The position numbers and the translations under genes were made by a program. Under the pieces are notes generated by a model that did not search any database, had not been told where the DNA came from, and saw only the letters and a list, made by a program, of their open reading frames with translations. From Rhytidiadelphus loreus (lineage: Eukaryota; Streptophyta; Bryopsida; Hypnales; Hylocomiaceae), in assembly GCA_947034895.1 (NCBI GenBank), contig OX344762.1, positions 31,662,760-31,726,759 on the forward strand: a stretch of 64,000 bases of DNA. The letters are read 5' to 3'. Below, piece after piece: positions 1 through 64,000 of this stretch. The stretch's first letter is position 1. Every line of letters starts with the position of its first letter.

Positions 1-507
1 TCACATGTCATCTGAATGACGCTGCTAGAAATTGTTGCTTCGGCACCGAAGTTGAGGAGTGGAATTGCTGAAGTGCATATTGCTGCTGCGGCACCTGGCC
101 AAGTCTCGCATGTCAACCACATTCCTTGGGCTCACGGTGTTGTTACAACTGCTAGACGATGACCTGGGCGGTAGATCCCTGTTGTATCCACCTTCTTTCA
201 CCTTCGGTTTTCAATGGAGCTTCAAGGACTCCTTATTAGATGTTACAGAAGAATTTGAGCTTTGCCGTCTGTGCTCTCCTTTAGACTCCACAGACAAGTT
301 TCTCCTATGACTCTCCTTTAAAGCTCCAGGTAAGTTAGCTTCCTCATAGCCCCAATCTCCGCGGCTATGGAAGTTTTGAGAATCGCACCTTGTTTCAATA
401 AGTGGTTCATATTTGGAACCATTTCGAACAGATGAACAGCTCCTGTCTCTCCGTTTGTCATCATGGGAAGAACTATATCTCTGACCCTCATGAAGGGAGA
501 TAAACAT
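1..507 (-). pseudogene. Captured 3' exon of an unidentified host gene
   Basis: On the minus strand this reads as a polar, Ser/Arg-rich coding stretch (residues such as HDDKRRDRSCSSVRNG and KESHRRNLSVESKGEHRR) that hits a stop near 211. It continues in frame through serine-rich sequence to a tail containing STPQLRCRS and, near base 1, DDM followed by a stop. The same tail occurs at 2530-2560 and 4800-4901, so this was a protein-coding 3' exon copied several times. The interruptions show it is not functional here. I do not recognise the parent gene. Confidence 0.4.
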
Positions 508-1285
508 AGGATTGAGACTCAGCTAGTACCTGTCGACTCAGCTGTTTGAAAGAAACAAAGCTAGTACCTGTTGACTCAGCTAGTAACCTGTGCATCTGCA
601 CTAGCGAAACAAGCCCAAACAACTCAAGTTTCTTCAACATTACGGTCTTGATCTTCTGCATATAGCTAAGTAGTTATCAAGCCTGATGTTTGCTCCAGAC
701 TGGATTATGAGAACGACAGGAAGGTATGCAAGCTTTGGTTGAAGAATGCCAATGCGGCAACGCAGTCTTGAGTTGCAAGTTAAAATGAGTCGACAGGTAC
801 TAGCTGTTCATTTTTTAAACATGCTCAATCTTAGGGTTTTCTTCATGGTCTTAGAATTAATGAGTCCGTGTTAGTGATCATTAATGGGTGCTTGCATTTC
901 TGTGTAGTGTTGCGTTTGGAGCGAGGTTGGCAGGATTGGACACCAAATAAGAGTCCTGCGCGGTATTGGACTCTACATGGCAATTGGAGAAGCGTCGTCG
1001 AGCAGTGCTGCTACTGCTGGTGGAGTGATGGTGGTGGTGGGGAGCAATCGCATGGGTAGGGCATCAGGATGCAATCCACGAGGAGGTTCGGGTTTTTGTT
1101 TTGTAGTAGCGGATTGTTGGATTGTTGCGAGAAACGAGATTGGAGTAATTGTTAAGGTTGTGAGGTTGAAAATGGCATTGCATTGCATTGCTACGTTGGT
1201 CGCTAACATTTTGTAATTTCGGGTTTTTTCAGAGTTGCAAACGCAAATCTCCGTCCAGCACGGGAGTAAACCATTAAAGATCATT

Positions 1286-1513
1286 AAAGCAAATCATTAA
1301 AGATCATTAATGATCTTGAGTCCAGTTAATGATCTTGGATTGGGTTTGGGCAACATCAGCTTTGGTAAAGATCATTAATGATCTTGAGTCCAGTTAGTGA
1401 TTTTGGATTGGGTTTGGGCAACATCAACTTTGGATCGCAGGGAAAAGAGTGTGACTCTAAATTTTGAGTCCGATTCGTGATCTTGGATTGGGTTTGGCAA
1501 CACCAACTGTGGA
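1286..1513. repeat. Degenerate tandem repeat, about 70-80 bp unit, three copies
   Basis: Three successive units share GATCTTGAGTCCAGTTA-like and TTGGATTGGGTTTGGGCAAC-like words followed by ATCA(A/G)CTTTGG. The third unit is more diverged. No coding potential is seen. Confidence 0.7.
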
Positions 1514-2119
1514 TTCGATGAAAAAACAGAACTTGGTCATTAATTCAGCAATTCAGGGATCCTGGATTTGAAATTTGGCATTCATTCATGCATCCCCGTA
1601 GTGGTTCCTCTTGCGCTTCTAAATCTGGTTGCACTTGATATACTTGTTACAAACGGCATCTGCAGGCTGATATACTTGCTACAATGATATCATGTGTCTA
1701 CTTTCATGCACTTGATATACTTGCTACAAACGGCATCCCATGCAAGATCATGCCCCAGACGCTTGCCAAATTACAAGCCGCACAAGTATGAATCAAAACG
1801 TCCAGCTGGAGCAACTCAGATCACACCAAAATCGGTTGTACTCCTCCTCCTATAGTGTCTGCAATCTACAACGAAGGGCCACTGCAAGCAGTAGGATGGG
1901 TACATATTTGAGCTTGCATCGTCGTGCTCGCAGAGAAATCTCTCAAGGCTACGAGAATTCGGGACCAAATGGACTGGGAAACAAACAATAACACTTACAA
2001 GCGCACGTGGCTCCTCATATTCTAGGTTTGGCCACAAGCAATTATCTAGATTCCAAGAATTCCCAAATGGCAAGCAATCTGGATCCCAAACCCTAAGTAC
2101 TCATCACGCATGCATACCC

Positions 2120-2371
2120 AAGAAGAAATGGTCCCAGAAACGGCGTAACTTCGAGGTGGAGAACAAGCTGGAGCCCGAGCGCAAAATGCAGCTGGCCAAG
2201 GAGCTCGGACTGCAAGCGCGGCAGGTAGTGGTGTGGTTCCAGAAACGCCGTGCCCGTTGGAAAATCAAACAACTCGAGCGGAACTTTGAGGTTCTCACGT
2301 AGGATTACAACCGCCTCAAGTCGGATTTCGAAGCCATCAACCGCGACAAATGCAAGCTCAAAGCTGAGGAA
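2120..2371 (+). pseudogene. Class I HD-Zip transcription factor fragment (homeodomain helix 2-3 plus start of leucine zipper)
   Basis: The + frame reads through [20 protein letters not shown] and then [19 protein letters not shown], the second half of a plant HD-Zip I homeodomain with its recognition helix (usually VWFQNRRARWKTKQLE). It runs into a leucine-zipper-like stretch (DYNRLKSDFEAINRDKCKLK). The N-terminal arm, helix 1 and the rest of the protein are missing. An in-frame TAG near 2302 separates homeodomain from zipper, and the FQN asparagine is changed to lysine. The piece has no intron and abuts a hairpin that duplicates its end. It is a captured, dead copy. Family assignment is secure; the member is not determined. 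Confidence 0.88.
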
Positions 2372-2763
2372 ATCTATCACAATCAATCCAACCATCACCT
2401 TTCACGCATTACATTCCTTAACCATCTCTAGAACACGTATGTGCGATTGTCTGTGCGAGGGGACGAAACTGAAGCCCAAGAAGAAAGAGGCAACTATTTC
2501 TAAATCGAGGCGCGCTGCGTACGTCCACAATTCCACTCCTCAGCTTCGGTGCCGCAGCTAAGGAGTGGAAGAATTGTGGGCTTACGCAACGTGCCTTGAT
2601 TTAGAAACAGTTGTCTCATTCTTCTCGGGCTTCAGTTTCGTCCCCTCGCACAGACGATCGCACATACGTGTTCTAGAGATGGTTATGGAATGTTATGCGT
2701 GAAAGGTGATGGTTGGGTTGATTGTGATAGATTACCTCAGCTTTGAGCTTGCATTTGTCGCGG
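2341..2763. repeat. Near-perfect inverted repeat (hairpin), arms about 200 bp
   Basis: Bases 2341-2540 are matched by the reverse complement of 2561-2763 with a ~20-base loop. The arms share words such as GAACACGTATGTGCGAT and CACCTTTCACGCATTACATT with few differences. The outer end of the left arm is the end of the HD-Zip fragment, so a transcript would fold into a long hairpin that includes host coding sequence. Confidence 0.85.
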
Positions 2764-3286
2764 CTTGCTGGAAATTTCAGAAGTGCACATCAAAGGTGAA
2801 TTATTTCATGTTTTTTGGGCTTGTGTATCTGAGATAGGATTACCCACATGTTCATGATTTTCCAACGTAAGAATTACTTTGATCTCGATAACACTACGGA
2901 ATGATTGTTCGTGAACATGAATTTTTGCCGCTGGAATCGTGCCAATTCAACGAAATTGACCATTCAGCCATTCGGGTTCAACAGTCTCCTTCATCATTCT
3001 ATCCTCCACTTGACTTCAGTATGCATTTCCTGATTGAATCCCTCTTATCGACTGAAAGCAAGTTACTGTTGAAAAAGGTACCGAAATTCGACACCAAAGC
3101 CAGCTGACCTGAATCCTCACCAGATGTTCGAACACGAACTAGAAGTATCACAGATATTTGGAGAATTTTATAAAGTGATTGATCGTTTCTTTCTTGTTCT
3201 TGGAGTTGTGTCGTATCTGGAAATTATCAGTGAAGGACATGCAGGCTGTATTATGCAGGCTGGACATGCACGATGCATTATCAGTG

Positions 3287-3415
3287 ACGGACGCACGCAA
3301 GTTTGGTCCGTTCACGACGCAGGCGGAGCGATGGAATGGGCGCGTCGCCATGATCGGGTTCCCGGGACTCGTGGTGACGGAGCTCTTCACGCACTCGGCC
3401 GCCTTCGACATGTAA
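3287..3415 (+). pseudogene. C-terminal fragment of a light-harvesting-like (ELIP/LIL type) protein
   Basis: The + frame reads FGPFTTQAERWNGRVAMIGF, continues GLVVTELFTHSAAF, and ends at a TAA. E-x-x-N-G-R-x-A-M-x-G-F is the chlorophyll-binding helix signature of the LHC/ELIP/one-helix family, followed by a membrane-spanning segment. Only about 40 codons are recognisable and no upstream exon or transit peptide can be connected, so this is a captured 3' end. The base composition is much more GC-rich than the flanks, as expected for transplanted coding sequence. I cannot tell which LIL subfamily it came from. Confidence 0.6.
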
Positions 3416-4234
3416 ATGTGCCGAATGGAGGCGGTGAAGACCTTGCTTCAGTTTTGGAGTGTATTGTACAGTTTGAGTAATTAGTTTATGGGAGTCGTTT
3501 CCAATTAATTTTGAGAATGTAGTCACCATGTCGATTGAGAAAGCAGTAGTTGTATATTGAGAAATGGCTGGCACCGATTCGTGCTGAGTTTGTATGATTC
3601 TGTTTCATGGCATTGGATGTCTGGTTAACTTGAGATTATTTTATTGAACTTGTGAATCATATATTCCACGCTGGTTTGAACGGGGTTTTGAAATTACACC
3701 TTTGCATCGGATGTTTGGATTGTATGCTCTTGATTTAGTGCAGCTCTTAGCTTGATGGGAGTTTTTATGCTGCATGAGTGAGTAGCCTGGCACTATTATT
3801 ACCAACTCAAAACTGACCCTCTCATTTTTAATGCTGGACATCTTCGGCATGTAATTGAGCAGAGTTGAAGTAGTGAGTTCTGCGCAGGCAGAATTGGCCC
3901 CCTCATTGCCCCGGTCAACTTTGGTTTGAGAAAAAATCCCCCGAGTAATTTTTTGGTAATTCTTGCACCTCCCTTGAGTAATTTTGGGGCTCTGATTGCA
4001 AATATGAATTTAGAATTTTTAAAAAAAATTAAGCCTTGCAAATAAAAAATTCCAGGGTTTGCCCTGGAGGGGCAATGAGGGGGGTCAATTCACCCTGGCC
4101 ATGAGTTCTTGGGTTCGAGTTTAAATTCTGTCAGTTTGGAAGTGAATTGTTTAGTTGCAGTAATTAGTTTGTAACCGCCACTCATCTATTGAGCTTGGAA
4201 TTTACTTTGAGAACGTCGATGGAGAGCTGTAGTT

Positions 4235-4519
4235 GTGTACAGTGACATGTTTCGATCTGGCACTAATATGTGCAGAGGGCGTGGAAGAGGACGCCGAGGA
4301 TTAGAGAGGGAAAAGTCTCCATCCGGTGAAACACACCAGTCTGACGAAGAGGAGCGTGCTGAGCTTGATAGAGAAGGATCGAAAGGGGTTACGAAATCTA
4401 GACAGTTGGTGATGAACCTGTGGGAGCTGCGAAGAAACCAGTACTCAGAAGAGACTAAGCGGAGTCGAAAAAAAGATGATCTTCTGACAATGATGATTAT
4501 GTACCAAAACGGCGATTAG
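4235..4519 (+). other. Short open frame of unknown nature, polar and basic
   Basis: A 94-codon frame rich in Arg, Glu and Ser (CRGRGRGRRGLEREKSPSGE region) lies in the fragment-bearing area. It resembles part of a nuclear RS/RG-rich protein but has no recognisable domain, no supported start and no neighbours that would explain it. It is most likely another captured exon, and could be chance. Confidence 0.2.
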
Positions 4520-4799
4520 TACTTGATGAAGGTGAGGTATCTGCGCACCAGGATTCAGACAGGGCACATTCAGCGGTGGTATATTAATTTTTTATTTATG
4601 ACGACAACCACGTAAACTCCATAGAAACCATACCTCTGCTAAACTGTCCCCTTCCGAGCTAATCTTGTAGATCTTCCGAGCTAATCTTGTAGACATCATT
4701 TTAATTCCAACAATATCAACAACAAAGTTGCTCATCACGCATGCATACCCAAGAAGAAATGAAGAAATGGTCCCAGAACGAAGCGCCGTCCGAAACATG

Positions 4800-4901
4800 T
4801 GAAATCGAGGCACGCTGCGTAAGCCCACAATTCTTCTACTCCTCAGCTTTGGTGCCGCGGCAGCAATTTCCAGCACTGTTATTTGGATGACATGTGAACG
4901 G
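4800..4901 (+). pseudogene. Second copy of the unidentified host-gene tail
   Basis: This reads HNSSTPQLWCRGSNF, then DDM and a stop on the + strand, matching the minus-strand tail at 1-60 and the hairpin centre near 2540. The sequence just before it (4735-4770) repeats the bases that precede the HD-Zip fragment (CACGCATGCATACCCAAG), so the same cassette was copied more than once. Confidence 0.5.
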
Positions 4902-4941
4902 ATGAGAAATTGGAGCGGGCAGTGAAAATTTTGACAAAAAT

Positions 4942-5036
4942 TCTCTAGCGCAGGTGCCCCGGGCTTGAGCGCAAGTGACCCGCAGTTGAGCGCTGGTACC
5001 CCACGCTTGAGCGCAGGTACCCCGGGCTTGTTCCAA
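4942..5036. repeat. GC-rich tandem array, about 22-bp unit (GCGCAGGTACCCCGGGCTTGA)
   Basis: Four imperfect units of GCTTGAGCGCAGGTACCCC-like sequence stand out in an AT-rich background. Unit size, GC content and isolation resemble the promoter arrays of elements A and B, but with a third unrelated core. No gene is attached to it here. Confidence 0.7.
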
Positions 5037-8000
5037 GATTACACTGTATGGCTCTTTTGGGACACCGTAGCTGGTACCGTCCTCTGCTCTTCAAGCGACC
5101 TTGGGAGAGCTGATTGCATTTCAATTACGAGAAGCTAAGCTCCTCAGTGGAAACAATCCATTTTACAGCAAAAAGAAAAAATTTCATAGGAAGAAAAATG
5201 GAATTGGCATCTAACTTACCCAAGTTCTTTCATATTTCTTCCAAGACCTTCGCAGAATGAGTTGCAAATTTTTGAAGTTGAATCACTAAAAGGGCAACCA
5301 CCTCCTGAAAATAATGGGCACTGTTGCTACGGACATTGAAGAAAGCAAAATATGCCTTGGTGTTAGACGTCGTTTCTTGAGCACCCTACTACCGCTTACT
5401 ATGAGAATCTTGTTCTTGTAGTTCGAATCTAGGTTCAAGGTTTGAAAATTGAAAATGAACAACTTGGGAGATCACTTTGGGATAAAAATGGAATTAAAAC
5501 GGGTTTCAATTTTATGTCACTATGTATAGATAATTAAGAACATTGCATTTGTTGATGTAAATGTTGAACGAATGAAAGTGCATGCATGATCTACCATAGC
5601 ATACCTAGTGGTCAAGGTTGACATAATTTATTTCTAAAAATAGAGGTTGAAGTTTGGAGGGAATGTTTTTTGCTAAAAGCAATTGGATTGAACAAAGAAA
5701 TATCTCTATTTTGAAGCATCCATTGAATCACATATGCAACTTTGATTCATTCATATTTGGCAAGGAATGTCAACATTGACTACCCATGTACATGATATTT
5801 GATCACAAGTTGTGCAATTTTTATCCATTAGAGAAAATCTGGGGTCTCAAAAGGGCTATTCCGCAGTCCTTAAGGGTCCCTGAAATTTGGGGTTTTTTTG
5901 CAAGAAAAATTGTTTTCCTCCTATTTTCGCCCGCCTGAATCTGTAGTGGCAGCAACGCAGAAATCAAAATTAATGAATAAAAAATTGACTTAAAAAAAAA
6001 TCTAGGTTGATATAAATAAATAAAAATTTAAATTAAAAAAAAAATCGCAAAAACTGGCAGATTTTGAGATATTCACCTTGGTTGACACCAAAGGTGCGGC
6101 ACTTATCAGGGTGACAGACCAAGCTCAAAATATCAGGGTGACAGACAAATAGCTTGGTCTGTTACCAGGAGGCAACGTTCTAGAGACCTCAGAATTTTTC
6201 TAATACCACATTCATCCAAGAATTTCATTGAACGAGTGTAAGAAGGTTTTGCACTTTTGAAACTCTCATACATATTAGAATTCCAACTAGAAATTTTGAT
6301 CACTACGTACTAGCCTTGTGGTTATGTAATTGTTATCGCATTTGGAGTCATGAAAAAAAAAAGTGATAGAATTAAAACACAGTAATCAACCAAGAGTGAA
6401 ATTATTCTAGCAAGCCAATGGACCCCTAGGGAATTGTTTTTCTTGGAAAATATAAGAAAATTGAGTTAAAAACAAATCTAATTCATTGTTTTTTTCATGA
6501 AGATGTTGTGATTACCTACAAAACAAGGTACTCTAGACCTTTTGTATCATTAATTATCCAAATAGAATGAATCAAATCTTTCTATACAATTTGAGTTGTC
6601 ATTCCTCCTCCAAGTAGAAGATGAAGAAAAATTCAAATGCAAGTTATAATTGCAAGCAAACTATAGGACCAAAGAGAGATTGTTATTCCATAACTTTTAG
6701 GATAATTTTCTTTTGATGGTATAGATTTTAATTCTTGAATGTTCAACCATTTCACTGGACATATGATAATTTTTTTTTAAAATTGCACTTCATCCAACTA
6801 ATTGTCATTGAAGAAGATCACAAAAAATCATATTATATTCCCTCCATTCCAAAATGATTTTCCAAACAAAATGATGAAGACTTTAGGTTGAAAATAATGT
6901 TATTTCAACCTATTTCAAGTTGTAAGTAGAGTTTGGTGCACTCCTATCATCTTGAAACTTTGAGTTTTGAAGCCCTTTTCAAGGAGTAATATTAAACTTA
7001 ACGCAATTGGAAGATCATTTTGAGATAAAAGAAGCATTTTAATAGAATTAAGAACAAATGTTCTATATTAATCAAGGATATAGATTTGCTGGAAGAATTT
7101 TGGTTGCTTATTATAAATACTCCTAAACAATTTTATTATATTTAGATTGAGCATTTAGGAATTAAGTGATAATCCACAAGGGTTAGTTTGTCATTTGCCA
7201 ACATGGATTCAATGGAAAAGACAAAGCTTCTCTTAGATGATGAAACGGACACCATCTACGCTATAAGAAATGTGTATCATTTATGACTGAAACTATGTTT
7301 CTAGTCATATTCTTAGAAGCTAACACCTTGGAGAGAAATATAATTGCAAACTATTGCTATCAATCTTTTTTGGCCTTATACTTCATAGTAGTATATTATA
7401 TTCTTGTTGGGAATGCCAAAGTACTTCATAGGAAATGGCAAGGAACATGTTTGGAAAACCTTGAGTTGTATTGCTAGTCATATTTTTACTACAGTCATAT
7501 TTTGCAATCATATCTCTATAGTAGTGAAACTTTTTTTCTTTTAGGGCAACCCCAATTTTTTTTTCATGGGAAACGTGTTTGGAGAGCACCTAGTCATACT
7601 TGCCAGTTACATATTTTGTAATCATATTTCTACGTCAGTCATATTTTGTGGCACATTTATGTAGTTAAATTTTTTTGCTTTGGGGGGATCCCTAAGGAAA
7701 AGGTAGGCAATCTAAAATATATCTCTTGTATTTTTTACCTAAGGGCCATTCCATGGGGTTAAGGCGTGACTTTGTTTAATGCCTATTAAAACAAAATTAT
7801 TATATGATGTGTCAATTACAAAATTGACATCCAATAATTTAGGGTGGAACATGTTTATATTTTAATTAATATATTTAAATTTCTCATAGGATTTAGAAGA
7901 AAATTAGAGAAGAATAAAAGCCTATGGATGAATCAGAGCACTAAGGCAAAACAAAGCCTGAGAACCTAGGTTGAAAACTAGACATACCTTGTACTACTAT

Positions 8001-9269
8001 TGGGACTTGCCGTGAGGTTGACTAATCATGTTGATTGATTGTGATGCCTGATACAAATTGCGAGCTAATTAGATTGATTGATACAAAGTGAAATCTAATG
8101 CATTTAAATTAAAAATGTAGATTAAGGTCATGGAGTTTAAAAATAACACTTCAAGCTTGTGAAGAATCTAATCCAAGGAGAAGGAGTGTGAGAAAAATCT
8201 ATACATGAGTAGCCAACTAGCCATGGAGCAAGAGTAACTGAGGCGTGCAATTTGTATTGAGAGTCTCAGTATTTGAAGTAGAAGTATAGGTTTGAAGTTG
8301 CAATTCAAAGCTTTGGGCATAGTTAGGAAGAGACTAATTTGACTTCTTTATAGAGGCTTCACTATATATTATACAAAGATTGTTGATTATAATACGCATA
8401 GTTGACCAAATGAAGTTTTAAGGTCTCAAGTAGGTACTTAGTTGGCATTTTTTAGGCTTGCGTCATTACAATTATTTGATTCTTAGAATAATTAGAAATT
8501 AATTAATAGTAATAGAAGTCAAAGATTGCAATTCTAAAATATCCCAAAAAATAGAGGAAAAAAAAATACGAAAAATAATTTGAAAAAGGTCAAGAAGGGG
8601 AAGTAGAAAGAAATAGGTTGAATGAAACGAATTAGATCATAAATAGAACTTATACTCTTTGTTGTAAAAGTCATTATTTAAGTTGTATATGAAGACACAA
8701 AAAACACAACAAAAAAGGATGAAGGCTAGCCTCATAGTACGATTACAATATGTGTGTTAGAGAATGGAAATGTGGTGAAAACAGATTTTGAGGTATGTTC
8801 GTAAATTTGGCACTTTGTTATTTCTTTTTTTGTAGAAACTATAGTTATGTTAGAAATTAGAGATTTAAGTTAACCATCTAGGAATATAATAAAATTCAAC
8901 TTTGAATTTAAAATCATTTAGGTAACTTTTAGAGGTTTTCAGTGACATATCACACTTTAAAAAATAAATGAAAATTAAGGAAGATAGAATATGAAGAAAT
9001 TGGATAGTCAAGAGCGTTAGTTTTGGATTAAAAAATATCAAAATTTATCCAATTCAAGTTAGAATGTAATCTTAAAATTTTGGTGACAATTAGAATCCAA
9101 TCTCAAAAGTAAAATTTAATTTAGACTTGCAATCTAAAAGAAAATGTTAGATGAAGTCTTGAAGGATGAATTAGAGACAAAATTTCATCCACCCATAATT
9201 TTTGCTAAATATATTCCATTATAAAGATTTATACTATTTTAAAATAGGCATGTAATGTTCTATAACTTA
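5037..9269. other. AT-rich intergenic DNA without a recognisable gene
   Basis: I see no supported coding sequence or RNA gene. A short palindrome-rich patch occurs near 6070-6180 (CACCTTGGTTGACACC and AGGGTGACAGAC words). The 7275-7690 stretch contains repeated (A)GTCATATTTTGCAATCAT-like words that recur near 58480-58870, indicating remnants of one repeat family. Confidence 0.5.
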
Positions 9270-10711
9270 GGCTTGGTTTGTACTAGTCATGGGGTCGGAT
9301 GAAAAGCCAACCTGATTTGCCTTCAATTCGGCCCTCAATCCAGCCCCAATTCACCACTCCAGCCCTAGATAAATATAAAAAGTTGAGGCCAAATTCTAGG
9401 GTTGAATTTCCAATTCATCACTCCAGCCCTAGATAATGTAAAGTGTTTAAGCCTGATTCTAGCACTAAATTTTCAATTAATGTGCTCTTCGATTTCCTTA
9501 ATGTTCAATTAGATGAATATAAAACAGGCATCTTTTCCTTTCTCTTCTTATTTTTCCTATTTCAAAAATAAAAGAAAGGGTGCTTTTTTTTTTTTTTTTT
9601 TCATAGTATTTTTTCTATTTCAAAAATAGAAAAGAAGAGCTTTTTTAATTTTTTTTTATCCTTTTCCTTTCTCTTCCTATTGTTTCTATTGGGGAAAAAA
9701 GGAGTTCTTTCACTTATTTGGAACCTTTTCCTTTCTTTTGACATTGAAATTAGAGTTGTAGCACCATAATAGTTGTCATTTATTTTCATGAGAATTTCAA
9801 GAATATCAAGCAATAAATAATTTTGGTCTTGTCCTTTTTAGATTGGGGTTTGAAATAATCACACGTCTAAACACACCATTCAAAAAAAACGTCTCTTTTT
9901 ATCTTTTTTTTAAATCTATATTTTTAGTTTTATTTTAAAGAAAAGTATGGAATTTTTTATTATGAGAACTTGAATGAATTCAATGATAAATATAAATCAA
10001 GTTTTACCATATGTATCTAGTATTGTAGTCTTTCTTTATCATATTATTTTTCAAGTATGTGCCATCAGAATTGGTAAAAACACACATCATTTCATAGATG
10101 TCAGAGTCTATGGCATAACTTCAACAGTAAAATCCATTTATACATTTGTATCTATACAAAAAATTTACTTATTAAAGCATGTAAGCTTACCGAGCAAACA
10201 TCTCATTTTAGTTAAGAAATAATCATTACTATATATATAGTTAAGTTAAGTTACAATTCAACTATAATTTACAAAGCATCTATACAAGAAATAAACATTA
10301 TTATACATTCATCAACTCAGCCCCAATGCTCCAAAAATTTAGCAATACAAATGGGAGGAAGTTTCTTGAGTTTACAATTAATAAACATGCACCAAAAAAG
10401 AAAACAAAAGACCTTGCATTGGTAGATGGTGAAGATTTGTACGATCCAATAGATGAGCCCAATCTAGCCTCCATCTGATGTTCGATGGAAAATCGGGCCA
10501 CCCAAAACCTTGTCTCGATTGCTCCCTTGGGGCCGGATGGTTGGGAGTCAAAACCATGCCACTTAAGATGACACGTAATATGAGTTGTAGTTCCAATCTG
10601 GCCCTAATATATAGCTCTTCAACTGGATTTAGAAAAATTGAATGATTCTATTGGTTCAAACTTAGAGAGTTCCAATAGGCATTCAATCCAACCCCAAGTA
10701 TAAACTAGGCC
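9270..10711. mobile_element. Non-autonomous PIF/Harbinger-like element, TTA target duplication
   Basis: The left end GGCTTGGTTTGTACT and the inverted right end GGCCTAGTTTATACT match at 12 of 15 positions. Both are followed inward by GGGGT(C/T)GGAT. TTA directly flanks both ends (9267-9269 and 10712-10714), the usual 3-bp duplication of PIF/Harbinger elements. The 1.44-kb interior is AT-rich and has no transposase. A related copy lies inside element B at about 34640-35700. Confidence 0.7.
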
Positions 10712-11580
10712 TTAAACTAACAAAAAGTTTGAATTTCTCAACTTGGATCTGGAGGTCTAGAGTTTTGGCCTAGATTGGCCAAAACCATCTAAAACCAACC
10801 ACTTAAAACCTCTAACTTTTACAATTCGTGTTAGTTTTAGTTAAGATGTGAACCACTTACAATTTGTCATTAGAAAAAACTTGTTCATTGTTTAGAATGT
10901 CAATTGAACAACTCTTACATATCCAACTTAGGATTCAAGCCCAACAACAAAGAACATGGTTGTGTATGCTTTATCACAAAGATATAGATATAATACTCAC
11001 ACATGTCATGTATTGAAGTTTATTTTTTTTAGAAAGGTTCTCAATGTCATAGAAACCTCATTTATAGAGGGTCTCTATAAGCCCTACCAAAGTCACAAAA
11101 TTATTCTTATGAAGATTGAGGTCACCATGGGCACGCACGTGCTTGTATTGCAATTAAAAAAGGGTTGTTTGAATGTTCTCACAAGGATGTAGACTATATA
11201 AGTATTAGCCCTTTTCTTGCTTCAAAGATGCTTTTAAGTAGTTTGTGCCTTTATCAAATACTTTTGCTCCCATAGACTTTGAGCAAGGATGTAGATACTT
11301 TGACAGATGCATGACATTTGCTTGGATGTCTTTTTTTCACCAAAGTTGTAGGTGCTTAAGGCCTTGCAACTTCCCTTCATGCATTCTATAGAGTTGTAGT
11401 GTCAACATAGATCCACTTGGGATCAAATTTGATTGTTAAAATAGTTTAGTTGCTTAGTATAGTCACATTTGGTCATTCACATGACTAGGGCAAGTCACAT
11501 GATTAGGGTTTTGAAACCCTAGCTTCCATTTCCATGTAGTTTCCACTAATTTAAAGCATAAAATCCCTAGCCATTGTTTC
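10712..11580. other. AT-rich spacer, no gene seen
   Basis: Open frames are short and without recognisable domains or composition change. Confidence 0.5.
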
Positions 11581-11599
11581 TTTGTGGTTGCCTTCTCTA

Positions 11600-12090
11600 A
11601 GTGCAATAGTTTTTTTTTTCTTCTTTATTTCTTGTTGCCTCGTCAGTTTTACTTCTTGTTGCATTTTAGTTCTTTCCTGTTGCCTTTTACCTCTTGATTG
11701 TTGCCTTTTACCTCTTGATTTTTTTTACTTCTTGCCTCTTGTTGCTTCTTTAGTTCTTGCTTCTAGTTTCCTCTTATTACCTCTTAGTTCTTGCTTCTTG
11801 CTTCTTGTTTCTTGTTTCCTCTTATTGATTATTTAGTTATTGCTTCTAGTTTTTTTTTGTTGCATCTTAACTTGTGCTTCTTAATTCTTCTTGTTGCATC
11901 TTAGTTCTTGTTTCTTCTTGTTATTTGTTGCATTTGTTGCATCTTAACTCGTGCTTCTTATTGCTTCTTGTTGCATCATTCTTAATTTTTGCTTCTTCTT
12001 GCTTCTTCTTGCATCTTGCCCCTTGCTTGTTGTTACTTCTTAGCACTTGTTACTTTTTGCTTTTTGTTCCCTTTGTTACTATTGTTATTC
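11600..12090. repeat. Pyrimidine-rich low-complexity tract (CTTCTTGTTGC-type degenerate repeats)
   Basis: About 490 bases are built from variants of TTGCTTCTTGTTGCATCTTAG. The two leucine-rich frames across it follow from the repeat and are not genes. It ends just before the Copia 5' LTR. Confidence 0.75.
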
Positions 12091-12126
12091 ATACTTCTTG
12101 TTTATTCGCAATTTCTAGAAATACAG

Positions 12127-12407
12127 TGTATTGAAGTTATTTCTTAGACCTCTCATCCAAGATGCTCATTTTAGCCTAGTTATCATCCATTTAATGGTAG
12201 CGCTACAATACTTCATTAGGCTTGTAACTGAAACAACTAGTATTGTACATATTATACTTAGTAGACATAATTAATCTTTGTAGTTAGCATTAGTGCAAGT
12301 TAGTGGGGGCTCTTCAGCAAAGCATGTATATATCAGTCCTCATTCATGGTTAATATAAACAAGCCAATTGAATCCTGTAGAGTGTCATTTGAATCTTGAT
12401 TTCATCA
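12127..12407 (+). repeat. Copia 5' LTR
   Basis: It starts TGTATTGAAGTTAT and ends TTTCATCA, directly before the primer-binding site. It aligns over its full length with 57622-57901. Confidence 0.88.
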
Positions 12408-12419
12408 TGGTATCAGAAC
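12408..12419 (+). promoter_or_regulatory. Copia primer-binding site (initiator Met tRNA)
   Basis: TGGTATCAGAAC immediately follows the LTR. It is one base different from TGGTATCAGAGC, the usual complement of the plant initiator tRNA 3' end. Confidence 0.85.
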
Positions 12420-13010
12420 TTGGTTTGAAGCTTAGGGGGGTCACTTAGAGTGTCCATTAGAAACCACGTGCAAACAAAACTTTGGACTCCCTATATATTT
12501 TTTGAATTTAAAATTTAAAAAAAAAAATATGAATAGATTTTTCTACTTTGAAAGTTTATGTTTTGAATTATTTTATTTGTTAATAATAATTAGCTACAAA
12601 ATTTTGAAGTAAAAAGATACATTATAGAATTGAAAAATAACTTTCACACTCCTATATTATATAAGAAAAAATTGTTTAAAAAATGAACAAAAAATTTCTA
12701 AAAATAACTCTACTGAAAGCTCATTTTGAGTTGAATATTGATTCAATAGTCATCTAAATGTGTTCTCTATAATTATTTCAGGTGAAAAACATGCCATTAT
12801 AGTTCATTTTCAACCTCTTCTAGAAATCATTTCATATTTTACTTGAGTTGGAAATTTTGGCAATAGAAACCTATAGTCATTATTAAACAATGTTCAAAAT
12901 TTTAGGTTGAAATTATAGTTTATTAGAAACCACTTGTTTGCACATGGTTTGTTATAAAACTACATGCACCCCCAAGGTTTGAAGTCAAAGTGAATTGTAG
13001 AATTTTGCCA

Positions 13011-15129
13011 CACTAGAAGAAAATGAAGGGTTTTGCAACTACAAAGAGCAACTAGTTTTTAGTTGCACCGGACATTTGCAACTAGTGAGAATTTGGAGGG
13101 CCCTAGTTGCTATGGACAAGTTTTCTAGTTGCACCGTAGTTGCAAGGCAAAACGTTTTAGTCCCGCATTCTGTAGCTTATTTAAATTTTCATTGATGCGC
13201 TTTATGACGTGGTTGCCTACGTGGTATTCACTATTGTTTGAGGTTGGTAACTAAGTTGCAATTTGTTTGTGACTTCATTGCAACTTTGATGCGATTGGTC
13301 TGCTACTTCATTTCAATTACTTCGCAACTACTTTAGGTATATATTTGATTATTGAACAATGATTATGGGACAATGTTTATGGGACAATGTAAGCAGTTTG
13401 CAACTCATTTACGACATGTTTGCCACTTCTTACCAACTGGTTTGCAACTAGGTTATGACTTTTCTATGACTACTGTGATTACTTTATAAAATATGTACAA
13501 CTTTTTTGTAACTTTTTTGTGACTCATGAATCATGAGTACAACTTATTTGCAACTACTATGCATCTTAATGATACATTTGTGCAACTTGTAATCGACTGC
13601 ATACAAGTGTTTTACAACTCATTTGCAATTGATGGTCAACTAGTATACTCATAATACAATATACAACATCTTATACACAATATACCATACATAATACAAC
13701 ATCTTATACACAATATACCATACATAATACAACACATATAGTATACCATACAATATACACCATATATCATGCAATACTCACCATACTAGACAATTATGTT
13801 AGGTAGCTCCAAAGGCCACTTATTGTGATTTTAGGGTGTTAAGAAGACGAGTTAGTGGGGTGGCAGTAGGTATGACAAATGATATGGGATATATAAAATG
13901 CACGAATCATATTAGAGTAAACTTGTCTTCTTGTAGTTGTTTTGTAGTTGTAAACTAGTTGTATTTTGATTTTTCCTATAGTTGATTTCTAGTTGTCTTT
14001 GAATTGATTTCTAGTTGCACTGTAGTTGTGGATTCCACATAGCGCAAAGTTGTCCACATCAACACTTCTAATGAATATAGGATGTAAAATACCTACTCTA
14101 TTACGATTCCATTTTTCTACATTTTTTTCTACGACTACTCTGCAACTACAACAACATACACATAAAATTTGGTGCAAGAAACTTGTGCTCGATAGAGATT
14201 TGTAAACACATCAAATGTGTTTGTCAACATCATTATTTAAGCTTTTAGTTTGACTATTCCAAAGGATGTGCCACCTCTTCCTCATGTTCCATCTTTGGTT
14301 GGAGCCATAGAGTTATCCGAAGAAGACAATCTCTTAACATTTGCAAGATATTGAAATTTTTGCAATCCATTTTGTTATTCTCAAGTTAGAAATTATCTTT
14401 GTATTGTTCTTTAGTTCAAAGAGACTTCATATACAGATGTATTATATTTTGTGAAAGAAAGAGTCAACTAGAAATCCTTTGTTCCATGGAAGTCATTGAG
14501 TCAATTTAATCATAAAGTTGTAGAAGCCATTATGAGGTATATTTTGAAGTGTTGTTTTCAACCGATATGAGCTTTATATAGGGCAATGATTCATTTATAA
14601 CTCATGTAACAAAAGAACAAATTGTGAACTTGAAGCAAGTTCCATAGTATTTCAAGTAACAAATCCGACTATAATTGTTTTGTAGTCTTCTGGTTGTCTA
14701 TAGTTATTCTATATTAATCTTCTAATGGTTTCTTAGTTGTTTTCTACTCAAAATGTAGTCATTTCCTAGTTGCATAACTTGTCGTCTTGTAGTTGTTTTG
14801 TAGTTGTAAACTAGTTGTATTTTGGTTGTTCTATAGTTGTTTTCTAGTTGTCTTTGAATTGATTTCTAGTTGCACTCTAGTTGTGGATTCCTAGTAACGC
14901 AAAGTTGTCCACATCGACACTTCTAATGAATATAGGATGTAAAATACCTACTCTGTTACAATTCCATTTTCCTACATTTTTTTCTACAACTACTTTGCAA
15001 CTACAACAACATACACATCAAAGTTGGTGCAATTATAGAAAATTGCAATTGCAAGATAGTTATATAAGACACTTAGATGCATTTGAGTTGCATATGGCCG
15101 GTTGCAGCGGACACGTTTTTCTTCTAGTG
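13011..15129. mobile_element. Non-autonomous CACTA element 1, 3-bp duplication CCA
   Basis: The ends are CACTAGAAGAAAA and its inverse TTTTTCTTCTAGTG, flanked on both sides by CCA (13008-13010 and 15130-15132). Both are diagnostic of CACTA (En/Spm) elements. The subterminal regions are packed with TTGCAACTAG/CTAGTTGCA words, typical transposase-binding repeats. A block of ~250 bp (13920-14174) is repeated in direct orientation at 14780-15031, both copies including GCGCAAAGTTGTCCACATC-like sequence. No transposase is encoded. It lies in the untranslated leader between the primer site and gag. Confidence 0.88.
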
Positions 15130-15184
15130 CCAGTAGATAGTCAAACATTGCTCTTAAAGGACAGAGGATTGATAGAATAGAGAG

Positions 15185-16050
15185 ATGGTAGAAAATTTGA
15201 GCTTAGCCATCAGGAAAAGAGACAAATTGAAAGGATCTTCAAACTACTACATTTGGACCCTCAAAATGAGGGTCGTGTTGAGAGCCAAGGGAGAATGGGG
15301 AGTCACTGAGACCAAGCAGATCCTTGTCGTGTTTTTTACAACAGTAGATGGCAAGGCATTGACTGAAGTGCAACTTAGAAAGAAGAAAGCACTAGTGTGT
15401 TGTCTTTTGTTGTTGTTAGTCAGCAATGGCCTGGTCAACTTCATCACAGAACACTCCGATCATGCGCTAGTCTGAAAAGCACTGAAGGATGACTTTAACT
15501 CTGGAGACCAATCCTAGATCTTGACCTTGATGGGACAGTTGTAGTCACTGAAGATGAATGAGGGCAATTCGGTGGAAGAATACATGAAGAAAGTGAGAGA
15601 ACTAAGAAATTGCCTAAGTAGCATAGGAGAGAGATTGTCCAATCAAAACATCAACCAAATAGTGCTAAATGGACTTCCAAGATTGTATGAGAGTACTATT
15701 CAAACGCTCACAGATTTGGACTCCAATATGACATTTAAGAAGTTAAGTACTAGTTTGGTCTCAAAATCATAGAGATGCATGTATCCTATCCAACAACTAG
15801 AGGACAAAGAAGCACTAGCTACAGGTTTTCAACAAAAGACAATCATATTGGGCTCAAGTTGTGGACGTGGAAGAGGACGCTAGCCACATGTGATCAGAGG
15901 GCAAGGTTTTCCAAGACAAAGCTACTATGGACCATGCCCACCTCTAGTATGTTGTAACTGCTTCAAACCAAGCCATCTTATTAAAGATTGTAAACTACTT
16001 TACAAGCCACACGCAAATCATTCACATTTGAGAATCCAAAACTACAGGAC
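15185..16050 (+). pseudogene. Copia gag remnant with zinc knuckle
   Basis: The frame starting at 15185 reads KLKGSSNYYIWTLKMRVVLR, the N-terminal signature of plant Copia gag (substrate of the UBN2/DUF4219 type). It continues with a gag body at 15554-15772 (SVEEYMKKVRELRNCL, then GLPRLYES). The nucleocapsid knuckle CNCFKPSHLIKDC (C-x2-C-x4-H-x4-C) is at about 15953-15992. Several stops and frame changes separate these parts, so no capsid protein can be made. Confidence 0.85.
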
Positions 16051-17880
16051 ATGCAAACTTAGCTAAAATTCTTTATTTGCAACCAAATGATGAATACTAT
16101 GATCCCTATTGCTACTAGGGCAATGGCCTTTGGTACCTTGACAATAGAGCAAGAAGTCACACTACATCAGACCTTTAGAAATTAAATCACCCCCAGCTCC
16201 TTCGGTGTAGAGATTAGCAAAATCAAAATTGGAGGAGGGGAGGTGCATCATGTAAAAGGATCTAGTTCTGCAAGACTGCAACTATACATATCAAAATCTG
16301 AGCAATAAATTTATAGATTGTTCATTATGTGACTAATATGAAGAAAAATCTATTATCAATAGGAGCTATCGGTGAGTTTGGCAACAAGGTGGTATTCTCT
16401 AGCAAGCAAGGCTAGATATTGATAATCATGGTCAAACAATAGCTACTGGTCAAAGGAACTGCTCTAATGGACTCTACGTCTTCCAACGACCAACGCTAGT
16501 ACTCTCACTAGCGCTTGCAGTAGATCATGATGACCTAGCTATACTATGGCACAGTTGCCTTGATTATTTAAGTTACGCTAGAATTAACTTTCTTTTCAAA
16601 ATAGCAAAAGCTCAAGGATTGCCGAAGATCGAACTAGAGAAGCGCGTTTGTTCTTACTGCCAAGTAGGACGACAACACAGGGAACGTTTTCCACGTAAAT
16701 CCAAAACTAGATCAAGCTATTAAGGCCAAAGAATTTACTCCAATCTTTGCGTCCAATGCAACCTTCTCTTGAAGGCTCTAGATATGCACTGATATTCACA
16801 GATGACTTTTCTCGTAAGAGTTGAGTTTATTTTTTGAAAAGTAAAAGTGAGACAATGGCTAGGTTCCTTAAATTCATACAATAGATCAAAAATGAAACAA
16901 GATGTAAGATTTTGTTAATTCACTTTGATTGCAGAGGAGAGTATACGTCAAATGAATTTGAAGAAATATACAAGAGAAACAAAATACAACATGAGTTTAC
17001 ATAGGCAAACACTCCACAACAAAATGGAGTCTTAGAAAGAAAAAACCACACCATCATAGAAAGAGCTAGAAGTATTTTTCATGATTGTAATCTTCCCGCC
17101 TTCTTTTGGACAAAGGCAATATCTCATGCAACTTTCCTAGTAAATCGGAGCCCAACTTGAGTAAACAATGGAGAAATTTTTGAAGCCCAATTATATACAA
17201 GTATGACTCCTAATATTGCCAACCTTTGAATCTTTGGCTATATTGCCCATGTACACATACCAAAAGAGGATCACAAGAAATTAGACATCAAATCAATGAA
17301 GTGTCTTTTGGGGGGTTTCAAATGACAAAGAGACCAAGGCCTATCGATTGTTTGATTGCACCAAACAAAAGATTGTGATCATTTGAGACGTTGTGTTCAA
17401 TGACCATCAAATTGGTTATCACTTTTTAGATTCCATCGGACCAACCCCAAGCTCCTTTGTATTTTACAATACCAATCAAGCTACACATAGCAATCAGATT
17501 AGCATAGACATCAATTTGAATAGCTCAAATCTAGCACTTGAGTATGCATCCATAACCACAAACCCGTCTAACCTTGAGATTGAATACACCTTAGATCAAA
17601 CTAGCAAAGACATAATTGATCAAACTAGTGAAACATTAGATTTCATATCCAAAAATGAGACAGTATCCTACGATAGCTTCATTGACAATCCTAATCAACC
17701 ACAAATCAACTCGAAATTGGCCCCCGTACAATCAAAGTTTGCTAGATCAGGAACCCAAAGTTCTGCTAGATTAGAAGCAGATCAATGCCTTGCCTTCAAA
17801 ACTAGACTACATGTCCCCATTAACAAACTAATAGGACTATAAGACCGCCGCTATCCAAAGCCAAAACAAAACCCCGTTAA
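16051..17880 (+). pseudogene. Copia protease and integrase remnant
   Basis: The aspartic protease site appears degraded as WYLDNRARSH (normally WYLDSGAS) near 16130. A GAG-pre-integrase zinc region with CSYCQVGRQHR follows near 16650. The integrase core is recognisable from LIFTDDFSRKS (about 16790), HFDCRGEYTSNEF (about 16920) and TPQQNGVLERKNHTI (about 17010), carrying the D...D...E residues of the DDE site. The intact 149-codon stretch 17393-17842 is the integrase-RT linker of this polyprotein, not a separate gene. Multiple stops are present. Confidence 0.85.
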
Positions 17881-17935
17881 TGAGAATGAAAGCCTTTTAG
17901 ACTCTACTCTTTGAATTATTGGAGGAACCCCTAGA

Positions 17936-18151
17936 CACTATAAGAAACCCACATTTTAGTTGGTGTTTTGTAATTTTTTCAGATGGATTTTAGATGACGT
18001 CGGAAAAAACAACTTTTGTTTTTTCACATCCAATATAACATCTGGATGTTATATTGGACGTGAAAAAACACAAGTTTTTTTTTCCGACGTCACCTAAAAT
18101 CCGTCTGAAAAAATTACAAAACGCCAACTAAAATGCGGATTTCTAATAGTA
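17936..18151. mobile_element. Foldback MITE, about 216 bp, nearly all inverted repeat
   Basis: The left arm (CACTATAAGAAACCCACATT, then TTAGTTGGTGTTTTGTAA) is mirrored by the right arm almost to the centre, including GACGTCGGAAAAA and a TCCAATATAACATC core. The ends are CACTA-like. I could not find a convincing target duplication. It lies in the Copia element between integrase and reverse transcriptase. Confidence 0.75.
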
Positions 18152-18229
18152 TAGACTTTAAGACAATCAACCAGCCAACAAAAGAAATGGAGAATAGCCA
18201 TTGAAAGCAAAGTCTAATTGATCCTGAAA

Positions 18230-18469
18230 AACAAGACCTAGAACATCATCGATTGACTTGCAAATTGAACTCCAATAACAACCAAGTGGATCTTTACTCT
18301 TTAGAACTAAGAAAAATTCAGAAGGCAAAATCAACAATCTCAAGGCCCGGATTATAGCAAGAAGATTTCAACAAAAGGAGGGAATTGACTACAACAAAGT
18401 TTTTGCATTTGTAGTAAGATGGTCCAATTCTAACCTCACTGCAAAACATGACTGACCTTTGGCTCAAAT
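18230..18469 (+). pseudogene. Copia reverse transcriptase, N-terminal part, cut by element A
   Basis: The frame reads LKARIIARRFQQKEGIDYN and ends ..PLAQ at the insertion site. The usual Copia block is KARLVAKGFxQxxGIDYxxTF..., then WPLxQMDVxxAFLNG. The tryptophan before PLAQ is a TGA here. The frame resumes at 54916 with QMDVIITFLNG, proving that element A jumped into this gene. The 8 bases GCTCAAAT (18462-18469) are the left copy of the target duplication. Confidence 0.9.
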
Positions 18470-18545
18470 CAGGGTTGTCATACCGGACGGACGTCCGGTT
18501 TGCCTGTCTGATAGAGGTCTCGCCCGTCCGATGTGGTCAACACTA
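18470..18545. repeat. Element A left terminus: 21-bp TIR and GC-rich subterminal sequence
   Basis: After the TIR comes GGACGTCCGGTTTGCC and CTCGCCCGTCCGATG, which echoes the right end (CGTCCCCGCCCTG units at 54822-54853). These are likely transposase-binding sites by analogy with other hATs; this is inference. Confidence 0.85.
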
Positions 18546-18554
18546 AAGTTGACT

Positions 18555-18960
18555 TTTTTTAACCCTTAAAGGACCGTCACTATGTTTTCACCAAAAACTC
18601 TCTAAAACTGTCATTTCTAGTACAACTACCAAAATTTTGATAAAAAACTTTTTTTGACATATCTAACCGTAGGATGTTGTATTATATAGTATCAAAAACT
18701 TGTGGTAAAAATTTCAGACATTTCCACCGGGTGGATTGCAAGATATAAGCATTCAAAATTTCAAATTAACTAAAATCATTTTTTTGACCCTGCGAAAAGC
18801 AGGGCAGCTACACTTCACAAGCTCACATTTCTATGAAAAAATGACCTAAATGGTGGTGCTTCTTTGGATTTGTTTTCCTAGACAAGTTGGCCACATGCTT
18901 GAAAAATTTCAGATCATTTGGAATAGTACAACATATAGGAAAAAAATAGTAAGTAGGTAG
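18555..18960. repeat. Dispersed AT-rich repeat family, copy 1 (+)
   Basis: This matches the reverse complement of 60155-60565 over about 400 bp (shared words include GATTGCAAGATAT, TTCAGATCATTTGGAAT and CAACATATAGGAAAAAA). Weaker relatives lie at 38880-39130 and 47010-47230. The family is unclassified and has no coding potential. Confidence 0.7.
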
Positions 18961-19508
18961 TACTAGAGAATGATTAAAAATACTAAATTATTTAAAATTT
19001 AAATATGGAATTGAAAATTTACAATTCCAATGGTCGAAATGTTGTAATAATGTATGTACATCCTATAATTTTATTTTTGTCCAAAAATATTGAAAATTGG
19101 ATAAGATAAAGGATGTCAAAGTTTATTTTAGAGCAAGAAATCCAAAACTGCCCGCAAACAGAAAATCCTCATAATCCTCATAATTTTTTACTCATTGATC
19201 AAAACCGAATGATTCTAAGATTTTTGCCTTTTTCTGTATATCAAATTCTAAAAAATCAATTTCAAATCTAATTAGTTGTTTGCTACTTTGTTTACTACAC
19301 ATTCACAAATTCACAGAAGTCATACAATTGTTTTGATGGAAGAAAGACCAAATTGCATATTACAAGATTTTCACCATATGTCCGTATCTTTATGTATGAA
19401 ATGTGTAGCAACCATGAAATACACATGCTTGATGCTCTTCTAACCAAAAATGTGTGGTCTGCCTATAAAACTATCACATACTAGAGCTCAAAAAGTAAAA
19501 ACAATATA
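18961..19508. other. AT-rich 3' flank of the element A kinase gene
   Basis: No coding signal is seen. It probably contains the kinase 3' untranslated region and polyadenylation sites, which I cannot place. Confidence 0.4.
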
Positions 19509-20601
19509 TTATGTACAATAACAACAGTCGGGCATAGTCCAACAGTGAGGTGCCTTCCTCAAAGTGTCTAGAACATCAGGCACAGATGCCCTCTCGCCTA
19601 CATCTATTTTCTGGAGGCTCAGTAGTTGAATCCTCAAATGCTGATACTGCTCTGGGTTTTTGGTCGTAAAATACTTTGGATCCCACTCTTTTTTCCAAAT
19701 TTGATATGCTATCCATCCAGTTGCATATGCATTAGCAGCCATGGAGTAGAAGTGTTTTTTCAGCATGACTTCAAGTGAGGTCTCTGACCCCTTCTCTCCA
19801 TACATGTAGAACAACTCAGGGGCTGCATGTTTTCGTTGTTTTTTCTCCCGTTGGAGCTCCTCCATGGTTCGATAACCATACCTTGATGGCTCCTTCTCTA
19901 CAACTCGACCAGAAAGCCCCCAATCGCAAATCCCAATGTACACTGTGTTTTCTTTCCATTCATCAAAATGGAGCAAAACGTTGGATGGAGTAATGTCATT
20001 GTGTAAATATTTTGCTTCATGGCATTTTCCCACTATGACAAGCAATGATAAAGCCAAATTCACGCGGTTTTGGCAATAAGTTGCAACCCAACCGAGTTCT
20101 TCCTACGTCAACCCTGCATCATGTTGTCTCGTGATGTCATCCACATCCAACGATTCACTCACTTTTGAGTTGTACTTGGCCAAGAAAGAAATCAAAGACC
20201 CTCCATTCTACCATAGCGTATAGCCTTCCATTGTTTTTGGATGGATGTACGCAAGTCTTACGATACTAGGATGTATCACTGGACACCCCTCTGCCTCGCT
20301 TACAATAGCTTGGCGCTTCTCCTTCTCATTTGAGGTCTTCAAAGTCTTCCCGGCAAAGCAAATCCAACTGGGAATGCTTTGTAGTCTTGTGAGCACCACC
20401 TTCCTCACAGTCCCATATGATCCAGTCATAGTTTGATTCAGCATGGGATTCACTTTCACGCAACTTTCCAATCACTTGAATGTTCCGCTCACACAATGAG
20501 CTCGTATTTGGTCTTCAAGCGTCGCTTTCCATGGTGCTTGTTTCTTTCTACGCGAAGAAGAAAATTGTTGGGAGAACTTCTGAATTTTGTACAATCTTGA
20601 A
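19509..20601 (-). pseudogene. Element A kinase-like gene, 3' part (kinase domain), separated from its 5' part by element B
   Basis: On the minus strand the frame arriving from 42954 continues at 20593 without a shift and encodes a kinase-like domain. It has a glycine-rich loop GSYGTVRKV, a VAIK-like lysine in CFAGKTLK, catalytic-loop HNDITPSN (HRD changed to HND; Asp and Asn kept, about 19980-20008), DWG in place of DFG (CDWGLSG, about 19911-19931) and an AAPELFYMYG motif matching APE. In-frame stops sit at 20474-20472 (TGA), 20210-20208 (TAG, where the element B relative has Trp in TLWWNGG) and 20105-20103 (TAG). It is dead through both insertion and nonsense changes. Its intact-order relative is at 32625-34217. 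Confidence 0.9.
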
Positions 20602-20788
20602 CAGGGTTGTCTTGTCTGATATATTTTTGGGTTTAGGCGTCGTGTATGACGTCTAACGTCGCGTGTCGTGTGTCACGAAGTGTCGAGTTTACTTGACATC
20701 GCGTCGCGGAGGGGTAAAAAATTTTATCCCATGGTAAATAGATTTTGCCTACGTGGCAGGGCTTCAGAACTGACGTGGACAGCCAGCG

Positions 20789-21037
20789 TGGGCGACTGCG
20801 AGTGTGGGCGCGTGCAGGTCTGCCTTGGGCGACCTCGGGTGGAAAAATTGAGGCGACTACGGGTGAAGGGGCAACTGCGGGTCTGGGGCGCTAGGGCGAC
20901 TTCGGGTGAAGGGGCGACCGCGGCTTCGGGTACTGAGGGCGACCGCGGGTCCGACAGGTAGGGGCGATTGCGGGTTACAGGGCGACTGCGGGTCGGAGCA
21001 GCAGACAGCGACCGCGTGTTCCAAGGCGACCGCAGGT
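20789..21037. repeat. Element B left subterminal array (GGGCGACTGCGGGT units)
   Basis: About fifteen irregularly spaced variants of GGGCGACTGCGGGT occur in + orientation, just inside the left end. The right end carries the same unit in the opposite orientation (42610-42800), so the two arrays form an inverted pair. They fit multiple transposase-binding sites, but binding is inferred. Confidence 0.85.
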
Positions 21038-21558
21038 TCAGTTTAGGATTTGAGTTTGGCATATTCAGTCTTTGAAGTAACACGTCACATAGGTGTTTTA
21101 TAAGCGCAGAATTAGGTGCTACGTTATATTGGGGTTTACAATTTACAAGTGCAAATAATAGAGCCCATGAAATGTAAATTGGACAAACTTCTCTAATCCC
21201 AAAAATTCACCCAGTATAAGGCCACAATAATAATGTCAACAACGATTATATTAATTAGTCATCGATATTGCTTTGAGGCGGACTTCAAATGTAGCCATAC
21301 TTGCATTGCACTTTTATAACCTCGTTGCAGTCATCACCTAACTGCCTACCAATTAGAACTCAACATATATTTTAAAACCGGTAATCTGTCCCTCACTCTA
21401 ATATGCTCATATGCTTGATGAAGCATTACAAAATCCTTACACATCAGGATGAAGGCTCAAAGCTTGAACTACAAAGATTTGCTACCTAACATATAAGCTA
21501 AAACCTTATAACTATAATTATAACTATAACTATAATTATTGTCTACTTCTCTAGTACT
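21038..21558. other. Transposase 3' flank in element B
   Basis: AT-rich, with a small ATAACTATAATTATAACTA repeat near 21508-21538. No gene is seen; likely the transposase 3' untranslated region. Confidence 0.5.
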
Positions 21559-24500
21559 CTAGTCACCAGGCGTGAATGTGGAATCGCTCGGCACCTCATC
21601 AACATTAGGGTCTGTATCTTTGTAAGACTCTTCGTTGCTCCTGTTGTCGCCCGAGCTTTCGATTTCATCATCTTCCCTTGTTACTACTTCGATTTGTACC
21701 TCACGCTCTACCTCTGAGTTCAGATTTCGAACTTCTGTATCTACACCACTGAACCCTTCAGTTTGCACAAGTCGTTTCGTGAGCCTCAACGCATCCGTAG
21801 TTCCATCCATGTTGGATGCAGGGTGTCGCCCTCCTCTACTTGATTGTCCAACATTCTGGGTGGAACATCCCGCTCCAATGGTACACCGTTGGACAATTTG
21901 AGTGGGTCGTTTAGGATTTCGAGGTCCCCTCTCGTCAACCCTCCTAATACGCCTTTTCTGGCCTCTACTGTTGCGCCCCTGGATTCCTAATGATGATTCG
22001 CCAGGGCCAGACACGGATGAAGGTTGAGTGGGTTGTGGAGCTGAGCCGTGAACCTCTTCATCAATCGTCCGTAGAGCACCTCCACGCACCGGTGGCCTTG
22101 TTGGAAGGGTTGGGATAGACCTCCTCACTGTTGCCACATTTGTAGTCGTCTCTGGATTCAACGACACATTCCGACTTCGATTCATAACATATGCCAATGG
22201 CACATCATCATCATCATCATCTGTAGTAACAGTTGTTCCGAGGGTAGATGCGTTCAATACAACGGGATTTGGTATTCCCTCGTGTACAACTTCATTGACT
22301 TCGATGGCCTCTTCTTCATGTTCGCTTCTCATTGGAACTTGTGCACTGCTTCTTAAATTGCGGGCCATATTTGGAGGCGAACTAGTTGATATTGGAGATC
22401 TAGCTTCTTCCTCTACGGGTGCCATGGGAATAGGTACGCCTTCGTCGTTGTTGTCGGGGGTGCTTTCCCTCCTCAGCGATGCATGTGCCGGCGAAATTGC
22501 ATCCATATTGTGCACGACGTTCTGCGGTGGACTGCGTACAGGTGAATTTCCCGGAGAAACATACCCATCGTCACTAAAATCAAATGTATTCCTGTATATT
22601 GGTCGTACAGGACTATGTGGCGGCCTAACCATTGCATTCCAAGGATTGTTGCACAACCGATCCTCTTCATCCCTGCGGTTCTCGCGTTCTCTCATAAAAT
22701 CTGGAACAACGTCGTCTTCTTCCCCTGAAGACAAAGGCCCATCACGCTTGTCCTCATCGTCTCCATCTGCAAGCATCTGGTCGTAAAAAATGGCTGGGTT
22801 GTGTCCACGTTTTTGACGTTCAAGTTTGTTGTTCACGTAGATATACACCAATGTCTCTGCCTTTGTCGTGGCCAAGCGGTTTCGCACTTTATTGTGCACA
22901 AAGGAATATATGCTCCAATTCCTTTCACACGAAGATGCAGAGCACGTCAAACCGAGAATTCGCTTTGCAATTTTTGGAAGAGCATTGCCCCCCACACGAT
23001 TCCACCATTGATGAGGCAATAATTGACATTCAATGATATCGGGAGCCTCATGTAAAGGATCGAATGCACCTGTCTTCTCTTCAAATTGAGTTAGCTCCTG
23101 CATTGCTTCCACCATTGACACGTTCAATGGTACGCTCAGTTTTCGTATGACTCGATTCAAAGCTCCCTTCGCGTAGCCATTGTTATGAATAGCCTCCACG
23201 TCACTCAAGTATGGATTTAGTAGTGCCCCCGCATAGTGTAGGTCAGTAATCATCAACTTCCAGCGAGCATCAAATTGTTTCTCATATCGTGTTGCCACCA
23301 CTGGATCAAGGAAAAATGGAGCATTCTTGAGAGAATAAATGTGCTCCTTCAAGGCTGTCATCATTACTAAAGCTTTCGGCATTGCCGGGACTTTTCCATC
23401 AAAATGACGAAGACAAAGCAACACGGGCTCTACCATATGGAGGAAATTGTCGCACTGAACCCAGAACTCTTCTGAACGGATATCTTGCCTTGCAAGTTTG
23501 GCCTTGCCCATAATGAAATGTCCATTTTTGCGGTTTTGCAAACTCAACTCGAACGTCATGTATGTCTCATCCAGTGTCACGTTGTGCACTGCTTGCTTGC
23601 AGTCTACCAAATGATCAATCATCAAGAAATTTGTGGCAAAACGTGTTTTGCTTGGAAGTCTCAACACTTTGTTTGGTGAAAATCTCCGAAACAACGCCAA
23701 AGTATGTTGGTATTTCTTGATGAACTTCACAATTGATGAAGCCTTTTTTACCAACTCCTTTACTCTCTGATCCTTTCCCCAGTCTTCTAAGAGTAAGTCC
23801 AAAATGTGTGCCGCACAACCCTGCCTATAAATGTGAGGGTACCTTTCTTCCAACCTTGCCATCGCCCCCGTCATGACTGCAGCATTGTCCGTACACAATT
23901 GCACAACGTTGGTAGGCCCAACTTCCTCAATGTATCGTGCCATCGTCTTAGTCGTGTAAGATATATCCTTCTTCTCCCCAGTACTATCCACTGATCCCAA
24001 AAAGACATCCCCGGCGGGACACACCAACATCATATTTAGTAATGGCCGCGAATTAGTATCGGACCAACCATCTGAACAAATTGTCGCTCCATACTGACTT
24101 ATTGAAACCCTCGTCCGCTCCGAGACCATAGCTTCAACCGATGCCTTCTTAACATCTATCATTTTCGTGCAAATCGCATTATACGGTGGCGGTTGGTACA
24201 CGAATCCAGCTGTTGCAGTTTGTTTAACAACATTCACGAAGGCCGGGTGGCGCACAACATTAAATGAAATGTTCGCCTCGTAAAAGAAAGAAGCCCACAA
24301 CCTATCCAACTCTTGTCTGCGGCCCGTCTGTAATGATTCATCCATGTTTCTTTGCCGAGAAACAGATGGCATGTTCCTCCTTCTCTCAAGCATTGTTCCA
24401 GTAGAATCTACTGAATCAGGCGTAGGATTTGGTCTTGCATTTGATTCAAAGGGATTGAGAGACCCTTCTTCTTCGACATCCAACGCAGGTGCGACAATAG

Positions 24501-24837
24501 ACTCTGCAACATTAACTGGTGCATCATGTCTAGCCGGTGCCTCATACATCTCTTCGTAACTCATGGACCTTGGAACTTGCCCCTCACCAGTCCGAAACTT
24601 TTCTCGTACAATTCTAGGGATCTCCTTACAACGCTCCGATGTAGTCGAGCCGCCATAGCCAAAGTGAATCAATGCTCTCTTTCGTACAAATGCTTTGCTC
24701 CACCCACAAAACACGCATTTTCGAGCATGGGGGGAATTATCAATTGGGGTACACGGTACTAGCCAAGGGTCCCAATCCTTTGTGGACCTCCGCGTATCAT
24801 TCATGGTCCCCCCCCTCCCAACACCTTGTCCAGCCAT
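21559..24837 (-). CDS. Element B hAT-family transposase (BED-like zinc finger, DUF659, hAT-C), intact
   Basis: A single uninterrupted frame of about 1,092 codons from ATG at 24837 (MAGQG...); the open frame extends further upstream but a TATA box at 25066-25072 favours this start. Domains in order: BED-like finger (CVFCGW...RALIHFGYG, about 24640-24720), DUF659/RNase H-like core with CSDGWSD (about 24058-24087) and CTDNAAVM (about 23875-23902), and the C-terminal dimerisation/catalytic segment ASSCERNWSIYSFVHNKVRN (about 22880-22940). These supply the D, D and E of hAT enzymes. A long acidic, low-complexity tail of ~350 residues after hAT-C is unusual for the family. It presumably excises and inserts element B and possibly relatives. 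This is the only intact transposase in the window. Confidence 0.95.
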   Translation of the reverse strand: MAGQGVGRGGTMNDTRRSTKDWDPWLVPCTPIDNSPHARKCVFCGWSKAFVRKRALIHFGYGGSTTSERCKEIPRIVREKFRTGEGQVPRSMSYEEMYEAPARHDAPVNVAESIVAPALDVEEEGSLNPFESNARPNPTPDSVDSTGTMLERRRNMPSVSRQRNMDESLQTGRRQELDRLWASFFYEANISFNVVRHPAFVNVVKQTATAGFVYQPPPYNAICTKMIDVKKASVEAMVSERTRVSISQYGATICSDGWSDTNSRPLLNMMLVCPAGDVFLGSVDSTGEKKDISYTTKTMARYIEEVGPTNVVQLCTDNAAVMTGAMARLEERYPHIYRQGCAAHILDLLLEDWGKDQRVKELVKKASSIVKFIKKYQHTLALFRRFSPNKVLRLPSKTRFATNFLMIDHLVDCKQAVHNVTLDETYMTFELSLQNRKNGHFIMGKAKLARQDIRSEEFWVQCDNFLHMVEPVLLCLRHFDGKVPAMPKALVMMTALKEHIYSLKNAPFFLDPVVATRYEKQFDARWKLMITDLHYAGALLNPYLSDVEAIHNNGYAKGALNRVIRKLSVPLNVSMVEAMQELTQFEEKTGAFDPLHEAPDIIECQLLPHQWWNRVGGNALPKIAKRILGLTCSASSCERNWSIYSFVHNKVRNRLATTKAETLVYIYVNNKLERQKRGHNPAIFYDQMLADGDDEDKRDGPLSSGEEDDVVPDFMRERENRRDEEDRLCNNPWNAMVRPPHSPVRPIYRNTFDFSDDGYVSPGNSPVRSPPQNVVHNMDAISPAHASLRRESTPDNNDEGVPIPMAPVEEEARSPISTSSPPNMARNLRSSAQVPMRSEHEEEAIEVNEVVHEGIPNPVVLNASTLGTTVTTDDDDDDVPLAYVMNRSRNVSLNPETTTNVATVRRSIPTLPTRPPVRGGALRTIDEEVHGSAPQPTQPSSVSGPGESSLGIQGRNSRGQKRRIRRVDERGPRNPKRPTQIVQRCTIGAGCSTQNVGQSSRGGRHPASNMDGTTDALRLTKRLVQTEGFSGVDTEVRNLNSEVEREVQIEVVTREDDEIESSGDNRSNEESYKDTDPNVDEVPSDSTFTPGD

Positions 24838-25049
24838 GTAGTAGATCAACACTGGGTCTTCAAAGAAAATGACTACAATAATCACACTAATACTATGGAA
24901 GATGTAATGACAAAGCAACCCGCTTAGAGTGGTCTTGTAAACCCTTCTAAACACGGTTGTTGCCCTCCAAAGAAGTTAAACGTCCGCATGAAGCCTCTTT
25001 CGAAGGTCCAAGACAAGAGTTTTATCAACGGAGCCAAGGTGATAAAACA

Positions 25050-25360
25050 AGGGGTACCCCTAGAACTTTATACAAGAAAACTCCTTGGACCCGCGGTCGC
25101 CCCATGAGAGAATGCGGGTCCAAAAACCTAAAATCAGTCAGGTGATGGGCGACTGCGGGTCCAAGATTGGGCGACAGCAGGTCCAGGAGTGGGCGACTGC
25201 GGGTCCAGAAGTAGGCGCCACAGGTCCAGTAATGGACGACTGCGGGTCCAGAAACAGGCGACTGTGGGTCAGGAACGGGCGACTGCGGGTCCAGTAATGG
25301 GCGACTGCGGGTCCAGAAACAGGCGACTGCGGATCCAGGAACGGGCGACTGCCATTTGTT
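25050..25360 (-). promoter_or_regulatory. Promoter module of the element B transposase: array, inverted unit, TATA box
   Basis: Reading toward the gene, about ten units of GGACCCGCAGTCGCCC are followed by one unit in the opposite sense (GGGGCGACCGCGGGTCC, about 25085-25108). Then comes TATAAAG (25072-25066 on the minus strand), 230 bases before the ATG at 24837. The array, inverted-unit, TATA order recurs at other genes of this element. Confidence 0.75.
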
Positions 25361-25830
25361 TGGATAATTCTTGCATCCCCTGGGGTAATTTGGGGCCTAT
25401 AATTGAAACTATGAATTCAGAATTTCCACTAAAAAAATAAGCCTTGAAAATAAAAAATTCTAGTGTTTGCCCTGGAGTGGCAATGAGTAGGTCAATTCAC
25501 CCTAGCCGTGACAATTGCTCTGAACTTCAATAACAAGTTCTTTTCCAATCCGTCAAGTTTTTAATTTTTTTTTTTTTTTTAATTCTCTTTTAATTCCGAA
25601 AGTCCGAACTCCCAAGGTCATTTTCCTACCAAAATTCCTAGAATATTCAAGTATTCACAACATTGCAAACATAAATAACCAAAAATTCATATCTATATTT
25701 ATGTACTCTTGTCAAGGAACTACATAGAATTCAATGTGCTTGCATTAAAATGTTCAAAATGGATAATATCCTTTTATATATACATAAGATGGAATATACA
25801 TAGTCCTCAAAAATGTGCTAAAAATGAAAA
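25361..25830. other. Spacer between transposase promoter and GWa 3' end
   Basis: AT-rich with a long T run near 25560-25580. Part of it (25365-25505, TGGGGTAATTTGGGGCC and GGTCAATTCACCCT words) resembles 3950-4100 outside the element, a small shared repeat. No gene seen. Confidence 0.5.
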
Positions 25831-27438
25831 TCATTCAACATCCATTTTGGCCTTTTCTTTGCGGTCATGAGCCTCACGTTCCATCTCATACAAGACTTTC
25901 CTACCTTCCAACTGCAAATTCCTAAGGTATCGGTCATCCTTCCCCAACTTCTTTTCCAACCAAAATTGCTTGTATGATTTTTGGAACTTCAAAAGCGCCT
26001 TCAGTGCATCCCGATGTTCTTCCAATTTTGGATCCAATGACAAAGAAACCCCAAGCTTCTTTTTCAAGTCAACTACTTCCGTAAGAGACAATGCTTGTTT
26101 AGTAGCCACGTCTTTCCAACCACACATTTCTGCAACACGGTCAAGGGGGGCTTTGTTCTTTAATACTTTCAAGGAATTTAATCTTGATCGTGCTTCTTCC
26201 ACCCCTCGCTTCTCCAAGTCTATCTGATCTTCCTCCAGCTTGCATGCTTCCATAATTTTGGCAAGCCGTGATTTCGCAAACTCATTGCTAGAAGAACTAA
26301 ATCCTCCAGTATGCCGAGAAGAGAATCTAAGGTAAAATGCTTCCAAGTCTAAAATCTTTGTTATTTGCGTTGACAAAAGAACTTGCCGACTTTCAAGTTC
26401 AGCACGTAAGCTATTTACAATATCTCCACTCAAAGTTTGCGTTTCTTGATTGCGAAGCTTCTCACATTCTAGATGCTTTTCATCCAACTCATTTAGAAGC
26501 TTCTTGAGTTGAGCTTTGTAAACAACTTTGGTGTCCAACATTACTGTGTCAGGGATAGTTCCATCTTCAACAAATTCCTCACTTCGGTACATGTCATCAA
26601 CACAATCCAATTGGAACAAAGAAGGCTTCACATCTTCTTCTGTTTCCATCTCTGTCCAAAAAACATCATCTTCTGCTTCTTGCATGCATGCAAGCACATA
26701 CTGCAAAACTTCGTCTTCTTTAGTGCGAGGGACTGTAATCGGATTCACCATAGCAAGAGGCAAAATATCAAGATTTTGTGGTTGCCTAGCTGGTTCACCC
26801 TCTTCTTCCATTCTCGGGGGAGGTACATTTTGTGAAGTAGAAGCCACCATCGCCATGTTTTGGGGCTGCATTGGAGGGTCTTCACCAAGGTTGTCTTCCT
26901 CTCCTGAAGATGAATCAGATGACGTCCAATGAAACTGCTCATCGGGCACTCCCTCCTTCAAGTTTTTCTTCTGGCCTAGCCCTTCACGTGGATTGGCAGA
27001 TAGAGCCGCCCTTGGGATGTCTTTTGTCGGTGGAAGGCGAGCATGCTTCACTCCCTTGATTGAACTCCAATCCACGCTTCGAAACAAAATGAGTTCCGCA
27101 TACACCATTGCACATATGTAATACGGGACTTCGCTCCTGGGCACTGAATATGTGCCATACAAGTATCGATAAATTTCGATACAACGTTGCACAAATGCAT
27201 CATTACGGCATGGATGCAAATTGGCCGTATTGTTGCGCCGATTCGTGTAGTGCCGATGATAGGGGAATAATTTGTCGATGTGGCACCACCCCACGAAGGA
27301 CTTACAAGTCTTGGCGGTCCAGTGGCCCGTAATTCGATCCCAACCTCGGTAGGCCACACACGCTGGGTCCAAAAGGATGCGTCGTTGCCTAGGGTGCATG
27401 GCTCCTTTTGCCTTGGTCTTCTTCTTGTGGTCCGCCAT
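25831..27438 (-). CDS. GWa: GW/WCHI-domain protein with coiled-coil C-terminus, function unknown
   Basis: An intact frame of about 535 codons from ATG at 27438 (MADHKK). A basic N-terminus leads into an unrecognised ~110-residue domain shared with three other genes here: a YRGW start, FVGWCHIDKLFPYHRHY, NNTANL, FVQRCIEIYRYLY and VDWSSIKG (about residues 25-130). It is followed by an acidic stretch with FHWTSSDSSSGEED, then Glu/Lys/Leu-rich helices predicted as coiled coil to the end. No RING finger is present, unlike the GW-RING genes. It lies head-to-tail behind the transposase with its own array promoter. The domain could be DNA-binding (basic, conserved W/C/H), but the C/H spacing is not a known zinc finger. 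I do not recognise a function. Confidence 0.8.
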   Translation of the reverse strand: MADHKKKTKAKGAMHPRQRRILLDPACVAYRGWDRITGHWTAKTCKSFVGWCHIDKLFPYHRHYTNRRNNTANLHPCRNDAFVQRCIEIYRYLYGTYSVPRSEVPYYICAMVYAELILFRSVDWSSIKGVKHARLPPTKDIPRAALSANPREGLGQKKNLKEGVPDEQFHWTSSDSSSGEEDNLGEDPPMQPQNMAMVASTSQNVPPPRMEEEGEPARQPQNLDILPLAMVNPITVPRTKEDEVLQYVLACMQEAEDDVFWTEMETEEDVKPSLFQLDCVDDMYRSEEFVEDGTIPDTVMLDTKVVYKAQLKKLLNELDEKHLECEKLRNQETQTLSGDIVNSLRAELESRQVLLSTQITKILDLEAFYLRFSSRHTGGFSSSSNEFAKSRLAKIMEACKLEEDQIDLEKRGVEEARSRLNSLKVLKNKAPLDRVAEMCGWKDVATKQALSLTEVVDLKKKLGVSLSLDPKLEEHRDALKALLKFQKSYKQFWLEKKLGKDDRYLRNLQLEGRKVLYEMEREAHDRKEKAKMDVE

Positions 27439-27589
27439 TGGAGATGCTCTTGAGATTTGGGGCAAGGAATCTAAACTTAACCCTAAACCGCAAAGTATTA
27501 TCTAGCTAAAGTTAACCCTAAACCACAAAGTATTATCTAGCGATTAGTGAGTGATGGAGTAAAATCAAGAACATGAGCCACATGTAAGT

Positions 27590-27938
27590 GAAACTCAAAA
27601 CCCAAGCTCCCGGGCACGCAATCAGCCACTGTAAAGTAGGTGAAAGGCAGTACGCAGCAAGAAGGGAAAGTGGCGAAGTCGGGTGGAGAGACAGCTAATT
27701 AACCCGCAATCGCCTTGGGGCGAGTGCAGGAAGGGGCGCGTGCAGGTCTGAGAGCGACCGCGGGTAGGGCGACTGCGGGTCTAAGGGGCTGACTGCGAAG
27801 GCGACTGCGGGTAGGGCGACTGCGGGTCTGGGGCTACTGGGGATGGGCGACCGCGTGTGGGGCACCACAGAGTAATTTCTGGACCCCTACAGTGGGGCGA
27901 CCGCGGGTGGGCGACTGCGGGTACAGGGCGGGATTTTG
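27590..27938 (-). promoter_or_regulatory. Promoter module of GWa: array, inverted unit, AT box, conserved leader
   Basis: On the minus strand, GACCCGCAGTCGCCC-type units (27715-27938) end in GCACGCGCCCC and an inverted unit GGCGATTGCGGGT. An AT box TTAATTAG (about 27694-27701) follows, then the leader TACTGCCTTTCACCTACTTT and GTGGCTGATTGCGTGCCCGG (27600-27655). The leader closely matches those of the kinase and GWb genes. Confidence 0.8.
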
Positions 27939-27939
27939 A

Positions 27940-29185
27940 ATTTCTGAACCTCTAAGACTTTCACTTTGAAGTTCTCTTACACAAAATTGTGGACATAAAT
28001 TTTAGTTACCAATGCACTTCATAAAAATGTATTGCACCTTTTCATCTTTTATTTAAAAATTTGGGTTATGCATCTTTAGCCATTTTATTAATTATTGTTG
28101 CAACTTATTAGATTTGACATGCAAAAAGAGGATTCCCACCCTAACATCACTTCTGCAATTTCAATAAGAAAATAATCAAACATAAGAAATTTACCATCCA
28201 TGATTCACATGGTTGCATTTTATTTTCCAATGCAATCTCTATTATGTTTAGTTTGAATTTGTATGGTGAATCCATTGTAAAACAAGATCCAACTATGAAG
28301 AATGTGGGATTCTTGATCAATGTAGACCACTTTCGGAGAGCTCCAAAAGAAGGGGTTTGGGAATTGAGGGATAAATACCTTTTATTCATTTATGGTCAAG
28401 TGTGATTGACACATTATAAATTGCGTGAGAGAACAAAACTCAATATAATCAATTATACAATGCATAGGATAGGTGTAGTAAGATGGTTGTTCAAATATCT
28501 CATAAGGATTGGGTGTGACAGCATGAGCTCCCATATAACTTTCATCATGTGCTTCATCAAGCACCGTGAAGGTGTAGTTGGGAACTAATTGTCACAATTA
28601 ATTGTCATAGCTATTTCCCAACTGATTTCATGGTTTTGTTCAAATTTTATTTATCTGTACATTCATAGGTATCCAAACAATAAAACTTGTTTCATATTAA
28701 TTAAAAGTGTAGCCATCATATTTACAAACAAAGGGATTAAATCAAGGGCATACATTTGTACATTTTCAATATTTGGGGATTTCAAACTTGTGAACCAAGA
28801 ATAACAAGCCACAACATTTATGGGTATATATTTTATTGGGGGGGTCACATTTATGGGTATATATTTTTTGGGAGGGGTCACATATGTAAACCATTAAAGT
28901 ATTGGGCACTAATCAATTAAACATTCATATATCATGGACTGTTTAGCAAAATATGATCATCCATCTGAGATAAACAATCCATGCATTGTTTAGCAAAATC
29001 ATAGTATAGAAATGTAAAATGAAGTTCTTTGTCAAGCACATTGCTATTTCACATGTCTAGCATGACTTTAGTACTATTATCTTCATAAATAACTTATTTA
29101 TTTTTATGATCCCAACTCAAAAATCAAAATAGGGTCTTATGCCATGGTACAAGGCTGCCGTTTGATGCACCACAACAATGTCTCT
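27940..29185. other. AT-rich spacer; small tandem duplication
   Basis: No gene is supported. A ~40-bp unit ATTTATGGGTATATATTTT with a G-run and GTCAC occurs twice in tandem at about 28815-28880. Confidence 0.5.
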
Positions 29186-29187
29186 AG

Positions 29188-30503
29188 TCACGAACGATTT
29201 GCCCGTGGCACAAGGTTGTCCAAGTTTGCGCGAGCTTGGTTTAACCTATTATTGGTCTGCTCAAAGATATCCGTGGTGTTGATTTGAACGCTCAGAGATT
29301 GTGTAAATGCGCGTTCTGTCCCGTGCTCATCATCCTAAGGTGAAATTGTCATTAGTACATATGATATTCACAGAATGGGGTATAAACAATACTGACCTAG
29401 CAAGTATATTAACTCGTGTTGTGGTATTGCACTAACCTTAATGAGTTGTAACAACAAGCATCCATTCTCAGACTCGGAAAGTTTCTCGACATCCTCAAAT
29501 TCTTCTAATAAAGCCCTGCATCTCCCGGCCCCCCATATCAATGAATATTAAAACATAACAACTACATATGGGTATTTTTAGCATATAATCTTATAATACA
29601 AGTTCTATACTAGAACAACCGAACCTGAGGTTTGTGCAATCTTTTCCTTGCCGAACCCACACATATTCTTCCATCATGGCCCACCCCTCCCTAATGGCCT
29701 CATCAAATTTGGCTCCCCAAACAATATCGCGTGTGTTTTGTATCAAATACATCACTCGTCCTGCAGCAAATAAGCACTAATAGTGAGATGAAATGTCCAC
29801 CACCAACTATCCAACTAGAAATGTTCATTAATACATGTTCATTTCATTATTCAAGGATTCAAATCACCTATACAAAATGAAGGGCAATATTTTACTCACC
29901 CATTTTGCTGGCTTGGAAATGGCCTTTGGACTCATTGCATTGGCCATAATGAGCAAAGCAATACAATTTGTAGCCTTTCCAAAAGTCCTTAATCCTATTT
30001 CAAAGATCACAAATCAATTCCAATAGAATAGTCATTGTCATGGTGATTCTCCCACCTATTAAAAAGACATTGTCTACAATACAAGTGGATGACAATAAGG
30101 AAGTCAAACGCAAACTAAACAAATTTTTACCGGAAATATTCATGGTCGAGAATAATTATGACTTCTTCTGAGCACTTGCTAAATTGAACACCTGCCATTA
30201 AGCCTGTAAGGAGACAAATAACTAATCATTAGCAATGCAAGAAGATTAAATTTGAATAGGCTACATAACAATTGAGGCCCCCCTACGTTACTATAACACC
30301 CAAAAATGAAAGAGAATCAATGAAGAACCAAATGAATCATTTTCATTTGAATTGCTAATTGTTTTAAATGTGAATTTAATGTACCCTTTTTCGGTGACTT
30401 CACACCCATTTGTGTGTGCATCCTTATTATTCAACAACTTTGCCACAATGAATGCAATTGCCGTTTCAAGGCCCTCTACATCAAATGGCTTTGATATTCT
30501 CAC
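29188..30503 (-). CDS. Intron-containing cargo gene of element B, unknown product (at least five exons)
   Basis: On the minus strand five exons have good splice signals: 30203-30131 (CTCCTTACAG acceptor, GTAAAA donor), 29994-29900 (GAAATAG, GTGAGT), 29760-29625 (TTGCTGCAG, GTTCGG), 29515-29437 (GATGCAG, GTTAGT) and 29334-29188 (ACCTTAG acceptor, ending in TGA). All four junctions between them keep the reading frame, giving about 175 residues including FKD-like FWKGYKLYCFAHYGQ, RVMYLIQNTRDIVWGAKFDE, EEFEDVEKLSESENG and a Gln/Asn-rich tail. A further upstream exon (30503 to about 30380, KPFDVEGLETAIAFIVAKLL) is likely, but its donor phase does not join cleanly, so the 5' end is unresolved or damaged. 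I see no known domain. It shares the promoter core of its neighbours. Confidence 0.6.
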
Positions 30504-30604
30504 TATCCTAAACTAATGGAAAAGATTTTGGGTTCATTAAAGTATACAAGAAGTGTCTGCTATATTGTTGGCTGTTTGTGGGAAACCAAAAAAACCACGA
30601 GACC

Positions 30605-31375
30605 TCCACAACATTGGGCCCACATTCAGCCACTACAAGGTAGGTGAACTACAAGGCGCAGTTATGAAAATTATGGACCACATGCTGGAACAGCCCATGA
30701 AATACCCGCGGTCGCCAGGGGCGCATGTGCTAACCCTAATACGGATACTAGGGCGACAGCGCATGGGGCGACTGCGCATGGGGCGACCGCGAGTCCGGTC
30801 CAAGGATCCCTCGCGTCTTTCAAGGGCGACCTTGGGTGAGGGCGACCTCGGATCAGGGCGACCTCGGGTCCTCGAGGGGGAAACACATTTCAAAATCCCC
30901 CCTCCATCAGGGCGACTGCGCATAGGGGGCGACTGCAGGTCAAGGAGAAAATGCAAACTCCTTGACCCGCAGTTGCCCCCTACGCGCAGTCGCCCATATG
31001 GAAGGGGAGGGAGACACCAAATACTTTTCCGCCCTCTATCAGGGCGACTGCGCGTAGGGGGCGACTGCGGGTCAAGGTGGGAGACACCAAAAATTTCGAA
31101 AATGCAATCTCCCCCCTTCCATCAGGGCGACTGCGCGTGGGGGGCGACTGCGGGTCAAGGTGGGAGCAACCTAACTATTTCAAAATGCAATCTCCCCCCT
31201 TCAATCAGGGCGACTGCGCGTAGGGGGCGACTGCGGGTCAAGGTGGGAGACACCAGAAATTTCGAAAATGCAATCTCCCCCCTTCCATTAGGGCGACTAC
31301 GCGTAGGGGGCGACTGAGGGTCCCCAGATCACTTCCAAAATCAGACCTGGGGTTCTAGGGCGACTGCGGGTATGG
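30605..31375 (-). promoter_or_regulatory. Promoter module of the intron gene, with 83-bp tandem repeats
   Basis: On the minus strand the core GCACATGCGCCCCTGGCGAC, then CGCGGGTATTTCATGG (about 30699-30735), precedes the leader GTTCACCTACCTTGTAGTGG and CTGAATGTGGGCCC (30612-30650), matching other genes of element B. Upstream the paired units GGGCGACTGCGCGTAGGGGG / CGACTGCGGGTCAAGG are embedded in an exact 83-bp period (31038, 31121, 31204, 31287), each with a TTTCGAAAATGCAATCTCC spacer. Confidence 0.7.
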
Positions 31376-32009
31376 GCATGTTTCACAAGATTAATTTTTT
31401 TTTTGGGACCCCTCTCCCTTATTGTTTCTAATTCCCTTTAATCATATGTTACTTCCTCCATTTTGTTTACAAATTCAACAAGACAAACAAATACTAGGTT
31501 TTGCATTAGCTCTCCAACACTCCGTTGGCAAGAAGTTCCAAATGAAAGTTTTATGTACATTCTAATAGTGGGGAGGTGTAATTAGATTTATTTGGGCATG
31601 ATTCACGAGATGGTGTGTTTTTTGGGTCCTCTCCCTTATTGTTTCTAATTCCCTTTAATCATATGTTACTTCCTCCATTTTGTTTACAAATTCAACAAGA
31701 CAAAAAAGACATGATTCTGTTTTAGGTCTAAAACACTACATCTCGTGTAGGATGTGTAAGTATTTTATGTAGGTTTAAGGATTTGATTCTAGATAAAAGT
31801 TGTATTATTGTTTTCCAAGGTCTAGGGTCTAGGGTTTAGGGTTTCGGAAACCCTTCACATTGTGAGAATAATTCTTCCATTGCCTTGCTATGTCTTTGAT
31901 ATGAACTGACGCCTAACATTTATTACCAATTTTGGATGTGAGATAAGGAAAAATCAATTAGAATATGCTGCAGATGCTAATTAGTGTTGGGTCAGATTGG
32001 TTGTTGGTG
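31376..32009. repeat. Spacer with a ~115-bp direct duplication
   Basis: About 31375-31495 and 31600-31710 are near copies (CCCTCTCCCTTATTGTTTCT, then CCATTTTGTTTACAAATTCA). No gene seen. Confidence 0.75.
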
Positions 32010-32560
32010 TAGGGCGACCTCGGGTCAGGGGCGACCGCGGGTCATCGACGAAGCAAAAAACACATTTGAATCAGGGCGACTACGCGTAGGGGGCGACTGC
32101 GGGTCAAGGAGGGAGACTAATTTTCTGGAAAATGCAAACTCAATCTCCAGTGGGGCGACTGCACGTAGGGGGCGACTGCGGGTCGAAGAGACTTCTTTGT
32201 GGGCGACCGCGTGTGCAAGTTTCGGGATGGTTTAGTTGGTACCCGCGGTTGCCCACGATCCGCAGTCGCCCTTGATGCGCAGTCGCCCATTTCAGCGCTC
32301 CAAAAACGCGCAGTCGCCCATTCCCGTTGTCTTCAGACCCGCAGTCGCCCCTCCTCAGACCCGCAGTCGCCCCACTTCAGACCCGCAGTCGCCCCCTCCC
32401 GACCCGCAGTCACCCAAACGCACGCGCCCTAAGGCGACTTCGGGTACTTAAGCGTTAGCCCCACTTTTGATTCTCACCTTACTTTAGCCTTGCGTACTGT
32501 CTTTCATCTACCTTCAGGTGGCTGGATGCGTGCCCGTGGGCTGGGGTTTCAATTGGGGGG
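32010..32560 (+). promoter_or_regulatory. Promoter module of the element B kinase: arrays, inverted unit, conserved leader
   Basis: Two 83-bp-type units lie at about 32065-32200. The orientation then switches and GACCCGCAGTCGCCC units run toward the gene (32240-32420), ending GCACGCGCCCT and the inverted unit AGGCGACTTCGGGT with TACTTAAG. The leader GTACTGTCTTTCATCTACCT, GGCTGGATGCGTGCCCG follows at 32492-32540. The start codon is at 32625. Confidence 0.8.
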
Positions 32561-32624
32561 GGAATTTTTACCCTTTCAATCTACGAATTTTGAACTACGG
32601 TTTTGAATTGTTTTTAAGTACAAC

Positions 32625-34217
32625 ATGGCTTTTCCACATGAAGGCAACACTACAAGGAGAAAGTCTTTATGGGATCTGGACCTCGATGATCCAATTTTTT
32701 TCGAGGTTCCGATAGCTGTAAATGAAAACGAAGAAGGAGGGAGTCAAGAGCGACGGAAGGGCAAGAAGCAGAAGTCAGCACATGACAAGGACTCCAACTA
32801 TCCTCCCCCGAGTTATACCCGATATGCATACGAAGCATGTCTCCAGTGGTACGTAGGGAAAAGTGTACAATTCTTGGAGGCAAGCTATTTGAGGTGTCCT
32901 ACAACTGATAGTGTGGCCTTGCCAAACGATTTACAAGCACGGATTTTAACCAAGCTAAAGGGATCCGATGATTTCGCAGACATTGATTTGACATATTCTT
33001 CGAGACTATTTGAATGGCTTGATAACACATTGAAAGCGGTGATGTTCAATACCAAGAAATTGATGGAGGAACATCGACCGTTTCTTCCGATAGTAGAGGA
33101 ATCAGAAGACATCAAGGCATTCCGCCAAAAAATGGAGTGGTGGTCCAACGCAGTGAAGAAATTGGCAAGAGGCTCGGCAAGGGGTTTTAAGTGGAAAAAT
33201 GCAACGATGCAAGTAGCATTTGCACGAGATGGTGGATTGTGTATCACGTGGATCCCCGATACGGCGAAAGTGGTGCCCCTTAGTGCTTTTGAACGTGAAG
33301 GGGGGTATGCAAAAGTGCGTAAGGTACTCATTGAAGGAATGGATACAATTCCAAGCTACATCGCTTTTGCTGGGAAAGTATCCAAGGCAATAAACCCGCG
33401 CGAGGGGAGAGCGCAACGATCCATGGAGGCCCTTGCATGCCCCTTGAACCACCCTGGCATCATTAAGTTTTTTGCCATTCATTCTCGCACGAATGAAGCG
33501 TACACTTTGTGGTGGAATGGGGGCCATTTGAATGAGTTGAGGCATTTAGATCGTTCTGTATCACCAACCATTGACTGACATGAAATGCAAAAAGCCACAA
33601 GACTTCCTGAAGAGAAACAAAAAGAACTTGGTCTCTTCCGAAGGCACAAGGCAAAGTTGGCATGGGCTTTAGTATATGTGACAAATCTCATGCACAAGTG
33701 CCGCGTGCTACACAATGACTTGTCTCCCATGAACATCATGTTGCATTTTCCGGATTATTCAAACGACATAATCAACATTGGAATTTGTGATTTTGGAATA
33801 TCAAGTCGTTTTGACGAAAACGCGCCTTCACATTTTGGAAAGCCATCTGAGGCCGAGAGGGATCAATACCGAGAAGGTCGTTGGTGGGTTGCCCCGGAGT
33901 TTTTTTATGCATATGGACCTCCAAATTCCGATACAAGCATACCGATCATGCAACAACGGTATAAATATACGCAACGGTCAGACTCGTATTCTATTGGGAA
34001 GTTGACCGAATGGATGAGAATTGGTGATATGGACGATTGGGACAAGGATTTGTTCAAGAACCGCGAGGGATCAATGTACTTTGGAATGAAGTTGCGTGAA
34101 CTCGTGAACATTGACCCAAAGAAGAGACCAACGTGTATAGAGATCACAAATTCCCTTATGTCTCCACCATGGTCCATGATGCCCCCCGAATTGGTGTTCC
34201 GAGACTCACCTTTGTAA
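32625..34217 (+). pseudogene. Element B kinase-like gene with N-terminal domain; one in-frame TGA
   Basis: ATG at 32625. A short acidic N-terminus (LDLDDPIFFEVP, echoing EDLDAIFEVV in the element A copy) is followed by a ~150-residue domain shared only with that copy (YTRYAYEACLQWYVGKSVQF). The kinase-like domain has EGGYAKVRKV, FAGKVSKA (VAIK-like), HNDLSPMNI (about 33706-33735, catalytic Asp and Asn kept), CDFGIS (about 33786) and WWVAPEFFYAYG (about 33883), then a C-lobe. A TGA at 33576-33578 interrupts the frame between TLWWNGG and the catalytic loop; the same frame continues. It is annotated as broken, though readthrough or a recent single mutation are possible. All core kinase residues apart from HRD>HND are present, so the parental protein was probably catalytic. 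Confidence 0.85.
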
Positions 34218-34639
34218 TAGGATAGTCTAGAGCAAGAGTTTAGTGGTGCAAGCAATGAGCTTGGTGGCCAATTATGTGTTGCTTACTTTGTAATATTATC
34301 CTATAATATATGAAGGAATTTTATGCTACACGCCTTGTCTTTAGAAAAACAATTACTCAATGGGCTATTTGTCAAATTGTATATATTGAATATGGCCTTT
34401 TACACATTGTTATGCAAAGTATAACAACTTTTGAATTCAAATGTTCTTGGTCCTTTTTGATTCCGTAGTATATAATGGACGCAAGGAAAATAAGAAAATG
34501 AAAATAAATTAGTTGGTAATTGATGTTGAAGACTTGTATTATTTCTTGAATAAAATGTGCTAGTATGCACTTGAAAGGAGTTTTACTTTCATGGTCATTG
34601 AATTCAAATAGTTGTTTTTTCAATCCCTAAAAAAATGTA
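34218..34639. other. 3' flank of the kinase gene
   Basis: AT-rich, no coding signal. Confidence 0.5.
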
Positions 34640-35700
34640 AGTCATACATCATTTACATTCTCTTATTATTTTTTCTATTTCCAAAAATAAAAGCAAGTTG
34701 GTTTTTTTTTCCTATTTATTCTAATTCAAATATAGGAAACATACATTTTAGACTTTTTTAGACTTTTCCTTTTTATTCATACTTTACCTATTTCAAAATA
34801 GATGAGAGATGTTTTTATTTATTTATTTAACCTTTTTCGCTCTCTTCCTATTTATTTTATTTGGAAAAAGGAAGTTCATTGACTTCTTGCGACCCCTTTT
34901 TTTTTTTGAGACAATGAAACAAGAGTGGATATTGCAAAAAAGATATGTAGCCATAATCTTTGTCATTTATTAAACACGCAATTCGAGAAAACTTGGATGA
35001 ATTCAATAATAAATGTAAATCTGGTTTTACCATATATATTATTCCTAGTAGCATAATGTTTTCCTACCATATTCTTTTTTTTGGTATATGTCATCCAAAT
35101 TGATAAAAACACACATTCTTTCATAGATGGTTGGAGTATGATATAAGTCCAACAATGACTTTCATTTATAGATTTGTGTCCGTACAAGAAATTTAGTTAT
35201 TAGGCATGTAATTTACCAAAATTAGTGTGTGTAACATAGTATGTAATTTGAGTCTACATCCAAAAATACATAATGAACATCTCATGTCAAAACAATTACA
35301 AAGACATTATTGTTACAATTGCAATGGTTAATACTTAATAATCATAACATTGGTTATTAACAATTGAATTAGTTATTAACAATAAAATTAGTCATTAACA
35401 ATGAAATAAGTCATTTACAATAAAATTAAGAATTAACAATGAAATTAATTAATAAGAAAAAAATTAGTTAACAAGAACTTCTTCTAAAACAATTGCAAAG
35501 ATTTAACTTTTGTTCAGATAATCAATAAGGAATCCATTTGTACCACAACTGACCTCAACCCTAATGGCTCCCCAAATATAGTATAAAGTATAAACTAGTA
35601 TTCCATAAATTTTGCAACACAAATGGGATTGAGCTCACAATCCTTTTTTTTTCCCTTGAGATTTGGTGCTCAAAAGCAACAAAAAATTTAGGCTAGCTAT
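34640..35700. mobile_element. Copy of the 9270-10711 Harbinger-like family, ends not resolved
   Basis: It shares collinear blocks with 9540-10400: poly-pyrimidine start, GAATTCAATAATAAATGTAA-like, GTTTTACCATAT, GATAAAAACACACATTCTTT and CACAAATGGGA. Terminal repeats are not evident, so it is diverged or truncated. It interrupts the space between kinase and GWb in element B, and so arrived after or with B. Confidence 0.55.
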
Positions 35701-35979
35701 AAGCTATAGGAATTTTTTAGGAAAATTTTGGATGAAATTGCTAGAAAAACTTCAACTTCTAGAAAAGTCTTCGATGAAATCGCCACAATGTAAATGAAAA
35801 TAGAATTTTAGATACTTAGTATCACATTTTCTATCTAGTACGTGGATGAATGTTGAAGCTTGGAGCCCCTCCGTAACATTTAGTATCGCCACTTTCCCAG
35901 CGCAAGGAAAAATGGAAAAAAATATCACAATCTATAAACATGTACTAAGAAAGAAAAGAAAAGTCCATGCATTAATAGA

Positions 35980-36445
35980 TGGACCCGCGGTCGCCTGGGA
36001 CCCGCTGTCGCCCAGGACCCGCGGTCGCCTTCGCAAAGTGGACCCGTGGTCGTCCTGGACCCGCGGTCGCCTAGGACCCGCAGTCGCCCTGGACCCGTGG
36101 TCGCCCACTCGCCCAGGCTTCTTCGATCCGCGGTCGCGTTGGAGCACCTGTCCAGACCCGCAGTCGCCCCACTCTAGGACCCGCGGTCGCCCTCGAGCAC
36201 TTGCGCTGACCCGCAGTCGCCCCACTTCCGGACCCGCGGTCGCCCTCGAGCACTTGCGCTGACCCGCACTCGCCCCACTTCAGGACCCGCACGCGCCCCA
36301 GGGCGACCTCGGGTACATCAGCGTTCTCCTCCACCCGCAGTCGCCATTAAATTTTCCCTGGCATTCTGCGCACTGTCTTTCACCTGCTGACGTGGCTGAA
36401 TGCGTACACAGAAGCTAGGGGTTTGAGTTGTGGGGGGGGGTTTTG
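35980..36445 (+). promoter_or_regulatory. Promoter module of GWb: array, inverted unit, conserved leader
   Basis: About fifteen GGACCCGCGGTCGCC/CCCGCAGTCGCCC units (35982-36290) end with CGCACGCGCCCCAGGGCGAC and CTCGGGTACATCAGCGTT. The leader CGCACTGTCTTTCACCTGCT, GGCTGAATGCGTACACAG (36368-36410) follows and ends in a G-run. Same layout as the kinase and GWa genes. Confidence 0.8.
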
Positions 36446-36628
36446 TCCCTTTGCACGGCTCATTTTATTCACGCTTGGATGACATAGGGTGTTTCACGAG
36501 AACATTGTATTTTTGTAAATGTTAAATGTGATAGGATTACGTTTAGCATTTTTTACACCTACGGTTTAGGCTTGCAACCCTAAACCGCATAGTACTTAGT
36601 TGGCTACTTTTGAGACGAAGTGATCGTT

Positions 36629-38119
36629 ATGGAGGGCGAGGACTCTCAATCGCCACACGGTATGTCAAGATACCGACTTCGGCTCAACAAAAAGGCGGTT
36701 CGTGACAAGGATCGTAAAAGGAGCGGCAAACCTCACAAGAAGCGTGTACCCATCTTGTTGCATCCAAAGATGAAGGCCTTTTGGGGATGGGAAGTAGAAC
36801 CAGAGCCTTGGACATATGAAACTGTAAACAAATATGTGGATTGGTGCCACATCAACAAGTTGTTCCCGTTTTGGCGACACCCTTTGCACGTGAAGTCTAA
36901 TAAGGCAAATTTGGCTTACTGCAAGAGTGTTGTCTTCCAGCGAAGGTGTTTGGAGGTATGGCAGCAACTCTATTTGGAGTCCCAGCCTTATCGAAATGAC
37001 AACTTCTCTTTCTATCTTGTGCAAATGGTGTACGTTGAAGTTCAATTGAAGAATAAGGTAGATTGGACAACCTTGAAGGAGCTTCCTATCGGTGACCGCC
37101 CGGACAGACCGATAGTGCTGGATGAAGAAGGACTTCTTCAAGCAAATCAGAAGCTTTTAGAGGCAAAGCCTGGCAAGTTGGCTGTTGGTGATGACCAAGT
37201 TCAATGGTCTTCAACTTCTAGCTCAGATGAGCACACTCACGAATACGATGGATATTCTTTTGAGAGTGACGACGAAGACATTGGCAAAGAAAAACAAGAG
37301 GCGGCTGAGGACGTTCAAGTTGACAAGAAGGGAAAGAGGAAGCTTGAGGAGCCGCAATCATTGTCCAAGATTCAAAAACAAAGCAAAGATGTTCATGTAC
37401 CGATCAATGTGGACCGTTCTGGTGCAGACATTGGGTCTAGCGGAAGTAGTGACAATGATTCGGAAGACAATTTGGAGATGTTGGGCACTAAGATCGAAAG
37501 TGCACGAGCAGCTTTGACTTCAACAGTAGCGGATCTTATGAATTTGAAAGAGAAGGTACAACATCTTCCAGTGAATCCAACTGTTGTGGATGGGTTGAAG
37601 AAGGAGTTAGAGGCGACTGAAAACGCCGTTGCTGAAAATGAGAAGATTTACTCTAAGTTAAACAAAAGTAGAGTAAATTATTTCAAGAAGATCGAAGACG
37701 GGCGAGCACACATTTCCGATGATTTAGCGGTGCTTCAAAATAAACTTGATCTTTTGCAATGTGATAAATGGTCCCATCAAAGCGAAAGGAGAAGCTTGAA
37801 TCTTCAAATACGTGAGCTAGAGATGGAATATTATGATGATGCCTTAAAAGAAGCCAAAAAAGAGGGCATCTTGGCTTTAGCTCCGGATTATGGTAGCAAT
37901 ACAGAAGAAAGAGCAACGCTTTTTTATTTGGTGAAGCTACTGGAGAAAAAACAAGAGTTGTTGCACGAGGGCATATTGGACTTGGAGCGCCACATCCTTT
38001 ATTTTAAGGAATGGCGCAAGTGGGCCTATGAAGGCATAGGTGCCACCCGTGCGGAACTTCAAAGAATGAGACCGGAGCCCAAAGAAAGTGACGTTGTGAA
38101 TAGTGAAAAAAATGCTTAG
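36629..38119 (+). CDS. GWb: GW/WCHI-domain protein with coiled-coil C-terminus, function unknown
   Basis: An intact frame of about 496 codons; the ATG at 36629 (MEGEDSQ) is chosen because the longer frame opens with GTG. A strongly basic N-terminus (KDRKRSGKPHKKR) is followed by the GW/WCHI domain: FWGWEVEPEPWTYETV, YVDWCHINKLFPFWRHP, KANLAYC, FQRRCLEVWQQLY, VDWTTLKE (about residues 50-150). It then has VQWSSTSSSDE, an acidic patch, a basic nuclear-signal-like KKGKRKLEEP and a long coiled coil (about residues 290-480). It is the closest relative of GWa in layout and lacks RING. Likely nuclear and multimeric from the sequence features; the role is unknown. Confidence 0.8.
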   Translation: MEGEDSQSPHGMSRYRLRLNKKAVRDKDRKRSGKPHKKRVPILLHPKMKAFWGWEVEPEPWTYETVNKYVDWCHINKLFPFWRHPLHVKSNKANLAYCKSVVFQRRCLEVWQQLYLESQPYRNDNFSFYLVQMVYVEVQLKNKVDWTTLKELPIGDRPDRPIVLDEEGLLQANQKLLEAKPGKLAVGDDQVQWSSTSSSDEHTHEYDGYSFESDDEDIGKEKQEAAEDVQVDKKGKRKLEEPQSLSKIQKQSKDVHVPINVDRSGADIGSSGSSDNDSEDNLEMLGTKIESARAALTSTVADLMNLKEKVQHLPVNPTVVDGLKKELEATENAVAENEKIYSKLNKSRVNYFKKIEDGRAHISDDLAVLQNKLDLLQCDKWSHQSERRSLNLQIRELEMEYYDDALKEAKKEGILALAPDYGSNTEERATLFYLVKLLEKKQELLHEGILDLERHILYFKEWRKWAYEGIGATRAELQRMRPEPKESDVVNSEKNA

Positions 38120-39791
38120 TGGTTGGATCTAGTGTGGTAGAAAAAAACAATTTGGCCTTCCAATTTTTGATTTTCCAAAGGTTTTGTGGAATAAAGAAAT
38201 TCACACCTTTGTTTTTGAAATGTACATATGTTTTTATTATATTTTGAATACGAGGGCTATGAATTTGGTGTCTTTGCAAGAATGGATGTCAGAGATGGTA
38301 CCTACGGGCTGAAATTTGGGACTGAATTTTTGAAACTTTATTTGAAGATAGAAAAAACGATTACCTTTGTGGTAATATAACTTTTTTTCCAATCGGTGCC
38401 CGGGAACAAAAGTTATGCCCATATAGTCCAAACTCCAAAGCAGGGGAGAATGGGCAGCAAAAAAATGTGACAAGCATTTGAATTTATTTTTCTAAGTTTT
38501 TTTCCCTCATAGATTATAATTTTGTCTATCCGGAAAGCTTTTTTTCATTTCATTTGGATATTTTATGAGAAAGTTATGGACAATCTTGTTTATTGGGCAA
38601 TTAGAGCTTCTGGTGGGAAAAATACCTTGTAAGATTAATTTAGGAACGCAATTTTGGCAATTGTTCAAGAAAAGAAGTTTGACATGGTTTAGTTTGCTTG
38701 CAACAACAATTTGACCGTGGGGATTAGTGCATTTTAATTCTATCTTAGAAAGAAAATAGATTTTCATTCAATCTCATATGTACTTCTATTCTACAAGTTT
38801 TTTAAGAATGAAAATTAAGTTTTTTTGAAAACCTTTTTTTTATTTAGACTCTCAACTCAATTCTCCACTATATTTGTTTAAAGCTCAAAACTCTGTAGTG
38901 CAAGAAATTAAAGTGAAAAATGTTAAAAGTCAAATAATGTAGTCCAGCAATGTGCTGAAAAAATTGTTTTTTTCACTCTAAATGCGGATATCTTGCAATC
39001 TGTAAGATGAAAAATTCTGAAATTTTTTCCACACATTCTCATACTAGTAAGGTGTAAGATCCTATGGTTATGTGTGGGAAAAAAACAATTTTCAAAAACA
39101 ATTTTGGATACTTTAAGAAATTGTTGAGTAGAAGTAGGTAAGATGTAGTTGTAGAATTTAAATAATGAATATCTCTAAAATGAAATGAAAATGGTGAGAG
39201 TGTGCTATCAAGTGAAGTTAACTATGTGACCGGACCTAATTTTTTTTTAGATTGTAGAAATTGCCTGGAGAAACAAATCCTACAAGCAACTTTTAAAAGA
39301 AGAAGCTGTAGACTCAAGTTGCCCGCCAAACAAAATGGTCCATAACTTTCTCATAAAAAATCTGAATGGAATGAATCAAATTTTTCCATGTAAACAAAAA
39401 CATGTTGTATGAGAAAAAAATCCAAAAGGAAAAAATTCATTAAAAGATTTGAAGATAGCAATTTTGTGGGGACCGTGTATGGAATCATTGTGGGAGGCAT
39501 TACAACAAATGTATTTGCATTTCACCAATTACATTTTAGGCTACAAATGTATAAGTATGCCCAAACCTTCAAAACCAAAGCAATAGAAGGTTGTTGTCCA
39601 TAAGCATAGTAGTACAATACACAGCCAAGGCGGTATAGTTTTAGAAGCCAACATCTTAATCCTAACTTTTGCTAGAGTACTACATTGTGCGAGTATGGAT
39701 ATACTATGGCCCTTATACTATGGGCCTTACATCTTGTATACTACTACGATTAACTAGAACCACCGTTGAAGTAAGTATCTCATAGAAATAT
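38120..39791. other. AT-rich convergent 3' space between GWb and GW-RING
   Basis: No gene supported. 38880-39130 belongs to the dispersed repeat family seen at 18555-18960, in inverse orientation (ATATCTTGCAATCTG, AAAATTCTGAAATTTTTTCC, AAGATCCTATGGTTA). Confidence 0.5.
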
Positions 39792-42300
39792 TTAGTTCAA
39801 GTCCATTGGATTGTTCTGAGAACCACTCGTTGCACCTTGTTCGTAATCATTGGACTCTCCAACAACGAGTTTCTTCTTAGCACGAGTCTTTGAAGCAGGT
39901 CCATCTGCTTCTAAAATAGATTCCAAGACATTGGAGTTCTTGAGAGCTTCAAGTGTCCTTTTAGTTTGCGGAGAGTGTAACTCCAATAGATAATCGAGTG
40001 CTTGGCTTTGATAATAAGGCCCGTATGTTGAGTCGAGGTAAGCCATACTATTCAAGTCTTCTGGAGTGGCATTTTCATCACGATTAGCCCCTTGTTCACC
40101 TTCAAAATTCCAACGGTGTCCTTCCGGATGAGCACCCCACTTGAAGGTTTGGGATGTCTTATCAAAATATCCACCAAGGCATTGAAAAAAAAACGCCCTC
40201 TTCCCTGCATTGTGAGCTCCTTTTCCCATAAGGTTGAATGCCACTCTTAGAATTTCACGCGGGTCCGTTTCCCAATTCAATTGTGAGGCAGCAGCTCTCA
40301 TTTCTTGATCATGTAGGCCTTCTCGCCAACTCCAAAGCAAGTCTCGTCCCCAAAATCGTGTCTCTGCCGTCGTGTCTCTATTGTGTTCCCAAGAAGGTGG
40401 CATGTAAGTCATCAAGTTGAACATGGTATACAAGCGATCATGGAATGGTGCTGCACAAATCACACATCGTCGTCTAATCAGACATTGAGTGATGAGACAC
40501 TGAGGATGGTACACATGTGTACATGATCCAAGTGCCCATCCTCCTTCTGGCCCAAATTGTTCTAGACATATGGGGCATTTGGTATGATCCAAGACGAAAT
40601 GAGCTGGCTTTGGCCACAATAGACTTTGGTCTTTTTCGTTGAAGTGACTAAACATCTGATTTCCATGGTCCCAACCATTTTGTGCCCAGTCTATGACATT
40701 TTTTTTCCGCCACGTCAAGCATGGACATGTTATCCGGAAACATGTCCTCCATCAATGCCCATGATGTCAATCCATTCTCTCGTTTAGGGGCATTTGCTAC
40801 AAAGTTCTTCGAAACTTTGTCTAGCTCTTTCGCAACTTGTTGAGTTCGATCCACGGAGAGAATGCACGCGACCTTCCAATGATAGTATGTCGCTGCCAAC
40901 ACTGCCAACTTCTCTCGAAGCATTCTATTTTCCTCAGCCAAATCAAGTTCCTTTGATGATTGTAGATGTGGAATGGCAGGAAACGAAAGTGAATCCTGAG
41001 TCCCTTGCAAACCATCAACGTGCGGATTGCTAGAATCTCTTGAGACGAACGGAAGTGGTGCCATTGGAAGAATTGAAGAACGCTTCGTACGCTTGGCAGG
41101 GGGAGAAAGGTGAATGACATCGCTGGTGAGGTCCCCAACAAGCTTGTCCAAGTGATGTGGATCCTGCTCAACAAAGGTTTCGTCCATGTCCGACAATGTG
41201 AAAGTCTGACGCTCTTTTTCTCGAAGGCCTTGTAATTCTTTGGATTGTTGAGAAATGAGAGCATTTTTTTGTTCACATGTAGACCGCCATTTCTTCACAT
41301 CACCTTCTAAAGTTGCAATTTGTGCATCCTTGGTCTTCAAGAGGTCGAGAGCCTTCGCCAACGTCATCGCATTGTGAACAACATCAGATTCAGACTGTGG
41401 AATGGGAATGTGACTTGTGGCACATACGGGTGAGTCGTCACTTAAAGCAAAGTCGAAGACGTTGCTGGCGTCTTGTGGTGGCAAGATTGGAGTCGCAATT
41501 GTGGTTGAGGCTGATGCCAATCTAATTTTCGTAGTGGACCGTCGCACCTTAGCAGGATGTTTCATCTTCTTTCCCCACGATGATGAAGCGGCTTGAACAT
41601 TTGGATCTGGAACTGGAACTGGAACTGGAACTTGGACGGGGGTGATAATCTGCTCCTTCACTCGTACAAGCTTAGGAATCCGTGTGCCATCTGAATCATT
41701 ATCCTCTTCTGATTCTTCCGTGTCCACCTCTTGAGTTTCTTTGTTTTGTGGATCACTTCGAAAAGACCCAAGTCCACCCTCCAGAAATTTCAGAACCCCT
41801 CTTGGAATTATTCCAACTTCTGGACGCTCCACGTAGGTACTTTCTTTGATCGTGGTCCAGTCAACTTGTTTGTTCAAGGCGACCTTAGCATAGGCACCTC
41901 TAGCAATGAACAAAGGGGCCTCATTCCTATCTACAAAAGGGGTTTTGTAGAGGACCTGCCACAATTCTAAACACCTTCGTATGAAAGCTGGATTTTCACA
42001 ATACTTCAAATTTGCCTTGTTATTGTGTCGGTTGTGATGATGGCGCCATGCCGGAAAGAACTTCCCGATGTGACACCATTCAATGTAGTCTTCGCACACC
42101 TGCATACTCCAAGGCTCTGGCTCCTCGTTCCACTCTTTGAAAGCTAGGTGGTTATCATTGTTCAACACATGCCATCGCTTCTTGTGAATGTTACCCCTCC
42201 TTTTTCTAGTCTTGTCTTTGGCAGCCTTCCTAATTGCACCAGGAGTGCGTACAGTGGAAAAAACCGGAAGGGACCCATCACTACTACCTCCAGTTGCCAT
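39792..42300 (-). pseudogene. Element B GW-RING gene, split by a one-base shift in an A8 run
   Basis: ATG at 42300. A basic N-terminus (KDKTRKRRGNIHKKR) is followed by the GW/WCHI domain (FKEWNEEPEPWSMQV, YIEWCHIGKFFPAWRHHH, NKANLKYC, FIRRCLELWQVLY, VDWTTIKE). A Pro/Val repeat, coiled coil and conserved block (LTSWALMEDMF) come next. The frame is lost at eight T/A bases (40699-40706); with seven, it would run straight on into the second half. That half carries a RING finger (CPIC, CTHVYHPQC, RRRCVIC, about 40577-40460), C3H2C3 by the visible residues, and a C-terminal region ending in PMDLN. In the element A copy the matching sequence is continuous across this point. RING fingers typically act as E3 ubiquitin ligases; the target here is unknown. 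Confidence 0.85.
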
Positions 42301-42620
42301 GAGATTTGCGGACGTCGCAAAATTCTAAGAACCAAATGATAGCAAAAAATAGTATATATATTATCCAAAAGGGTCACGCATGCAGCCAACAAAGGTTGCA
42401 AGATAGAAAGCCTCAATGGAAAATGAAGGTGATAGCATGATGATGGGCTACTGGCTATATAGGGCGAGTGACTTCGGTCTAGGGGGGCGAGTACGGATAG
42501 GGCAACTGCGTATCCAGCAACTGCGGGTCTGGGTAGGGCGACTGCGGGTCCGACGTGGGCGACAGCGGGTCCAAATTGGGCGACTTCGGGTCCACCACCG
42601 GGTCTAGGTACCTTTTGCGC
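42300..42620 (-). promoter_or_regulatory. Promoter module of element B GW-RING gene
   Basis: On the minus strand GGACCCGCAGTCGCCC-type units (42478-42600) lead to CTCGCCCTATATAGCC, with a TATATAG box at 42461-42455. A leader with CTTTCTATCTTGCAACC and TTGGCTGCATGCGTGACCC (about 42375-42412) resembles the other leaders. The ATG lies 155 bases past the TATA box. Confidence 0.75.
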
Positions 42621-42800
42621 ACCCGCGGTCGCCCACCCAAGAACACTTCTTGAACCTGCGGTCTCCCTGCCAAACCCGCAGTCGCCCACCCGCAGTCGCC
42701 CTCGCCCACCCGTAGTCGCCCACCCGCAGTCGCCCTCGTCCACCCGCAGTCGCCCACCCGCAGTCGCCCCTACCCGCACTCTCCTACCCGTACGCGCCCT
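42605..42800. repeat. Element B right subterminal array (ACCCGCAGTCGCCC units)
   Basis: About nine tight units occur in the orientation opposite to the left subterminal array, so the two ends mirror one another. The array flips orientation at about 42600 from the promoter array of the neighbouring gene. Between here and the end are GACGTCGCGCG palindromes (42886-42915) like those near the left end (20650-20710). Confidence 0.85.
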
Positions 42801-42953
42801 CCAGTTTGCCAAGTGGATGCCATGTGGCATCCACCTGGAGGGGGGTAATTTCCTGTAAAGTCAAAGGTAAATTTGACTTTTCGTGACGTCGCGCGGGCTC
42901 TACTAGACGTCGCGCGACGTCTGTCTGTCGCGCTGTCGCAGCGAACAACCCTG

Positions 42954-43449
42954 ATCTTGAACCAATTTCCTTGTCATGCGTGTCCCAATCACTACCATCA
43001 TCTTTCTTCTTCGTGTGATAACACCAATTCGCCACAATATTGGTGGTCAGCTGCGACACTTGTTTATCCAACCACTCAGAGTGCAACCAGTAATCTTGAT
43101 AGTTGTTGAATTGTTCGGATGCTCTAAATTTGGTCTCCAACTCTCGCCGTACTTCAGCATTCAACTTGTGGTACCCTTCTTCGTTGAAATTCACGTATTC
43201 TGTGCACATCATTCCCACACTTCGTCGCGTGTAAAAATTGACTGCTATTGCTCTAGCCTTGAGCACATATTCGTGAGGGGGCATGTCAGGATTGGGTTGG
43301 TTTTTACGCTTCGACCTGCTGGATGATGAGGGATTGGATGACCCTGAAGCCCCTGACACATTCGTGGCTGGAGGCACCACCTCAAAAATTGCATCCAAGT
43401 CTTCAAACACCAAGCGGTGACTCGATGACCCACTCCCTTGTCCTGCCAT
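42954..43449 (-). pseudogene. Element A kinase-like gene, 5' part, truncated by element B
   Basis: ATG at 43449 (MAGQGSG, the same first five residues as the element B transposase). It encodes the acidic opening (FEDLDAIFEVVP), a serine/basic linker and the N-terminal domain (EYVLKARAIAVNFYTRRSVG, FNNYQDYWLHSEWLDKQ) shared with 32625-33200. It runs in frame to the insertion site. The number of bases from the ATG to 42954 leaves one base of a codon, and 20593-20592 supply the other two, so the gene was continuous before B arrived. Together with 19509-20601 it makes one kinase gene. Confidence 0.9.
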
Positions 43450-43619
43450 TGTACAATATTTCGGAACCACCAAAATTTCGGAGAAAATAAAAAAAACCGG
43501 GTGCTATATGTGGGCCAAGCCCAATCACCCACCAAACTCACTTCCAAGGGTCACTTGCGCAAACAAAGGTGTGAGGCGTAGGGCGTGGACTTGGCAAAGA
43601 AGAAATGAGGGATCCTTTG

Positions 43620-43860
43620 GGATTTATAGTCCCCGCCCCTCCCACGTCCGCGCCTTGGCCGCCACACGTCCGCGCCCTGGCCCGACACGTCCCCGCCCCG
43701 CCCGACACATCCCCGCCCTGGCCCGAGCCGTCCCCGCCCTGGTTCGGAAACGTCCCCGCCCTGGCCCCAGACGTCCCCGCCCTGACAGGCAGATTTGAGG
43801 ACTATAAAAGTCCGTCCCCGCCCCATTAGTCCCCACCCTGCTTATTCCAAATCCTCCACC
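43620..43860. promoter_or_regulatory. Divergent promoter of element A kinase (-) and GW-RING (+) genes
   Basis: About ten CGTCCCCGCCCTGG units lie between two outward TATA boxes: TATAAAA at 43803-43809 (+, 125 bases before the ATG at 43934) and TATAAAT at 43628-43622 (-, about 170 bases before 43449). The array core is unrelated to that of element B, but its position and unit size are the same. Confidence 0.78.
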
Positions 43861-43933
43861 TCTTCATTGAACTGGTTGTTGGCGTTGTGCAGGGCCCTTT
43901 ACAGTATACAGGTTTTTGCCAAAAAAATTCACG

Positions 43934-46300
43934 ATGGCGACACCACCAAGAACCAACAAAGCTGAACGAGACAGGACTCGACTAAGGCAAGGTAACAAAC
44001 ATCGGAAGAGGTTACATGTACTTCGAAACCCCGAAAAACTGGCATTTAGGGGCTGGAATGACGTGCCAGAACCGTGGAGTTTTGAAACTTGCATCACTTA
44101 CATAGAATGGTGCCACATTGACAAGGCCTTCCCTGAAGAGCGACACAACTACCACCGCCGATTTCATAAAGCAAATTTGAAACACTGCATCGATGAGGCT
44201 TTTAAACAAAGATGCATCGAAGTATACCAAGTGTTATACAAAAAACCCACTGTGAAAAGGAATGAAATTCACCTTTTCATTGCACGAGGTGTACATGCGG
44301 AGGTGAGATTGAACAAGCGGGTGGATTGGTCCACTTTGAAGGGCACGCCAACCACAGCAGATGGTATCAAGATACCAACACCAGCAAATGGAATGATTCC
44401 AAGGGGGGTTATGAGATATCCCGAAGGAGGGCTGGGCAGGGTCATCACACGTATTGAGCCGCCTGACACATATGAGACGGCGGATTCTACTACTGACGAT
44501 GACTCTGATGGATCTCATGTTGTGGTGGAATTAACCCCCAGAGGACAACAACGTGCACAAAGGAGAAGGGTGCAACATGCACCTCGTGAACAACTTCCAG
44601 AACCAAATATTCGTGTAGAGGTCCAGGGCCCCGTTGAACCAGTACTTGGAGTTGCTCAAGCGCAATTCCAAGCACCTGATGAACCAACTCTTGGAGTTGT
44701 TGATGTCATGGCTGCTGCAGACACCATACAAAGCTTGAGGGTGCAGTTACAAGACCGAGGTGATGAACTACATTCTCTATATGAAGATGTGGGCAAGTTA
44801 CGAGAAGACATCACGCTCAAAGACAGAGTAATTGCTCAACAAGCACGTGACATAGAGGAGCTTCGGCAAGCTCTACAAGCAACACAAATGATGAACGAAG
44901 GTCAAGATCCATGAGGACATGCACAAGGACCTCCTCGGGATTCTCAAATTCCGTTTCAAAATGCTCCAGGTGATGCTGCCATGTCTACACAAGAAGATTC
45001 ATTGGCCTTTCCCGAAGTAATTGCCACCGGCAACGTACCAATGCAGACTGAAGTTCGGGGCATGGTTATGGACAACAACCTTGAGCTCAACAACTTGCGA
45101 GGCGAAAATCAAACATTACAAAATCGTTTGCATACCTTGGTGGAGCAGTACTACCAGTGGAAGTTGGCATGCGTGTTCACCGTTGACAAGACACGACAAC
45201 TGGTAGCAGAGTTCAAGAAATTGGACCACTACTACAGTGAGCACAATCAAGAAAGGGTGTTTGGCTTGACTTCATGGGCCCTTGTGGATGATCTTTTCAG
45301 TCCCAACATGGCAATCATTGAGCTTGATGGTGGAAAAACAATCATTGATTGGTCCAAACACAATTGGGATTTCAAAAACCAACTTGGGTCGAAGGTCGAC
45401 TACAAAGGCAACCCGTTGTTGGAGTGGCCAAATCCTTCAAGTTTTGTGCACGACGGGACCACATGTCCCATTTGTATGAATCCATTTGGCCCTGAAGGTG
45501 GAATGCAGTTGGGCACGTGCAACCATGTATACCACCCATTTTGCCTCATCAGTTTCATGATTGTTCGTCGTCGGTGCGCAATGTGCAAGGCTCCCTTCCA
45601 CGAGCGCTTGTACGAGTTGTTTGGCTTGGTCCCATACATGCCACCACATTGGGAATACAATGCCACGAATGCCCCAGATCACCGTAGAATGTGGGGAACA
45701 GACTTGGTGTGGAGTTGGAAATTACAAATGACATCGTTGGACAAGACACAAGTTGCTGCTGAATGTGGTTGGGAGACTGACCCCGATCAAATTGTCCAAG
45801 TCTGCCACCATTTGATTCCGATGAAAGACAAGCATAGCCAAGGACGGCGGAATTTTTTCTTTCAATACTTCAATGGACATTGGGACGAGGTTGGACTCAA
45901 GTTTCAATTTGGACCTCACCCTCGGCGATGGTTATGGGGCGTTGATGGAGTTCGAGTCACCGATGACAATGGAATTCATATTGGGGAGGACCCTGACATG
46001 CCCGACCCCGCGGAGCTTGCTCAATTATCGGAATCTGAGTGGAGGGAAACTTTCAGAAACGAAGGGCTGGATTTTTTGCTTGAACAACATAGCCCGGATA
46101 CACGCCGAGCTCTGGAGAGTCTCAAGCAATCACAAATCATGAGGGCCATTCTAGAAGAAGACGGACCAGCGAGGAGAACTCGGTCTGCGGTTCGTAGACT
46201 TCAACTAGGCTCCAACGAAGATTTTCCAATGCAACGCGGCGCACACGACGACGAGGCTGGACCTAGTGGCACTGCAAACAGTCCAATGAACATCGACTGA
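43934..46300 (+). pseudogene. Element A GW-RING gene with one in-frame TGA
   Basis: ATG at 43934 (MATPPR; the longer frame opens with TTG). Basic N-terminus (RLRQGNKHRKR), GW/WCHI domain (FRGWNDVPEPWSFETC, YIEWCHIDKAFPEERHN, HKANLKHC, FKQRCIEVYQVLY, VDWSTLKG), Gln-rich linker and coiled coil. A TGA at 44912-44914 interrupts, and the same frame then continues: coiled coil, LTSWALVDDLF block, RING finger (CPIC, CNHVYHPFC, RRRCAMC, 45464-45587) and a C-terminal region ending in PMNID, matching PMDLN in the element B copy. Full length would be about 788 residues. The matching order over the whole length to 42300-39792 shows a single two-domain gene in both elements. Role unknown; RING suggests ubiquitin ligase activity. 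Confidence 0.88.
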
Positions 46301-48734
46301 GTGCCTTTTTTAGTGTGCTAAACTAGTAATTACTAATTAACAAAGCATGTTTTGCATATACAGTTATAGACTTTGGCACTTATCATTACCGAGGCTTATA
46401 GAATTGCTACTTTGGTAGTTCGGTACTACAAACAGTATTAGACAAAGACTTGTGGATATGCATATTTTATCGTGGAAAAAGTATTGTATAATGTATACTT
46501 TTCAATTTTTGTACTACATGATGCATATGAAATACATATATTCAATTGTTGATTCCTTTGCATAATATGGCATGTGTGATATGTGGATATAATAATGTAC
46601 TCATGGCCTAAGAATAAGTGCATTTCGGATTTTGAGTGTATGAAGGTATATATTCATGTAAATATATATGTATTAATATTATTGTATGTGTATAAAAATT
46701 AAAAAGATATTAACAATTTAACATTAATGTAAATTTTGTTACAAATATATTGATGTTAATGTATGAAGGGATACATTAACCTTTGAATGACTTGATCCAT
46801 CCAAAAATGGTAAAATTTCTTATTTTAGCTTGAATAACAATTAGGTATTTTTATTGCTTAAAACTTTGAATTCTATATCATTTACAGAAATTGCAATTTT
46901 GTTCACGAATGTTTCTAATTGTTATCATTTCTAACTTTCTATTGCAGAAAATCAGCATATAATCATATATGAGGAAAAAGAGGAAAACAATTCAATCACC
47001 CCCCTAATGACATTTTTTCTGTCTAAAAACAATAAAAACTGCCATTTCTACTACGTTGTCCAAGATTCAAAAAAGATTCTATTTTTGAAACTGAACCGTA
47101 GGATCTTGAAATTTACTTGCTTAAAATTATGTGGTTAAAATTTCATGAAGTTAGACCGTACAGATTGAAAGATATGACTATATGAGCATTCACAGTTTAA
47201 AAAACAAGTTTTCTTCAACACTAAACTGCAATTTTAGATGACTTTTATTGCTATTTGTAGAAAAAATGTGTACTATGGAATTTGAATTAAAAATTTATTG
47301 TGTTGAAGACTTGAGTTGGGAGTCTATGAAAAAAAATTCAAAAAATAACAACTTCATTTTCATACTTCAAGAAATTGTCAAGTAGAAGTGTAGAACTGTA
47401 GAAGCACGTTCAAAATTGAAAGAAAAACTAAACAATTAATAGCTCTTAGATGGGATTGAAATACAATAATCCCAATGGTGAGATTGTTCTAGCAAACAAA
47501 CATAACCTTTTAAAAAACCAAAAATCTGAAAATTGCATTCTAAAGATTCAATTTCTTTTGCTGCCCACCGAATTCAATTCTACGCATCTTGTGGTATAAC
47601 TTTGGCTTCCAGGCACCGATTGAAATAAAAATTATATTCACACAAAGCTTATTACATTTTCTATCTTCAAAAAAAGTTTTGCAAAATTAGGATAAAATTT
47701 CAGCCCATAGAAACCTGCCCGAATTCTAAAGTGTCTCCTTAGGGGACAATGGGACTTTAGGGGTTAATTTGAAATTTTGGGGGGAGGTGCAAGTAGTAAT
47801 GGAGGTGAACCAAAAAAAAATCCAATTGCTTATTTTATTTTTCACACAAAAGAAAGCCACATCAAAGTATCAAATAAGTGAAGCAACTTGAAGTCGAATT
47901 CCATCTTGACGTCCTGAACTTGAAGTTGAAACCAAATGAATCCTTTTATGTAATTGATATACAAAATTTATATACATTTTGCTAGTTCCTCCGATAATTT
48001 TTCTTCTTATTTTTTGTTTTTACAATAATTTAGGAATAAAAGTAAAATTATTCTGATTTCTGAAAGGTAAAGGTGGAAATAAAATTATATGAATTACAAA
48101 ATATATATTAGAATAATCCATAATTTGTGTTGTAAGCCTGTAAAGTGTAAAGTTTAAATTAAGAATGTAGGGTGGAATTGTTTTGGGAAAGTTGTATTGT
48201 TGTAAAAATGTTGAAGCATGTAGTCATGTACTCATTTAGCCAACTTGCCATGAAGAATGAATTCATAGAATAACCACCATTTTCTGCCTCCACCATTCAT
48301 CATCCGAAATTCTTATAAGCTAAAATTTGAATAGTCAATATTTGTTATAATTAATTACACACATCCTACTATCCTAAATATAGTAGGATTTTTTTTGGTA
48401 TGCTTCTATAAAAAAATTCAAATACATTCCATACTTGCTCAAATTTTCTGAAATTGTTATCATTAAATACCCCAAATTTCCATACTTGCTCAAATTCTCT
48501 TAAATTTCGTTGAAACATTTCTAAAACCCTTTTTTTTGGAATTCCAAACCCTTTTAGCTTCTATTTTGGAGAACTATAACATTCATCCTTTAAGTCTTCA
48601 ACTTGAATTTTCAAAAACGAGTACCTTGTTTACCATTACAAATCCTAAAACTTCTAGCATCTTATTATATTTGTTTTCTTGAAAGTGTGCAACTTAGTTT
48701 TAATTCTCTAGAAATCCCATTTTTGGGGTGTGGG
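46301..48734. other. AT-rich 3' region of element A, no gene
   Basis: No supported frame. 47010-47230 is a diverged copy of the dispersed repeat at 18555-18960, and 47750-47775 carries the TTTAGGGGTTAA word (inverse of AACCCYTAAAG) found at the boundary of other copies. Otherwise simple AT-rich DNA. Confidence 0.5.
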
Positions 48735-50150
48735 GACTATTTCTCAAGTCCTTGGAGAAGCGAAGAAGACCAAGGGCGATACATGAAGGAGACACATCTT
48801 TCCATGAATTCTCTTTCAACTCAAAAAGTAGTTGGACTTCTTAATACAGCCATTGACTTCAAGAAATTCCCCGAGCTCAAATTAATGGCTGACTGCATTA
48901 ATTGGTTTCCCTCTTTCCCTCTCTCCATGGGAAGGAAGAATCCCATGCTAATTTCAAATCTCAAGGTCAATTCCATTCCCCCCCGTCGTTGGTGGAGAGA
49001 GTTCTTGCATCCGAGGGTCAAGGCGTGAGGGCGGGGACGTCCCGTCAGGGCGGGGACGTCAAGGCGGGGACGTGAGGTCAAGACGGGAACGTGAAGTCAG
49101 GGTGCGGACGTCTGGGCGCGGATTCCAATTCCAATTCCAATTTTGAACCCAGTCTTGAACTCCCTCCTTGAACTCCCTCCAAGCCAAATTTGAACTCCCT
49201 CCAAGGGTTTGCTATCCCCATACCCAAAATAATGAGATGAACCGTTGCCCTTGAATTAAAAAATCACTTAACTAGTATTTCATTTCAATACCCACCCCTC
49301 CTAAGTCCTAAACTTACTTTAGAGTTTAGAGCTCTAGGATCCCATTACACAAATTAGAGGGTGGAGTCTAATGATTGAATATTTGAAATCATAAACAATT
49401 TTGCTTCATTTCATTCCCAAAAACCCAAACCGCTTTGCTATCCCCATACCCAAAATAATGAGATGAACCGTTGCCCTTGAATTAAAAAATCACTTAACTA
49501 GTATTTCATTTCAATACCCACCCCTCCTATTTTACCCATTACAAGAAATTTTGGTTAAAGTCTTTAAGCCCTAAATACTCCTACCCTTTTTTCACGGAAA
49601 AAGCCCCTTCAAGCATATTCTAAAGCATTATGATTTATATTTGATTTAAATCCAAAACCTTGTAGCTTTGTATTTAAAAAATGAAGACTTAAACCAAAAG
49701 CTTGAGAAGTATACGTTGGTAATAGTTTGATTTGTAAACTTCAAATCCAAAATCACAAACACCTTTTCTTAATAAGAATGAAATATAAACTTTGAACTTG
49801 AATTTAAACAATTATGTACCTTGACTTTCATTAGGACTCGAAATCCTTTGGGATTTTAGTTACACAAATTTAGTCTTTCTTGTTTGGAAGTTCAATTTCA
49901 TTTTCTATTTTTATTTTGGGTTCCAACTTGACATGGGTCCTACTTCTCAAGTGCTTGATGAAGGCAAGAACTTGAAGTTTGGCCTCAAGAAGGGAGTGAC
50001 ATGCTTTAATACGTTGTCATTGAACTCAAAAAGTAGTTGGACCTCTTAATGCAGCCATTGACTTGAAGATATTCCCCATGCTCAAATTAAGAGCTGACTA
50101 CATTAGTTGATTCTCCTCTCTCTATGGGAAGGAAGAATCCCACCACTGAA
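48735..50150. repeat. Duplicated upstream region of the element A transposase
   Basis: About 48735-48975 and 49930-50150 are direct copies (CTACTTCTCAAGT, CTCAAAAAGTAGTTGGAC, TATGGGAAGGAAGAATCCC-type words). Each is followed by a GC-rich array, in inverse sense at 49020-49125 (GGGCGGGGACGTC) and forward at 50195-50290. A separate exact duplication of about 93 bp occurs at 49209-49302 and 49434-49527. Confidence 0.8.
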
Positions 50151-50189
50151 TTCATACCAAAGTCTATGGTAGGACCTCTACGCCATGCT

Positions 50190-50310
50190 GTCCGGGAACG
50201 CGTCGCGCCGGGGTGTGGACGTGTCGGAATTGTGTGACGTCCGTGCCCCTGACGTCCCTGCCTCTACAGAAGAGGTCCGCGCCCCTGCATTCCCAGGCTA
50301 TAAAGCCAAG
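50190..50310 (+). promoter_or_regulatory. Promoter array and TATA box of the element A transposase
   Basis: Diverged units (GACGTCCGTGCCCCTGACGT, GTCCGCGCCCCTG) lead to TATAAAG at 50299-50305, about 250 bases before the first ATG at 50555. Same array-then-TATA layout as the divergent promoter of this element. Confidence 0.7.
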
Positions 50311-50554
50311 CTTGTCGGATTGACTTCTTTACATTTGTCATCTTGGCCTCATCATCTTGGACTTCAATTCACTTTGAGCTCCTTGGGAGTCTACTTGGGT
50401 GACAAATGGCCCTAGTTAGCTGTTGAGGTGATGTAAAAGTCAGTTCAAGCAGTTGATTGGCGCTAACTACTATTTTGTCCTTTTCATTTGGTGTAATAGC
50501 CTCTTCTACAGTTCTACCTCCTCCAAGAAAACGTTTGCATTCGTCGTGAACGCA

Positions 50555-53500
50555 ATGGGAAGTCAACGAAAGCAAACAAAAGAATGGGAACCGTGGTATA
50601 ATTTCTCTGAGAACGGGGGAAAGTGAGTTGTGTATTTTGCAATGCAACAATCAGCTATAAACGCGAGCGCGCTTTTTCTCACTTTGGATATGGCACAAAG
50701 TCCGAGAGGTCAATTTGTCGTAATGCAACGCGAGCCGTGCGCCACCGATTTGCAAATTGTGCAAACTTTGTTCCTCAACGATTGAGCCCCGAGGACATGT
50801 ATGAAGGAGAATCAATTCCCACTGGTCCATCAAGAGCAACTCCAGTTGCAAGTTCAAGCCAATCCTTTCAAAACGAAGTGACGGGAGGGGGTTCAGGTGA
50901 CGCCCAAGCTGAAGGGGTTACTCTCCCTGAAGGGAATGATGCAATACAGAGGTCCCAAAGTCTCGCTGCATCAAATTCCACAAGATCTGGGTCATTACTT
51001 CAGCAACGTATGAAGGATGCTTTTAATGTTGCGAAGAGGAAGGAGTTGGATGACAAGTGGGCATCATTTTTTTACGAGGCGAATGTGCCATTTAATGTGG
51101 CAAGAAATCCAGCCTTTATTGAGGCAGTGAGGGCAACCTCAATGGCAAGGTTTGAATACAGTCCACCTTCTTACCATCAGTTCAGGACGAAATTGATTGA
51201 ACCGAAGAGGTTGCAGATCGAGAAGCAAATTGAAACCAAAGTTGGTTTTGCAGTGAAACATTATGGGGTGACAATATGCACTGATGGCTGGGATGACGTG
51301 AACCGGAGGCCTCTAATGAATGTAATGATGTCGTGCCCTATCGGTGATGTATTTTTGGGGGCCATTGACACCACCGGGCAAAAGAAGTCCATGCGCTACA
51401 TAGCAGACCAGATGAAGGTATTCATTGAGAAAGTGGGTTCAAAATACGTGACACAGGTTTGTATGGATAATGCAGCAAATATGCTTGGAGCATTGGATGA
51501 TATCATTCGCACGTATCCACACATTTTCAAGCAGGGGTGCATGGCACATGCTTTGGATCTCATGTTGGAAGATTAGGCCAAAGTACCAGAATTCAAAGAT
51601 TTAATTCAAAGGGCAAGAAGATTGTGCCAATACATTCGGAACCATCACGCGACCATGTCGGTATTCCGGGAGTTGAGTCCGACCCTTCAGTTAGTAGTGC
51701 CTAGTGAAACCCGCTTTGCTTGTAATTTTCTCATGTTGCAGCGATTGGAGAAACTTCGCGGAGTACTGCTGCGGTTAAAAGACCATACGCGCGTTCAAAA
51801 TTACTTTGATGGTCTGCGAGACAGACAAAATGCGGAGCAAGCAGCTACAGCTTCACGTAATGTGGTGTCAACTATCAAAGACGTGGGCTTCTGGCAACGA
51901 TGTGCAAATTACGTGCACATGACTGAAGACGTGTTGAAGGCATTGCGCATATTTGATGGCCGAGAACCAGCTATGGGTCGGGCGTGGCTCGTAATGCACA
52001 ATTTGAAAGCGCATGTGTTTTCTTTAAGAGGGCCACCCTTCAACCTACGAGATGACATAGCCACCACCATGGAGGAGTCTTTCACATCCAGGTGGGACAT
52101 GGTGTTCACGGATGTTCACTATGCTGGGGCCCTTCTAAATTTGTATCTCTTGGATAACGTGGCACTTAGGGCTGATGGAGTTGCACTCCGTGCATTGTAT
52201 CAAGTCATCCGCAAAATGAAAAATGTAGTGGGTGTGGAGTTTAACAACGTGTTGGCGGAATTAACAGAATTCGAGGAGGGCACGGGGTCATACAGTGCAG
52301 CAGAGACACCTGACATCCGAGCGACACAGATGCTTCCTCACCAATGGTGGCACATGGTTGGAGATCGAGCACTATCTAAGATTGCCGTTCGTATCTTGTC
52401 ATTGACGTGTTCAGCATGTTTATGTGAAAGGAATTGGAGTATGTATTCCTTCATCCACAACAAGGTCCGGAATCGGTTAGCCCCCGAGAAGGTTGAATCA
52501 TTGGTATATATTTATACCAATAGCCGTGTACTTCAGCAAAGACCAGGGGCCGATCCTGTTCGTTGGTATGATGCTAATATCCTCTCGGAGGATTCTGATC
52601 CAGATGCCCTTGGCCCCGTTCCAGTGGCTGAACGCAATTGTGAATTTGACGCGATGGTAGCTGAAGAAGAGGAAGAGGCTGATGTAGAAGCTAACCGAGC
52701 ACCCCGAGAATACCGACCAAATCCAGAGTTGTGGAGGGCGGGGGCTAATCACCTTGCAGAAGCTAGAAATTACTACGGAGATGGTCATGAAGTGGAAGAG
52801 GAAGTCCTCCCTGGTCGCTGGGGCCCTTGGGGAGCCGATCCTCGCCGAAGTCCTACACCCATTGGCGATGAAAATGTAGTTGTTTTTGAAGTGCAACCTT
52901 TGTCATCGTCTTCCGAGAGTGATCACCCGGCCGCAGTGGACGCCGATGATGATAATGTTATCTCGAACAATGACGACAACCTCCCTTTGGAAAACGAAGG
53001 GGGAAATGGAAATGGCAGTGAGAATCTGAGGAACAATGCAACTCAGAATACTGAAGGATCCGTTTGCGATCGTGATGGCAATAGGGGACCCAGAGGAGTG
53101 GGGGGCCGCGATAGCAACAAAGTTGTTGGAGGACGCCATGGCCAGAACATTGGAAATACAAGGATGGCACGACCGATCACAAGACATGTTGTGGAGGTTA
53201 ATGCAGTGGGAAGAACGCGTTTTGACCCTGAACATTTAGATCACAATGATGTTTTTGCGTTTACTGACCCGCTTGAAGACGAAGCCCATATACCACCACC
53301 AGTTGCAGTGCATACTATTATTTCTAACCCTTCATCTCCCGCAACTTCGAGTGCTCCTTGTCAACCTTCCGAAGAAGTGCTAGGCTCAGTGGGAAATGTT
53401 GCAATGACGCCTCAAAGCATTTCAAATGTTACAACTGGTGGTAGACACCGTACCGCCCTTCAACCCGCAATTCACCACACTATGGGTGAATATCAACAAG

Positions 53501-54036
53501 GACGTGGAAGGAGTTTCGTCTGTGGAAGAGCAAGAGGTCGTGCAACGATTGGAGGCCATGATATTAGAGGTGGACAAAACAATAACGAAGCGTCGTCATC
53601 GAGGCCCCCTAAACGCCCTCTTCTAGGAATTGGGGTCCGAGATCCGAACGTGGTGATAGAGCCATTTTTGAATACGTATGTCCCAGGACCAACTTTGTCC
53701 ACTCCAACGTATGTCGTTCCTCGAGTACAAGGAGGCCCCATTATAAATTCTGACGTGGAGGACCCTAGAGCTCAACGGCACAAGAGGTTTAAACGTAGTC
53801 GTAGGCATGGTCAAACAGCTGTGGAGCTTCGAAATGAGAACTTGGAAGTGGAAAACCAGTGGACCAGAGACGGTGACGATGGAGAAGATGAACGTGGAAC
53901 TAGTGAAGTTGGTGATGATGAAGACGACCCTGATTGTGATGAGGCACCAACAGATGATGATGTGGTCATTCGAGATGTTGCATTACCAAATCCGGGTACA
54001 CAAGAAGTTCGCAGATCAAGTCGTTTCAACAATTGA
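50555..54036 (+). pseudogene. Element A hAT-family transposase, broken by an early shift and a TAG
   Basis: The ATG at 50555 opens a frame (EWEPWYNF, like DWDPWLVP in element B) that must shift by one base near 50615-50623 to enter the main frame at CVFCNATISYKRERAFSHFG. Domains: BED-like finger, DUF659 with CTDGWDD (about 51275-51295) and CMDNAANM (about 51460-51483), hAT-C with ACLCERNWSMYSFIHNKVRN (about 52413-52470), then a ~500-residue acidic and Gly/Arg-rich tail. A TAG at 51574-51576 stands where element B has the Trp of LLLEDWGK. Order and motifs match the element B enzyme throughout, so they are diverged homologues. Inactive as it stands. Confidence 0.92.
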
Positions 54037-54894
54037 GGGGCACCTGACAGCATCTGTGTTCTGTAGACCTTCATTCATCATGAGTTCAAGACAGTTGCAC
54101 TAATTGAAACATGAAGTAATGAAGATCTACAAGAAGAAGAAGGAGAATCTTAGATAACCAGTAGAAGAGGAGGTGTATCTTGAGAGCAGTATATTCATTT
54201 TGTTGTGAACTTGTTATTGTACTGAACAACGCTTGAAATATAAAAATGTTTTTGGTTATCTAAAATAAAAAAGTTTCCAATTGTGTTTGTAGAATTATCA
54301 CATTTGCCATGCATGAAGATGACATTCATGAGTGTAGTTATATTGTATAGTTTGAATGTTGTAAGTAAGGTGTACTAAATTTATTACTATCCTTGCATTC
54401 ACGTAGAAAAAAACATTCACTACTATCATCTTTGATGCCTTCCGAAGGGCTGAAAATTTGTTATTTAAACATGAAATTCTTTTCACAAAATGATCTCTTT
54501 GCTAATAACATGTGTGCTAAATTTCAAGGCCAGAAGATTTACACATAAAAAGATATTCACAATGTACCAACATGTGTACTTGTGTGGTTCAGAGAAACAA
54601 TTTCAATGCTACCAAGTACCAACTCCCAGAAATTGAGAAATCAAAATTCAACCATGAATTTTTTGGCATGAGATCATGTCTATGTTGATAACATGTGGGT
54701 CAAATTTGAAGTTCAAAGGATTTGCCTATAAAAAGGTACTGGAAATGTTTTTCACCCTATGAAAGCAAGAATTCGTAAATGAAGTACAAAAATTCTCCAA
54801 AAATTCGGATTAAACTGATGCGTCCCCGCCCTGTCCAAGACGTCCGCGCCCTGATTTCAGTGTTGGAAAATTTCAAAAATGAAAGGTGTCCGGA
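54037..54894. other. Right end of element A inside the TIR
   Basis: 3' flank of the transposase, AT-rich, with two array units CGTCCCCGCCCTG and CGTCCGCGCCCTG at 54822-54853 just before the terminus. These mirror the GC-rich subterminal patch of the left end. Confidence 0.6.
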
Positions 54895-54923
54895 CCGTCC
54901 GGTATGACAACCCTGGCTCAAAT
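54895..54923. repeat. Element A right TIR and target duplication
   Basis: 54895-54915 is the perfect inverse of 18470-18490. GCTCAAAT at 54916-54923 repeats 18462-18469. Confidence 0.95.
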
Positions 54924-55620
54924 GGATGTTATTATAACCTTTTTGAATGGGACTATTAATAAAGAGATCTTAATGAAAATCCTTAAAGGATTTCCTAAGG
55001 TAGAAGATCCTACAAAAATATGCAAAATCAATAGGGCACTCTACAATCTCAAACAATCACCCAAATCATGGTATGACAAAATTAATTTATGGATTCTAGC
55101 CCAAGGATTGACACAAAGCAAAAGTGTCTCCAACTTCTACTTTAGCAGGAGAAATTGAAAGCTAATGATTCTACTTCTCTAAGTGGATGACCTCTTCATC
55201 ATTGGCAATGATCAATGTAGACTTGCAAACCTGAAACAACAATTCATGATAGAATTTGAGATGATAGACCTATGTAAAGCGAATAACTACTTAGGCGTCA
55301 AAATTCATCAAAAAATGTAAGGAATCTTCACCAACCAACAAAGCTATATAATGAAGCTCCTAGAGAAATTTGGCCTAAAGAAATGCAATCCCACCAAGCT
55401 CCCAATGGACTCCAAGGCGTAGCTTCAGAAGAACATAAGGACAACAAAAATAGATCTAGAACTATACCGATCTTTGGTAGAGAGTTTGTTTTACCTCTCT
55501 CATACCCGTCTGGATATATACAATGCAGTCAGTAGCATCTCCCGCTACATAGAAGAACCTGAAGTCACACATCTCAATGCAACCAAGCGCATACTATGGT
55601 ACTTGAGTGGCACAATTGAC
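54916..55620 (+). pseudogene. Copia reverse transcriptase, C-terminal part
   Basis: The frame resumes with QMDVIITFLNGTINKEILM and continues CKINRALYNLKQSPKSWYDK. The catalytic YVDD block appears as stop-VDDLFIIGND near 55172-55205, the Tyr codon being TAA. RNase H-proximal HP-like sequence (YRSLVESLFYLSHTRLDI, then YLSGTID) follows at 55465-55620, where CACTA element 2 cuts in. Several other stops are present. Confidence 0.88.
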
Positions 55621-55621
55621 T

Positions 55622-56539
55622 CACTAGAAGAAAAACACGTCCGGCACAACCAACTACTATGCAACTAGTGCCCTATGCAACTGTCATGCAACTAGTTTCC
55701 TCTCTATTTGCACCAAATCTAATGTAGTTGTTTTGTGTCATTGTTTTACAACATTCATTCATTGTTTTAGTTGCAAAGTAGTCATTCTGTAGTTGCAAAA
55801 AAAGACTAGGAAACAACTAGTGTCCTATGCAACTATTATGCAACTGTAAAATGACCATAGTTGTTTCCTAGTTGTACGCTAGTTGTTTCTTAGTTGCACT
55901 CTAGTTGTTTCCTAGTTGCTTTCAAAGTTCATTCCCATTCGTGTTATATCAATTGACCCATATCAATTGTAAAGAGTACCATTAGATTGAACATATAAGA
56001 CTTGTAAGTTGTTATAGTCTTATGTAATGAATTCTTTTGATAGAATTCTAAGATTTCTATAATTGTGGGTTTTTACAATTTGTAGATTTTGTATATAAGA
56101 ATTTAAAAAGTAATTAAAATTCAAGAAATTTATAATCTAGAAAATTGAATTTTGAAGTTTAGGAAGAAGGTAGATCTGAAATTTTGAAATCTAGGAAGAG
56201 GGTAGATTTGAAATTTTGAAATCTAGAAAAAGGTAGTTCTGAAATTCTAAAATCTAGAAAGGAGGCAGATCTGAAAATTTGAAATCTACAAATCATTGAG
56301 ATTTATATTTTAAAATTTACAAATCTACAAGTTGCAAGCAAGTTGCAAACAAGTTGCACACAAGGATGAAGTTCTTTGTATGGTGTCAGATGACAAAAAA
56401 CCTTGCAACTAGACTGCAACTAATGTGACTTATCCACTGCAACTACGGACTCTACATTGTCACCTAGTTGCAAACGTCCTATGCAACTACAAAATGAGTT
56501 GCATACTGTAGTTGCAAAACCCCTCATTTTCTTCTAGTG
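55622..56539. mobile_element. Non-autonomous CACTA element 2, 3-bp duplication ACT
   Basis: Ends CACTAGAAGAAAAACACGTC and inverse TTTTCTTCTAGTG, flanked by ACT on both sides (55619-55621, 56540-56542). Its left end matches the inverted right end of CACTA element 1 and its right end matches element 1's left end (CTCATTTTCTTCTAGTG), so it is the same family in opposite orientation. Subterminal CTAGTTGC/GCAACTA words abound. No transposase. Confidence 0.88.
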
Positions 56540-57000
56540 ACTACAACTTGTTTCTATTTTCTAATCACAATGGTGATCTTCATTCCTATGTTGATGCAAA
56601 TTAGGGTAGGGATAGTAACACACAACAATCAATAATAGGCATCTTACATCGACTCGGAAATTCAAGTATCAAATGGAGTAGCAAAATGAAATCCACACTT
56701 TCCCTCTCCAGCACTGAAACAAAGTACAAAGCTTTGACCAATGTAGCCAAGGATGTTGTACATTTACAAAGATTGTTCCAAGAACTAGGATTTGTAATGA
56801 GCAATCCAACTTCTCTCCTTCGTAACAACTAGTCATGTATATATAAGATTGATAGAAAATCCCATTCTACATGCTAGAACCAAACATATAGAAATACAAC
56901 ACCACTTTATTCATAAAACTACCAAAGTAGAAGACATATAAGTAGGATATGCACCAACCAAAATCCAACTAGCTAGCTGACTTCTTCACAAAACTTCTAC
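56540..57000 (+). pseudogene. Copia RNase H remnant
   Basis: Reads SSIKWSSKMKSTLSLSSTET, KYKALTNVAKDVVHLQRLFQ, the RNase H signature of plant Copia (WSSKKQ...VALSSTEAEY). Stops follow after about 56830. Confidence 0.85.
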
Positions 57001-57610
57001 TTCAAGAGCTTCACAAAAAACAAACACTAAGCAAGTATAGTTCCTAAGCCCAAAACCCTTCTCTTGCCCAGTTTGGATTCTACCAATTGTTTAACCAAAG
57101 AGCTTTTTTTATCATCTTATGCCTAAAGTTTGGGGCCCTAGGATTTCTTTGTGTCACTTGTTTGTTCCACCACTCTTCTAGCTTCTCCACCAACTACCTC
57201 AAGTAAATCTCTACAACAATCTCACAACTAGTCTCCTGCACACTAACACCCTTTGAAATCCTAATCTCCTCATTGTGAGTCATGCACCTACAAACCTAAT
57301 CCTTGTCCATTCCTCATCATGTTGCACCAACAACTAGATAAAAAGACAAACACACACACACTCACCAAACTGCAATCACTCCGAGCCACATAATCATGAA
57401 CACGATTTGAACCTATGCCTACCAATCCTCCCATCAATACCTCACCACTTCCAACTCTAACCTCTCTCTCAATACCGCAAACTCAAAGTCCAATCACAGC
57501 TCACTAGACATCCAGTCGACGTATCCTCGCCACACATGCACAACATCCGTAGGCAAATCAAAGAAGATTGGTAGAAAATACTCCTACACCAACAATGCGA
57601 GGTCTTTCGA

Positions 57611-57621
57611 GCAAGGGAGGG
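57611..57621 (+). promoter_or_regulatory. Copia polypurine tract
   Basis: GCAAGGGAGGG directly precedes the 3' LTR start TGTTGAAG, the usual plus-strand primer position. Confidence 0.8.
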
Positions 57622-57901
57622 TGTTGAAGTTATCTCTCAGACCTCTCATCCAAGACGCTCATTTTAGCCTAGTTATCATCCATTTTAATGGTAGCACTAC
57701 AATACTTCACTAAGCTTGTAATTGAAACAACTAATATTGTACATATTAGACTTAGTGGATATAATTAATCTTTGTGGTTACCTTTAGTGCAAGTTAGTGG
57801 AGGTTCTTTAGCAAAGCATGTATATATCAATTGTCATTCATGGTTAATGTAAGCAAGCTAGTTGAATCATGTGGAGCATCATTTGAATCTCGATTTCTTC
57901 A
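57622..57901 (+). repeat. Copia 3' LTR
   Basis: Starts TGTTGAAGTTATCT and ends TTTCTTCA. Aligns end to end with the 5' LTR with about 30 differences, mostly transitions. Confidence 0.88.
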
Positions 57902-58070
57902 TAGTGGTTATGATTTTTTCTTACCGGTACTTTAAACTTGTTCAATATATTTTGTGTTATCTTAAATCTGTGAAGGTTGAGCTATATTGTTCATTCACTA
58001 AAACTTAACCTCCTTGATTGTACATATAGACACTTGAAGTTGGAATGAAGCTATTAGAGGCTACTTGTAA

Positions 58071-58882
58071 CACTAGAAAAACAACATCTTCACATTTTTG
58101 TACAGAATATAGGTCCTATAATTGCATGGAAATATACATTTATGTAGATTCGTTGTGAAATATTTTGTGTTAGTGACTAATAAATGTCATTGAGAAGAGT
58201 CACATTCTTTTTTGCATTTTCACTTTTCAATATGATTGTTTCTTGTGCATCTCAAAAATCATAGGTATTCGTTTTTAATTGGACATAGTCTTTATTTAGC
58301 AACAAAACCATGTTGTTGCATAATTGCAATGCATCATGTCCATTTAGAATGTATGAAAAATGTGACTATAGCTTCTAACAAAAGCTATTGTAAACTTCAA
58401 TCACCCCAATTACAAACCACACACACAAATGTAAGAAATGCCACTCTGACTTATCCAAAATATCACTCCCTTAAGTCATATTCCACATTAGTCAACAATA
58501 TGATTGTATAAAGTCATATGTCATGTCAATCAAAATATGAATCACCATAGTCATATTCCACCTCAACCAAAAATATAACTACATATAGTCATATACCACG
58601 TAGGATTTTTTACGTAAGATTGTCTGGGTAGCTAATGAAAAAGTCAACGTATATGCCAAAGATAGTCAACGTATACACCATATTGGCCAAATATGCCTAA
58701 TTATACAACTAAATCCATATGATTGCAAATATGACTCATGTTTGAAGCAACTCGTCAGTAATGACTAGACCTAGTCATATCACAAATCATCTATAATGAT
58801 TTTTGCATGAGTCATATTTTGAAATTTTACAACTCACTGCAATCATATTTTGCAATCATAAAACACCAATTTTGTTGGAGTG
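58071..58882. mobile_element. Possible degenerate CACTA-like remnant
   Basis: Begins CACTAGAAAAACAAC and ends in the inverse of CACTCCAACAAAATT, with repeated AGTCATATTCCAC/TGCAATCATA words inside. The 3-bp flanks do not match, so the call is weak. Confidence 0.3.
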
Positions 58883-59555
58883 AGCTACCATGATCAATAT
58901 CCTTATGAAAAGTAAAGATAGGAAATTTCATTAAATTAATGGCAATATTCCACACACCATTTTCAGACCGCCTAGTCTAAACTATTTCAAACAAGTATAG
59001 ATCAATTTTAGACCATGTGGTCTAAACCATGTAGGATAGGTATAAATTTAAGATAACATAGTCTGAGTTATAAAAGTGCCAAAATTGTGAAATTACTACC
59101 ATATCAAGAAAATTCTTTATAAAAACAAAATTGCAAAAGCTTAACAAAGCCAACTTATGGTAGTTTGCTCTAAAAGCGACTGTATTCTAAAAATGATCAT
59201 AACATGAAGGTACATTTTTATTCTTCAATGTACCAATAGTGTACATTTTAAGAGGAGGTCGCTTTTAGTGACCATTGCATTTCAACTTCTAAAATCCATA
59301 ACGAATTCCATGAAGGTCCAAAAATTATGAAACAACTTAGGTTAGATGCCAATGCCATTTTTCAGCGTAAAAAAGTTTACTAGAAATTACAAGAAATCCC
59401 AGCCCTCATAAAGGTCGCAAGTGTTTGGTGTTTTCGGTGCATTTAAACACCATGTCAAACTACAGACTTTTTAAATATTAAAAAAATTATTTAAAATAAA
59501 TTAAAATAAAATCTAATGGCCTGAATTTGCACCGCAAGGGTGCCAAAAATGAAAT
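58883..59555. other. AT-rich intergenic DNA
   Basis: A short doublet AGACC(GCC/ATGTG)TAGTCTAAAC occurs near 58970-59040. No gene seen. Confidence 0.4.
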
Positions 59556-59560
59556 CTTAA

Positions 59561-59990
59561 CCCCTAAAGGACCAAACACTGTTTTTTGGCAACATAGCAA
59601 TTTTGGGCAGCTCACTACAAACGGAATTTTTATTTTTTTTCTTTGAAAATTTCACACAATGAGTGCCCAAAGAGTAACTTTAAGGCACAACAATTTTCAT
59701 AACTTTTGGCTACATGGTTAAAAAGTTATTGCATGATATGTAATTTTCAGTGTTTGATGGGCAACCTGGGCAGACCAAAAAACTTCTTTAAAAATCACTT
59801 TCTTTTTTTAAAAAAATTTGAAATTGGTTTTCTAGATTTATATATAGGTGAAAAGCTTTGAATCATTCCATTTTGATGTACGAGATGAAAGTTATGAGGT
59901 GTTCCAGTTTGCAGGTAGTTATGGATTCTATACTCAAGAATAAACTTTGGAGTCCTTTATTTAATTCAATTCTTTATATTTTTTGAAAAA

Positions 59991-60073
<83 letters not shown>

Positions 60074-60565
60074 GATGTAGATTGTTTATTACTACATCAC
60101 CATTTTTGGGATTGGAATTTTTCAATTTTATAATTAAATTCATAACAATTTAATGTTTTGAATCACTTTGTACTTCTTTCTAGTTACTACTTTTTTCCTA
60201 TATGTTGTGCAATTCCAAATGATCTGAAATTTTTCAAGCATGTAGCCAACTTGACTTGAGGAATGAATCCAAAGAGTAACACCATTTTGGACATTTTTTC
60301 ATACAAATATGACTTTGTGAAGTGCAGCTGCTTGTATTTTCTCAGGGCCAAAAAAAGATTTTTGTCACTTCAAACATTAATATCTTGCAATCTACATAGT
60401 GGAAAATTCTGAAATTTTTTATCACATCTTTTTTAACTATTTTACTACAAGATCCTACAGTTACATGTGTCCAAAAATGTTTTTCATCTAAAATATGGTG
60501 CTTGTAAATGCAAGGGCAGTTTTGGAGCATTTTTGGAGAAAATATAGTCTCTCATCTTTAGGGGT
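59561..60565. repeat. Unclassified repeat bounded by AACCCCTAAAG words, containing a (TA)n tract
   Basis: Left boundary TTAACCCCTAAAGGACC and right boundary CTTTAGGGGTTAAC are inverted. The right half (60155-60565) is the inverse of 18555-18960 inside element A. Centre: A-run then (TA) dinucleotides at about 60009-60072. No coding sequence. Confidence 0.55.
60009..60072. repeat. (TA)n microsatellite
   Basis: About 32 uninterrupted TA repeats following a ~25-base A-rich run. Confidence 0.95.
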
Positions 60566-62847
60566 TAACAACCTTTCCGCAAGTTCAAAATGAATTTCAA
60601 GGAGTTTAACTTCTCCAAAAAGGAAATCAGTTTTTACATAGTCACTTTAAGAGCACATTACCATTAGATAAAATCTAATGTGTAGGTCTGTTTGTGGAGG
60701 TCTGTTTGATTCTTGGCCTCAGATAGTTAGTTTTTTGCCCATAATTTTTGCATCATATGTCAGTTTTACATGAAATTTGAAATCAAAGTACATCTAGTAA
60801 ATGTAGACATTAAATAATTCTTTTCATTTAAAAAACTATTTTACTATTTTTAAACAACCTCCAATTGGATGTCTATGTAGATTTTTTTGGGAGGCTTTAG
60901 TACTAATTTGTATCCAAAAATTTAAATTTGAGTCTCAAAATTAAATGCTTGGAATAAAAGACAAAGCCAACTGAAAGCAAAAGACGCCAATGACTTCTCC
61001 AATGGAAAGGCATAAAACAACAATTTTACTTTGATTTGTTCTTGGAATGATTAGTTAAAACTTCTACTCAAACTTGCAAATTATTTATTCTCTAAATGGT
61101 TTTAGAATTGCAATTAAGCACAATTTCACAATTTTAGCAAGGTGAGATTAGCTAGGGTGTTGGATATAAGTTTTCAATTGCCTTTGCCACCCACAACTAG
61201 ATACAACTAATAAATTATGGATCTCAAATAAACCTTGAATCCTAATGACCCAAGCGGGACATGAACAAAATTGAGATGTGCTCTAAGATATGTCTTTTAC
61301 AACTTCTTTAAGGTTTTCATCAAAGGAGGTCAAATATGTATTGTATCATGAATTGAAAATATCTATAGTGTCTAATTAGAAAAAATATTTAAAAATACTT
61401 TTCAAATCAATTTAAAAAAATTTCCTCTATGAAATTCATTGAAATTACAATTTACATTTTAGTATACAATGAGCCGAAAAGAGTATGCACACCCTGGTCA
61501 ATTAATTAGCCCCCCTCTTTCAAAAACTTTATAAGCCATTGATTTTTTTTTTTTAAATTCTTACCTTTGAAATCGCTGTTGATTTCTCAAAAAATTACAA
61601 GCCATTGATCTTGTAAGATTTCATCTGAACCATCCAAATACAAATACAGATATGGATACGGGATACAAAATGAATACTATATTATATATGAATACATAAT
61701 AAATACTAGACATGGATATAGTGTAGATACGGATACTCTATAGATATTGACAAATATTGTATGGATATGATATAGATATGAATACAAGTACAGGATGAAT
61801 TGTTCTATAATATTTGTCAATCAAGTTGGTTTTAGAAAATTACAAGAGGAGAGGGGGTAGGGGAATTAAAATTTTAAATTATTTTGGGTGCACAATGCGT
61901 GTGCATCCAAAAATTAATTAATTTAAAATTTTAAAATTTTGGGGCTTGTGAGACTAAAAAATAATTAATTTTTGAGCTCACAATTAATTAATGGGTACAT
62001 TGTGACAGTTTGTATACATTTAATTTACATTTTAGTATACAAATTTCATTATGATTGTTTGGAATTTGCAAAGGTGATCACTAAAAAATAGTCAAAGTTT
62101 TCATCATAAAATTATCTTTACATCCACTACTATTGAACTTGGTGGTCAAGGTCAATATTCTTTGCCAAGAATGCCAAGTAATTATTTAAAGTTGACAAAT
62201 GTCATTTGGCACATGCCAAAAAATAGGAACATTTGGTCTTATTTTTATACCATTAAAAATAATAAGAGTATTCCAAATTTTTGTCATTTAATTTTAGAAA
62301 TATTTTTGTCAACCCTAATTAACCATTGAGTTCATTGGTACGGTATTAAACTTATTGTTGTTCAATAATATTATATACTTTTGTATTATATTTAAATATC
62401 GAAAAATTCTACAATGATTGATCATGTACAAAACACTCACACTTGTGCTACAAGCAACTTTGCTAAGAGAGACTCTATCCTTATAGCATTGAATGTTTTT
62501 TGAGTAAGACCCTACTCAAATGTCCTCCCTGTTGGTCCAAAGCCAATAAAAATGATCAATTAGTGCCATGATGTTACTATCTATGTTGTGTCAAAATCAA
62601 AAAACAAATTTAAAATTTTGTCAAAATCATAATTATTTTCACTAAGTTTCATGATGTTTGAACCTCTATGTGAATAGAAAGGAACTACATTTCAAGAGTA
62701 GCTTTATCTTCTTGTCAATCTAAAAGCAACCCAAAAGTTCAAGTCCAATGATATTTTTCCAGGAAGTTAGAAAGTTGCCTCTGCATTTTACAACCTTCTT
62801 TCTAAACTTTTGCTAGCCAACAATTCCCGTTCTCCTCTTCCATACAT
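60566..62847. other. AT-rich intergenic DNA with a degenerate GATATGGATAC repeat
   Basis: At about 61640-61800 variants of GGATACGGATAC / ATGGATATAG / GAATACAAGTA form an irregular short repeat. No gene seen elsewhere. Confidence 0.5.
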
Positions 62848-63361
62848 AAGGTAAACCAGCCTATGACAGGCAGAATGACTGATTTGGTATGTTGCCATTA
62901 GCAAAATAAAATCAGATTTTTTTCTAGCAAAGACAACTTTGAGAAATGAAAGAAGTAGTTAAAATTTTAGTTTTTGGACAAAGTAAGAATTTGTTATGAA
63001 TTTTTTAAGTGTTTTTCCAAAACAGTCTGTAGACTATCTGAAATCAATAAAATATGTCTTCATGATGGTCATCTTACCACCTAATGCAGTCTTCAGATTT
63101 CCTAACACAACCACAAGAATTTTTAATGCAGCCATCACACAAAGGAATAAAAAAAAAACTCTTTATGATGAGTTTACACTCACAATGTGTAAGAGTCCTA
63201 TGACAGTCATTACTAATTCTATCACAATCACCTAATGCACTAATGTGGGCCACTAACCAACCTAATTAAATTGTAGAAGCAAAATCTGAAATGGACTGTA
63301 ATGGGGGGGTTATGTAGATGTCTGCATTAGACAGTTGGCCTGTCATAGGATGGTTTACCTT
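62848..63361. mobile_element. Possible MITE with 24-bp inverted ends
   Basis: AAGGTAAACCAGCCTATGAC (62848 on) and the inverse of 63338-63361 match at 23 of 24 bases. The interior has no coding potential. I could not define a target duplication, so class is unknown. Confidence 0.4.
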
Positions 63362-64000
63362 ACATCAGGTACAATTCCAGAAAATCGCCTGTCCTGCAGA
63401 GTTTGGCCACTTTCTGTTAACAGCAGTCGCCGTAATTCTGCCAATAGTTCCGAGTCACGAACTCCAAACTGTCATTCACCGGAAAGGACTAACAACTGAT
63501 AATTTGAGAGTCTTAGAAATCACAAAACATCATTTGCCGACTTGAGATGATCGGAAGACTGTCCCACTATCGGTAAGATTCAAATGTCTTACATTCACTA
63601 TGAGAGCGTCCGCGATACGTAGCAAGTAAGCTTAACGATTCTATCTTCAAGGGGACAGTGGTGATGAACTTTTTCCAAGGGTGATTTAGATTCATTCTGC
63701 AAAGATGTTAGAGGCAGTTCCTCAAGAATGTTACGTCCTTCCATATGCCGATGTGCCCCTCCAAGGGTCCCATAACCCATAACCAGATACAATAAACGAA
63801 AAAGATTCCATGATCAATGTAGTCCCACCCCTGTAGAAAACACTTGGCAAGTCAGGAGAACAATCTCAGTCAACAGGTTTTAGGACCACGCCCGTTGCAC
63901 AGTAAGGGATGCCACAGCAAGAGAAAAGACCGACTTAAACTGAAAAATGATAAAAGTACATGATCGGCATTCCTAAACACGCCAATTCTCCTGCGTCACC
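63362..64000. other. Less AT-rich end of window, no identified gene
   Basis: Base composition is more balanced than upstream, which can indicate exons or a different repeat. The frames here are short and I recognise none of them. Confidence 0.3.

Follow-up and report, generated by a model that had tools for sequence, protein, structure and literature searches.

Usual hAT elements are a few kilobases long and code for little besides the transposase. Members of the superfamily (Ac, Tam3, DUF659-type hATs) share an 8-bp target site duplication (TSD), a short terminal inverted repeat (TIR) beginning with CAG and a transposase with the hAT dimerisation domain. Accessory genes are described for several other groups of mobile elements, which are characterized below according to the accessible parts of the cited papers. 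VANDAL elements of Arabidopsis, which belong to the MULEs (PMC13317346), carry such genes, including those of the VANC proteins, which perform sequence-specific anti-silencing of VANDALs; short-motif tandem repeats differing between families are found in their non-coding regions (PMC10398659). Giant KDZ, EnSpm and Sola-1 elements of Ectocarpus and other algae exceed 10 kb and possess accessory genes, mostly of unknown function, as well as nested insertions, often fixed among copies (PMC12477816). In rust fungi, TET/JBP hAT7 elements (7-bp TSD) carry a dioxygenase gene with a possible anti-methylation role, and an alpha-kinase gene is carried by IS3EU, which is not a hAT; a RING module is not mentioned for either in the accessible part of this description (PMC12730594). 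Teratorn, Polinton/Maverick, Helitron and Starship are also giant eukaryotic mobile elements with genes (PMC6431247).

The window analyzed here comprises 64,000 nucleotides of Rhytidiadelphus loreus (Bryopsida; contig OX344762.1, positions 31,662,760 to 31,726,759). It contains element A (18470..54915) and, inside the kinase gene of A, element B (20602..42953); elements, duplications, arrays and non-coding blocks are given without strand. Both agree with the hAT superfamily in the TSD, TIR and transposase, and differ from it in their size of 14–22 kb, transposase frames of 1138–1240 aa, conserved kinase and RING genes and short-repeat arrays at the genes. With a probability of about 0.9, they represent a giant hAT class which has a conserved accessory module and moves as one unit. 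Among the papers that could be searched, no giant hAT was found.

The 5' end of A is CAGGGTTGTCATACCGGACGG at 18470, and its reverse complement ends at 54915, which gives a perfect TIR of 21 bp. The TSD GCTCAAAT is read at 18462..18469 and 54916..54923. Without B and one B TSD, the length of A is 14,086 bp. Element B (22,352 bp) starts with CAGGGTTGT at 20602 and finishes with ACAACCCTG at 42953; its perfect TIR is only 9 bp long, and its TSD ATCTTGAA occupies 20594..20601 and 42954..42961. The coordinates, ends and perfect 8-bp TSDs of both elements, as well as the sizes of 14 and 22 kb proposed in the initial annotation, were exact on re-reading.

Chance origin of the ends was rejected, since the genome-search boundaries of the A 5', B 5' and B 3' ends cluster at or near the element ends. 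For the A 5' end, 39 other scored matches (best 40 of 2027 candidates, the window's own included) start at query positions 25–32, the element start being 31. For B, 39 other scored matches start at 14–31 at the 5' end (element start 31; best 40 of 652 candidates, the window's own included), and 39 other main matches stop at 552–563 at the 3' end (element end 554; best 40 of 1420, the window's own included). Most A 3' matches stop at 298–304, ahead of the true end at 316, because the sequence just inside the TIR has diverged between the window's A and its relatives; the 3' ends of the relatives were read directly in the copies.

A search for other copies with these ends had been set in advance as a test of the class. 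Pairing of 40 x 40 scored ends gave at least 23 A and at least seven B end pairs, the window's own included, and 14 of the 23 A pairs span 13.9–15.0 kb. Ten other A copies of the 407-Mb genome, selected for an end spacing of about 14 kb, are 13.95–14.32 kb long and collinear over about 14 kb, with 96.5–98.1% identity in long pieces. Their TSDs are perfect in eight cases, agree in seven of 8 bp in one and are absent in one. The second full-length B copy (B2; 22,729 bp) has the perfect duplication ACGTTAAC on both sides. In six further B pairs, the TSDs are perfect (four pairs) or agree in seven of 8 bp (one) or two of 8 bp (one); copy B3 has lost internal sequence and keeps both ends, and its flanks show no matching TSD. 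Thus the giant gene-carrying class proposed earlier is borne out by the ten A copies and B2, which were compared through their whole length. Assembly of the cargo by separate insertions had been named in advance as a second refuting condition, and here too the outcome favoured the class: the cargo moved as one unit, the copies being collinear over 14 or 22 kb and mostly flanked by private 8-bp duplications.

The position of B differs among the three A copies in which it is inserted: about 2125 in the window (element coordinates) and, in the coordinates of copy A15, about 7035, where ATCTTGAC flanks it on either side, and about 3419, where one junction was read. The initial annotation states that removal of B restores the kinase frame of A. 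Locally it does, and nine of the ten other A copies possess the uninterrupted site with a single ATCTTGAA, but the window's A kinase has more damage (three stops and six gap columns). Similarly, removal of A gives local frame continuity of the Copia reverse transcriptase at the join, but this gene was already decayed, the join reading ...D*PLAQMDVIITFLNG...

The large units could alternatively be in-place composites of separate insertions, or segmental duplications, as the window is itself a nest of insertions and nine of the 23 A spans reach 18–37 kb. The collinearity of the ten A copies, the perfect TSDs of eight of them and of B2 and four more B pairs, and the B target left uninterrupted in nine A copies make this origin highly improbable. 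Both elements have multiplied in one piece, A at about 14 kb and B at about 22 kb. Excision and reinsertion of the entire unit would be performed by the transposase.

The kinase gene of A is located on the minus strand and consists of the 3' part (19511..20601; coordinates from the A21 frame, Pfam Pkinase 4.5e-10 on the open relative P0069) and, beyond B, the 5' part from a probable ATG (42962..43449). It is divergent from the plus-strand RING-finger protein gene (43934..46300; Pfam RING families), which has an in-frame stop at 44912-44914 in the window copy, while its 809-aa frame is open in A9, A15 and A25. The transposase gene (50550..54036, plus strand, start approximate; Pfam DUF659 and Dimer_Tnp_hAT) is interrupted in the window copy by an in-frame stop at 51574-51576; the 1240-aa frame is open in A17. 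In each of the 11 A copies examined, at least one of the three genes is not open, so that no working copy was seen.

Of 741 changes counted in these genes across the 11 copies, 605 are C>T or G>A. Pairwise dN/dS among A copies is 0.59–0.71, which reflects mostly decay after insertion. Copies would later become methylated and then decay. Variants shared among A copies have pN/pS of 0.41 (kinase), 0.80 (RING) and 0.57 (transposase); the values for singletons are 0.84, 0.72 and 0.69, respectively. A frame of 144–196 aa at 7.7–8.3 kb of A (8/11 copies) was not accepted as a gene: array sequence makes up its right part, and no relative was found in B.

The transposase gene of B (21559..24837, minus strand; DUF659 4.3e-35, Dimer_Tnp_hAT 8.5e-5) is open in the window copy. 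The kinase gene (32625..34217, plus strand; Pkinase 1.6e-11) has an in-frame stop at 33576-33578, and the frame of the RING-finger protein gene (39792..42300, minus strand) is broken between 40648 and 40751; the corresponding frames of 536 and 771 aa are open in B2. Two more genes, P0071 (25831..27438, minus strand; 38.8% identity over 152 aa to the A RING protein, no significant Pfam match) and P0072 (36629..38119, plus strand; 44% over 134 aa), are paralogues of the N-terminal domain of the RING protein, P0071 being without the RING. The accessory module therefore includes a kinase and a RING protein in both elements, and B adds the two N-terminal-domain paralogues. The curated Pfam cut-off for RING is barely reached by B (27 of 27 bits) and missed by A. 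A search of NCBIfam with ten frames gave no family, and solved-structure searches with the B transposase, the A21 kinase and the transposase alignment gave no match each.

Each of the three genes has its counterpart in the other element: the kinases match at 28% over 537 columns (E 1e-68), the RING proteins at 35% over 812 (E 2e-153) and the transposases at 41% over 700 (E 0). At four-fold sites in shared residues, 12/53, 31/105 and 36/157 agree, respectively, the chance level being 0.25–0.26. Judging by these sites, synonymous positions between A and B are saturated while all three proteins stay conserved, so the 'cargo' very probably represents a selected module and not captured fragments. 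The initial annotation was right about large non-transposase gene sets, and missed that A and B share accessory genes as distant relatives and that each family has its own promoter-proximal array. Since the accessory genes are the same, the two elements do not carry unrelated cargo but form one family with a conserved module, and they are very probably two old lineages of one giant, self-contained hAT class. On sequence grounds, this common gene set of transposase, kinase and RING protein in distant relatives is what is new here.

Plant genomes contain many kinases and RING proteins. Ordinary hATs could have captured such host genes passively, as Pack-type cargo of no use to the element; capture of genes by plant transposons is documented in the accessible part of one source (PMC13317346). 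However, the same three genes are kept in two lineages with saturated synonymous sites, and no named plant gene is present among the 44 kinase and 22 RING relatives (RING relatives scored among the best 8000 candidates by word sharing), the sole organism name being a 'Bacilli bacterium' MAG. Pack-type cargo consists of fragments of identifiable host genes, usually unselected; here, whole genes are conserved between A and B. Passive capture is accordingly improbable. A viral home for the genes was not supported either: searches of viral contigs gave neither a RING nor a transposase relative.

Conservation extends to a non-coding block (47035..47710 in A, 38302..39069 in B) with 64–77% DNA identity between the elements. 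The presence of a known RNA in these blocks was not supported: Rfam on 18000-61000 gave three matches, each scoring below its gathering threshold and each outside the blocks. No tRNA was found in the window.

Assignment of the conserved class to hATs follows from the 8-bp TSD, the short TIR and the C-terminal dimerisation domain of the transposase. PF05699 and PF04937 occur in all 19 members of alignment A3, among them A and B. In P0070, D346 and E666 are invariant and D285 is nearly invariant; these residues are presumably the D-D-E catalytic triad. The N terminus of the transposase contains a cysteine/histidine-rich stretch visible by eye, with no Pfam match when a BED-type zinc finger was sought. 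In the transposase tree of 29 rows, a branch with 100/100 support separates 20 rows, among which A and B belong to different subclades; long branches outside this group were flagged by the tree program. Nineteen of the 20 rows are 802–1240 aa long, and one has 632 aa. Three Chara rows of 983–1123 aa fall outside, so large size alone is no marker of the group. The KDZ, EnSpm and Sola-1 elements have transposases of other superfamilies, and Teratorn, Polinton/Maverick, Helitron and Starship use other recombinases, whereas the only Pfam families matched by 20 stretches of the window are those of hAT, kinase and RING.

GC-rich short-repeat arrays precede the genes, and their unit differs per family, also in a relative. 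In A, an array of the 21-bp unit CACGTCCCCGCCCTGGCCCGA lies between the divergent kinase and RING genes (43643..43784), and another is in inverted orientation (49024..49111); an array upstream of the transposase is present in other A copies, not in the window's copy. In B, arrays lie in a subterminal position (20852..20950) and upstream of the transposase (25145..25352), P0071 (27754..27827), the kinase (32012..32415), P0072 (35980..36290) and the RING gene, near the 3' end (42520..42799); the array at 30751..31332 has no assigned gene. The motif CGTCCCCGCCC (≤1 mismatch) was counted 13–18 times per copy in five A copies, against 0.06 when one of them was shuffled by single bases; GACCCGCAGTCGCCC has 40 occurrences in B and 0 after shuffling. 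Outside A, the window contains neither motif. A 21-bp array also stands ahead of the RING gene in the MAG contig L029.

Family-specific short tandem motifs in non-coding sequence are thus common to these elements and VANDALs, while the transposase is of hAT and not of Mutator-like type. By this analogy, the accessory proteins would act for the element: a RING-type ubiquitin ligase and the kinase would keep the arrayed promoters active against host silencing, and the shared N-terminal domain would aim them at the family's own arrays. VANDALs would achieve the like through VANC, a different kind of protein. Such an anti-silencing role is advanced tentatively, its chances being clearly below even. 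The accessory proteins could instead serve transposition itself (transposase amount, cell-cycle timing or target choice), with which the A–B conservation of their genes agrees equally well; the arrays could be strong co-expression promoters, and the subterminal ones transposase binding sites. Family-specific arrays ahead of genes fit sequence-specific anti-silencing, as in the accessible part of the VANDAL description (PMC10398659), and a role in transposition is a serious possibility that falls a little short of even odds. An ancient giant hAT class spanning plants and the algae related to them, in which the kinase and multiplied RING/N-domain proteins recognize fast-changing promoter arrays and lift silencing as an independent counterpart of VANDAL/VANC, is rather doubtful.

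A multicopy class of 14–22 kb shows that cut-and-paste hATs cope with very large units. Its conserved kinase and RING genes also show that regulatory enzymes can be retained by a DNA transposon lineage as part of its own gene complement. With family-specific arrays ahead of genes, the way in which the proteins find and activate their own element becomes accessible to direct tests. Nearly all of the 22 RING and 44 kinase relatives are located on short contigs, which suggests that the giant hAT class is wider than this genome and was overlooked because such contigs break the elements up. Among five contig ends, the far end of C1 has TTTAGGG repeats and the start of C4 a degenerate form of them, one has none and two are N; the telomeres are of plant type.

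The initial annotation described two nested hAT transposons, each with its own ends and perfect target duplications, and the coordinates, terminal inverted repeats (TIRs) and both duplications were all found in the window. Element A (18470-54915) has perfect 21-bp TIRs and is flanked at both ends by GCTCAAAT. Element B (20602-42953), inserted within A, has the ends CAGGGTTGT and is flanked on each side by ATCTTGAA. The length of A is 14,086 bp without B, and that of B is 22,352 bp. By their ends, target duplications and transposases both are hAT elements. The insertion site of A is a Copia reverse transcriptase; the claim that removal of A restores its frame holds locally, since the reading runs on across the joined flanks, and does not extend to an intact enzyme, the reverse transcriptase being decayed. 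Direct repeats at 12112-12411 and 57605-57905 are 87-88% alike and would lie ~9 kb apart without A, and may therefore represent the LTR pair of the interrupted Copia element.

A and B each transpose as whole units. The host genome (407 Mb in 489 contigs) was searched with the ends of both elements. Among the best 40 of 2027 candidates for the A 5' end, the other 39 start at query positions 25-32, the element start being position 31. For the A 3' end (best 40 of 463 candidates scored), matches mostly terminate ~12-18 bases before the element end, because the A of the window diverges from its relatives immediately before the TIR; the 3' ends of the relatives were read directly from their sequence. 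For B, the best 40 of 652 (5' end) and of 1420 (3' end) candidates were scored. Pairing of scored ends on the same contig and strand gave, with the window included, at least 23 spans for A (13.9-15.0 kb in 14 cases, 18-37 kb in the other nine) and at least seven for B (22.4-26.0 kb).

A search for further copies with the same ends had been proposed, and ten collinear A copies and a full-length second B copy (B2) were found. The ten A copies, selected for an end spacing near 14 kb, are 13.95-14.32 kb long, and all are collinear with the A of the window, with long aligned pieces 96.5-98.1% identical. Their 8-bp duplications are identical in eight copies, match at 7 of 8 bases in one and are absent in one. 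Three B copies were examined at length; that of the window and B2 (22,729 bp, ACGTTAAC at both sides) are complete, and B3 is internally deleted, with both ends kept and no match between its flanking 8-mers. B3 (C1:73014040, ~13.6 kb) resembles a Ds-type derivative except for this lack of a matching duplication. In six further B pairs the duplication is perfect (4/6) or agrees at 7 of 8 (1/6) or 2 of 8 bases (1/6).

The empty site sought for B exists: a single uninterrupted ATCTTGAA occupies the target in 9/10 other A copies; in the tenth, the exact ATCTTGAA was not found at this position. Nesting has also recurred. At C2:22.3 Mb, B lies inside A at position ~7035 (numbering of copy A15), with ATCTTGAC on both sides and A sequence of ~98% identity on each flank; at C3:68.9 Mb, B lies at ~3419 (same numbering) in the opposite orientation, one junction having been read.

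Protein comparison of the A and B frames revealed three common genes. The first encodes a transposase with a DUF659 and a hAT dimerisation domain. The kinase matches Pkinase above the curated cut-off in both (4.5e-10 in copy A21, 1.6e-11 in B). The RING-finger protein (RING) matches RING families at E ~1e-5, at the cut-off in B and slightly below it in A; of the eight columns which we take to be zinc ligands, seven are invariant across 18 aligned sequences. The kinase and RING genes of A are divergently oriented on either side of a single array region. B has more genes in a different order, including P0071 and P0072, which share only the N-terminal domain with RING. Between open frames of A and B, protein identity is 28% (kinase), 35% (RING) and 41% (transposase core), and agreement at the four-fold degenerate sites of shared residues is 12/53, 31/105 and 36/157, against 25-26% by chance. 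With protein identity kept and four-fold sites near chance, kinase and RING have therefore been under selective constraint for as long as the transposase. A non-coding block (47035-47710 in A, 38302-39069 in B) shows 64-77% DNA identity, has a partial second copy close to the A 5' end (A 135-277) and gave no Rfam matches; possible readings are a cis-acting element and a novel RNA.

Transposase relatives comprise 67 proteins, the majority without a name (source codes ena, lgn, jgi, ncbi); named matches in Vicia, Camellia and Chara have 25-33% identity. A midpoint-rooted tree of 29 rows (A, B and 27 hand-picked relatives) separates a 20-row group by a 100/100 branch, and A and B fall into different subclades of it; long branches were flagged outside this group. 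Within it, 19 rows have 802-1240 aa and one 632 aa. Six rows beyond it have 634-795 aa and three Chara rows 983-1123 aa, so that the group is not defined by length alone. At least 22 RING relatives (35-68% identity; best 8000 candidates by shared words scored) and 44 kinase relatives (25-73%) include no named plant gene. Most sources are read as metagenome or unannotated assemblies. A MAG labelled 'Bacilli bacterium' carries the kinase at 73% and the transposase at 58%, which we read as eukaryotic contamination. Contig CADCWO010000051.1, labelled as an uncultured Synechococcales MAG, encodes a RING relative at 40%, preceded, 212 bp upstream of its ATG, by 8.5 copies of the 21-bp unit CGCGCCCCATTTGGAGACGTC; this gene and array under a cyanobacterial label are likely eukaryotic contamination as well.

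Arrays of GC-rich short tandem units precede several genes by ~150-340 bp, measured to the start codon: in A these genes are RING and kinase, and in B they are transposase, P0071, kinase, P0072 and RING. Such arrays also lie near some element ends. Upstream of the A transposase, motif copies are present at 9.16-9.36 kb in all four other copies inspected and absent in the copy of the window. Motif counts (at most one mismatch) are 13-18 per copy in five A copies and 40 in B; single-base shuffles gave 0.06 (A) and 0 (B), and the window outside A none. Units are family-specific, yet have a CG-rich core in common, as judged by eye. The array at 30751-31332 in B has no assigned gene, and a gene may have been lost here. 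Targets of VANC, the anti-silencing protein of Arabidopsis VANDAL elements, are rapidly diverging tandem repeats (PMC10398659), and the arrays are like them in being tandem repeats that differ between families. By this analogy, the arrays of A and B could serve as anti-silencing targets.

Eleven A copies were compared, ten of them from outside the window. An open kinase frame is present in A15, A17 and A21, an open RING frame in A9, A15 and A25, and an open transposase frame in A17 alone; no copy combines all three. Across the 55 pairs of copies, pooled dN/dS is 0.62 for the kinase, 0.71 for RING and 0.59 for the transposase. C>T and G>A account for 121/159, 172/201 and 312/381 changes, respectively, and an excess of such changes is a signature of methylated, silenced DNA. 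Median dS is 0.024-0.033; the burst of A is therefore fairly recent.

The proposal of giant multi-gene hATs is thus borne out and extended: A and B represent a class of giant hATs in which an accessory module is conserved and arrays accompany the genes. Size, module and arrays are novel for a hAT; in the titles and abstract openings of the open-licence papers listed, preprints excluded, no giant hAT with such genes was found, and an earlier description is possible. The whole word 'hAT' is absent from the main text of a 2019 review of giant eukaryotic transposons (PMC6431247), and giant algal elements are reported as KDZ, EnSpm and Sola-1 (PMC12477816). In rust fungi, TET/JBP genes are found on hAT7 elements and an alpha-kinase on IS3EU elements (PMC12730594); accessory genes, including a kinase, therefore have precedents in other elements.

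Beyond the right end of A, 59900-60700 is ~77% like the A 5' region (~A 86-695), inverted, and is probably a piece of a third related element. An inverted repeat at 2341-2763 has 193-bp arms, 93% complementary, and a 37-base spacer.
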